Source: a bacterium (GTDB taxonomy: Bacteria > DYJV01 > JALVYZ01). Taken from it: 35,277 nucleotides of DNA. The stretch is from NCBI GenBank assembly GCA_027037705.1, contig JALVYZ010000237.1, positions 1-35,277 of the forward strand, written 5' to 3'. A program made the translations under genes and the position numbers. The notes beneath the pieces were generated by a model. The model did not search any database, was not told the origin of the DNA, and was given only the letters and a program-made list of their open reading frames with translations. Within the stretch, counting starts at the first letter, position 1. Every line of letters starts with the position of its first letter. Of this stretch, positions 1-35,277 are shown piece by piece.

Positions 1-212
1 TCCCCCTCGAGGCTAGCTACCTCTATAGCGTGGAGGCCGACAAGCTCTACGAGGTCCGCATTACCCCTCATCTACGCAGCCTAGTTGAGCACGCTGCTAA
101 GGCGCTAAGAGAGATGCTGGAGAGAGGAGAGCCTCCGAGCAACGTCGTGGTGCCCCGTAGGCGCTGCAGGGTATGCGCTTATCGCCACACATGCCCCTAC
201 TCGAGGGCATAG
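1..212 (+). CDS. cas4: Cas4-type CRISPR exonuclease, C-terminal fragment
   Basis: The reading frame is open to the left edge, so the gene is cut by the window; about 69 codons are visible. The tail reads CRVCAYRHTCPY, a cluster of three cysteines (C-x2-C-x5-C) close to the C-terminus. Cas4 proteins have such a cluster and use it, with one upstream cysteine, to hold an iron-sulfur cluster. The preceding helix-rich stretch (residues TPHLRSLVEHAAKAL) also fits the Cas4 C-terminal region. Cas4 takes part in spacer acquisition by trimming and selecting prespacers. It lies next to csa3 and the type I-A operon, which suggests that an adaptation module (cas1/cas2) lies to the left. The catalytic RecB-like core is outside the window, so the call rests on the cysteine motif and context. 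Confidence 0.72.
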   Translation, partial: PLEASYLYSVEADKLYEVRITPHLRSLVEHAAKALREMLERGEPPSNVVVPRRRCRVCAYRHTCPYSRA

Positions 213-288
213 CTAATAATAGCAGCATCTTCTCCTTGACCTCGTCGTGGTCCCGCCTTGGCTAGTCATTAGGGATCAGTGCTACCGC

Positions 289-960
289 CTAGGCATTTAC
301 ATAGGTCTTCCTCGTCGCCCTGTAGCGTCCGGTAGCAGGGTTGTATTCTGCGAGTCCCTGGGCTGCGAGCTGTCTGAGCTTCTTGTACGCAGTAGATTTA
401 GGTATTCCAAGTAACCGTGCTGCCTCCCCGGGACCTAGTTCAAGGCCTTTCTCGCTATAGCTTATCAGTGCTCTTAGGAGCTCCCGGGACAGCTCATCTA
501 GCTCCACGTTCTCGAGGTTCTCGAGAGGCTCCTCGACGAGGGCGTTAAAGCCCTCGCCCTCTATCCTTAACAACACATTCCTTATGCTGCCTTGTTGTCT
601 TAGCCCAGTGAGGGCATTGTAGAGAGCAATTACCAGGAGCCTTGGTCCACCGGTAAGCGATGCTACTACCTCGTCGTAGCCCCCGAGCTTCTCCCGGAGA
701 ACCCTCTTGAGCATCCATACGAGCTTTGGCAAGGACTCGCCACGGTAGGGTATCCTTACGAGCTCTGCCCGGGCTCCGAGGCTCGAAGAGAAGAGCTGGA
801 GCTGGGTAAAGGCTTTCTCAACACGAGTCCAGGCATCGCCGCCGGTATCGAGCGCTACCACTACCAGCCTACAGGGCCTATGGTCTCCCAGGGCCCTTAG
901 GATGAACTTCTCGTCGAAGCCAAGGCTTGCTAGTAGGAGCTTGTTGCAGTTCTTGCTCAA
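289..960 (-). CDS. csa3: Csa3, CARF-winged-helix CRISPR regulator
   Basis: The 223-residue protein has the two-part layout of Csa3. Residues 1-145 form a Rossmann-like CARF domain with the typical SLTGGPRLL loop at 101-109. Residues about 165-220 form a winged helix-turn-helix (AARLLGIPKSTAYKKL). Csa3 is a dimeric transcription factor of archaeal type I-A loci; it binds leader or cas promoters and can sense cyclic tetra-adenylate through the CARF domain. Here it is divergent from csa5, with about 140 bp of shared upstream DNA, so it probably controls the type I-A operon, the adaptation genes to its left, or both. Cas10 with GGDD downstream could supply the ligand; that link is inference. Confidence 0.88.
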   Translation of the reverse strand: MSKNCNKLLLASLGFDEKFILRALGDHRPCRLVVVALDTGGDAWTRVEKAFTQLQLFSSSLGARAELVRIPYRGESLPKLVWMLKRVLREKLGGYDEVVASLTGGPRLLVIALYNALTGLRQQGSIRNVLLRIEGEGFNALVEEPLENLENVELDELSRELLRALISYSEKGLELGPGEAARLLGIPKSTAYKKLRQLAAQGLAEYNPATGRYRATRKTYVNA

Positions 961-1101
961 CGCGGCTACAACCCCAGAGTGTTCACGGCTCTGTGTACCT
1001 GGGATAGTTGGTGGTGTTTCTCCTTATTAGGCCTAGCTGGAACGCAATATGCATAACGCTTAACTATAGTACACAATACCTATATGTAGTGGATACTAGC
1101 C
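961..1101. promoter_or_regulatory. Divergent csa3 / type I-A operon promoter region
   Basis: This 141-bp gap separates the starts of csa3 (leftward) and csa5 (rightward) and must hold both promoters. An AT-rich run with TTAACTATAG near 1060 is the best TATA candidate for the rightward operon. The csa5 frame has a stop at 1087-1089 and no ATG before its TTG, so the leader is short. No clear operator was found by eye. Confidence 0.4.
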
Positions 1102-1467
1102 TTGCAGCTAAAACCCATATGGCTCCCAAGAGTTCTCTCGTACTTCGCCGAGACCAGGCAGTTCGGGGTCCTAGATAGGATAGCAAATGCGCTTGGAGCT
1201 AACCAGGCACTAGCAGCACTATACGATGCCCTACGAGTGTATAGGAGCAACTGCCTCGGAGACAACCCGGACAGGGAGTGTCCCCGTGCAAGGATAAAGC
1301 AGGATGGAGAAGAGCGGGAGCTAGGCCCAGCAGAGCTACTGGAGAAGGCGGAGTACGAGCTCAACAAGATAGCCGAGATGCTGCTAGACAAGGAGCTCGA
1401 GGAGGAAGGACTACGCGTAGCTAGGACGGCGGCTCTCCTAGCCCTCGGGGCGAAGACAAAACAATAG
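1102..1467 (+). CDS. csa5: Csa5-like small subunit (Cas11a) of type I-A Cascade
   Basis: A 121-residue, mostly helical, highly charged protein directly upstream of cas7, the usual place and size for Csa5, the small subunit of archaeal type I-A effector complexes. Csa5 sits along the crRNA-target filament and helps hold the displaced strand. The start is TTG; an in-frame stop lies 13 bp upstream and there is no ATG between. It ends 20 bp before cas7. The family is poorly conserved in sequence, so the call rests mainly on position, size and helical character (AELLEKAEYELNKIAEML). Confidence 0.72.
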   Translation: MQLKPIWLPRVLSYFAETRQFGVLDRIANALGANQALAALYDALRVYRSNCLGDNPDRECPRARIKQDGEERELGPAELLEKAEYELNKIAEMLLDKELEEEGLRVARTAALLALGAKTKQ

Positions 1468-1487
1468 GTAGGAGGTGGCTCCTCTCC

Positions 1488-2519
1488 TTGCCCGTGTTCT
1501 TCTCGCTCTCAGCCCGGGTACTCATAAACCTAGAAGCCCTAAACATGGCGGAGAGTGTAGGAAATGTTGTAAGGCACCGGAGAGCGCCAGTAGTGCTGCG
1601 CACCGATAAGGGCTTCGTGCTGAGATATGTCCCGGTTATAAGCGGGGAGAGCCTTGCACATCACTACCAAGTCCTACTCGCCGAGATAGCGGGGAAGAAG
1701 GGGCTACCAGTGTGCAGCGCGTGCTCGCAGGGAGTGTTCCTCAAGCACGCTGATAGCAATGTCTTCAAGAAGTACGACGGCATTGACCCGAAGAAGATGT
1801 TCAAGAACGCAGCCGAGGCCGAGAAATACGTCGTGGAGAAATGTGTCGTCGAGGACATAGGTGGCTTCCTCTTCACAGACATGACTACTAAGCGTACATC
1901 GAGGTTCCGAGTAGGCTACATGATACCGGCCCTCGATGCTCTACGAGTCGGGGCTGCTGCTACTGAGGCACAGTTCCATGTGAGGTACTCGCCTGGTGCT
2001 GCTGGCGGCGAGCAAGCAATATACTATGTAGAGGTTGGTAGCGCTGTATACGTGTTCACCTATGCCCTTGATGCCTCCGCGGTAGGAGCCTATAGCATGG
2101 AGAACGCCGGGGCACCGAGAGAGAACCCCTACATCCTAGGCCAGGAGGATAGGAAAAAGAGAGTAGAGACCGCCTTAGACGCGCTCGCAGCACTACTGGG
2201 CGGAATGACCTGGGGAGCGAAGACAACGAGGTTCCAGCCTCACTGGAAAATACTGAGCCTAGTCGCCTCGATAACGGAGCCTATACCGTTCAACGTGTCA
2301 CCGGGCCACGACAAAGGCTACCTAGCCGAGACAGTTACGCGGGCATGCAGCCTATCAAGAGCCCTAGGCGACTTCAGCGCAACAATACTCTACTACGACG
2401 GCGAAGGCCTAGACGAGGCCAGCTGCGAAAAAGGCGAGAGAGTAGAGGTCATAGATAAGAATAGCTACATAGACGTGATAGAGGAGGCGAAGAAGAAAAT
2501 AACAGAGAAACTAGGATAG
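1488..2519 (+). CDS. cas7: Cas7/Csa2, type I-A Cascade backbone
   Basis: A 343-residue protein with the Csa2/DevR signature. The N-terminal beta strand and loop SARVLINLEALNMAESVGN begins an RRM-like fold, followed by a long thumb insertion and the GGMTWGAKTTRFQPHWK region near residue 240, typical of archaeal Cas7. Cas7 polymerises along the crRNA spacer and forms the body of the interference complex. A GGAGGTG motif at 1471-1477 precedes the TTG start; GTG at 1494 is also possible and would shorten it by two residues. It is second in the type I-A operon. Confidence 0.9.
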   Translation: MPVFFSLSARVLINLEALNMAESVGNVVRHRRAPVVLRTDKGFVLRYVPVISGESLAHHYQVLLAEIAGKKGLPVCSACSQGVFLKHADSNVFKKYDGIDPKKMFKNAAEAEKYVVEKCVVEDIGGFLFTDMTTKRTSRFRVGYMIPALDALRVGAAATEAQFHVRYSPGAAGGEQAIYYVEVGSAVYVFTYALDASAVGAYSMENAGAPRENPYILGQEDRKKRVETALDALAALLGGMTWGAKTTRFQPHWKILSLVASITEPIPFNVSPGHDKGYLAETVTRACSLSRALGDFSATILYYDGEGLDEASCEKGERVEVIDKNSYIDVIEEAKKKITEKLG

Positions 2520-2638
2520 CAGCAAACTAGTCATTTCTACTACTCATCCACTATATCCTCTCGCCTCCTGTTCCTTTGCTTACGCGGCTATACATGCTGA
2601 TAGCCGAGGGAGGGCTAGCAAGGGCCTTGAAACCCGTC

Positions 2639-3448
2639 ATGATAGTCAGCAAGGTTGAGCTAGCATGGGGGTTTAGCGTACGCTACGCCGGGTTATCGGC
2701 TGCCCAGCCCTCGCTCCCCCTACCACCACCCACTACCGTGATAGGGTTCTACGCGGAGCCCCTGGCAAGGCTCCTAGGGCTCCCCGAGTACGGCTTAGCG
2801 AAGCACTGTAGCCCCGCAGGCCTCCTTGCCAAGTACACACTTGGTGCTGCTGCCGGGCTTGACCCGGAGAGCCCCGTAGCCATTAGCGCCCATAGCGACG
2901 TGACGCGGGTGTTATCGCTACCCTATCAGAGGAAGAGGCGAGACTGGGAACCATATGCCTGGAGTGTACAAGCCCTGGGAGCAGCCTATGGCCCCGGGGC
3001 TAGGCTGTACCTAGGCATAGTAGTCGATGCCGAGGGCCTTGCAAGGGAAACCGGCGTAGACGCCGAGGAGCTAGCCGAGCCCATAGCGTGGGCGGGTTGG
3101 AGGCTTGGGTCCAAGGAGGGCCTCGTCTCGGTTCTTGAAAGCTTTGTAGGTGAGCCAGAGACCTTGGAGAAAGAATTTCCCTCAATTCTTTACCAGGAAG
3201 GAGACGTAGCAACCCCCCTCACAATGGGATCAGTTAAGACTATTACTATGTGGAGGCCAGAGCTAGGAGTCTTCTGTGGAGAGGTCACCCAGCCTACGTA
3301 TGAGGAGTACTTTGTGCCCACAAGCCCATACTCTACCCAGGTCTTGCTACTTCCTCCAAGCAAGCCTGTAGTATTCAAGCCCCGGGACTCTGTAGCTTAT
3401 TGTCTTGATACTGATAGGGGTTTATGCATAGCTGCTAAAGGTGTCTGA
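2639..3448 (+). CDS. cas5: Cas5a, crRNA 5'-handle subunit of type I-A Cascade
   Basis: The protein starts with a beta strand and loop (MIVSKVELAWGFSVRYAG) and continues into LPLPPPTTVIGFYAEPLARL, a hallmark of Cas5: the PPPTT turn before the first long helix. Cas5 caps the crRNA 5' handle and contacts the large subunit. I chose ATG 2639 (269 residues) because Cas5 proteins normally begin right at this strand; the frame is open upstream and TTG 2576 would add 21 residues with no clear homology. The next gene starts 3 bp after the stop, so cas5 and cas8a2 are probably translationally coupled. Confidence 0.85.
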   Translation: MIVSKVELAWGFSVRYAGLSAAQPSLPLPPPTTVIGFYAEPLARLLGLPEYGLAKHCSPAGLLAKYTLGAAAGLDPESPVAISAHSDVTRVLSLPYQRKRRDWEPYAWSVQALGAAYGPGARLYLGIVVDAEGLARETGVDAEELAEPIAWAGWRLGSKEGLVSVLESFVGEPETLEKEFPSILYQEGDVATPLTMGSVKTITMWRPELGVFCGEVTQPTYEEYFVPTSPYSTQVLLLPPSKPVVFKPRDSVAYCLDTDRGLCIAAKGV

Positions 3449-3451
3449 GCA

Positions 3452-4585
3452 TTGTACAGTGTCGAGCTCTTCCCACCCGGTTGGATGGGTAGAGGTTTCC
3501 AGCTACTAGCGCTTGCAGCGGCTCCACCGTATCTCGTAGAATCAATAGAGTATGATAAGGTAGTATTTGAGGACAAGGATAGCTTCATAGAGGTCCTCTC
3601 AGCTGCTTACAGCATAGCCGCGGGCCTGCTATCCGATAAACTCGTACAGATTCCCCGCATGTTCGGTAACGACTATAAGCCGGTTGAGAAGCTGGCTGGC
3701 AAGAAGCTGTCAAAGAGCGAGAAGAGATGGGACATAGCTACACAGCTGGTAGTTGAACGCTTGGTCTCGGGAGGCCTTGACCCTGATGGGCCACGGGTAG
3801 TGCCGCTAGCCCTCATGAAGCTTAATTTATTCGAGAAAGCACGTACGATGAAGGGTGGTAGGCCTCTTAGCGACCGGGTTGGAAAGGTTAAGCCCTCTTC
3901 CCTTGCACTAGCTCTTGTTGGTGGCTTATTATCTAAGCTCGGGAGAGTAGGCGATAAAGGCGTCTACGTGGTCCCGCTGCCAGACGCCGGGAAAGAGGAT
4001 CTCGAGACAGTTATGGCGCTCTACTCTATAGCTACTATGACCGGCGTCGATACTAGCCTTGAGCCTCTTGGCCGCCTCTTATCGAGGCAGCGGGTAGCCG
4101 AGCTACCTGTCAGTCTTGACGCTCTACTAGTGTTATACGCTGCCGGGCTAGTAGCCGAGCTACTCGATACCAAGCCGGGAGAGCTATGTGGGGCCAGTAG
4201 CGTTCTCGACCAATTACTGTTCGCGAACGTGTCCGAGGCGGGAAACAGACCCATACTCAACGAGTTGTCCCCCTTAGCTCTCTCTGAGCCGTTATGCATC
4301 CTTGGCTCGGCGCCGCTAAGGGTTCTCGGCTCCCTGCTCCGTAGGGCGGTCTCGCAGGGTCTCTGTGGAGGCGAGCAAGACCCCGGTAGGGAGGCTGTCG
4401 GTCACTGTCTTGGCAGGCTCTTCCTCTACACTATTACGGGTGACAATGTGTACCTCTATGACTGTGCCCGGTTACTCCGAGGAGCAGCGGAGAGCAACGC
4501 GTGCGAGAAGACACGGGGCTCGCTCCTCTGGGCGGCGAGGAATGTGGCCGAGGCCGCTACTAGCCAAGTACTGTACGTGGCCTGA
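3452..4585 (+). CDS. cas8a2: Cas8a2/Csa4 large subunit of type I-A Cascade
   Basis: A 377-residue protein between cas5 and cas3', where archaeal I-A loci carry Csa4 (Cas8a2). It begins with MYSVELFPPGWMGRGFQLLALAA, with the N-terminal character of the Csa4 family. The rest is largely helical, with scattered cysteines towards the C-terminus. Cas8 subunits recognise the PAM and recruit Cas3. No catalytic motif is expected. The TTG start follows the cas5 stop by 3 bp and cas3' follows by 6 bp. Confidence 0.82.
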   Translation: MYSVELFPPGWMGRGFQLLALAAAPPYLVESIEYDKVVFEDKDSFIEVLSAAYSIAAGLLSDKLVQIPRMFGNDYKPVEKLAGKKLSKSEKRWDIATQLVVERLVSGGLDPDGPRVVPLALMKLNLFEKARTMKGGRPLSDRVGKVKPSSLALALVGGLLSKLGRVGDKGVYVVPLPDAGKEDLETVMALYSIATMTGVDTSLEPLGRLLSRQRVAELPVSLDALLVLYAAGLVAELLDTKPGELCGASSVLDQLLFANVSEAGNRPILNELSPLALSEPLCILGSAPLRVLGSLLRRAVSQGLCGGEQDPGREAVGHCLGRLFLYTITGDNVYLYDCARLLRGAAESNACEKTRGSLLWAARNVAEAATSQVLYVA

Positions 4586-4591
4586 GGAGCC

Positions 4592-6322
4592 TTGAGGAAG
4601 CCCTGGGAGCGCCCCGGCATAGACAAGCTGGTAGAGAGTATTCGTAGGGGCTCTAGCACCGTCTTCGTTGCCCCGACAGGTTATGGGAAGAGCAAGTCGG
4701 TTCCAAGGCTCCTAGAGGAGAGCAGGAGTGCTGGCATCGCGGCCCGTGTAATACACGTGCTTCCACTGAGGGCTCTCGTCGAGCAACAGTTCATGTTCCT
4801 CAGGAGCCTCTTGGGGAGCCGCGTGGGGTTCCTCGCAGGGCTAAGGCTAGGCCACGGGGACTACTCCGGCTTCATGCTCCGCAAAGCAGTTGTCTCAACC
4901 CTTGACAGCTTCTCCCTCAACCTTGCCCGCCTACCCGTGGCGGAGCTCAGTGGCGTACTCCGAGACGTGTTTGAGGGCCACTACGAGCTCCCCCGCGCAG
5001 CTATTTTCTCCTCGCTAACGGTTCTCGACGAGGCCCATCTCTACGCCGAGCCCTGGGCAGAGGAGCCGCCACTATCAAGACTCTTCACGGAGCTAGTGCT
5101 GAGCGTGTTCTCGCGGGCAGGGCTACCAGTAGTGGTTGAGACCGCTACCATGCCCCGAGGCCTAGTGGAGAGAATAGCCAAGAAGACCCGTGGAGACATA
5201 ATCGCTGTCTGTAGGGACTGTTGCCACGACACAAGGTGCACCGCTATCCATGACAAGGAGTACGAGGAGGAGCAAAGCCTTGCTTGGAGAACAAGCCTAG
5301 TAGACAAGACCAGCGCGCTCCATCGGGCAAAGGAGCTAGCCGAGACTGGTAGAAAGGTACTGGTAAGCGTGAACACCGTGGGCTCCGCTATAGAGGCCTA
5401 TAACTACCTTGCCGAGCACCTGGGTAGAGAGGACATCGTGCTCGTGCACGGAAGACTTAGCGCAGCGGATCGCGAAGAAGCGGTCAAGAATATACCCGGG
5501 GCAAGGATCGTTGTGGCTACACAGGTTATAGAGGCAGGTGTAGACGTTGACGCAGAGGCCCTGGTCACCGAGGCGGCTACCCCTAGTAGCCTAGCCCAGA
5601 GAGCTGGGAGGCTATGCAGAGGCAAGGAGACACTCGAGAGGTGTAGAGAGGAGCCACCAGAGGTAATAATCTATGAGCCCGAGAAGCCCCACCCCTACGG
5701 GGATGCAGTCCCAGCTACATTGATCCAGTTAGAGAAACTCAAGCAGGTGGGAGACGGTGTCGAGTGGAGGCTCCTAGACGACCGGGTAGAGGATACTGGG
5801 AGGCTTAGGAGCTTCCGCGTACTAGTAGAGAGCGTTGAGGACAAGGCCTGGGAGAAACAAGTCCTAGGCAGAGAGCAAGTAGCCTACCTCAACCTCCTAT
5901 ACCTAAGCCTAACAAGCATCTCCAGGGCATCACCGAGGCCAGCAAAGCTACTACTCAGCCACTACTGCAGCCTCGTCCGAGACTCATCCCTCGTAACACT
6001 AGCGATCCCTCGGGATAAGGACGGCTACGACTACCTGGATACCAGCTTGGGCCTCCTAGCAAAGAAGGCTGATAAGATACTTGATTGTCGCGGTGATAGG
6101 TGCAGAGTATTGCTCATAGGTTATGGGGACGAGGTAAAGGAGGTAGAGGACACGGCTCCCCGGGAGAAGTTGCTAAGAGCACTACAGAGCTGCTCGTCGT
6201 ACATGAGTCTCTACCCTGGGCTCGTCGCCGAAGCGGCGAGAAGGCATGGGCTCCGAGGATACCAGCTCCTACCAGTCACGAGGCCCGGGGCCTATCTCAG
6301 AGGAATAGGGCTCGTGGCCTGA
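4592..6322 (+). CDS. cas3: Cas3' helicase (SF2 DEAH-type)
   Basis: A 576-residue superfamily 2 helicase without an HD domain, as in split I-A Cas3. Visible motifs: Walker A APTGYGKSK (GKS at 32-34), DEAH at 146-149, ETATM (motif III) near 190, TQVIEAGVDVD (motif V) and QRAGRLCRG (motif VI, Q at 336). It unwinds target DNA recruited by Cascade so that the separate Cas3'' nuclease can degrade it. A compact cysteine cluster (CRDCCHDTRC, about 206-215), just after motif III, could bind a metal or form disulfides; I do not know it as a family constant. The TTG start is preceded by GAGGAG. The nuclease gene follows after 5 bp. Confidence 0.93.
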   Translation: MRKPWERPGIDKLVESIRRGSSTVFVAPTGYGKSKSVPRLLEESRSAGIAARVIHVLPLRALVEQQFMFLRSLLGSRVGFLAGLRLGHGDYSGFMLRKAVVSTLDSFSLNLARLPVAELSGVLRDVFEGHYELPRAAIFSSLTVLDEAHLYAEPWAEEPPLSRLFTELVLSVFSRAGLPVVVETATMPRGLVERIAKKTRGDIIAVCRDCCHDTRCTAIHDKEYEEEQSLAWRTSLVDKTSALHRAKELAETGRKVLVSVNTVGSAIEAYNYLAEHLGREDIVLVHGRLSAADREEAVKNIPGARIVVATQVIEAGVDVDAEALVTEAATPSSLAQRAGRLCRGKETLERCREEPPEVIIYEPEKPHPYGDAVPATLIQLEKLKQVGDGVEWRLLDDRVEDTGRLRSFRVLVESVEDKAWEKQVLGREQVAYLNLLYLSLTSISRASPRPAKLLLSHYCSLVRDSSLVTLAIPRDKDGYDYLDTSLGLLAKKADKILDCRGDRCRVLLIGYGDEVKEVEDTAPREKLLRALQSCSSYMSLYPGLVAEAARRHGLRGYQLLPVTRPGAYLRGIGLVA

Positions 6323-6327
6323 TAGCC

Positions 6328-7182
6328 ATGGCTCTCTACGCGTGGACCGGGGTAAGGCTTGGAGAGCATAGCTGCAACGTAGCCGGGCTACTACTGGGGC
6401 TCTTCGGCGAAGAACTAGGAGTGGTTGCTAGAAGGCTCGGCGTAAACACTGACCACTTACTTGTAGCAGCGGGGACAGCTGCACTCCTCCACGACGCTGG
6501 CAAGGCAGCGAAAAAGTTCCAAGAAACACTACGCAGCAGGAGACCGAGCTTCGTCTGCCACGAGCTAGTAGCCGGGAGCCTAGTCTACAACACCACCCAT
6601 GCACTACTAGCCGGGCTCGATGCAGGAAAGGAGGAGCTACTAGCAACAATAGCCAGCATAGCAGCGCTACGACACCACCACGCCATGAGGACCCTCGGCG
6701 AGTGCATAGACCTGGCAAAGAAGCAGAGAGTACCGGGCTTAAGCACAGAGGAAGTGATAGAGCTAGCAGCCGAGATAGAGGAGGCATGCCCCGAGGCAAC
6801 GACCCTAGCACTCGTGCTCCAAAGACTAGCCAGAGACTATACTCCCCTAGAAGGAGCCTCAGTAACAAGAAACGCTATACAAAGCCTCGAAGAAACACAC
6901 CACGTGAGCAAAGAACTACTCTCACTAGCAGCCTCAGCACTAACCGGGCTACTAAGCCTAGCAGACTACCTAGCAGCAACAACACTAGACAAACGAGCCC
7001 ATGATCCCAAGCCACAAGGATACACAAAACAAGTACTCAAAGAACTACAATACCTAATAACACCAGTACAGGGAACAACCCATCTAACCACAAAACTCCA
7101 AACAATAGCGCTCGAGGGGAGAAAGAAACTCGTACAACTACTCGAAGAAGCACTACAGGAAACCATTCTATTCCACTACTAG
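6328..7182 (+). CDS. cas3HD: Cas3'' HD nuclease
   Basis: A 284-residue HD-superfamily nuclease. The metal-site residues are all visible: H14 (GEHSCNV), H55-D56 (LLHDAGK), H78 (CHELVAG) and the triple H116-H118 (LRHHHAM). Cas3'' cuts single-stranded DNA exposed by Cas3'. I chose ATG 6328, just after the cas3' stop. The frame is open further upstream inside cas3', but that extension has no HD similarity and would overlap by more than 200 bp. It is the last gene of the I-A operon. Its final 300 bp and the following untranslated DNA become strikingly poor in G on the coding strand. CRISPR leader 1 begins soon after. Confidence 0.9.
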   Translation: MALYAWTGVRLGEHSCNVAGLLLGLFGEELGVVARRLGVNTDHLLVAAGTAALLHDAGKAAKKFQETLRSRRPSFVCHELVAGSLVYNTTHALLAGLDAGKEELLATIASIAALRHHHAMRTLGECIDLAKKQRVPGLSTEEVIELAAEIEEACPEATTLALVLQRLARDYTPLEGASVTRNAIQSLEETHHVSKELLSLAASALTGLLSLADYLAATTLDKRAHDPKPQGYTKQVLKELQYLITPVQGTTHLTTKLQTIALEGRKKLVQLLEEALQETILFHY

Positions 7183-7548
7183 GCCCCTATAACACAGCCA
7201 CAAAGCACCACAAAAACACACCATATAATCAGCACGACAAAACACGCCTACACAATACATATTTAGCTAAATCATCATTATAAAAATAGTACATGTTTTT
7301 ATAGATAAGTAAAGAATATAACGAAAAATAACCTAAATCAGCGCTACAAAACTTTCTTTTCTCTTGGGAACACTCCGTGGATGAATTTGAATGCTTCCTT
7401 GGGAACAACGTTTCGAATCCATACGAATCCATAGGAACACCTTCAGGGTCTCAGAATGCTCGATACACGGGAATTAGAGATGTGCCTAATAGCTTAAATA
7501 ACAAACTCATGCAGAGGCCTCATACAGACCCAAAAGGGAACCATACCA
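7183..7548 (+). promoter_or_regulatory. Leader of CRISPR array 1
   Basis: A gene-free, AT-rich stretch ending at the first repeat. From about 7360 it carries motifs shared with the leaders of arrays 2 and 3: two copies of TTGGGAACA (7364-7372, 7399-7407), two of CGAATCCAT (7414-7422, 7424-7432), then AGGAACACCTTCAGGGTCT, and AACCATACCA at the repeat junction. The left part (7183-7350) is AT-rich with short runs such as ATATTTAGC and holds no supported gene. The shared blocks probably guide integration of new spacers or bind a regulator such as Csa3; that role is inference. Confidence 0.85.
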
Positions 7549-8064
7549 GACATACTCAAAAGAGAACTGAAAGAATTTTATCAGCAAAGTCTTGTACTCT
7601 CTTTACTAGCTCGCTTCTGACATACTCAAAAGAGAACTGAAAGTAGTAATGACTCTCAACGGGTTCATGAGCCTAAGTATATCGCATGACGAGACATACT
7701 CAAAAGAGAACTGAAAGTATACCGAGCAAGAAAGCAACAATGTAGGGATTAGTAAGCGCCCGACATACTCAAAAGAGAACTGAAAGTCGAGGTACACGAT
7801 GAGCTTCATACCCGACTCTTTTACCTTTAGACATACTCAAAAGAGAACTGAAAGGGAACAGGGACGCGGGGCTTGCGGCCTCGTCGAGTGCGGAGCCCGA
7901 CATACTCAAAAGAGAACTGAAAGGTAGTATCTGGCCGATGGCGGCTCCTGGTAGATAGTCGGTGCCGAATGACATACTCAAAAGAGAACTGAAAGCATCA
8001 CTGTAGTTCTCCGTGCCCCTCTTCTTACATATCTCCAGCGACATACTCAATAGAGAAGTGAAGG
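7549..8064 (+). CRISPR. CRISPR array 1 (8 repeats, 7 spacers)
   Basis: Repeats of 25 bp start at 7549, 7619, 7693, 7762, 7830, 7899, 7971 and 8040. The first seven are identical, beginning GACATACTC and ending GAACTGAAAG. Spacers are 43-49 bp. The last copy has three changes, the usual sign of the leader-distal end, so the array reads rightward from leader 1. A 24-25 nt repeat without a strong hairpin is typical of crenarchaeal I-A/III loci, where one Cas6 often serves several effector types; cas6 is not in this window. Spacer targets cannot be identified here. Confidence 0.98.
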
Positions 8065-8427
8065 TCACCGTTGGGTTGACTTTGCTGGTATTCCTGGCAT
8101 CTTTCTTGGACATGTCTATGTTTGATTCAGTAAGGAATTTAAAGAAGTAAATACGGGAACAAGATTTGCGTGTCGAGTACTATTATTCGGTCAAGGTGCC
8201 TGGAAGAGGATTGTAAGGCTTGGCTCTGCTGGATTCTATAGCGTGTCGGTCTTACTGAGCTAAGTTTACGAATGCGGAGAAGGGGACGAGCAGGGCGGGA
8301 TAGGAGTTTAATTATGGGGAAATCTGTAGGGGGCTTGTGTAGATAGATGTTGGTTTGGGGAGTAATGCTGAGGAACTGGGGGATAAGGGGTATTGGTGGC
8401 GCTGAGGAGTTCGTGTGCGACCGTTAT
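8065..8427. other. Gene-free DNA after array 1
   Basis: About 360 bp between the degenerate last repeat and the end of the minus-strand gene at 8428. It holds no supported gene. At 8205-8217 it has AGAGGATTGTAAG, one mismatch from the 3' half of the array-3 repeat (AGAGAATTGTAAG), possibly a relic repeat or chance. The right half is G-rich on the + strand and C-rich in the sense of the minus-strand gene, so it may act as that operon's 3' region. Confidence 0.5.
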
Positions 8428-9861
8428 CTATATTATCTTTATCTTTATATTGTCTGTGTTTTCTGCGAGGCCTATGGCGAAGGGGTAGACTGTTTGTGAG
8501 GCTCCCTGTAGCAGGGCGCAGACTTGCTCTCCTCTGTTCTCCGGGGCTCTATTGATGTGTTCTGCGACTTGTTTCCCCATGTACTCGTTTAGGTAGGGGT
8601 CGCTGTGTGTTAGGGGGAATATGTAGTAGTTCTTGCCCCTGTTCTTATTCTTTTTATTCATTATATCTACTGTGTTCTGGAGGTTTAGGAGCGTGTACGG
8701 CGTCCAAGCGATGTATAGTGGTTTTTCTCCGCCCAGTATCCTCCAGAGTAGCTCAACCACGTAGCCCGATGACTGACCCGTGAGCGTTATTACGGGGATG
8801 CATTTGTCCTCAACTATGTCGCCTAGTCCCTGTACGATGATGCTTAGTCTCCCGATAAGGGGCTCAGTCCTAATATCCTGTACTTGGAAATCCCTTACTC
8901 CGAGGAAATCGAGTACTTGTTTGTATATTGTCTTCTCGATTTCTAGTAGCTTGTTCTTAAGTTCTTCTAGCGAGTGCGTGGTCTTCTTTAGTACCTTTAG
9001 TACTTCCTTGGGGTTCCCGCCTCTATCTATTAGTGGTATTTCTTCTAGTATTTCTGAGAGATGCGAATACATCGATGTCATAGAATACATGTGCTCTAGG
9101 TATTTTGCTGCATCTAGATTCTCAGGCTGGATATCAGTAGGCGCTTCATCTCTTTTATCGAGTAGTTGTCTGATAGGGTCCGCGGCTATGCTGTGTAGTA
9201 GCTCGCCGCCTAGTGTCCCTCCCCACTTATAATGGAGTATGTTCACTAGGTAGTAGGTGACAAGGTCTATGAATAGGGCCATAATGCCCTTGGCGGCGGC
9301 ATCTACACTTACTTCTCCTAACATGTAGCCAGCTACTAGGTTCTGAGCAGCTGCTGCGTGGAGCTCGAAGCCTTGCCGGGTTAGGCCGGAGAGCAGGGCT
9401 GTTGCGAGAAGGGCTGCTGGGGGATCGCCGCCTAGCTCACTGGTACAGGTCTCCAGGGCAGCGCTGATACTCTTTCTGCGTATAGCTGCTAGGTTCTTCT
9501 GCACAGATAGGTGAGCCATAGCCATGTATCGCGGGTCATAAATTATATCGAGGGGTTTAGAGATAATATTCGCTATCACCGTGTCGCTAGGCAACGGTGA
9601 GAGAGGATAAGCCCGAAGATATAGTAAGGCCCTATTAAGAGCTATGGCGCCGGAGCCCTTTTCCCTGTGGCCTAGCCTTAGGCCGAGTAGCCTAGCAATC
9701 CTCGAGCCAAGGGCGATATGACCAATGTAGATAGCATCATCACTGCTATCCTTGTATCCTAGGTTATACCTCGTATAGCTGAGATACTTTAACAAGTACC
9801 CGAAGAAGTTTCCTCCACTACTGGGCTTGATTTCCAGGAGAAGCTGCTCCAACGCGACCAC
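8428..9861 (-). CDS. Unknown protein with C-terminal CARF-like domain
   Basis: I do not recognise the 477-residue family. Residues 1-280 are predicted mainly helical, with a hydrophobic helix near LFIDLVTYYLVNIL. Residues about 285-320 look like a coiled coil rich in K, E and L. Residues 354-477 have an alternating strand-helix pattern that recalls a CARF domain: PVITLTGQSSGYVVELLW (first strand, then a TG-x-S loop), KPLYIAWTP (second strand), and CALLQGASQTVYPF followed by a short final strand. CARF domains bind cyclic oligoadenylates made by Cas10. RQGFELH in the helical part fits the loose HEPN R-x5-H spacing, but this is weak. It is second in an operon, 13 bp after its partner. The start is GTG 9861 or the nearby TTG 9852, which lies better behind GGGAGGT. 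Confidence 0.6.
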   Translation of the reverse strand: MVALEQLLLEIKPSSGGNFFGYLLKYLSYTRYNLGYKDSSDDAIYIGHIALGSRIARLLGLRLGHREKGSGAIALNRALLYLRAYPLSPLPSDTVIANIISKPLDIIYDPRYMAMAHLSVQKNLAAIRRKSISAALETCTSELGGDPPAALLATALLSGLTRQGFELHAAAAQNLVAGYMLGEVSVDAAAKGIMALFIDLVTYYLVNILHYKWGGTLGGELLHSIAADPIRQLLDKRDEAPTDIQPENLDAAKYLEHMYSMTSMYSHLSEILEEIPLIDRGGNPKEVLKVLKKTTHSLEELKNKLLEIEKTIYKQVLDFLGVRDFQVQDIRTEPLIGRLSIIVQGLGDIVEDKCIPVITLTGQSSGYVVELLWRILGGEKPLYIAWTPYTLLNLQNTVDIMNKKNKNRGKNYYIFPLTHSDPYLNEYMGKQVAEHINRAPENRGEQVCALLQGASQTVYPFAIGLAENTDNIKIKII

Positions 9862-9874
9862 ACCTCCCGGTTTA

Positions 9875-11197
9875 TTATTTACAGGAAGCGATTCTTCGCA
9901 AGGCGTCGCTGTCGCGGCCTAGACACCTAATGTACAAATGGTACGAGGTGTCCTGGGGTACTCTGAGCCGTCCTTCCTCGTCAACTACCTTTTTTACGTA
10001 GTTAGACGCCTTCATTGACTCAAACATCTTTCCTATATTGTTATTTTTAGTGTTTTTGTTGCTCGTTCTACTTAGTGCTATGAGGGTCTCGGGTATAAGT
10101 ACGAAGCATATATGCTCTATCCCCTGTATCCTCGTCAGGGTGCATATAATATTGTTTAGGAGTTGCTTGGAGTAGTCGTAGAGGGGTAGGAGATACACTG
10201 TCCTCGGCTTATAACCTGCTATAAGATCTCCTAGCTTGTCTTCCCTGTACTCTGAATCGATATTGGCAATGCATGCCTCCATATGGTGTCTATTTCTTAG
10301 CTCGGACTCTATTGTCTCCGATGACTCTTTTATGAGCTCGTTAGAGGCTATGAGTATCCTTAATACTCTTAGTGCTTTCGCCAGCCTAGCCGCCACGTCT
10401 ACTGCTTTGTGTATGGGTTTTTCCTCCGCAGATTTTTCCTCTGTGGATGACTGAGCAGCGGCTCTACGGTACTGTGGCAAAACCACTAGCACTCCTTCAT
10501 CAGCCTTGCTGATTTGCTTGGCCTCCTCGACAGCGTCTTGGATGAAATCGCTGGGTATGCACTCGTGGAGCCTGAGAGGATCCTTGCATGCCTTGTCGCC
10601 TTGGCCTCCTCGTTGACCAGACCGGAGTATCTCGGCTAAGTCACTCATAGCGCGCTCAGAGAGCTCGCTATTACTGAATAACAGCATGTAGTGTAGCGCG
10701 TTGACTAGCTCCGGGCAGCACTTGGCTTCCTCGAAGAACTGGTTTACGAGGGCTTTTTCCAGCCCCCCCTGCCCACTACTGTTTTCTTGTAGGCAGCACT
10801 TAAGGAGCTGCTCGAAGGAGTCGGCTGGCAGCCTTACCGGGGTTCCTAGGGGCAGCTGCTTATTGAAAGCATCTCTGTGCTCACTCTTGAGCATGTAGAC
10901 CGGGCTAAGCCCTAGGTCGGGGTCGCGTGCCGCAACCTTCCGTGTCTCATTAGCTCCGCTGACCTCTTCTACTAGCAAGTAGGTGTGAAATCCGTTCCCG
11001 CAGTCAAGCTCTACTATTAGGTCTATTTCGCGTAGTGCCTCGCTGAGAATATAGGCGAGCTGGGGAGGAAAGACGTTCACAGATGGTGCGCAGTAGGTTA
11101 CTTTGTACCCCAGTATAGTGCAGTCACTATTCGAGGTAGACAACGCTCTGCAGCCTCTCTTCCTATACCCCTGGTCAAAAATATAAATACTTTCCAC
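9875..11197 (-). CDS. Unknown CRISPR-island protein, possible N-terminal CARF-like fold
   Basis: A 440-residue protein I cannot place in a family. It begins with strand MESIYIFDQG. After helix PPQLAYILSEALREI comes DLIVELDCGNGFHTYLLVEE (D65, G69), which resembles the D-x-T-H-G strand-loop of Csx1/Csm6-type CARF domains; the match is only in pattern. The middle is cysteine-bearing and helical. The C-terminal half has strands VLVVLPQY and TVYLLPLYDYS. It leads a two-gene operon with the CARF-like gene at 8428-9861. The GTG start at 11197 is preceded by GAAGAGAG. Between a type I-A and a type III-A operon, a role in cyclic-nucleotide signalling or as an effector is the best guess, not a demonstrated function. 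Confidence 0.55.
   Translation of the reverse strand: MESIYIFDQGYRKRGCRALSTSNSDCTILGYKVTYCAPSVNVFPPQLAYILSEALREIDLIVELDCGNGFHTYLLVEEVSGANETRKVAARDPDLGLSPVYMLKSEHRDAFNKQLPLGTPVRLPADSFEQLLKCCLQENSSGQGGLEKALVNQFFEEAKCCPELVNALHYMLLFSNSELSERAMSDLAEILRSGQRGGQGDKACKDPLRLHECIPSDFIQDAVEEAKQISKADEGVLVVLPQYRRAAAQSSTEEKSAEEKPIHKAVDVAARLAKALRVLRILIASNELIKESSETIESELRNRHHMEACIANIDSEYREDKLGDLIAGYKPRTVYLLPLYDYSKQLLNNIICTLTRIQGIEHICFVLIPETLIALSRTSNKNTKNNNIGKMFESMKASNYVKKVVDEEGRLRVPQDTSYHLYIRCLGRDSDALRRIASCK
11177..11189 (+). promoter_or_regulatory. TATA box for the gene at 11228
   Basis: AAAATATAAATAC is a good archaeal TATA element. It puts transcription start near 11210, about 15-20 nt before GTG 11228. It lies inside the first codons of the divergent gene on the other strand. 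Confidence 0.55.
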
Positions 11198-11227
11198 TCT
11201 CTTCTAGATACCTTTCTCGGTGCAGGT

Positions 11228-11656
11228 GTGAGCGAAGTGCCAAAGGCAATAGTTATTGGAAGGCATAGGATGATGCCAGCCCAGGTAGAGGAGCTCCGAG
11301 AGAAAGGCATAGACGCGATCGAGCAGGTAGCGAAGATAGAAGAGGACGAAATACCGCAGCTCGTGGAGACGTGGGCCAGGAACGATGTGAGATACGTAGT
11401 TATCCAGGCACTACCACTAGCACTCCTATACAAGCTGTTCCGGGAGGCAAGGAAAGCAGGCATAGATCTAATAATAGCTTGGATGGATACAGTCGCGGTA
11501 ACAGAGGACGAGGAAGAAGCAAGGAAACTAGTCCAGGAAAAACCTGATAGGAGAACTTACCTCAAAGCACCAGGCGACAAAGCCATAAGAGTCATCGAGC
11601 ACAGGAAATGGATGAAGATAAAAAGGCTAGAAGTAGAGCTAGAACCCCTACAATAG
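11228..11656 (+). CDS. Small protein resembling Csx16/Csx20-type ring nucleases
   Basis: A 142-residue single-domain protein. Strand AIVIGRH (7-13), then helix MPAQVEELREKGI; later strand YVVIQALPLALLYKL (56-70); then LIIAWMDTVAVTED and the basic C-terminal EHRKWMKIKRLEVELEPL. The plan of a short strand ending in (S/G)RH, a helix, then a hydrophobic strand leading into xLPxxLL recalls small CRISPR proteins of the Csx16/Csx20 group, several of which cut cyclic oligoadenylates. That match is by pattern only. Its place beside CARF-like genes and a GGDD Cas10 would suit an off-switch for signalling. It is transcribed alone on the + strand and converges with the ATPase operon, whose last stop lies 5 bp away. 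A generic phage-type small protein is the alternative. Confidence 0.5.
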   Translation: MSEVPKAIVIGRHRMMPAQVEELREKGIDAIEQVAKIEEDEIPQLVETWARNDVRYVVIQALPLALLYKLFREARKAGIDLIIAWMDTVAVTEDEEEARKLVQEKPDRRTYLKAPGDKAIRVIEHRKWMKIKRLEVELEPLQ

Positions 11657-11661
11657 GACAA

Positions 11662-12363
11662 CTAATCATCGGCAAAAACAACGCAAACCGGGCCAACATC
11701 GCTGCCTAGCTCGATATACTTAACCCCACCATTCTCTTCCATTATGCTGCTACACAGCGAGCCCTCCCTATCACAGAAAAGGGCTACACTGATACCAGCA
11801 CGGAGCCTCCCATACATGTTTCTGAGCCCATCCACTATACACTCTATAGCGCTGATAACTCGTTGGCACTTGTCGCTATGCCTAGCTCCCCTATAGCACC
11901 GCTGAACCATGTTGACGAGATCCCTGCACTTGATACGAGGGTTAAACAAGCAAATAGTATTCTCCTTTATAACGAATTCCCCTAGCAGGGACACTACTCT
12001 TCCAATGAACCCTAGTTCATCCGGATAAGTTTTGCATATATATTGGACTCTCTCGAGACAGCGAGCCGCCAGCTTAGCGGACGAAGCAGCTTCTCCAAGA
12101 TTAGGGAAAATTATTGCAGCACCATAGCCTCTAGGAGACCCTGCAGTATATGCCTGGGTCACTTTTACCAGTTTCCATAAACCTTTTGACCAGTCTTTGC
12201 CGCTGAATATTTTGTTAAGTGATTCGCAGGCTTCACGAGCATAGTTCTTATCAATCCTGCAGTCCTGTGCTGAGGGGTCGCTGTGCTTGTTGCACAGGTT
12301 AAACACATCTAGGTCAATGATGTAGACGTAGTTCTCGGTAATGTCTCTATTGGGGTTGGTCAA
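11662..12363 (-). CDS. Unknown protein with degenerate palm/GGDEF-like layout
   Basis: The 233-residue protein matches no family I can name. Its N-terminal strand VYIIDLDVFNLCNK (D17, D19) looks like the metal-binding first strand of palm polymerases and cyclases (GGDEF, Cas10). After a helical stretch comes SPRGYGAAIIFPNLGEAASS (77-96), which follows the spacing of a GGDEF hairpin (R-x-GGDEF-x-I-x-x-P), but the acidic residues are replaced by YGAA. RAGISVALFCD further on fits the later core strand. If this reading is right it is a catalytically dead or altered palm domain, perhaps a nucleotide sensor. It is the last gene of a three-gene operon and overlaps the ATPase gene by 17 bp, which implies coupled synthesis and probably a complex. 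Confidence 0.5.
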   Translation of the reverse strand: MTNPNRDITENYVYIIDLDVFNLCNKHSDPSAQDCRIDKNYAREACESLNKIFSGKDWSKGLWKLVKVTQAYTAGSPRGYGAAIIFPNLGEAASSAKLAARCLERVQYICKTYPDELGFIGRVVSLLGEFVIKENTICLFNPRIKCRDLVNMVQRCYRGARHSDKCQRVISAIECIVDGLRNMYGRLRAGISVALFCDREGSLCSSIMEENGGVKYIELGSDVGPVCVVFADD

Positions 12364-13531
12364 AGCTCTTTTCCTCCGAGGAATGCTGCGAGAGGGCTAG
12401 TGCCTCGGCGAGAGCAAAGGCGGCATAGGGCCTCTGCTCGTAGCGGAAGGCCCTCTTTGCGCGGCTGAAGCGAGCGTAGTACACTGTAGCGTTGAAGCGG
12501 GATGCACCGCTAACAATGTAGGGCGAATGGGTAGTTAGGACAACCTTAACTTCCTTCCCGTTGCCTTGTAGTAGCCTTATGTATCTGCCAAGGATATATG
12601 CGAATAGGAATTGTTGCGGGGGAGAAAATGCTTCCTCGGGCTCCTCTATAACCGCGACTATTGTATTCTCCCTCTGCGCGAAGACATAGGGCAGAATGCC
12701 TAGCAGCAAGTAGGACGCCACCGACGAGGAAACCACGTCCGGGGGCACCGTGGCTGTAAGCCTATTGTCTTGTACTAGGAGAGCTAGGCTCCCGAGATCT
12801 ATTGATAGCGCGGGTTTTCCTACGTGGCCCGTATCCGATATGGTTACGTCGACGCTTAGGGGGATAAGGTCCTCTGCGGATATTTTCTCATCAATGTCTC
12901 CCAGTAGCTCGTTAAGTGCGTCCACTGCTCTTTCGATGCTCTCTTCTTGGGCATCTAAGAGCTTCTTCAGTAGCCATGGGTTGGCCCTAGCCTTGTATAT
13001 TAGTGCCTCGGCTAGTAGTGGGTGCATGAAGCCCCGGAGAACATTACCATGGTTCTTGATGTGTTGCTGCAGGTCTTTGCAAAGCTCTTTGAGTTCCTGC
13101 ATCCTGTTTGATTCTTCCTCGGGTATGTACACGGATAAGGAGTCAATCATATTACACAACGTGCCGACATCTTGCTCTATTCCCTCAATGCTCTCACTGA
13201 TGCTTTTCTCGAGGACAAGGCTCTGGCGCAGCACTATGCGGTAATCAGGCGCCATATATGCTACAATATCGCTTCCCAAATCCCCCCTAATTTCCCCGCC
13301 CGCGTAGCATAGGTTGCCGCGCGATGCATGTAGGCATACAGAGGCATTGTCTTTCCGCCATAGTCTATCGAGTTCGTTTACATCCCGGCTGGCAAGAGCA
13401 TATATTGTTCTAGCTATTATAGACTTACCTGTGGAGTTGAAGCCAGCAATCACTGTATAATCGTCCACCTCTAGTTTGAAGTCATCGCCGAAAAGCTTAG
13501 AGCCCGTTACTTCAAGCAACCATTTACCCAT
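12347..13531 (-). CDS. ABC/SMC-type ATPase (AAA_21/OLD-like), probable defence ATPase
   Basis: A 394-residue ATPase of the RecF/SMC/OLD-like group. Walker A is GFNSTGKS (30-37). Residues about 120-200 form helices that could make a short coiled-coil arm. A Walker-B-like VIEEPEEAFSP lies at about 294-304, and the H-loop TTHSPYIVSG has H335. There is no TOPRIM nuclease domain after the ATPase, unlike OLD proteins. Such ATPases are common in prokaryotic defence systems, where they sense invaders or activate a partner. Here both partners are unknown: one overlaps its start by 25 bp and the other overlaps its end by 17 bp. That tight coupling points to a three-component system inside the CRISPR island. 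Confidence 0.8.
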   Translation of the reverse strand: MGKWLLEVTGSKLFGDDFKLEVDDYTVIAGFNSTGKSIIARTIYALASRDVNELDRLWRKDNASVCLHASRGNLCYAGGEIRGDLGSDIVAYMAPDYRIVLRQSLVLEKSISESIEGIEQDVGTLCNMIDSLSVYIPEEESNRMQELKELCKDLQQHIKNHGNVLRGFMHPLLAEALIYKARANPWLLKKLLDAQEESIERAVDALNELLGDIDEKISAEDLIPLSVDVTISDTGHVGKPALSIDLGSLALLVQDNRLTATVPPDVVSSSVASYLLLGILPYVFAQRENTIVAVIEEPEEAFSPPQQFLFAYILGRYIRLLQGNGKEVKVVLTTHSPYIVSGASRFNATVYYARFSRAKRAFRYEQRPYAAFALAEALALSQHSSEEKSFDQPQ

Positions 13532-14028
13532 ACTCCTCTTCCTCGGGGAAACCAGGGAATAACTAGCGGGGAAAGAATAAATACATCTCCAAGGAGTCCC
13601 TCGTTGAGAAAGATGCTGTGTACAATCTGGTGAAGCATCATATCCCTCGCTAGCTCTATCGATGCAGTAAAGCAGCCCCTTCTACGCTTTACCGAGAACC
13701 TCCTACCACCCTCTAGCACACCGTATGCCCTGGTACAGAGGACTAGGCTACTGCACCCAAGCACTATACTCCTCACGCTGGTCTCTGGGCAACGTGAAGG
13801 CTCCGTAAAGACTATCAAGCCTAGTTCTCTACTAGGGCCACACACCCACGTGCTAGGCATGAGAGGAGAGACCCCGGCCTCGATAAGCCTCAGTACAAGC
13901 TCTACGAGGCTCTCTAATCTACTGCATCCAAGTATTGTGAGCCCCCGCTTTACCTCTATGCTGCACTCTGCGAGATGTCTCCCTATGGCTTTGGGCTCTT
14001 CTACGCGGCCGTATACGAGTAGGGGCAC
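13507..14028 (-). CDS. Unknown first gene of the ATPase operon
   Basis: A 173-residue protein with no recognised domain. It is rich in leucine, cysteine and arginine, with short predicted strands (LTILGCSRLESLV, GLIVFTEPS, SIVLGCSSLVLCT) and a C-terminal hydrophobic run ending PWFPRGRGVWVNGCLK. I annotate GTG 14028, which has AAGGA about 6 nt upstream. The frame stays open and protein-like for at least 16 more codons upstream (IIGAKIAGIGIENKDS) but has no ATG, GTG or TTG, so the true N-terminus is uncertain. It leads the operon with the ATPase and the palm-like protein and is divergent from the Csm operon across a palindromic TATA element. Confidence 0.6.
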   Translation of the reverse strand: MPLLVYGRVEEPKAIGRHLAECSIEVKRGLTILGCSRLESLVELVLRLIEAGVSPLMPSTWVCGPSRELGLIVFTEPSRCPETSVRSIVLGCSSLVLCTRAYGVLEGGRRFSVKRRRGCFTASIELARDMMLHQIVHSIFLNEGLLGDVFILSPLVIPWFPRGRGVWVNGCLK

Positions 14029-14088
14029 CGAGTCCTTGTTCTCTATTCCTATCCCCGCTATCTTGGCCCCTATTATAGACCACCATGA

Positions 14089-14106
14089 AGTATAAATATT
14101 TATACT
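14089..14106. promoter_or_regulatory. Palindromic bidirectional TATA element
   Basis: AGTATAAATATTTATACT is a perfect 18-bp palindrome containing TATAAATA on both strands. It lies between the divergent ATPase operon and the Csm operon. Its centre is about 33 bp before GTG 14131, giving a nearly leaderless type III transcript. Leftward transcription would begin near 14070. Confidence 0.75.
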
Positions 14107-14130
14107 CTGGATAAAGACTATAAAGTAGCG

Positions 14131-14586
14131 GTGCCTCCGTCCTTGGCCTCAACTACTAGAGCCATAGATTATTACTCGGCGCGGTCCTGCAGGAGCCTCT
14201 GGCTCGATAGAACTGTACAGTACCTTAGCAGTAGTAATGTCAATGAGGTTAATCTGGTTGAGTACGTTCTAAGGGGGCGGTTAACCAATATAGCTAGCTC
14301 GCCCTCAGCTGCCCGCAGGATACATGAGGCTGCTATTAGTATTCTTGACCGTATCGCGCAGGGGAGGTATGGCAGCGAGATATTCGCTGAGCTCGCTGGT
14401 CTCGAGGTCTTTGCCCGTTACCAGGCCGAGCGCAAGCAAATCGATAAATGCCTAGCCGACATCGTCGCTGATGTTGTAAGAATGCTTGCCGAGCTAATAC
14501 GCAGCGGCGATCCTAGTGTTAAGCGTGTTGCGCGGAGGGCTCGTCTCGTCTTCGATTCCCTAATAGTGGGTGTAAGGCCGCGCTAA
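14131..14586 (+). CDS. csm2: Probable type III small subunit (Csm2/Cas11-like)
   Basis: A 151-residue helical protein leading the type III operon, with size and composition like Csm2/Cmr5 small subunits (SILDRIAQGRYGSEIFAEL, LADIVADVVRMLAELI). Small subunits line the type III complex opposite the Cas7 backbone and contact crRNA and target. The sequence identity of such subunits is low, so this rests on position and helical make-up. GTG 14131 is well placed behind the palindromic TATA element. Csm3 follows after 14 bp. Confidence 0.68.
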   Translation: MPPSLASTTRAIDYYSARSCRSLWLDRTVQYLSSSNVNEVNLVEYVLRGRLTNIASSPSAARRIHEAAISILDRIAQGRYGSEIFAELAGLEVFARYQAERKQIDKCLADIVADVVRMLAELIRSGDPSVKRVARRARLVFDSLIVGVRPR

Positions 14587-14600
14587 GAATAGCAAGAGGG

Positions 14601-15593
14601 GTGTGTTGCCCCGTGAGCCAGTCTGAGTTCTTCTCTCTGAAGAGGCGTCTCCTGGGCTTCTACGAGTTCGAGCTAAGTGTTAGGGTTAGGACGGGTCTCC
14701 TTATTCGCAAGCCTAGCCAGGCCCAGCTAAGTATAGGCGGCGCCGATGTATGGCCTATGAGTATTGAGCGCTACTATGAGTGCGGCAACGAGAGGCTTGG
14801 TGTAGAGGTGCCGTATATACCTGGCTCGAGCCTGAAGGGGCGTATGAGGAGTCTCTTGGAGCAAGCTCTTGGAACGGAGTACGTCACTACTGATGGTAAG
14901 ATATTCCAGCATGTCCGTAGCATTGATGCATTCTTCCGTAGCTATGTTGATGAAGTAGAGGCGCGCCACAAGTTCATGGAGGATGTCTTGAATAGGTGCC
15001 CGGTTGACGAGGTCTTTGGCTATGCAAGCTTTAACTACTTGCAGCACCTCCGGGGCAAACTACAGCTAGAAGAGAATAGTGCCAAGAAGCTAATGGAGTA
15101 TCTTGCCCCGACACGTCTCTATGTCGAGGACCTCTACCCGGATGAGGGCTATGTGTGCAAGCTCTATAAGCGCCTTGAGCGCCAGGTTTATCTAAGTGAC
15201 TTCTTGGAGGAGAAGCCCGAGAACAGAATCGATAGGTTGACTGCTGCAGCGGATCCTCGTCTCTCTGTCCGCGTTAAGCCCGGTGTAGTGTTCAGGGGGC
15301 GTATACAGCTACTAGTCTATGATAACGACTGCGAGGCTTGTCCCAGCGAGGAGCAGCTATGCGTCGAGAGGAACCTGGGCCTCGTTATCCATGGGCTTAG
15401 GCTCGTTGAGTCCCTGGGCCTCGGTGCTGCTACTAGCCGTGGCTACGGTAGGGTCGGGATTAGTGTAGAGCGGCTAGTGTTCTACGAGGCTCCTGGTCTC
15501 GAGGGGAGAGAGCTACTAGGCAAGCCAACGCCCGTCACCGAGCTAGAGCCCAGTAGCGAGATTGTTGCAGCTGCATGCCCTAGTAAAGGGTAG
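14601..15593 (+). CDS. csm3: Csm3, type III-A Cas7 backbone and target RNase
   Basis: A 330-residue Cas7-family protein. RVRTGLLIRKP (28-38) leads to SIGGADVWPM; D49 in IGGAD matches the aspartate that Csm3 uses to cut target RNA every six nucleotides, so cleavage is probably active. IPGSSLKGRMRSLLE (73-87) is the family signature. GLGAATSRGYGRV near residue 275 is the glycine-rich C-terminal loop. It is longer than bacterial Csm3 (about 220 residues) because of a middle insertion with cysteines (NDCEACPSEEQLC) that may bind zinc. GTG 14601 is annotated; GTG 14613 is an alternative with better ribosome-site spacing. Confidence 0.88.
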   Translation: MCCPVSQSEFFSLKRRLLGFYEFELSVRVRTGLLIRKPSQAQLSIGGADVWPMSIERYYECGNERLGVEVPYIPGSSLKGRMRSLLEQALGTEYVTTDGKIFQHVRSIDAFFRSYVDEVEARHKFMEDVLNRCPVDEVFGYASFNYLQHLRGKLQLEENSAKKLMEYLAPTRLYVEDLYPDEGYVCKLYKRLERQVYLSDFLEEKPENRIDRLTAAADPRLSVRVKPGVVFRGRIQLLVYDNDCEACPSEEQLCVERNLGLVIHGLRLVESLGLGAATSRGYGRVGISVERLVFYEAPGLEGRELLGKPTPVTELEPSSEIVAAACPSKG

Positions 15594-15601
15594 TTGAGGC
15601 C

Positions 15602-16609
15602 TTGAGCACATCTTCTCCGCCGACGAGGCGCTACCTATACGTTGTGGTTGAGTTTAGGTCCCAGTTTAGTAGCTATTCTCCGAGCCTTGCCGAGGGCTAC
15701 ATAGGCTCGACGAGCCTGCATGCAGCCGTAATGGCTGCTGTAGCTATGCTGGGCCACGGCATTAGTGATGGGCTGGCCGAGGCGAGGTTTTCCTCCCTGC
15801 TACCAGTGGCCCGGGGTAGTAGCGGCTACGTTGCTCTCTTTCCCCCGCTACGGCTACCTAGCTATGGCAAGGTTCCCCGCGGCTTCTGGACGCCCCGTGC
15901 AGTATCCCTGGTACTGTCCGTGCTTAGTAGTTGCTCGGGGAGAGGCGCCGATATCGTCCTGGAGAGAGGCGGGGATAACTATGTTGTAAGGTGTATGGAT
16001 GGGGGCGAGTCCCGGGAACTGGTATACTCTCGGGAGACCGGGGTCTTCGCGGCGCCTGGCGAGCAGCTAGATTTTAGGCCACCGGGGTTCCGTAGCGATA
16101 GGCATAGGCTCGTTATCAGCAGGGTTACTTACAGCGCTACGCCCTTCATGATACCAGTTGTTGAGCCTAGGAGCCCGTACTGGTTCGTAGCAGAGCTACG
16201 GAGCGAGCAGCTATGCGGCACCGTGGTAGAGGCGCTGAGGCTAGCCGAGCACCTCGGAATGGGGGCTCATAGGAGCATAGGGCTCGGGAGAATAAGGATA
16301 ATTAGCTATGAGTGCACAGAGTCGCCGCCAAGCTTCCTAGCAGGTAGCCGGGGAGGCGGCATCGGGGTATCACTGGGCCTCCTCTACCCCGAGCAGGGGA
16401 GCTGTAGTGTCTACTACGGCGAGACTGCCTTGTTCGGTGCTTATCGGGGCTACGGCGGTGTGGTGATTAGCTTCCGGAGGCCCCTGGTAAGGGCACTTGC
16501 CCCCGGCAGTATTGTTGGAACCGATTGCAGGGGGCGGGTCATTAGGGGCAATGGTTATCCCTACGTGTATTCGTTCAATCCCATTGTGTATCCGGTTGCC
16601 CCTGTGTAG
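15602..16609 (+). CDS. csm4: Csm4, type III-A Cas5-like subunit
   Basis: A 335-residue RAMP protein placed between csm3 and csm5. It has an RRM-like start (YLYVVVEFRSQFSSY), a Cas5-type helix entry (GYIGSTSLHAAVMAAVAML), and a glycine-rich loop GMGAHRSIGLGRI near residue 220 that contacts the crRNA 5' tag. Csm4 caps the crRNA handle and anchors Cas10. The ending, with YSFNPIVYPV, is typical of the family's last strand. The TTG start lies 8 bp after csm3. Confidence 0.85.
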   Translation: MSTSSPPTRRYLYVVVEFRSQFSSYSPSLAEGYIGSTSLHAAVMAAVAMLGHGISDGLAEARFSSLLPVARGSSGYVALFPPLRLPSYGKVPRGFWTPRAVSLVLSVLSSCSGRGADIVLERGGDNYVVRCMDGGESRELVYSRETGVFAAPGEQLDFRPPGFRSDRHRLVISRVTYSATPFMIPVVEPRSPYWFVAELRSEQLCGTVVEALRLAEHLGMGAHRSIGLGRIRIISYECTESPPSFLAGSRGGGIGVSLGLLYPEQGSCSVYYGETALFGAYRGYGGVVISFRRPLVRALAPGSIVGTDCRGRVIRGNGYPYVYSFNPIVYPVAPV

Positions 16610-16624
16610 CGAGGCATAGGAGCC

Positions 16625-17746
16625 ATGGAGCAGAGTAGTTATAGGCTATTGCTGAGACCCCGTACACCGCTCCACGTAGCCTCCGGGGAGAAGACGGTCA
16701 TAGGCATAGACTCGGTGATACACTACGGGAAGCTCTACGTAGTGGACGTTGAGTGCACTGCGAGAATATATGCAAAGCTCTACGGCGCCGAGGCCCTCCT
16801 AGCCAGTAACGCCCGAGCCATAGACCTCTTTAGAAGAGTTCTCGGCCGATACAGGCCCGGGGTTCTTAGCTGCACCCCCTACCGCCTAGTAGTCGGGCTA
16901 AGAACGAGAACGCCACCCCGTGGCGCCGAGGTCTCGCTTCCACAGAGCACCCTAGTACCGGGCTCGAGCATTAAGGGCGCTCTACGCACGGCACTACTCT
17001 ACGCCCTCGTGGACGCCGAGCCTAGGGAAGCCTTGGAGAGGATTAGGAAAGGGGTATCCAGGATAGTCCCGGGCCAGCCCCGAAGCCTACTAGGAGCCGC
17101 TGACCCCGTGGAACAGCTCCTAAAAGGCTCAAAGCCCCACGGCAGGGGTAGGTTCATCTACGATGCTGCCCGCCTCCTCGCAGTTAGCGACCCCCTGCGC
17201 CACAGGGCCTCCCTAGGGCTCTACGCTTTTCGGACGATACACGTTAACGACGGCCGCCCGGTTAGCCTAGAGTACGTCGTCGCCCTGGACCCCGGCGCGG
17301 AGATAGAGTATGAGCTGAGGCTCTACAAGCCCTCCTACAACACGCCTGTGAAGCAGCCTTGGATAAAAAGCCTACAGGAAAAAGACAAGACAATAAGCAT
17401 CGATACCCTGCTCCGGGGCCTCGCCCTGTTCTCGGAGACCCAGATAGCGAGCGAGCTCGAGAGAATAGGTGAGCGCTTCCCGCGGTACAAGAGCTTCCTA
17501 GAAGACCTGGGGAAAATGAGAAGCAGGAACTGTTTTCCACTACGCCTCGGCTACGGCGCAGGCCATGCATCGAAGACCCTCCTACCATGGCTGAGGCGAC
17601 GCGACCCCGGGCTCGCCAAGCGGCTCGAGGAGCTACTCTCGCGGCACTATGGCCGCGTATGGGATAGTCTCACAGATACCTTCACCGATCACAACGGCTC
17701 CCTCCTCGGCGTGGGCTGGGCCACACTCTGCATAGAGGAGAGGTGA
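16625..17746 (+). CDS. csm5: Csm5, type III-A Cas7-like head subunit
   Basis: A 373-residue RAMP protein. It begins YRLLLRPRTPLHVASGE, the usual Csm5 opening (TPLHIGSG-like). STLVPGSSIKGALRTALLYAL (108-128) is the conserved loop-helix, and LRLGYGAGHASKTLL near residue 310 is the C-terminal glycine-rich element. Csm5 caps the 3' end of the crRNA. Its stop codon is TGA 17744-17746, overlapping an ATG (TGATG) that would be the natural start of cas10 but leads to a stop after seven codons. Confidence 0.88.
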   Translation: MEQSSYRLLLRPRTPLHVASGEKTVIGIDSVIHYGKLYVVDVECTARIYAKLYGAEALLASNARAIDLFRRVLGRYRPGVLSCTPYRLVVGLRTRTPPRGAEVSLPQSTLVPGSSIKGALRTALLYALVDAEPREALERIRKGVSRIVPGQPRSLLGAADPVEQLLKGSKPHGRGRFIYDAARLLAVSDPLRHRASLGLYAFRTIHVNDGRPVSLEYVVALDPGAEIEYELRLYKPSYNTPVKQPWIKSLQEKDKTISIDTLLRGLALFSETQIASELERIGERFPRYKSFLEDLGKMRSRNCFPLRLGYGAGHASKTLLPWLRRRDPGLAKRLEELLSRHYGRVWDSLTDTFTDHNGSLLGVGWATLCIEER

Positions 17747-17752
17747 TGAGCC

Positions 17753-20752
17753 CTGGTTGGCAGGATTGAGGAGGTAGCGCTACACGGCCTACTACACGAT
17801 ATCCATAAACCCCTTGCTAGGCTGCTTCAAGTCTATAGAGGATGCGACATAGGAGAAATAGCTAAGAGGATAGCTGAAACGGCGCGGGGCTATGAGCTAG
17901 GAGACGAAGATATAGAGGGCTTCAAGGACTACGTAATCAAAGTCCTAGAGAAGGTTGAGGAGAATGGCCACGGGCTGCGCAGAAGCCTCGTCAACGAGTT
18001 CGCCAAGGATTCGAGCGAGCCTAGGGACTTGATAGAGGTCGCTATAAGGCTTGCCGACGAGGAGTCGGGGCTAGAGGACATAACGACCAGGATTGCGAAC
18101 TCCTCGCTAGAACCGCATCTCACTCCATTCCTCAACCCTCTCGCCCTGCTATTCGCCTCCGGGTTCTCCAGCCACGACGTTGCCGAGCTAAACCTAGATG
18201 ACGCCAGCATAGTGATGAGTAGTGATAAGCGTAAGTGCCTATTAATGACTAGCCAGTGGTGCAGGCAGAGACTACAAGAGTTCCTAGAAAGGGTTGAGAG
18301 AAGCGATACAGCGGCACTAAGAAGCATCCTTGGCGGCAATCACTGGCACCCAGTGAGGCCGCTTAGGTGGAAAGAGCCTAGCAGAGCCGAGGAGATCTCA
18401 GCGCTCTACGGTGCCCGAGGCTATAGGGAGGCAATCGTGGACTACACTAGTGTCGCGGCAAGCTTGTTGGCGGGGCTCTATAGGCTCAGAGCTGCTACGA
18501 GGAGCCTAGGCAACCGCCTCGACACTGTTAGGTCGCTGCTAGGGGTGCTCCGTCGCAGCCTCCTCCTGGTACCCTCGAGTATCCGTAAGGGCTCCTCGGG
18601 GCTAGCCCTGCCAGAGATAAGCCTCTATGCCCATAGCCGCGTAGTGGCTGGCTTCGCCTCCGCCATAGCTGCTACTGGGAGGAGCCCGGGCTGCTACAGG
18701 CTTGTACTTCTAGACATAAACGGTATACAGCGCTACATAACTAGGCACCGCGTAGTAAGCGCAGCGGTGAAGGCTTTTCGTGGCAGAAGCCTCCTAGTAG
18801 AGCTCGCCCAGAGAGCCGCTGCGAACTTCGTCTTATCGAGACTGGGTCTTGCCTGGAGCAGTGTCTACACATACGAGGGAGGCACGGTATCGATAATAGC
18901 GCCGTGCACCGAGAAGCTCGAAGAAGTACTAGGAGAGCTCGAGGAGAGGTTCAGCGAGGAGTTCGGGGGATACCTCGGAGTAACAGCTGTTGCTAGCCGG
19001 GAGCTAGAGGTAGGGCCGGGCACGTATAGCTCGAGGTACAGGTTCCGCCCCGAGGACGAGAACAGCTTTGCCCACGTCCTCTCGGAGACGCAGCGCATGC
19101 TCTCAGCCAGGAAGCTCAAGAGACAGACACATAGCCTAGAACAACTAGGGCCCGAGGAGCTCGAGTACGACCCCCTCGTGGAGGAAAACACGCCCCGGAG
19201 AGAATACGTGGGAGTAAGCGGTGAGCTAGGCGCTGAGTACTGGAGACTAGTCTCAAGCGACGACGCGGCAGCAGCCATAGTCGAGCACGGCGGGGTTTCA
19301 AGGGATACTCATAGAGCCCTCGTAGCTGGCAGTAGCGCCCCAAACCTGTTCATGATAATAGAGCTCTACTTGAGCGGCGATGGCTGCGAGAAAGCCATCG
19401 AGGAACTAGCAGGGAGGGTAGCTGAGGCACTACTCGGCTCCAAGGAGAGACGCTACGATATAATCCCTATTCATCGCGGCCAGGAGCTAAGAATAGGGAT
19501 TATAGAGCTACCAAAACTATGCACGGTATACATACTGTTAGCGTTGCACACGCTTAGCCCGGAGCAGAGCATTGACTGGAGACTCGTGGAGACAATCATG
19601 GGTATGCTGGCTGAGAAGCCCCTAGATGGTAAGGAGCTAGGGATAGAGGAGGCGCTCATAGTGTTCTCGTCGGTGAACATTGTTGAGGAGTTCCTACCCA
19701 GCGAGGAGACGGTGAGAAACCTGGATAACCATGTAAGGAGCTGGCTGAGAGGAACTAGGTACAGGATAGGCTTCGACTGGGTAGCAATCAATACACGCTA
19801 CCCCCTAGTGCAGGGAGAACACCGGGTCCAGATAAGGAGCCTAGACGAGGCAGCAGAGGCCACCGGGCTCATAGCCCTAGTCAAGCTCGATGCAGACAAC
19901 GTGGGCAACACCGTATTCTACATGGCATCCTCTCCCTCGAGGCTAGCAACGCTAAGCGAGATCCTAGCAACTACCTTCGGGCTCCTAAGCTACAAGCTAC
20001 TAGACCTAAGCAGCAACTACAACGACAGTGTATACGTCGTGTTCATAGGAGGCGACGACGCAGCCTACTTCGGCGAACTAGTAGCAGCAATGCAGTACGC
20101 CACGGACATAACGCGCCTAGCAAACTCGATGCTCCCAGGACTCACGATAAGCGGGGCAATAAGCATAGAGGAGCCAAAGCTCCCCCTTTATCTAGCTTAT
20201 TACCACGCACTAGAGCGCCTAGAAAAAGCAAAGAACGAGCCAATAATAGTACTAGGAGGCAACGAGCCAAGAGGCATAGTAGCAATAACCCAGATGACAA
20301 AGCCAATAACACTCTGCCTCAGAGAAGACGACACAAAGAAACCCGTAAAGATAGAGACAATAAGCTGGCAAACACTAGAAAACACACTACGAGAACACCA
20401 ATCAATAAGCGACGAGACCCTATGGAAGAGGACAGCAAAGCTAGTAACCCTAGTAGCGGACACGCTCGCAGAGATAATGAAGAAGCAAAAATGCAGCCTC
20501 ACCGGCACAGAGACAGCTAGAACCCTAATAGCGTATACATACTGGCGCGAAAGAATAGGCCAAGCACCAGGCCAAGAAGAAAACAACGTAGACAAAATAC
20601 TAGAGAAAATAACGGGCACCAGGCCGAGATACCCACCAAGCCAGCCAAACAACACCAAGGAACGATACAGGCTCTACACAATACTACAACTAGCCAGAAA
20701 CCCGCTCAACATAATATACCAGCTCCTAAGACTCCGCAGACAAACAACTTAG
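17753..20752 (+). CDS. cas10: Cas10/Csm1, type III-A large subunit and cOA synthase
   Basis: A 999-codon frame with the Cas10 layout. HD pair H15-D16 (HGLLHDIHK) supports single-strand DNase activity, though the usual glycine after HDI is histidine. The first palm domain has LVLLDINGIQRYI (D321). The second has LVKLDADNVGN (D713, D715) and the intact cyclase motif GGDD at 766-769 (VVFIGGDDAAYF), which makes cyclic oligoadenylates. The N-terminus is odd. The frame has no ATG, GTG or TTG between the stop at 17747 and TTG 18029, yet this stretch encodes the HD motif. I start at CTG 17753, six bp after AGGTGA. Removing one C of CCC 17751-17753 would join ATG 17746 to this frame and give a normal start, so an indel or read error is possible. 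The last 450 bp are G-poor. Confidence 0.92.
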   Translation: MVGRIEEVALHGLLHDIHKPLARLLQVYRGCDIGEIAKRIAETARGYELGDEDIEGFKDYVIKVLEKVEENGHGLRRSLVNEFAKDSSEPRDLIEVAIRLADEESGLEDITTRIANSSLEPHLTPFLNPLALLFASGFSSHDVAELNLDDASIVMSSDKRKCLLMTSQWCRQRLQEFLERVERSDTAALRSILGGNHWHPVRPLRWKEPSRAEEISALYGARGYREAIVDYTSVAASLLAGLYRLRAATRSLGNRLDTVRSLLGVLRRSLLLVPSSIRKGSSGLALPEISLYAHSRVVAGFASAIAATGRSPGCYRLVLLDINGIQRYITRHRVVSAAVKAFRGRSLLVELAQRAAANFVLSRLGLAWSSVYTYEGGTVSIIAPCTEKLEEVLGELEERFSEEFGGYLGVTAVASRELEVGPGTYSSRYRFRPEDENSFAHVLSETQRMLSARKLKRQTHSLEQLGPEELEYDPLVEENTPRREYVGVSGELGAEYWRLVSSDDAAAAIVEHGGVSRDTHRALVAGSSAPNLFMIIELYLSGDGCEKAIEELAGRVAEALLGSKERRYDIIPIHRGQELRIGIIELPKLCTVYILLALHTLSPEQSIDWRLVETIMGMLAEKPLDGKELGIEEALIVFSSVNIVEEFLPSEETVRNLDNHVRSWLRGTRYRIGFDWVAINTRYPLVQGEHRVQIRSLDEAAEATGLIALVKLDADNVGNTVFYMASSPSRLATLSEILATTFGLLSYKLLDLSSNYNDSVYVVFIGGDDAAYFGELVAAMQYATDITRLANSMLPGLTISGAISIEEPKLPLYLAYYHALERLEKAKNEPIIVLGGNEPRGIVAITQMTKPITLCLREDDTKKPVKIETISWQTLENTLREHQSISDETLWKRTAKLVTLVADTLAEIMKKQKCSLTGTETARTLIAYTYWRERIGQAPGQEENNVDKILEKITGTRPRYPPSQPNNTKERYRLYTILQLARNPLNIIYQLLRLRRQTT

Positions 20753-20830
20753 ATAAAACACATTGTACAAAAATATTTAATTTCCTAAGTTTCGAGAGTT
20801 TAATACATTACACAACCCGAACCCCTCAAA

Positions 20831-20854
20831 TACATCTCTATATACATCTCTATA
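20831..20854. repeat. 12-bp tandem duplication
   Basis: TACATCTCTATA occurs twice in direct tandem in the AT-rich gap between cas10 and the leader-distal end of array 2. Function unknown. The rest of 20753-20870 is AT-rich with no gene. Confidence 0.8.
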
Positions 20855-20870
20855 GATGATTATTTCAGCC

Positions 20871-21578
20871 CCCTCAATTCTTTATTGAGTTAATCTCACC
20901 AACCCGCTCATCCACTACCCAGAGCCAAGTCTTGTTAACCTTACAATTCTCTATTGAGTTAAGCCCAGTACACTAGAGACCCTGTCCTGCGACAAGATAG
21001 CTTACAATTCTCTTTTGAGTTAAGCGCGTGCGCGGGGCTGTACGGATAGGGATGGAGCCAGGCGTACCTTTCAGTTCTCTTTTGAGTTAAGCTCGTCGAT
21101 GTTGGTCCCGATGATTATCGGTTATTCCGGAATAGCTTTCAGTTCTCTTTTGAGTTAAGCCGTTTCGGAGCTGAAGCTGATCTAGAAATATATCCAAAGA
21201 TGAAAGCTTTCAGTTCTCTTTTGAGTTAAGCGGGAGGAAACCATGTTCGGGAACATAGATTGGAAGAGCTTTGTGATCTTTCAGTTCTCTTTTGAGTTAA
21301 GCAAAGCTGTAAAGGTGTATGCAAAGTATCTCGATTGCTATATTTACTTTCAGTTCTCTTTTGAGTTAAGCACGAGAACGTAGCTCACGATCTAGCATTC
21401 ATGGCTGGGTATGCTTTCAGTTCTCTTTTGAGTTAAGCTCTATCCTAATCGTAGACCGTGCTTCCACAACCTGATACCATCCTTTCAGTTCTCTTTTGAG
21501 TTAAGCTCAGCTATCTCCGATAATCTGTTCTCTAGTGCTATTCTGTCTAGGAACTTTCAGTTCTCTTTTGAGTTAAGC
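20871..21578 (-). CRISPR. CRISPR array 2 (11 repeats, 10 spacers)
   Basis: On the + strand repeats start at 20871, 20940, 21001, 21068, 21136, 21207, 21278, 21347, 21414, 21482 and 21554. Leader 2 is on the right, so the array reads leftward. Read that way, the eight leader-proximal repeats begin GCTTAACTC and end GAACTGAAAG. The two next (21001, 20940) end GAATTGTAAG instead, exactly as in array 3 apart from one base in the second. The most distal copy (20871) is degenerate. Spacers are 36-47 bp. The change of repeat type along the array records replacement of the repeat over time. Confidence 0.98.
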
Positions 21579-21829
21579 TGGTATGGTTTCCTTTTGGATC
21601 CGAATAGTAACTGGTTTGAGGCAATTATTTATGCTTATCGGAACGAGTCTAATTCCCATGCATCAAGCCCTCCGAGACCCTCAAGGCGTTCCCATGGATT
21701 CGCATGGATTCGAAACAATGTTCCCAAGGAGCCTTGCAACTCCACCCACGATGTGTTCCCAAGGGAACCGAAAGAGGAGTTTAAAGGTTAAGACAAACAA
21801 GGCAAACAAGCAATCGGAGAGAATAGTGA
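21579..21829 (-). promoter_or_regulatory. Leader of CRISPR array 2
   Basis: Reverse complement of leader 3. Over the inner 205 bp I see only three base differences between the two. On the + strand it has ATGGATTCG twice (21694-21702, 21704-21712) and TGTTCCCAA twice (21719-21727, 21754-21762). Weaker similarity, including the block around AATCGGAGAGAATAG, runs to about 21829. It directs transcription and spacer insertion leftward into array 2. Confidence 0.88.
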
Positions 21830-21943
21830 TTAGAGCAATGAGGGACGTCGCGGCTAAAGCAGGAAGGGTGGTATATGGGCTGCATTATGGGTTATATGTG
21901 TACCCCTTGTATTTGTGAGGCATATTGTTATTGGTCTTGAGCC

Positions 21944-22130
21944 CTAGTCTACCATGTATCTTACAAATATGTCTCCTACGTGGATGTCGAAGGTGTCTTC
22001 GAATCCTCTTGGCTCCATTTGTGTCGTAGTCTCTGAGAGGCGCTGGATCCGTTGATAAGTGCTCTAGTAGCTCTGGGACCCGGAGCCCATAATGTGCTAG
22101 GAGGTGCTCTAGGGGCTCGTCGCCTAATCT
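21944..22130 (-). pseudogene. Decayed gene fragment between leaders 2 and 3
   Basis: On the minus strand one frame gives a protein-like stretch (GDEPLEHLLAHYGLRVPELL, then EHLSTDPAPLRDYDT) that begins right after a stop and has no start codon. A shift of frame continues it as MEPRGFEDTFDIHVGDIFVR and a stop at 21944. This looks like the remains of one gene with a frameshift and a lost 5' end. I do not recognise the family. The 21830-21943 stretch on its left holds nothing recognisable. Confidence 0.4.
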
Positions 22131-22170
22131 TTACGCTGAAAACGCTAGGGGTCTTGAGCCCTTCTCATCC

Positions 22171-22404
22171 CTAGCTTCTCTCTAGCAGGGTCTTCTTAAC
22201 CTCGTCCAAGTCCACTATCTCGTCGCTCGTCCTTATGGCCTCGGCCTCGTCGGGGAGGGGCTTATCTCCCTCAACGTGTCTCTCAATAATGAGGCGCAGC
22301 ATGGTCTCCAGCTTCTCAAGTCCCTTCTTAATCTCCGTCTCTGCCCGGGTCTCGGAGCTAGACAAGAAAGCAGTCACCCTTCCCTCTGGGTCCTCCGGTC
22401 TCAT
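22171..22404 (-). CDS. Small acidic hypothetical protein
   Basis: A 77-residue charged, helical protein (EIKKGLEKLETMLRLIIERH; acidic C-terminal half ending LDEVKKTLLERS). Size and charge would suit an antitoxin or the remnant of a longer gene, and the decayed fragment at 21944-22130 lies just downstream on the same strand. No family is recognised. ATG 22404 is the only good start. Confidence 0.45.
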   Translation of the reverse strand: MRPEDPEGRVTAFLSSSETRAETEIKKGLEKLETMLRLIIERHVEGDKPLPDEAEAIRTSDEIVDLDEVKKTLLERS

Positions 22405-22709
22405 CTATATTATCTCAATATTCCCTAAAGAGAACCAAGTGCTCCCCAGTCTCTTTGTAGTGGTGGTGTAAGCGTACTAGGCCTTGTATGTGCCGGATAG
22501 GCCAGAGCTTAGGGAATGAACGCGATTTTGTCTCTATTCGTGCTTGCTAGCGCTATCATTAATTTGGTTATTATCGGATAAGGGAGGGATACGGAGGGCT
22601 ATTCTTCCTCTCTGCTTTGGTTATTTCCTCCTCCGGTCTCCTCTCTCATCTCACGTATAACATGCCTAGGGCCTTTGAGATAACTAGTTGAATGCCTAGG
22701 CCCCTGGGA
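22405..22709. other. Gene-free spacer
   Basis: About 305 bp with AT-rich patches (22555-22580) and no supported gene, RNA or repeat. Confidence 0.5.
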
Positions 22710-23240
22710 TTAGGGTAGCTGGTGTTGCCTGGCTTTCTTCCTTATCCAGTCTGTTAGCTCCAGTACCCTCTCTTTTGCTCCCTCCTCGGTCAAGGGGACA
22801 GTGTCGGGGCCGTGGTAGAACCATAGGTGGAGCAGTATTGCCTCGGCCAGTCCCTGGTAAATCTCCTTATCGTTTACTGCCTCCGCGGCGAGGCGCGCTA
22901 CCTCCTCTAGCTTTTGCCTAGCCGAGGGCACTAGGAAGCCTGTCTGGATCCACCACTCTAGCTCCTTTTCCGCCTTCTCCGGGCCCCTCTGCTCCCATGT
23001 CCTCCTTATCCTCTCCTCTATGAGCTGGATCCCGCGGGTAGCCAGTATTAGGCCCAGTAGGGCCCTGTAGGCAGCCCAAGCCTTCTCAGCAGCATCCCGT
23101 ACATCTCCTCTCGAGACTAGGCGGAGCGCCTCCTCGGTGAAGAGTTCGAGATTATCCTTACTCACCTTCTCAGCTAGCCTAGCAGCCGTCCTAAGCCTAG
23201 CAAGTAGATCCCTCAGAGAAACAGACATGGTAGCCAACAA
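22710..23240 (-). CDS. PaREP1-like helical protein
   Basis: A 176-residue all-helical protein. The segment EEALRLVSRGDVRDAAEKAW, followed by AAYRALLGLILATRGI and later AEAILLHLWFYHGPD, matches the PaREP1/PaREP8 style: paired helices starting with a TPR-like GDVxxAAEKAW and a later xxxLHxxFY helix. These proteins are expanded in hyperthermophilic Crenarchaeota and are related to HEPN folds; their function is not settled. It stands alone between the mirrored leaders 2 and 3. ATG 23228, four codons in (MSVS), is an alternative start. Confidence 0.6.
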   Translation of the reverse strand: MLATMSVSLRDLLARLRTAARLAEKVSKDNLELFTEEALRLVSRGDVRDAAEKAWAAYRALLGLILATRGIQLIEERIRRTWEQRGPEKAEKELEWWIQTGFLVPSARQKLEEVARLAAEAVNDKEIYQGLAEAILLHLWFYHGPDTVPLTEEGAKERVLELTDWIRKKARQHQLP

Positions 23241-23393
23241 GCACTCCCCAGGGATCCTCTAGGGCACCAAGACTATTAAGAAATTCGATAGGAATAAGAC
23301 AACCATGTAAAGAAGAGCACCCTACCATCCTCAATCACCTGGAGAAATGCATACCACAACCGGGAAGACAGTAACAATAGCAACACGTCTTTA

Positions 23394-23644
23394 ACACTAT
23401 TCTCTCCGATTATATAATGAGCCCGAATACCTTGACCTTTAAACTCCTCTTTCGGTTCCCTTGGGAACACATCGTGGGTGGAGTTGCAAGGCTCCTTGGG
23501 AACATTGTTTCGAATCCATGCGAATCCATAGGAACACCTTCAGGGTCTCGGAGGGCTTGATGCATGGGAATTAGACTCGTTCCGATAAGCATAAATAATT
23601 GCCTCAAACCAGTTACTATTCGGATCCAAAAGGAAACCATACCA
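23394..23644 (+). promoter_or_regulatory. Leader of CRISPR array 3
   Basis: Mirror-image copy of leader 2. It has TTGGGAACA at 23461-23469 and 23496-23504, CGAATCCAT at 23511-23519 and 23521-23529, then AGGAACACCTTCAGGGTCTC, and AACCATACCA at the repeat junction. The same blocks in the same order occur in leader 1. It faces rightward into array 3. Confidence 0.88.
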
Positions 23645-24180
23645 GCTTAACTCAAAAGAGAATTGTAAGCGTATGAGAACCTAGACCACGTCCCGGAACT
23701 ACTAGAGGCACAGCTTAACTCAAAAGAGAATTGTAAGTGACAGTATAGCAGCCTTGAAGTGACTCTTTGAAAATCCTAGCCTAGCTTAACTCAAAAGAGA
23801 ATTGTAAGTACAAGTGTGGGCGGTCGGGGAGAGTGCTGGTGACTACATCTCGCTTAACTCAAAAGAGAATTGTAAGGTTATCCATTTATCCACGTCTTCC
23901 CCGAAGCTAGTGTTTGGTAGTATCTGCAAATACTCAAAAGAGAATTGTAAGCGAGCTCTGGCTCGTATACCGGCGTCTCGAGGAAGACGTGTAGGACATA
24001 CTCAAAAAAGAATTGTAAGCCGGGTACACCAACTTATCCTTGCAGATGATGCTGCCATCGACGAGTGACATACTCAAAAGAGAATTGTAAGCTTGCACAA
24101 TGCTCGCATGCTCAGTTGATTCCGCTATCTTGTTCCCGTGCTTGGCTTAACTCAAAAGAGAATTAAAAGAGAATTATAGG
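23645..24180 (+). CRISPR. CRISPR array 3 (8 repeats, 7 spacers), mosaic repeats
   Basis: Repeats start at 23645, 23713, 23784, 23852, 23927, 23995, 24067 and 24145. The first four begin GCTTAACTC and end GAATTGTAAG. The copies at 23995 and 24067 begin GACATACTC (as in array 1) but keep the GAATTGTAAG end, and the one at 23927 is a damaged form of that type. The last (24145) again begins GCTTAACTC, has a damaged 3' end and is followed by a partial duplication to 24180. Spacers are 43-53 bp. The array reads rightward from leader 3. Confidence 0.98.
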
Positions 24181-24347
24181 TAATTAATTATATCTAGTTG
24201 CTTGGTTACTATATTGTTCTATGAGAATAAGTTTGGTGAAGAATTGTTAAGTGATGGATTGCCGTTCTCCCGGGGGGTTTTTGTCCCTCTTGGATCCTGG
24301 GCTAGTGATACTTATTGTATTTGTGGCTCCCGAGGGGTGGTTTGTGG

Positions 24348-24722
24348 ATGAGGGTTTGTAGGCTTGTTGTTGGGCTTAATGCTGCCGTGACGTTGTTTAT
24401 TGGGCTAGGGTTGCTCGGGTACTATGGCCTGGTTGGTGCTCTTAGGGTTCTCTTTGTCTCTTTGTTCCCTGTCTCGCTTGTTTTTGGCTCTTTTACGCTC
24501 CTCGGGCTGGTCTGTGTCCCGGTTCTCTCTGCTACATGTCTTCTCTCTGAGCGCTGGTGTAGGGGGCTGCGCCTAGTGCTCCTACTGTATATTATTGGTC
24601 TCCTTGGGTGGCTCCCCGGCGCCTTCTCCAGCGATGTACTGGGTGCCGTGGTGCTGGGGCTCCTTGTCACGGGCTTGGCTGCTGCGAGTGCTTGGTGCCT
24701 ACGCGAGGTAAGGAGAAGATAG
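24348..24722 (+). CDS. Small polytopic membrane protein
   Basis: A 124-residue protein with about four hydrophobic segments (around LNAAVTLFIGLGLLGYYGL, VLFVSLFPVSLVFGSFTLL, LVLLLYIIGLLGWLPGAF and VLGAVVLGLLVTGLAAASA) and a basic C-terminus (REVRRR). No family is recognised. ATG 24348 follows GAGGGGTGG; an upstream in-frame TTG at 24315 would add 11 residues. It stands alone just right of the CRISPR island, and its job cannot be told. Confidence 0.6.
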   Translation: MRVCRLVVGLNAAVTLFIGLGLLGYYGLVGALRVLFVSLFPVSLVFGSFTLLGLVCVPVLSATCLLSERWCRGLRLVLLLYIIGLLGWLPGAFSSDVLGAVVLGLLVTGLAAASAWCLREVRRR

Positions 24723-24779
24723 CATCGCTGGGGGCTTTCTCCCTTGGCTATAGTTCTAGCGGGTTTAGTGACGTTATGA

Positions 24780-25188
24780 TTATGCATGCCTTCTTCGGTT
24801 TGTCGTGCACTGCTCCGCCTTGGCTAGTAGTTCCTCGGGTAGCTCCGGTACAGTTGCCTCGGCCGTGGTTGGTGCTCGTGGACTGCTGTAGCGTATCTCG
24901 CGCCGTGTCCCGGGCCGGAGGTGTACTGTGTGGGGTCTTAGCACTAGCTTCCTCTTGGCTGAGTAGCGCTTCCGCGCCGAGGACCTCTAGTAGTGTTCCA
25001 AGCACCTCTAGGCCTACCCTGCTCGACTCGCCTTTCTCGAGCAATATGTCGTAGGCGGTGGGGCTTGCTAGCCATCGCTGGGCTAGGAGGAGCCTCTGCC
25101 TCTCATCCGGCTCGCCTTTGAGTGCCTTCCTTAGCGCGCTCAGGGGTATTGGGAATAGGAAGGGCGTGGCTCTCCTACCTCCCCTCGG
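24780..25188 (-). pseudogene. Frameshifted remnant downstream of the 25195 gene
   Basis: Directly after two tandem TAG codons that end the 25195 gene, the same minus frame stays open and protein-like (PFLFPIPLSALRKALKG, then QRLLLAQRWLASP and GLEVLGTLLEVLGAEALL) but has no ATG, GTG or TTG before 25044. Near 24955 this frame turns low-complexity, while the neighbouring frame becomes protein-like (KLVLRPHTVHLRPGTRREI, later PELPEELLAKAEQ) up to a stop at 24780. The simplest reading is the 3' part of a longer gene broken by stops and a frameshift. A non-standard start plus one frameshift is the alternative. Confidence 0.45.
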
Positions 25189-25194
25189 CTACTC

Positions 25195-25809
25195 CTACTC
25201 GGGTTGCGCGATGCACGGCCCCTTCTCGGACAGGTACACTACTACTCCGTCAACGTTGATCATGCCGGGGTGCTCCAGGTACTCGTCGAATACCCGGAGC
25301 CCCTCCTCAGGCCCATACGCCTCCACTAGCAGGTCTAGTACCTCGCTTATACCCTCCCCGGGGTCTAGGCATCGCTCCTCTCCACGTGTCTTCTCCTCGA
25401 GGCTTTTGCCGCTGAGTAGTAGCGAGGCAGCGTCGAGGCCAGCTATTATGGCTTCCCTTATCCTGCTTGCCGCCTGGGTTACACCTACCTGGTCACGGAG
25501 GAGGCCAGGCTCTACACAGGTCTCTACAAGTACCCTGGCCTCCTCTCCGCTGCTCACCATCTCCCCGGTTACCCTAGCCCCGGGCCTCTCGGCGCGGATG
25601 AGCAGCGCAACAGCCTCGGCGCCGCCTATGACTGCCTTGATCTCTGCGCAGGCGAGGGGCCCCTGTGTCTTAGTGCTTCTGAGGACTAGTTTCTTGAGCA
25701 CTAGTGGCCGTGGGAGTCTCTTCTCCCTAGCCATCGAGGCTATTGCGAGCAGGGCTGCCTCCAAGAGCTCTCCGCTACGGGTCTTCTCCAAGACTGGCAC
25801 CGCCTCCAC
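25195..25809 (-). CDS. Hypothetical protein, possibly a truncated longer gene
   Basis: A 204-residue alpha/beta protein with no recognised family (LVLKKLVLRSTKTQGPLA, AEIKAVIGGAEAVALLIRAE, INVDGVVVYLSEKGPC). It starts at GTG 25809 behind a clear TATA box and ends at tandem TAG codons (25195-25197, then 25189-25191), after which the frame is still coding-like. It may be an intact short protein or the N-terminal part of a decayed one. Confidence 0.6.
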   Translation of the reverse strand: MEAVPVLEKTRSGELLEAALLAIASMAREKRLPRPLVLKKLVLRSTKTQGPLACAEIKAVIGGAEAVALLIRAERPGARVTGEMVSSGEEARVLVETCVEPGLLRDQVGVTQAASRIREAIIAGLDAASLLLSGKSLEEKTRGEERCLDPGEGISEVLDLLVEAYGPEEGLRVFDEYLEHPGMINVDGVVVYLSEKGPCIAQPE

Positions 25810-25827
25810 GGTTACTAACCAATAGGG

Positions 25828-25838
25828 AAATATATAAG
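25828..25838 (-). promoter_or_regulatory. TATA box for the 25809 gene
   Basis: On the minus strand this reads CTTATATATTT, centred about 24 bp before GTG 25809, which fits a leaderless archaeal transcript. Confidence 0.7.
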
Positions 25839-25849
25839 ATTTATTGAAA

Positions 25850-26247
25850 CCATATATCGAGCTAGACTAGGCGAGCCGAGCCAGGCAGCCCAGCCAAAAC
25901 AAGAAACAAGGAAACAAAACACAAACAACACGATAAATAAGAAAACCCAGCCAGAGCATAGGAAGCAGATGAAACAAGGAAGGCATAAAACACAGCATAA
26001 GCCAAGAAACACTCCACTCAGCAAAACTGATCCCTAAGACATCCCAAGCAACCCCCAGGCTCAGAGAATTAGGAACTCCATTGCCGCCTCCTTGCACGAA
26101 CTAGCAGCTACGCCTAAGAAGATACCTGGCTCGGCGACATATTGGCTACCTAGCACCCATTCATGTAGTGCCTAACACGGGCTGGGCGAATAACAAAACG
26201 GCTCTCCAAGGTACGAGCTTCTTGCACCAAGTTCTCGTGTACTTGTT
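25850..26247. other. Gene-free DNA with C/A-rich low-complexity tract
   Basis: About 400 bp. From 25880 to 26030 the + strand is mostly A and C with little T or G. Reading frames here are low-complexity on the + strand (K, Q, N, T) and purely hydrophobic on the minus strand, so I support no gene. The composition resembles the 3' ends of cas3'' and cas10. Confidence 0.5.
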
Positions 26248-26679
26248 CTAGGGCTTCACGGGTACACCTAGCTGTTTGGCCTTACGCCTTAGTCTCTGAT
26301 CGAAGGTTGCGAGTACAGCGTTGTACTGAATAGCTACCACGAGTATGATGGCGTCGTTGAGTTCTCTGGGCTGCATGTACCCCTTCTCCAATAGGCCTAG
26401 CGCCTTATTAATGACACCTAGTGGCTCCGCGACGTATCTTGTACGTGGATTCTCTAGGTACTCATTTATCTTGGCTGCAACGAAGCCAGCCGGGACTCCT
26501 AGCTTGCGTATCATTACCCACATGTACTCGTGTAGCACTATTGGTACGACTAGTATCTCCCCAGCAGAGTCTATGAGCTCAGCGGCTTCTATGTGATGAG
26601 AGCTATCCTCAACAGTCTCGTAGACGAGTACATTGGTGTCAGGGAGCAGTGGCTTCCTCGAGGAACTCCTCAACGGCAC
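26248..26679 (-). CDS. vapC: VapC-type PIN-domain toxin RNase
   Basis: A 143-residue PIN-domain protein with all four acidic positions: D14 (PDTN), E51 (HEYMWV), D109 (LNDAI) and D127 (ATFDQRL). VapC toxins are metal-dependent RNases kept inactive by VapB. Its start overlaps the end of the vapB gene by 41 bp, the usual VapB-first order. The GTG start at 26679 gives a nine-residue basic extension before the first strand; a TTG two codons in is also possible. Confidence 0.9.
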   Translation of the reverse strand: MPLRSSSRKPLLPDTNVLVYETVEDSSHHIEAAELIDSAGEILVVPIVLHEYMWVMIRKLGVPAGFVAAKINEYLENPRTRYVAEPLGVINKALGLLEKGYMQPRELNDAIILVVAIQYNAVLATFDQRLRRKAKQLGVPVKP

Positions 26680-26866
26680 TCTCTATCTCCTCAACCGATA
26701 TACTCCTGCCAAGTCTTATGGTTAGCCTTCTGCGACGCCTAGGAATAATCTTGATAACGCCCTCTTCCTCGTCATATAGTACCTCGACTATGTCTCCCTC
26801 TCTCAGTCCGGCTTCATCTCTTACCGGAGCAGGTATTGTTACCTGATAGTTACGGGTCACCTTCAC
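26639..26866 (-). CDS. vapB: VapB antitoxin, AbrB/SpoVT type
   Basis: A 75-residue swapped-hairpin AbrB-like protein: KVTRNYQVTIPAPVRDEAGL, then REGDIVEVLYDEEEGVIKI, and a C-terminal acidic helix (SVEEIESAVEEFLEE) that would fill the toxin's active site. GTG 26866 is chosen because GAGGA lies about 6 bp upstream and the AbrB fold begins here. The frame is open to 26959, but the extension is a hydrophobic, Tyr/Trp-rich run unlike an antitoxin. It probably represses its own operon. Confidence 0.86.
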   Translation of the reverse strand: MKVTRNYQVTIPAPVRDEAGLREGDIVEVLYDEEEGVIKIIPRRRRRLTIRLGRSISVEEIESAVEEFLEEATAP

Positions 26867-26929
26867 TAAGACTCCTCTAGCCAATAGAAGGCCCCCCCAC
26901 AACCAATAATAGTAAAATTTCCGTACTAC

Positions 26930-26942
26930 TAGTATATAAATT
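26930..26942 (-). promoter_or_regulatory. TATA region of vapBC
   Basis: On the minus strand AAAATTTATATAC lies about 65-75 bp before the vapB GTG, giving a short leader. It is the only strong TATA-like element upstream. Confidence 0.5.
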
Positions 26943-27043
26943 TTCCTAGTAGGAATCATGGAACAAGCTGCCCAGATACTAAAATCCTAGCGTTGATAAT
27001 CACTGTAAGGGTCTTCACCAGTGCACTTGGAGGATGACGGACT

Positions 27044-27580
27044 GTGCCTAGTCATGGCTCCGCATTCGTTAGCGGTAGTCTTGACTCAGTGGTGCTTGTT
27101 TTGGCTGGCGTAGCGCTAGTGTTTGCCGGGGTTGACGCTGCCAGGATTGTTGCGGGCTTTGTGCTCGGGGTAGTGCTGGCGATTATGTTCTACGTGGCTG
27201 GGTTAGGCTTTGGCGTTGCTGCGGCCCTGTTGCTGGGGCTACTGGGCTTCATTATCGGCTTTGCTATGGGGTTTGTGGTGCTCCGGGTAGCGGTATCCCT
27301 CGTGGGTGGGTTCCTCCTAGCAGATATCCTTGTAGGACTGCTCCCTGCTAGGCATCTCAGCGGCCTAGCAATCCTCGTCCTAGGCATTGTTCTCGCAGCT
27401 GTGCTATACGTTGTAGCCGAGTACGTGATAGCAGCCGCCGTCGTGGCCACCGGCTCGATAATAACCTACGCTGGGCTCACGTACTGGTTCCCTACAAGCA
27501 TTGCCGCTCTAGCAGCCCTAGCTCTCTTCGTCGCCGGATTGGCTCATAACTGGTCGAGAATCAGGGCTAGAAAGGACTAG
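27044..27580 (+). CDS. Polytopic membrane protein
   Basis: A 178-residue, almost wholly hydrophobic protein with five to six membrane spans rich in G, A, V and L, ending in a basic tail (HNWSRIRARKD). GFVLGVVLAIMFYVAGLGF and LLGLLGFIIGFAMGFVVL recall the glycine-rich spans of TMEM198-like proteins, but this is weak. GTG 27044 is supported by GGAGGATGA seven bp upstream. It stands alone on the + strand between two vapBC loci, and its role is unknown. Confidence 0.65.
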   Translation: MPSHGSAFVSGSLDSVVLVLAGVALVFAGVDAARIVAGFVLGVVLAIMFYVAGLGFGVAAALLLGLLGFIIGFAMGFVVLRVAVSLVGGFLLADILVGLLPARHLSGLAILVLGIVLAAVLYVVAEYVIAAAVVATGSIITYAGLTYWFPTSIAALAALALFVAGLAHNWSRIRARKD

Positions 27581-27657
27581 GGAGCAATAAGGGATCACTT
27601 GTTTCGAGAACTAGGCGTATTCGCGGAAACTGCTATGCTGTATTTGAGGCCAAGGTA

Positions 27658-28099
27658 CTAATCGTAGTTATCGCTATTGCCTAGCGTGGGCTTATTGCTT
27701 ATCACTCTTATGCCCATCCTCGCTACTAGATCCTTCTCGTCTATTACGTCTTTATCGAATGTAGCGAAGTACCTTGCTCCTAATAGCTTGCTTGCCGCTA
27801 TGTGTAGTAGGTCTAGTGTTCGGAGCCTTAGCTCGGCTTAGAGCCGGAAAGCCAGTGACAACGCGTCGTTGAAGTCCACCTCAGCTAGATGCACCCCTGT
27901 TTCCTCGATAAGTAAAGCGCGAGGGCCAGGGGATCCTCTAGCCCGCTCTAGAGTACACCGATGCTAGCTCAAGTAGCGCTAGTCTTGATGTTACTAGTTT
28001 TTCTCCCCAGAGGCTTTGGATTAGCCTAACCGCTCTACTATGGTTAGCGTCGGCCTCGTCCATGTAGGATACTATGATGCCCGTGTCTATGTAGATCAA
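27658..28099 (-). pseudogene. vapC: Broken vapC (PIN toxin) beside intact vapB
   Basis: Minus-strand translation gives a PIN protein in pieces. Frame one has LIYIDTGIIVSYMDEADANH and later SRLALLELASVYSRAG, then stops. After an apparent shift the text continues LEDPLALAL, and after another LLIEETGVHLAEVDFNDALS. An in-frame TAA follows, and then LDLLHIAASKLLGARYFATF and DKDVIDEKDLVARMGIRVI run to the stop at 27658. Total length (about 146 codons) equals a normal VapC. TTG 28099 overlaps the vapB stop (TTGA), as in a working pair. At least two frameshifts plus a stop make decay far likelier than read error. Confidence 0.82.
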
Positions 28100-28347
28100 C
28101 GTGACCGCTCCTCCTCAAGGAGCTTGGTGAGGCCACCGTGCCTTATCCGGTACCCCTTCTTCTTGTACTCCTCTGTTTTCCGGTACACCTCTTCCCAGAA
28201 CATTACCTCTCTACGCACACTCTCTAGCCCCTTCTCGATCATTATGTTGAATGCATGCGACCTACTCCTAGCTATACCGTACCTAACCATCTTGTCCGCT
28301 AGCTCCACTAGCTCTCTCCTAACCTTGATAGACACAGTAACCGACAA
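28096..28347 (-). CDS. vapB: VapB antitoxin, ribbon-helix-helix type, now without a working toxin
   Basis: An 83-residue protein. The N-terminal strand VTVSIKVRRELVELADKMV and following helix RSRSHAFNIMIEKGLE form a CopG/MetJ-like DNA-binding fold. The C-terminal basic and acidic tail (EEYKKKGYRIRHG) would bind a PIN toxin. Start is TTG 28347. The toxin frame that follows is broken, so it is an orphan antitoxin whose DNA binding may still act on the upstream CTAGGTATAC repeats. Confidence 0.85.
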   Translation of the reverse strand: MSVTVSIKVRRELVELADKMVRYGIARSRSHAFNIMIEKGLESVRREVMFWEEVYRKTEEYKKKGYRIRHGGLTKLLEEERSR

Positions 28348-28366
28348 GCCCAGATACCCTAGTAGA

Positions 28367-28386
28367 CTAGGTATACCTAGGTATAC
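28367..28386. promoter_or_regulatory. Probable VapB operator
   Basis: CTAGGTATAC occurs twice in direct tandem, and the first 14 bp (CTAGGTATACCTAG) are a perfect palindrome. It lies about 20 bp before the TTG start of vapB. Ribbon-helix-helix antitoxins bind such paired half-sites to repress themselves. Confidence 0.65.
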
Positions 28387-28502
28387 TATATGGTTTCTCT
28401 AAACGAAGGCCTTGTGCCTCGGGGCTCACAGGAGTAAATGGGTGAGCAGAAGCAGTGCCTTAGAGGCTCCTCGCGAAGTGTATACGGTAAGTTCTTGTTA
28501 TG

Positions 28503-28775
28503 CTATATTGTTTCTAGGCCGAAGTCTCTTAGCACCTTGCTTAGTCTCCTAAGCTCTCTTAGCAGTACTTGCCCCTTCTCTGTCAGCTTGTAGCCCCTCT
28601 GCTCATCGCCTACCAGTTCTATTATTCCTCTTTGCTCTAGCTTGGCTAGTATCGGTGCTAGGCGGTTATAGGCCATGTTGGTGTAGAGTGCTATGCGTGT
28701 GGGTGGCTGGCCCGGGTGCCTATTTATCGCCTCTAGCACGTCTATGAGTATCTCTATCCTTGTTCTCCGGGGCAA
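28503..28775 (-). CDS. Winged-helix transcriptional regulator
   Basis: A 90-residue HTH_45-like archaeal regulator: RRTRIEILIDVLEAI (first helix), TRIALYTNMAYNRLAPIL (helix-turn-helix), LEQRGIIEL and RGYKLTEKGQVLLREL (wing and last helix). I start at TTG 28775 because it follows the upstream stop by 7 bp with GAGGA before it, and it begins right at the domain. GTG 28841 would add 22 proline/serine-rich residues and overlap the membrane-protein gene by 59 bp. It is last in the 29836-28503 cluster and may regulate it. Confidence 0.75.
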   Translation of the reverse strand: MPRRTRIEILIDVLEAINRHPGQPPTRIALYTNMAYNRLAPILAKLEQRGIIELVGDEQRGYKLTEKGQVLLRELRRLSKVLRDFGLETI

Positions 28776-28782
28776 CTCGGGG

Positions 28783-29379
28783 CTATCCTCGCCTAGTTGT
28801 CGCGGCGTAGCTGGCTGCGAGGAGCGAGGCCGTGGTTGCACGTAGTAGCTCCGCTACGAGTAGGAGCGTTGCACCCATGGGCTGGGTTGTTGCGAGGACC
28901 CCTACTGCTCTCAAGGCGAAGGCCGCGCCTATGACGCCTACGAGCCACTTAGCGGGTCCCTGGAACTCCTTGGAGGCATAGATAGCTGCAGCAGCCGCTG
29001 CAGCGTCGAATCCAGCTGGTATGGCCACCAGGGTTACCATGTAGAGCCCGTGTCTCTTGCCTGGGAGGGCGAGTAGCAGGAAGCCTGCTGCCGCGAAGCT
29101 AGCTGTTGCCGTGTAGGCTGTGTAGGCTAGTCTTGGGCCGCTGAGCAGCATTAGTGGCGTCCAGGCATGGCTCATGGCTAGTAATAGGAACCCGGCCACG
29201 TACTCCGGCCTAGTCGCGCCCAGCCTCGCTAGCCTCGCGAGCAACGCAGCTATATAGGCGAAGGCTGCCAAGCCCACGACGCCCGTGGCTAGTAGTACTG
29301 CCTGGTAGGCTAGTGCCAGCTCCCCGGCCAAGACCTCTCTATCCCCTTGCTCAGCGATGACGGGTCTCTGGGCGAGCAA
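28783..29379 (-). CDS. Polytopic membrane protein in the regulator operon
   Basis: A 198-residue protein with about six alanine- and leucine-rich spans (AVLLATGVVGLAAFAYIAAL, VAGFLLLAMSHAWTPLMLL, ATASFAAAGFLLLAL, VTLVAIPAGFDAAAAAAAIY and two more near the end). The plan recalls archaeal membrane sensors paired with HTH regulators; no family is recognised. TTG 29379 overlaps the upstream gene by 29 bp; TTG 29331, four bp behind GAGAGG, is a good alternative. Confidence 0.65.
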   Translation of the reverse strand: MLAQRPVIAEQGDREVLAGELALAYQAVLLATGVVGLAAFAYIAALLARLARLGATRPEYVAGFLLLAMSHAWTPLMLLSGPRLAYTAYTATASFAAAGFLLLALPGKRHGLYMVTLVAIPAGFDAAAAAAAIYASKEFQGPAKWLVGVIGAAFALRAVGVLATTQPMGATLLLVAELLRATTASLLAASYAATTRRG

Positions 29380-29836
29380 TGGGGACGTGATGGAAACAAG
29401 GCCTAATCGCTACGAGCCTTCCATCTACCCGGATAGCGCGGGGCTTAACAACCAGGCCGTGCGGCGTCTCGTAGACGTGGCCGATGACCACGACGTGTTT
29501 CCCGAGCAGCTTCTCCGCGACAAACCCTAGGGGGAGAGGCTTATCGCCTACAAGCACGCAGTGGGGGAGGACAACGATTACCCTCTCCCCGTGAGCCCCC
29601 TTCATTATTACGCCGTGGGGGGAGGCGACAACAACTACTCCGCTGACGCCGCGGAAGCCCCGGTAATAATGGCTGTGGCGAAGCACCTCGACAAAGAGTA
29701 GTGCATTCTGGGGCTTCTCCTCAGCAACCATGTTACCTACTGGCGCCTCCCCAGGGTACATCGAGTAGGCTAGCAACGGCCCAGCAGCAGCGACTAGTAG
29801 CATAGCGACTAGTAGCGCTAGCCTAGTAGGGCTCAT
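29351..29836 (-). CDS. Exported protein with signal anchor and small beta domain
   Basis: A 161-residue protein. Residues 4-24 (TRLALLVAMLLVAAAGPLLA) form a signal peptide or anchor. The rest is strand-rich (SGVVVVASPHGVIM, ERVIVVLPHCVLVGDK, KHVVVIGHVYETPHGLVV, KPRAIRVDGRLVAI) with the sequence of a small barrel such as an OB fold. Several histidines and two cysteines lie in the exported part. It is followed by the membrane protein and the regulator on the same strand and preceded by a His-rich exported protein, so the four probably work together at the cell surface. Function unknown. Confidence 0.65.
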   Translation of the reverse strand: MSPTRLALLVAMLLVAAAGPLLAYSMYPGEAPVGNMVAEEKPQNALLFVEVLRHSHYYRGFRGVSGVVVVASPHGVIMKGAHGERVIVVLPHCVLVGDKPLPLGFVAEKLLGKHVVVIGHVYETPHGLVVKPRAIRVDGRLVAIRPCFHHVPIARPETRHR

Positions 29837-29927
29837 AGCCTAGACCCCATCCACGGGGCAGGGTAAGTGCGTAGCTTTTGGGTAAAAACATGGTCGGGCA
29901 GAGTACCTGGTCATTGATGCCTCGGGC

Positions 29928-30431
29928 TTAGCCTTGGCTCCAGACCCTTGTCTCGTGCTCAACTATCTTTACTACCTTGTTATTGACCAGGTCTACCACT
30001 ACTAGTGCTGCTCCATGTGTGTTCCCGTTCTTCTCCCTTAGTACTACTATTGCCTTAACGGCGTGCAGCGTCACTGTGCCGTCGCCCTCGACAACTCCCT
30101 GTATCACCGGCTTTATCGCGGTGATGTTGTAGCCCTCGTTGAGCAGCGCGGCGGTGCGGTTGTCGCTCATGAGTATCTCTAGCACGTGTTGCTTGAACTC
30201 ATCGCTTAGCACTAGGCGTGGCCCATGATGCTTTGCCCAGGGCTCGTGCCTCGGCGGATGGGCTGCTTGGCCGTGGTGCCAAGGCCCTGGTCGGTGATGC
30301 GTTGGGATCATTGGTGACCAGGTGTTTGCTGCTTTTCCTGGCTTTGTTGCTGCTGTGTACGCGTACGCTGCTACCCCGAAGGCAACTAGTGCAGCCACAG
30401 CTATTGCTGCGAGGAGTACGTGTCTCTCCAT
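29928..30431 (-). CDS. His-rich exported protein
   Basis: A 167-residue protein. MERHVLLAAIAVAALVAFGV is a signal peptide or anchor; I therefore start at ATG 30431, although the frame is open to 30500. A linker with about ten histidines among prolines (HHRPGPWHHGQAAH, PPRHEPWAKHHGP) follows and looks metal-binding. The C-terminal domain (DEFKQHVLEILMSDNRTAALL, later HAVKAIVVLREKNG and LVVVDLVNNKVVKIVEHE) resembles small secreted PepSY-like or cystatin-like folds; this is weak. It leads the minus-strand cluster down to the regulator. A role in envelope metal binding is inference. Confidence 0.65.
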   Translation of the reverse strand: MERHVLLAAIAVAALVAFGVAAYAYTAATKPGKAANTWSPMIPTHHRPGPWHHGQAAHPPRHEPWAKHHGPRLVLSDEFKQHVLEILMSDNRTAALLNEGYNITAIKPVIQGVVEGDGTVTLHAVKAIVVLREKNGNTHGAALVVVDLVNNKVVKIVEHETRVWSQG

Positions 30432-30531
30432 ACCCGGGCTCACCTTTCTGCCTCTGCTCGTGTATACTCTGATCGGCGCGGCTATAAGCTGGGGACTCAC
30501 TAGTGGTGCGCAAAGAATAAAAGGAGAAGGT

Positions 30532-31644
30532 GTGGAGCGATGCGTTCGAGATAATTATGGCTCTTTTGGCCCCGGTTATCCTGGAGCGTGGCTCTCCTTG
30601 GGTAACGGGTTGTGGGAGAGACTGGTCTACGCTGCTAAAAGGCTTATTGGCCTGCGTAAACCCGTTACGAGGGATATGTTTGAGCGCCGCCTCTATCTCT
30701 GGCCACAGGATTTCCGCGTAACGGAGCTAGGAGGCCGCGAGCCATATGCTGCTTTCAACCCTGGCGCTATCCTTGAGCGCGACGAGCTGCTAGTCTTCCC
30801 CCGGCTCGTGACTGGCTACTTCTGGTACACCTCTGTGATAGGGTTCGTGCGCCTCGGGCTCAGCGAGGTCCTCGAGGCCCGTGTCGAGAAGCCGTTGTGG
30901 ACGAGGATAGTTGTGCACCCCTCTACGAGACGCGACCTAGCTGGGTGCGAGGACCCAAGGGTTAGTAGAATCAGGGACAAGTACTATGTCCTATACACAG
31001 CGCTGGAGCCTTATCGTGACCGGCTACACGCGATCAACGCTTACTCTGCTCAGGGAGTAGCAGTGCTCAGCGAGAACCTAGCCCTGGAGGAGAAGCACGT
31101 CATAGACATAGTTGATGAGAAGGGTAACCGCCACCCCGTCGACGAGGTCAAGGACTCGGCCCTACTAGGCGAGGAGAGAAATGGTTTCTGGATGCTAACG
31201 AGGCCAGTAATAGGGGGCGTGGCTGCCTCGTGGCGCGGCTTCCTGGACACGGAGCAGTGGATTATCCGGGCCGAGACGTTGGAGCCCGTGCTGCTCCCCG
31301 AGCCCTGGGAGTACAAGACCGGGTGGTCGACGAACGCGGTCAGGATAGGGAGTGATGAGTACCTGGTGGCGTGGCATGGTGTTGGCAGGGACCTAGTATA
31401 CCGGACCGGGTTCGCCGTCGTGGATAAGGAGGGCTCGCTGAGAGCGATAACCGATTACCTATTAGAGCCTAGGACTGTGCAGGAGTTCTCCGGCGAGAGA
31501 CCCGGGGTAATCTTTGGCTGTGGCCTAGTAAGGCACAGCGAACTACTATTATTCATTGGTGGTGTCGCTGATACCGGGATAGGGGTCTACGTAGCCGAGA
31601 TAGACAAGGTAATGGAGAACATGAAGTGGCTACAGAGAAGCTAG
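30532..31644 (+). CDS. GH130-like beta-propeller glycosidase/phosphorylase
   Basis: A 370-residue protein with the five-bladed propeller features of the GH130/GH43/GH32 group. AAFNPGAI near the start and CEDPRVSRIRDKYYVLYTAL (the EDPR motif followed by the xKYYxxYTA strand) match GH130. KTGWSTNAVRI and the ending GCGLVRHSELLLFIGGVADT fit the later blades. GH130 enzymes phosphorolyse or hydrolyse beta-mannosides. GTG 30532 follows AGGAGAAGG and is the sensible start; upstream codons overlap the opposite-strand gene. It converges with the alpha-mannosidase gene and the two overlap by 4 bp, which links it to mannose-containing substrates by context. Confidence 0.8.
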   Translation: MERCVRDNYGSFGPGYPGAWLSLGNGLWERLVYAAKRLIGLRKPVTRDMFERRLYLWPQDFRVTELGGREPYAAFNPGAILERDELLVFPRLVTGYFWYTSVIGFVRLGLSEVLEARVEKPLWTRIVVHPSTRRDLAGCEDPRVSRIRDKYYVLYTALEPYRDRLHAINAYSAQGVAVLSENLALEEKHVIDIVDEKGNRHPVDEVKDSALLGEERNGFWMLTRPVIGGVAASWRGFLDTEQWIIRAETLEPVLLPEPWEYKTGWSTNAVRIGSDEYLVAWHGVGRDLVYRTGFAVVDKEGSLRAITDYLLEPRTVQEFSGERPGVIFGCGLVRHSELLLFIGGVADTGIGVYVAEIDKVMENMKWLQRS

Positions 31645-34600
31645 CAAGGAGTTAACAAAATCGTCTTGAGCTCCAGGGGCCTAAACCGCAGAAGCATTTC
31701 TCCCCTTCTCGTCTCCAGGGGTTCTTGCTCCTCCTCCAAGAGGTTCGATACACTAGCCCCGCATAGCTGCGCGGCGCGGAGCCCTACCCTGATGGTCTTT
31801 GTCACCGGGTAGGGGTTGAAGAGGCGGAGGACGACATGGTTACCCCTCTCTGCTTTCTTGAACCCACCAAGTACTAGGGGCTCGCTGAGCCATAGGAACT
31901 GCTCTTCTCGGCCAGGTATACCCCCTCTCAGCACTATGGGGGCATGGATCTGCTCCTCGGCAACCAGGGGCACTTGTGCCTCCTCGTAGCCCCCTCTATG
32001 AGGGTAGAGATAGTACGTTGTCGCGAGGTCTCCGAGATCGCTCCAAGGATTAGGGAAGACGGGTGACTTGACTATGCTTAGTCCTACCCGGTCAGAGAGG
32101 ACGCTGTAGCCGTGCCTACTACGCGACACTAGGGCCAGCCCAGCACGGCCATTGCTGGTATCCATCCAGTGCAGGGCAGGCGCCTCATACATGGCTTCAC
32201 GGGGCTCACGGATAGCTAACCCATAGGGGGCCTCGGCTACGTAGCGCTCGATCCTCCAGGCGGGGTAGAACCAGGCCTTGGCTATGACTCCCTTGTCTCT
32301 CCACCCCAGCTTGGTCTCGAAGCTCAGCAGCCTAGACCCCTTTGCCAGGCAGACTCGTTGCGCGATACGGGAGCCCGAGTACTGGTAGGAGTACTCGATG
32401 CAGCTGAGCACCGCCCCGCTTAGCGTGATCCTCGGCTCCTCCTCGAGCCAGGGCTCCCAGTTCTTGGAGAGGAACCGCTTGTCAAGATCCCAGGCATCCC
32501 AGAGCCCTGGTTTATCAGGGTGAACCAGCACCCTGTTAGAGGGTGCTGCGAGTACCTCTCCGAGGCCCTTGACCTGGAGAGAGTGTAGGAGGGCGTCTCG
32601 TCGCCCTATCTTGGCTCGGAGGTACTCGTTCTCGAGTACAATGTGGTCACTTGCCTCGTAGACGCGTACCCCGTTGCGGGGCTCAGCGCAGCCCCTTGTC
32701 ACGCGGTAGGAGCGATACCCTAGCCCAGGGGCCTCTACGAGGAAGAGCTTCTCCTCGCCAGCCTCCTGGCACTCAGCTAGCTCAGCGCCATAGGCTAGCC
32801 CCTCTACGCCGCGGAGAGCTATTACTGCTCTCCTCCTCCACGGCAATGTGTTAAACACTGTTAGTGCGTCGCCCTCGCCTACTAGCTTGCTGAGGGCCTC
32901 CAGAAGGACACTTGACGCGTGCCTAGTAGCGCTGAGTAGCTCCTCCCTGGCCTCCTCGTATACTTCGCGGATAGAGGAGCCAGGCAATATATCGTGGAAA
33001 GCGTTCAGTAATACCCTTTCCCATTCCATCCCTAGCCCAGAGTACTGCTTAGCCCCTCTGAGCCATGCGAGCGTAGCCACTATCTCTGTCTCGACTAGCC
33101 TCGTCTCGGCCTCCGCGAACAACTCCTTTATCTCGAGGTTAGTGGTGTAGGTGCCCCGGTGCTTCTCTAGGTAGAGCTCACCCCTCCATACTGGTAGCTT
33201 GTCCATAATCGCTACGAGCTGGCCAAGGTACCTCTGCTCCTCGAAGCTCTCTATACGGGGCATTGTTGGCAGCTCCTTGGCTAGGCTTAGCTGCTCCAGC
33301 ATCTCTGGGGTAGGGCCTCCGCCGCCATCGCCGTAGCCGTAGAGGTAGAGACGGGGCGCTTTGTCGCCGCCAGAGTACCTTGCTAGGGACATCGGGGTGC
33401 CGGGCTCGTGATAGCTAGGTACCAGTTCAACGGCTATCCTGCTTCCATCGCTTCCTTCCCAGACGAAGACGCGGTAAGGGAACCTATTGGTATCGTTCCA
33501 TTCGAGCTTGTGTATAACCAGGGCCCTTATCCCGGCCTGGCTCAGCAACTGTGGGAGCCCAGCACTATAGCCGAAAGAGTCCGGTAACCAGCCTATGTGC
33601 GCATATCTCCCAAAGCGCTCGCGTAGATAAAGCTGGCCATAGAGAAGCTGCCTAGCCAGCGTCTCTCCCGAGACAAGGTTAGTATCGGTCTCGACAAGCA
33701 TGCCGCCAACGGGTACCCAGCGCCCAGCACCCACGAGCCTCCTTATCTTTTCGAAGAGACTAGGAGAGGCCTCCTCAACCCACTTGTAGTAGAGTGTGCT
33801 GCTCTGCACGAAGACGGCCCAGTCATACTCCTCGAGAAGATTGGTCATTGTTGAGAAGACGCGTAGAACCTTCTCCTTGGTCTCGGTGAGGGGCCATAGC
33901 CAGGCAGCGTCTATGTGGCTATGCCCAGTGATAAACACTAGGGCCTCTCTATTACTGCTAGGTAGCTTCCCGGCTACTAGGCGAATTAATTGCTCCAGCT
34001 CCTCGGCGAGCTTGTCAGGGTTAACTAGGTGCTTATACCTAGCGCGGAGGCCCTTGTTGAGGGCTTGCCAGCCGTAGCGATTAGCAAGGAACCCGTACAT
34101 AGCGGGAATACGGGGCACATCTACGCGGCCTAGGCAGAACCCGCCTAGGCACAGTCTCTGCCCAAGAAGCCTAGCAGCCATGGCTACTTGTTGCAGAGAG
34201 GGGACACCCCTAACTATCTCGAGGAGGTGCTCCTCTAGCTCCCGTAGCGCCTCCCGGGCCCATGGCTCCTTCAAGCCAGCTAGGTACTCTATGAATCCGA
34301 GAAGCCTCGTAGCAGCGGAGTAGAGGCGCCAGTTAAGCCTAGCGAGATAGGCCTCACCTATGACTATAAGGGGCTCGTATAGGCCGAAGAACGTTAGCGG
34401 CGAGACGCGTAGAGAGACGAGGTGCCTGCCTGGCGGGATAAATGCGTAGGGATGTGTCTCGTCCAGGCCCCACCAGGGCTCATTATCTAGTAGGAGGAGG
34501 GCGCTCCCGTTAAGCCCTACGTAGAGTAGCCAGCGATAGCCCTGGGGCAGCTCCTCTACATCAATAACCGTACTGGCCTCAAGTAGCTCGCCGGGGTCAA

Positions 34601-34724
34601 GCCTCGCAGTATAGGGGAGCCTAGTCCTCGCTCCGTTTACTCTCCAGGTGTCCACGGGTCTTGTCTCGGTTATGGAGTAAGCTAGTGCCTCGAAGCCTAG
34701 CCGGGCTAGCTCCTCGAGACCCAA
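31641..34724 (-). CDS. GH38 alpha-mannosidase
   Basis: A 1027-residue GH38 enzyme of the usual length. The metal-binding motif is GHSHIDAAWLWPL (H268, H270, D272). The nucleophile lies in GWLPDSFGYS (D382). The middle three-helix region and the large C-terminal beta-sandwich (from about 640) complete the family plan. It hydrolyses terminal alpha-mannosyl residues using a zinc ion. No signal peptide is seen, so it is probably cytoplasmic and acts on imported oligosaccharides. The TTG start at 34724 follows GGAGCAGCAGG. It lies 27 bp after the ABC permease stop on the same strand, which suggests one operon for uptake and breakdown of mannosides. Confidence 0.94.
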   Translation of the reverse strand: MGLEELARLGFEALAYSITETRPVDTWRVNGARTRLPYTARLDPGELLEASTVIDVEELPQGYRWLLYVGLNGSALLLLDNEPWWGLDETHPYAFIPPGRHLVSLRVSPLTFFGLYEPLIVIGEAYLARLNWRLYSAATRLLGFIEYLAGLKEPWAREALRELEEHLLEIVRGVPSLQQVAMAARLLGQRLCLGGFCLGRVDVPRIPAMYGFLANRYGWQALNKGLRARYKHLVNPDKLAEELEQLIRLVAGKLPSSNREALVFITGHSHIDAAWLWPLTETKEKVLRVFSTMTNLLEEYDWAVFVQSSTLYYKWVEEASPSLFEKIRRLVGAGRWVPVGGMLVETDTNLVSGETLARQLLYGQLYLRERFGRYAHIGWLPDSFGYSAGLPQLLSQAGIRALVIHKLEWNDTNRFPYRVFVWEGSDGSRIAVELVPSYHEPGTPMSLARYSGGDKAPRLYLYGYGDGGGGPTPEMLEQLSLAKELPTMPRIESFEEQRYLGQLVAIMDKLPVWRGELYLEKHRGTYTTNLEIKELFAEAETRLVETEIVATLAWLRGAKQYSGLGMEWERVLLNAFHDILPGSSIREVYEEAREELLSATRHASSVLLEALSKLVGEGDALTVFNTLPWRRRAVIALRGVEGLAYGAELAECQEAGEEKLFLVEAPGLGYRSYRVTRGCAEPRNGVRVYEASDHIVLENEYLRAKIGRRDALLHSLQVKGLGEVLAAPSNRVLVHPDKPGLWDAWDLDKRFLSKNWEPWLEEEPRITLSGAVLSCIEYSYQYSGSRIAQRVCLAKGSRLLSFETKLGWRDKGVIAKAWFYPAWRIERYVAEAPYGLAIREPREAMYEAPALHWMDTSNGRAGLALVSRSRHGYSVLSDRVGLSIVKSPVFPNPWSDLGDLATTYYLYPHRGGYEEAQVPLVAEEQIHAPIVLRGGIPGREEQFLWLSEPLVLGGFKKAERGNHVVLRLFNPYPVTKTIRVGLRAAQLCGASVSNLLEEEQEPLETRRGEMLLRFRPLELKTILLTPC

Positions 34725-34751
34725 GCCTGCTGCTCCCCTATGCCGTGGAGG

Positions 34752-35277
34752 CTAGGATATCTCTGTCCTTATTCTCGGGTTGAATAGCTCGTCGACAGCG
34801 TAGGAGAATAGTAGGAGGCCTAGCTGGAGCCCGACTATCGCGCCTATAGGTGCTAGTATGTAGTGAATTGTCTCTAGGCTCTGGTGAGCCCCCGCCTGGG
34901 CGTAGGCCATGTTGAGCATTATTCCCCAGTTAAACGCCGTGAACGGGAGTATCCCGAGGAAGTATAGGCCCACGGAGCCATATATCGCGCCTATCGTTGC
35001 GAATATGAAGTTCACCGCTATGAAGCTCATAAGGTTCGGCATTATCTCGCGGAACACTATGTGCCACATAGGCAGCCCTAGTGCCTGCGCAGCCTCAACG
35101 AACTCCGTGTGCTTGAGTGCCAGCACAGCTGACCTTATGCTACGCGCCAGCCCTGTCCACGCATTTATGCTGAGCATGAGGCCTATCACGAAGGGGCTCG
35201 ATGTACGAATAATCGTTGCCAAGACTATTAGCAAGGGGAGACCAGGTATAGTCATGAGTATATCTGTTATCCCCATG
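34752..35277 (-). CDS. ABC transporter permease (OppC/DppC type), partial
   Basis: The last 174 residues of a binding-protein-dependent permease; the window cuts the 5' end. DILMTIPGLPLLIVLATII and the EAA loop EAAQALGLPMWHIVFREI followed by MPNL are diagnostic of the dipeptide/oligosaccharide (OppC-like) family; the EAA loop contacts the ATPase subunit. At least four membrane spans are visible. Many archaeal Opp-like transporters import oligosaccharides, and the GH38 gene downstream suggests mannosides or glycans as cargo. Substrate is inferred from context only. Confidence 0.92.
   Translation of the reverse strand, partial: MGITDILMTIPGLPLLIVLATIIRTSSPFVIGLMLSINAWTGLARSIRSAVLALKHTEFVEAAQALGLPMWHIVFREIMPNLMSFIAVNFIFATIGAIYGSVGLYFLGILPFTAFNWGIMLNMAYAQAGAHQSLETIHYILAPIGAIVGLQLGLLLFSYAVDELFNPRIRTEIS

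Follow-up and report, generated by a model that had tools for sequence, protein, structure and literature searches.

Block-wise switching of CRISPR repeat motifs in Pyrodictiaceae suggests exchange between arrays at the junction of leader and first repeat

The mixing of different direct repeats within one CRISPR array ('DR mixing') has been described in Pyrobaculum, where two mixed arrays were reported (PMC3396285, 2012). In crispr1 of P. oguniense, eight repeats carry the 5′ motif GTCAAA and five carry CCAGAA (PMC3396285). The authors suggested recombination, or copying of the leader-proximal repeat of another array, as the origin (PMC3396285), and the passage of the same report that cites work on E. 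coli gives new repeats as copies of the first repeat. Exchange between loci in crenarchaeal genomes with multiple arrays is also known from Sulfolobus, reviewed in PMC4390879. As to the integration step, Cas1 of the Sulfolobus islandicus type I-A system binds the leader-proximal stem-loop with little sequence requirement (PMC9456107), and a preference of crenarchaeal Cas1 for G, then C, at +1 and for C at −2 has been reported (PMC4574026). A search of the literature on gene conversion among repeat variants gave no hit, and one on concerted evolution gave only the Pyrobaculum report as relevant. In this study, we analysed a stretch of 35,277 nucleotides, referred to as the window, which carries three CRISPR arrays. 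The original prediction held that their repeats combine two 5′ halves and two 3′ halves in all four ways, and a base-by-base reading of the arrays confirmed that all four combinations are present. To earlier work this study adds the breadth of motifs, their switching in blocks, mosaic leaders and the position of exchanged tract ends within and near the first repeat.

The window is archaeal DNA that was wrongly binned with a bacterial metagenome-assembled genome (G000): its G+C content is 53%, against approximately 28% for the other sampled contigs of the bin, which encode bacterial cell-division and wall genes. Because of this misbinning, a search for relatives in the genus, family, order and class of G000 found none. 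Scanning named genomes for the repeat core pattern led instead to two MAGs of the Pyrodictiaceae, a family of heat-loving archaea, namely JALVSY (G002) and JALVKZ (G003), and a search of the family added G006, G007, G010, G015 and G019, giving a comparison set of approximately 30 arrays. The exact core ACTCAAAAGAGAATTG was absent outside the family of G002 among the 214 genomes searched in its order. The genes of the window that bear on the arrays are as follows.

289–960, minus strand: Csa3-like CARF/HTH regulator
1102–7182, plus strand: type I-A interference genes csa5, cas7/csa2, cas5a, cas3′ and cas3′′, with one further ORF
14601–20752, plus strand: type III-A genes csm3, csm4, csm5 and cas10/csm1
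22710–23240, minus strand: PaREP1-family ORF between arrays 2 and 3

The type I-A genes stand beside an array and identify a type I-A CRISPR–Cas system, and cas10/csm1 together with csm3, csm4 and csm5 identifies a type III-A system. Model matches assigned no cas8a; the ORF at 3452–4585, which is unassigned, occupies the cas8a position. The ORFs that follow array 1 (8428–14028) are mostly without family matches. None of cas1, cas2 and cas4 was recognized among the window ORFs scanned. Cas1 was also not found in G000, an absence that is uninformative for the archaeal genome since the bin is mostly bacterial, and it is present in the relatives G002, G006, G007, G010 and G019.

In all three arrays, each repeat was read at the level of single bases, and the leader end of each array was assigned from the decay at the opposite end and the conserved leader. 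The arrays are of the crenarchaeal type, with repeats of 24–25 nt, unique spacers and one decaying end opposite the leader. Repeat-like matches with up to six mismatches occur outside the arrays at only about 0.15 per kb on the plus strand, so chance is not an issue.

7549–8064, plus strand: array 1, leader end at 7549; seven copies of GACAT-ACTCAAAAGAGAA-CTGAAAG, then a decayed eighth copy
8120–8144 and 8193–8217, plus strand: two probable fossil repeats of array 1, six mismatches each, at regular spacing
20871–21578, minus strand: array 2; eight leader-side GCTTA...CTGAAAG repeats, two GCTTA...TTGTAAG repeats and a decayed GATTA copy
23645–24180, plus strand: array 3; four GCTTA, one GCAAAT and two GACAT repeats, all of the TTGTAAG type, then a terminal GCTTA...TTAAAAG repeat

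The predicted compositions of array 1 (GACAT...CTGAAAG) and of the leader-proximal parts of array 2 (GCTTA...CTGAAAG) and array 3 (GCTTA...TTGTAAG) were all borne out. The distal parts are more varied than had been claimed. In array 2, the two distal repeats had been equated with the leader-proximal repeats of array 3; the one at 21001 (GCTTA...TTGTAAG) is indeed identical, and the one at 20940, GCTTA ACTCAATAGAGAA TTGTAAG (AATAG), differs by one base, the decayed GATTA copy lying terminally at 20871. In array 3, the distal combination GACAT...TTGTAAG holds for the two repeats at 23995 (with AAAAAAG) and 24067. The prediction missed the intermediate (G)CAAAT...TTGTAAG repeat at 23927, between the GCTTA and GACAT runs, and the terminal GCTTA...TTAAAAG repeat (24145–24180), which contains an internal slippage duplication. 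The decayed last copy of array 1 reads AATAGAGAA GTGAAGG, and the older probable fossil (8193–8217) ends in ATTGTAAG, from which we tentatively suggest that array 1, too, may once have had the other handle and then switched.

The 25-nt repeat divides into a 5′ motif of 5 nt, the palindromic core ACTCAAAAGAGAA and a 3′ part of 7 nt lying within the 8-nt crRNA handle. Save for occasional single changes, the core does not vary among the window, G002, G003 and G010; in more distant genomes it differs by one or two bases. The 3′ part has few states (CTGAAAG, TTGTAAG, ATGCAAG and ATGCAAT). The 5′ motif is hypervariable, with at least 14 states in the window and its closest relatives. The original description of two 5′ halves and two 3′ halves does not hold: with at least 14 motifs and at least four handles, the two-by-two table is a small sample of a wider modular repeat scheme. 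G010, a genome assembled in one 2.0-Mb contig, has eight arrays with an identical core and handle and six current motifs (ctcta, ccata, gctaa, gtcta, ctaga and gataa). Runs of differing 5′ motif or core within one array, that is, DR mixing, are found here as in Pyrobaculum, whose repeats are built alike (5′ motif, p, A-rich core, p′ and 8-nt crRNA handle; PMC3396285). The Pyrobaculum report contains no leader mosaics, breakpoints or division into a leader-linked motif and an array-linked handle, whereas the Pyrodictiaceae offer several genomes and many arrays.

Motif switches were counted along the intact repeats of the window, G002, G003 and G010. The 218 neighbour steps include 12 switches, each of which alters at least two and up to all five of the motif positions, so that single-base switches are absent; random scatter of the 41 changed sites gave a mean of 35 single-change steps and a minimum of 23 (20000 trials). 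Change of the halves by point mutation, the outcome that would speak against the original prediction, was thus not found in the near relatives, and stepwise single-base changes appeared only in G019, a more distant genome. An earlier motif recurs in three arrays, namely array 3 (gctta, gacat/gcaaat, gctta), L113 (ctcta, gataa, ctcta) and L100 (gctta, gcaaat, gctta). These observations bear on independent mutation, according to which the 5′ motif, being trimmed from the mature crRNA, drifts freely, deletions remove the intermediates and shared motifs reflect array duplication. The 5′ block is the most variable stretch of the repeat and probably has little effect on interference, the steps in G019 are of the expected kind, and internal deletion could in principle have removed intermediates between motifs. 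Independent mutation is nevertheless hard to reconcile with the lack of any single-base change among the 12 switches, with the three arrays in which an earlier motif recurs exactly and with leader mosaics that break at the junction (see below); we already disfavour it and consider it improbable.

The source of the incoming motifs can be sought in sister arrays. In G010, four arrays hold older motifs that equal the current motif of another array. Over all switches, the new motif has a possible donor in the same genome in ten of 12 cases against 6.6 expected, a count reached in 277 of 5000 shuffles of arrays among genomes, so that donors among arrays of the same genome, as had been proposed, are suggested only. 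A further explanation is that recombination between repeats moves whole repeat–spacer units, in which case foreign motifs would be imported units and not a changed founding repeat. Such transfer would account for the A–B–A motif orders and has a precedent in the inter-locus CRISPR recombination reported for Sulfolobus (PMC4390879), where whole spacer–repeat regions move. In the Pyrodictiaceae, by contrast, the leader and part of one repeat appear to move, and none of 387 spacers is shared between arrays, which leaves wholesale unit transfer unsupported; shared 16-mers amount to two pairs only, both apparently due to chance. Moreover, array 2 switches its handle yet keeps GCTTA, which units of array 1 (GACAT) cannot give, and the new state always lies in the leader-side run. 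We therefore regard unit transfer as a poor candidate. The remaining part of the original proposal, that founding repeats changed and their order was kept by growth at the leader end, is supported. Two further candidates were rejected. Origin of the motif as a quasi-palindrome complementary to the handle, judged by eye, fits GCTTA with TAAG but not GACAT, CTAGA or GCAAT, and imprecise leader-side cutting would, by reasoning, alter the second repeat and not the first.

Arrays 2 and 3 are divergent, and their leaders face each other across a 2-kb segment. The leaders and their surroundings are as follows.

7350–7548, plus strand: array 1 leader, homologous to those of arrays 2 and 3 but diverged
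21579–21788, minus strand: array 2 leader, the same 210-nt cassette as in array 3
23435–23644, plus strand: array 3 leader, 210-nt cassette with an array-1-like three-site patch
21553–23244, minus strand: inter-array segment and array 2 leader, 95% identical to G002 C7:14186–15881
24236–26388, plus strand: array 3 trailer flank, syntenic with G002 C7:17847–20000 (89%)

Over 210 nt, positions −104, −109 and −115 are the sole differences between the leaders of array 2 and array 3; further upstream the two are unrelated. The shared tract continues into the first repeat, covering its 5′ motif and core, and ends before the differing handles. When array 2 is compared with its syntenic counterpart in G002, identity is approximately 82% inside the 210-nt tract and 92–99% per block beyond −210. 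Gene conversion is recognized by paralogous leaders that are locally more alike than their syntenic flanks would predict, or by mosaic informative sites, and the tract looks as it should if conversion, or crossover between the two leaders, had ended inside the repeat. On its own, the three-site patch carries little weight, since array 2 may be the derived one at some of these sites. In comparison with G002, the inter-array segment stands in reverse orientation relative to the array 3 flank. A crossover between inverted leaders would produce this arrangement, and so might an assembly flip, the window being a short contig from a metagenome in which the 210 nt are duplicated in inverted orientation. 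Within the trailer flank, 24312–24705 matches the flank of a G003 array (88%) that is uniformly gacat/TTGTAAG, as are the older repeats of array 3, which fits a later switch of array 3 to gctta.

Leader mosaics occur in other genomes as well. In G002, a ctaga leader resembles the neighbouring cctta leader in its distal half and another ctaga leader in its proximal half and motif. In G010, a gctaa leader equals a ctcta leader over 200 nt but agrees in its final six bases and motif with a third leader, also gctaa and otherwise different. For each of the two mosaics, the breakpoint test gave 0 of 5000 permutations, with trios chosen by eye after inspection. The predicted exchange between arrays is indicated by these two mosaics together with the leader and 5′-motif tract of arrays 2 and 3. 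Leader and motif do not move together in every case, since the G010 arrays Xa and Xc+ have identical leaders and different motifs. Short patches of this kind could also arise by template switching coupled to acquisition, in which the 3′ end of the leader primes gap filling and the polymerase briefly takes another array's repeat as its template, exchanging short junction tracts without ordinary recombination. Gap filling would start at the cut site, which is exactly where the variable block lies, the exchanged patches can be short (the last six leader nucleotides and motif in G010; the 12-nt three-site patch of array 3 from −104 to −115), and slippage scars are present in the terminal repeat of array 3 and as AACTGAAAG after a TTGTAAG repeat in L100. 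Leader tracts shared over 210 nt, however, exceed the gap left by integration, and template switching seems to us unlikely.

We favour, with a probability of roughly two in three, homologous exchange between leader–first-repeat junctions, by conversion or inversion crossover, that was fossilized by growth at the leader end. The repeat would be made up of a 5′ motif linked to the leader, a palindromic core that stays invariant and, on the 3′ side, the crRNA handle. Exchange between arrays in the same cell, either as gene conversion or as crossover between inverted leaders that flips the segment between arrays 2 and 3, would swap the proximal leader and the 5′ motif; the tract would often end in the invariant core and leave the old handle with its array, and later spacer acquisitions would copy the altered first repeat and so preserve the change in the order of the array. 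Array 3 would long have been GACAT/TTGTAAG before it gained the leader cassette and GCTTA that it has in common with array 2, and array 2 would later have changed its handle only, replacing TTGTAAG by CTGAAAG, which array 1 also carries. Block switches, the identity tract, its end inside the first repeat and the leader mosaics of the relatives are observed directly. As to direction, donor and the choice of conversion over other repair, we infer them from the pattern. The handle switch of array 2 is less certain; it involves two variable sites and could be conversion from array 1 or two point mutations. The two halves of the repeat do not behave alike: the 5′ motif is linked to the leader and hypervariable, and the handle changes more slowly. 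The motif is probably unconstrained by crRNA function and within reach of leader–leader exchange, and the handle is probably constrained by Cas6 and the effectors. Counting against junction exchange, new motifs such as GCAAAT and CCATA are not accounted for.

These results suggest that a repeat is not for ever a faithful copy of its founder, as exchange with a sister array can replace part of it, and they place the limits of exchange inside and beside a single 25-nt repeat. Repeat or leader type is accordingly unsafe as a stable label of an array. The switch of handle within one array implies that one Cas6 and its effectors accept two handles. A more speculative view, which we think possible but doubtful, is that repeats have two owners, the 5′ motif belonging to the leader and being shuffled with it, possibly during spacer acquisition, the crRNA handle belonging to the array and the invariant palindromic core acting as crossover site; on this view, arrays would keep a record of past recombination among themselves beside that of infection. 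At the leader ends of the Pyrodictiaceae arrays lies a small palindrome, CCCAAAAGGG or TCCAAAAGGA, the arms of which change together (CCC/GGG and TCC/GGA). We predict that Cas1 needs the two palindromes and the −2 and +1 bases, and not positions +2 to +5. The junction has mostly C at −2, usually A at −1 and G or C at +1 in 13 of the 14 motifs, with +2 to +5 free. These bases agree with the preference of SsoCas1 (PMC4574026), and the freedom at +2 to +5 may likewise reflect the requirements of Cas1.

The window (positions 1–35277; G000:C237) is a Pyrodictiaceae archaeal contig that was misbinned in a low-G+C bacterial MAG, its G+C content being 53%, compared with 28% in the MAG that holds it; FtsA, FtsZ and Mur genes are present in the latter. 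Another contig of this bin carries a locus that is probably the terminal part of a fourth array from the same archaeon.
G000:C459:36–121, L028: two decayed repeats of the same family as the window arrays, at the contig start

The handle type was also switched in an array of the Pyrodictiaceae relative G002, because its older, decayed terminal repeats are of the TTGTAAG type and the ten others carry ATGCAAG.
G002 C9:103–957, L102: ten cctta/ATGCAAG repeats, then older decayed TTGTAAG-type repeats at the end

In L100, a further array of this relative (contig C7), the spacer of the fourth repeat-spacer unit is 53 nt long and lies immediately 3′ of a TTGTAAG repeat, yet its first bases, AACTGAAAG, are those in which repeats of the other type end; this may be a scar of slippage or recombination. 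The final 25 nt of the leader (window 7524–7548 and the equivalent leader ends) form a repeat-like stretch (ACCCAAAAGGGAACCATACC beside ACTCAAAAGAGAACTGAAAG) with co-varying palindrome arms, and look as if a decayed repeat had been absorbed into the leader.

The minus-strand ORFs between the type I-A and III-A loci are possibly accessory defence genes.
8428–14028, minus strand: ORF block separating the two loci
12347–13531, minus strand: AAA-type ATPase, 394 amino acids, weakly similar to defence ATPases
Four ORFs of this block (477, 440, 233 and 173 amino acids) had no match in Pfam or NCBIfam.

Follow-up and report, generated by a model that had tools for sequence, protein, structure and literature searches.

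An OLD/AriA-type ATPase gene and two small partner genes beside csm2: a candidate accessory module of type III-A CRISPR systems in Thermoproteota

Most known outputs of type III CRISPR systems are proteins that carry a CARF or SAVED sensor, among them the Csx1/Csm6 CARF effectors, whose genes are type III ancillary genes found beside cas10. A different arrangement is that of PARIS, in which an OLD-like ABC ATPase, AriA, is encoded beside a small partner gene for a Toprim nuclease, AriB; AriA holds the nuclease until it is triggered, and the triggers are phage proteins such as Ocr (PMC12409363). A related ABC ATPase core is found in OLD nucleases, Gabija GajA and retron PtuA, which have a C-terminal Toprim nuclease. 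Small RNase-like proteins from type III loci are represented by a CRISPR-associated NYN ribonuclease (PMC11346440), the abstract of which names no ATPase. Here, we describe a locus whose novelty is that type III accessory genes are joined with an OLD/AriA-type ATPase pair. A literature search returned no description of such an ATPase–partner module; surveys of CRISPR-linked genes may list some of the families without a function, and those of Shah in 2019 and Shmakov in 2018 reportedly may already include some of the trio families, which leaves us unsure of priority.

The window, by which we mean the whole stretch of 35,277 nucleotides that was analyzed, carries type I-A genes at 0.3–7.2 kb (Csa3-like, Csa5, Cas7, Cas5, a Cas8-position gene, Cas3' and Cas3''), CRISPR repeats at 7.5–8.1, 20.9–21.6 and 23.6–24.2 kb, and csm2-3-4-5-cas10 at 14.1–20.8 kb. 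The trio is thus embedded in a CRISPR island, as a preliminary description made from the letters alone had claimed, and the same description's account of three ORFs overlapping by 25 and 17 bp is borne out by the ORF coordinates:

11662–12363, minus strand: 233-aa gene in the B slot, with the N-terminal strand-Asp motif YIIDL and a suspected PIN-like fold
12347–13531, minus strand: gene for the 394-aa OLD/AriA-like ABC ATPase, without a Toprim domain; ORF confirmed
13421–13444, minus strand: Walker A motif GFNSTGKS in the 394-aa ATPase
13507–14028, minus strand: 173-aa gene, partner A; ORF confirmed
14089–14106, no strand: perfect 18-bp palindrome AGTATAAATATTTATACT between csm2 and the trio
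14131–14586, plus strand: csm2, divergent from the trio (PADLOC Csm2 E 1.6e-7)
14601–15593, plus strand: csm3 (TIGR02582 over cut-off)
15602–16609, plus strand: csm4 (PADLOC Csm4 E 4e-11)
16625–17746, plus strand: csm5 (TIGR01899 over cut-off)
18029–20752, plus strand: cas10/csm1 (TIGR02578 over cut-off), with a GGDD cyclase motif

The bin that holds the window is assigned to a phylum with one other genome. The GH38 gene of the window is 99% identical in genome G225 and 81% identical in G060, both of the family Pyrodictiaceae, and the 24.3–35.3 kb side of the window is collinear with G060. Given this identity and collinearity, the window is best read as a mis-binned contig, Pyrodictiaceae DNA that seems to have been placed in an unrelated, probably bacterial, bin, and the decisive searches for relatives were centered on G060 and not on the window's bin. 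G225 gave no ATPase match in the search of the order described below; either this MAG is incomplete or the strain lacks the island.

A second copy of the trio lies on a Pyrodictiaceae MAG contig (L002) whose island shares 87% DNA identity with the window over 7.9 kb. There, too, the genes start with GTG, ATG and TTG, and they overlap by 25 and 4 bp. Comparison of the two copies gives dN/dS values of 0.47 (173-aa gene), 0.14 (ATPase gene) and 0.22 (233-aa gene), with csm2 at 0.18 and csm3 at 0.13, and from these values all three trio genes are under purifying selection; we regard gene order and conservation as established. The palindrome AGTATAAATATTTATACT is unchanged in L002, occurs once in the window even when up to three mismatches are allowed, and appeared in none of 100 shuffles. 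It can be read as a pair of divergent archaeal TATA boxes that overlap and serve csm2 and the trio; with a TATA box on each strand, the suggestion that the trio and the type III genes share a promoter palindrome holds for this lineage. The palindrome is absent from more distant loci and, being present in the window and L002 only, was rejected as a general feature of the module. A scan for bacterial sigma-70 promoters, a model unsuited to archaea, gave matches at chance level.

The middle gene had been called an SMC/OLD-like ATPase, and its family is firmly assigned: the 394-aa product is an ABC/SMC-type ATPase (Pfam AAA_15, E 5e-13; AAA_21, E 8e-9) that keeps a Walker A motif (GFNSTGKS), a Walker B motif (VIEEPEEA) and an H-loop (TTHSP). 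Its best PADLOC profile is AriA of PARIS (E 1e-13, residues 184–340), which six of the nine examined members of its clade match, and its best PDB match is the OLD nuclease 6p74 (E 8e-6), with the retron Ec78 ATPase at E 0.007. The locus therefore resembles PARIS in its closest named profile and in placing a separate OLD-like ABC ATPase gene beside a small partner gene, but it differs in being archaeal, in being locked to type III CRISPR loci, in having the extra partner A, and in a partner without a Toprim or AriB match, of which a modeled relative looks PIN-like. While OLD nucleases, GajA and PtuA share its ABC ATPase core, none of the clade ATPases carries their C-terminal Toprim nuclease: these proteins are 300–394 aa long, their H-loop lies close to the end, and the Pfam matches stop at about residue 341. 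Unlike Csx1/Csm6, which are present in some of the ATPase loci (several encode Csx1-type CARF proteins), the trio gave no match to a CARF or SAVED domain with Pfam, PADLOC and NCBIfam profiles, and no HEPN domain was detected. Searches of plasmids and viral contigs with the ATPase gave no match. In six members of the clade (L012, L013, L015, L016, L017 and L070), the Walker A motif reads GxN[SA][ST]LKS, with Leu replacing the last Gly, while Walker B and H-loop are intact; given this Leu-type motif, ATP turnover may differ across the clade.

The likeness to AriA allows the module to be read as a guard of the PARIS type, which would sense that a virus is inhibiting the type III complex and kill the cell once Csm is blocked. 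AriA being the closest named profile, the triggering of PARIS by Ocr and other phage proteins (PMC12409363), and control shared with csm2 would all fit such a guard; we nevertheless consider it quite unlikely, since no profile identifies the partner as a Toprim protein.

Turning to the distribution of the ATPase, a search of 214 genomes of the order with the A2 ATPase profile matched nine genomes, eight of them in type III loci (type III genes adjoin the ATPase in G060, G174, G065, G118, G130, G128, G180 and G221); the ninth match, a fragment, neighbors a CRISPR array and a Csa3-like gene. Extending the search to 398 genomes of the phylum added G369, G561, G576, G379 and G289, where the ATPase likewise adjoins type III genes, the other matches being mostly generic ATPases of 415–540 aa with no csm gene within about 3 kb of DNA. 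In a phylogenetic tree, 16 type III-linked ATPases of Thermoproteota form one clade (support 87/87) apart from 14 generic superfamily ATPases, with one change of label between type III-linked and generic; shuffles gave 10.3, and none of the 500 came as low. All 16 members lie in type III loci, and the ATPase gene is usually divergent from csm2. Because type III loci fill well under 1% of these genomes, this linkage is not chance; the recurrent adjacency of the ATPase to csm or cas10 across genomes is established beyond it.

These searches bear on whether the trio is a separate defense system or a type III accessory, the two options given in the preliminary description. PARIS, Septu and Gabija, which are related ATPase pairs, act as free-standing systems, and an independent system that merely shares a defense island might be expected on that ground. 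The 214 (order) and 398 (phylum) archaeal genomes yielded no clade member outside type III/CRISPR surroundings, however, and among 290 genomes sampled for their relation to the bin none reached E 1e-14 except the window's own copy. An independent system is for this reason very improbable, and the accessory option is supported, every examined clade ATPase lying in a type III locus; a trio confined to places outside defense regions was looked for in other genomes and not encountered. Within the order, Csm3 exceeds the curated cut-off in 19 genomes, and the ATPase lies near csm2 in at least 9 of these 19, several contigs ending at the locus. Several III-A genomes of the order with long flanks on both sides (L107, L108, L110, L111 and L119 among them) have no detectable ATPase. 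In another locus (L117, 12066–14468), a transposase-like gene sits between csm2 and the ATPase–partner pair, and the partner ORF is just 85 aa, as if interrupted.

That the trio forms a three-gene system was upheld for the genes and not for the unit: the conserved core of the module is the ATPase with a fast-evolving small partner, and the family of the 173-aa protein occurs also without the ATPase. A small co-directional gene lies at most 47 bp from the ATPase gene in 14 of 16 loci (one truncated). Most loci have a gene of 150–194 aa within 47 bp on the 3' side of the ATPase, and in two deeper loci a gene of 238 or 250 aa precedes it. The sequences of these slot partners diverge fast. Close to the N terminus, 11 of the 12 tested partners (YIIDL of the window included) have a hydrophobic strand and then an Asp, versus 21 of 392 other long ORFs; this motif was picked after inspection of the partners. 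Neither the 173-aa nor the 233-aa protein matched a family in Pfam, NCBIfam or PADLOC, in agreement with the preliminary description; housekeeping families were among those looked for and were not matched.

Structural clues to the slot partners come from a model of the L015 partner, one of five alignable partners (pLDDT 72.9, pTM 0.73), the AlphaFold2 model of the 233-aa protein itself (pLDDT 37) being left unused. Structure matches of the L015 model include RNA-free RNase P (Z 6.3, rank 1), PAE2754 (Z 5.5, rank 4) and a TA complex (Z 4.5, rank 7); the entries 7og5, 1v8p and 7vwo we take to be PIN proteins. All PIN matches have Z < 8 and compete with Rossmann methyltransferases, the remaining matches being mostly Rossmann enzymes. 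The invariant residues of the modeled family are D9, the first PIN acid, and one Glu only, and a sub-threshold NYN match (E 0.0012) was obtained for one relative of the partner; no partner in the window or its relatives matched a Toprim or AriB profile. A PIN-like fold of the slot partners is plausible from the model. Foldseek gave a best E of 2.5e-3, to methyltransferases with TM about 0.3, which we distrust, and none at E 0.001.

The 233-aa protein has sequence relatives in the sister MAG only (75% conserved in L002). Against the modeled partner family, hhalign gave E 0.35, and in a separate direct comparison about one in five shuffles reached its score; its proposal as a sequence homolog of those partners is unsupported, the agreement being only in slot, strand-Asp motif and predicted element order. 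On these three points, it is suspected to be the partner in the PIN-like slot. A likeness of GYGAAIIFPNL to a degenerate GGDEF/mCpol cyclase was also considered for this protein and dropped, no profile matching at E <= 10.

An RNase-like partner is also what would be expected if the module belonged to the Csm machinery, with the ATPase and a PIN/NYN-like RNase trimming crRNA or remodeling or recycling the Csm complex. This is the main rival to an effector arm, crRNA trimming above all: csm2 nearly always neighbors the ATPase gene, the weak NYN match comes from a partner relative, and the CRISPR-associated NYN ribonuclease is proposed as a trimmer of crRNA intermediates in a type III system (PMC11346440). 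We judge it unlikely all the same. The III-A genomes without a detectable ATPase indicate that the ATPase is not needed for Csm function, and the fast evolution of the partner is more typical of an effector or an arms race. Moreover, we know of no requirement for an OLD-like ATPase in crRNA trimming.

The family of the 173-aa protein, partner A, is established. The protein matches profiles of III-A-linked small proteins from seven other loci (hhalign E 3.6e-5, probability 71%), and in a direct test the protein and its L002 copy each outscored all of 5000 shuffles; the remaining top ORFs from beyond the training set are likewise small genes of type III loci in this order. An alignment of 12 partner A sequences has two invariant cysteines (C22 and C35) and a tail ILKPxxIP, for which the window has ILSPLVIPW. 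The gene is divergent from csm2 in L111, L113 and L115, which have no detectable ATPase, and directly 3' of cas10 in L119; it is thus a III-A partner in its own right. By these comparisons, the 173-aa gene is a member of a III-A-linked family of variable position, for which Pfam, PADLOC and PDB gave no credible match.

On the side of the Csm complex, Cas10 has GGDD in 10 of the 11 ATPase-bearing loci with a readable Cas10 (the window counted), so a nucleotide signal should be made. The cas10 frame of the window is open at 17746–18029 on the plus strand, 5' of the first ATG, GTG or TTG, and there encodes an HD motif, LLHDIHKP; an unusual start codon or an assembly error may account for this.

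The linkage to type III loci, the cyclase-competent Cas10 and the likeness to AriA together favor an effector arm. The trio is probably an undescribed working part of a type III immune system; more specifically, we propose, with a confidence that we put at about even, that it serves the type III-A (Csm) CRISPR systems of Thermoproteota as an accessory module in which the ATPase controls the PIN-like partner. For the catalysis, trigger and target we infer the following course. The ATPase, of the OLD/AriA kind and without Toprim, would bind the PIN-like partner and keep it inactive, in the way that AriA restrains AriB in PARIS; a signal tied to Csm/Cas10 activation would switch the ATPase; the switched ATPase would free or activate the partner; and the freed partner would cleave RNA, adding an output to type III immunity. 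Partner A, because it is also encoded next to csm2 or cas10 where the ATPase is absent, would be the likeliest link to the Csm side. The broader proposition, that type III CRISPR in Thermoproteota commands a PARIS-like ATPase–nuclease switch without a CARF domain, is a tentative one that we hold at somewhat less than even confidence. If true, it would define a new branch of type III output, operating through a new kind of nucleotide sensor or through direct protein coupling to Csm via partner A. A Csm-linked module without a recognizable sensor, whose ATPase is related to PARIS and OLD, suggests that CRISPR signaling is joined to ATPase-gated abortive systems, and the trio supplies three small and defined proteins, probably thermostable, for testing.

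Other genes of the island lie between the trio and the type I-A set. A 142-aa gene at 11228–11656 on the plus strand, opposite in strand to the trio and situated between it and the pair described next, is 96% conserved in L002 with a dN/dS of 0.09; no family was found for it, and its identification as a Csx16 ring nuclease was discarded, as TIGR02620 did not match. The pair, genes of 477 and 440 aa on the minus strand (8428–9861 and 9875–11197), has no Pfam, PADLOC or NCBIfam match and is conserved in L002. The C-terminus of the 477-aa protein is slightly CARF-like by eye, and the two genes are a possible further type III accessory pair.
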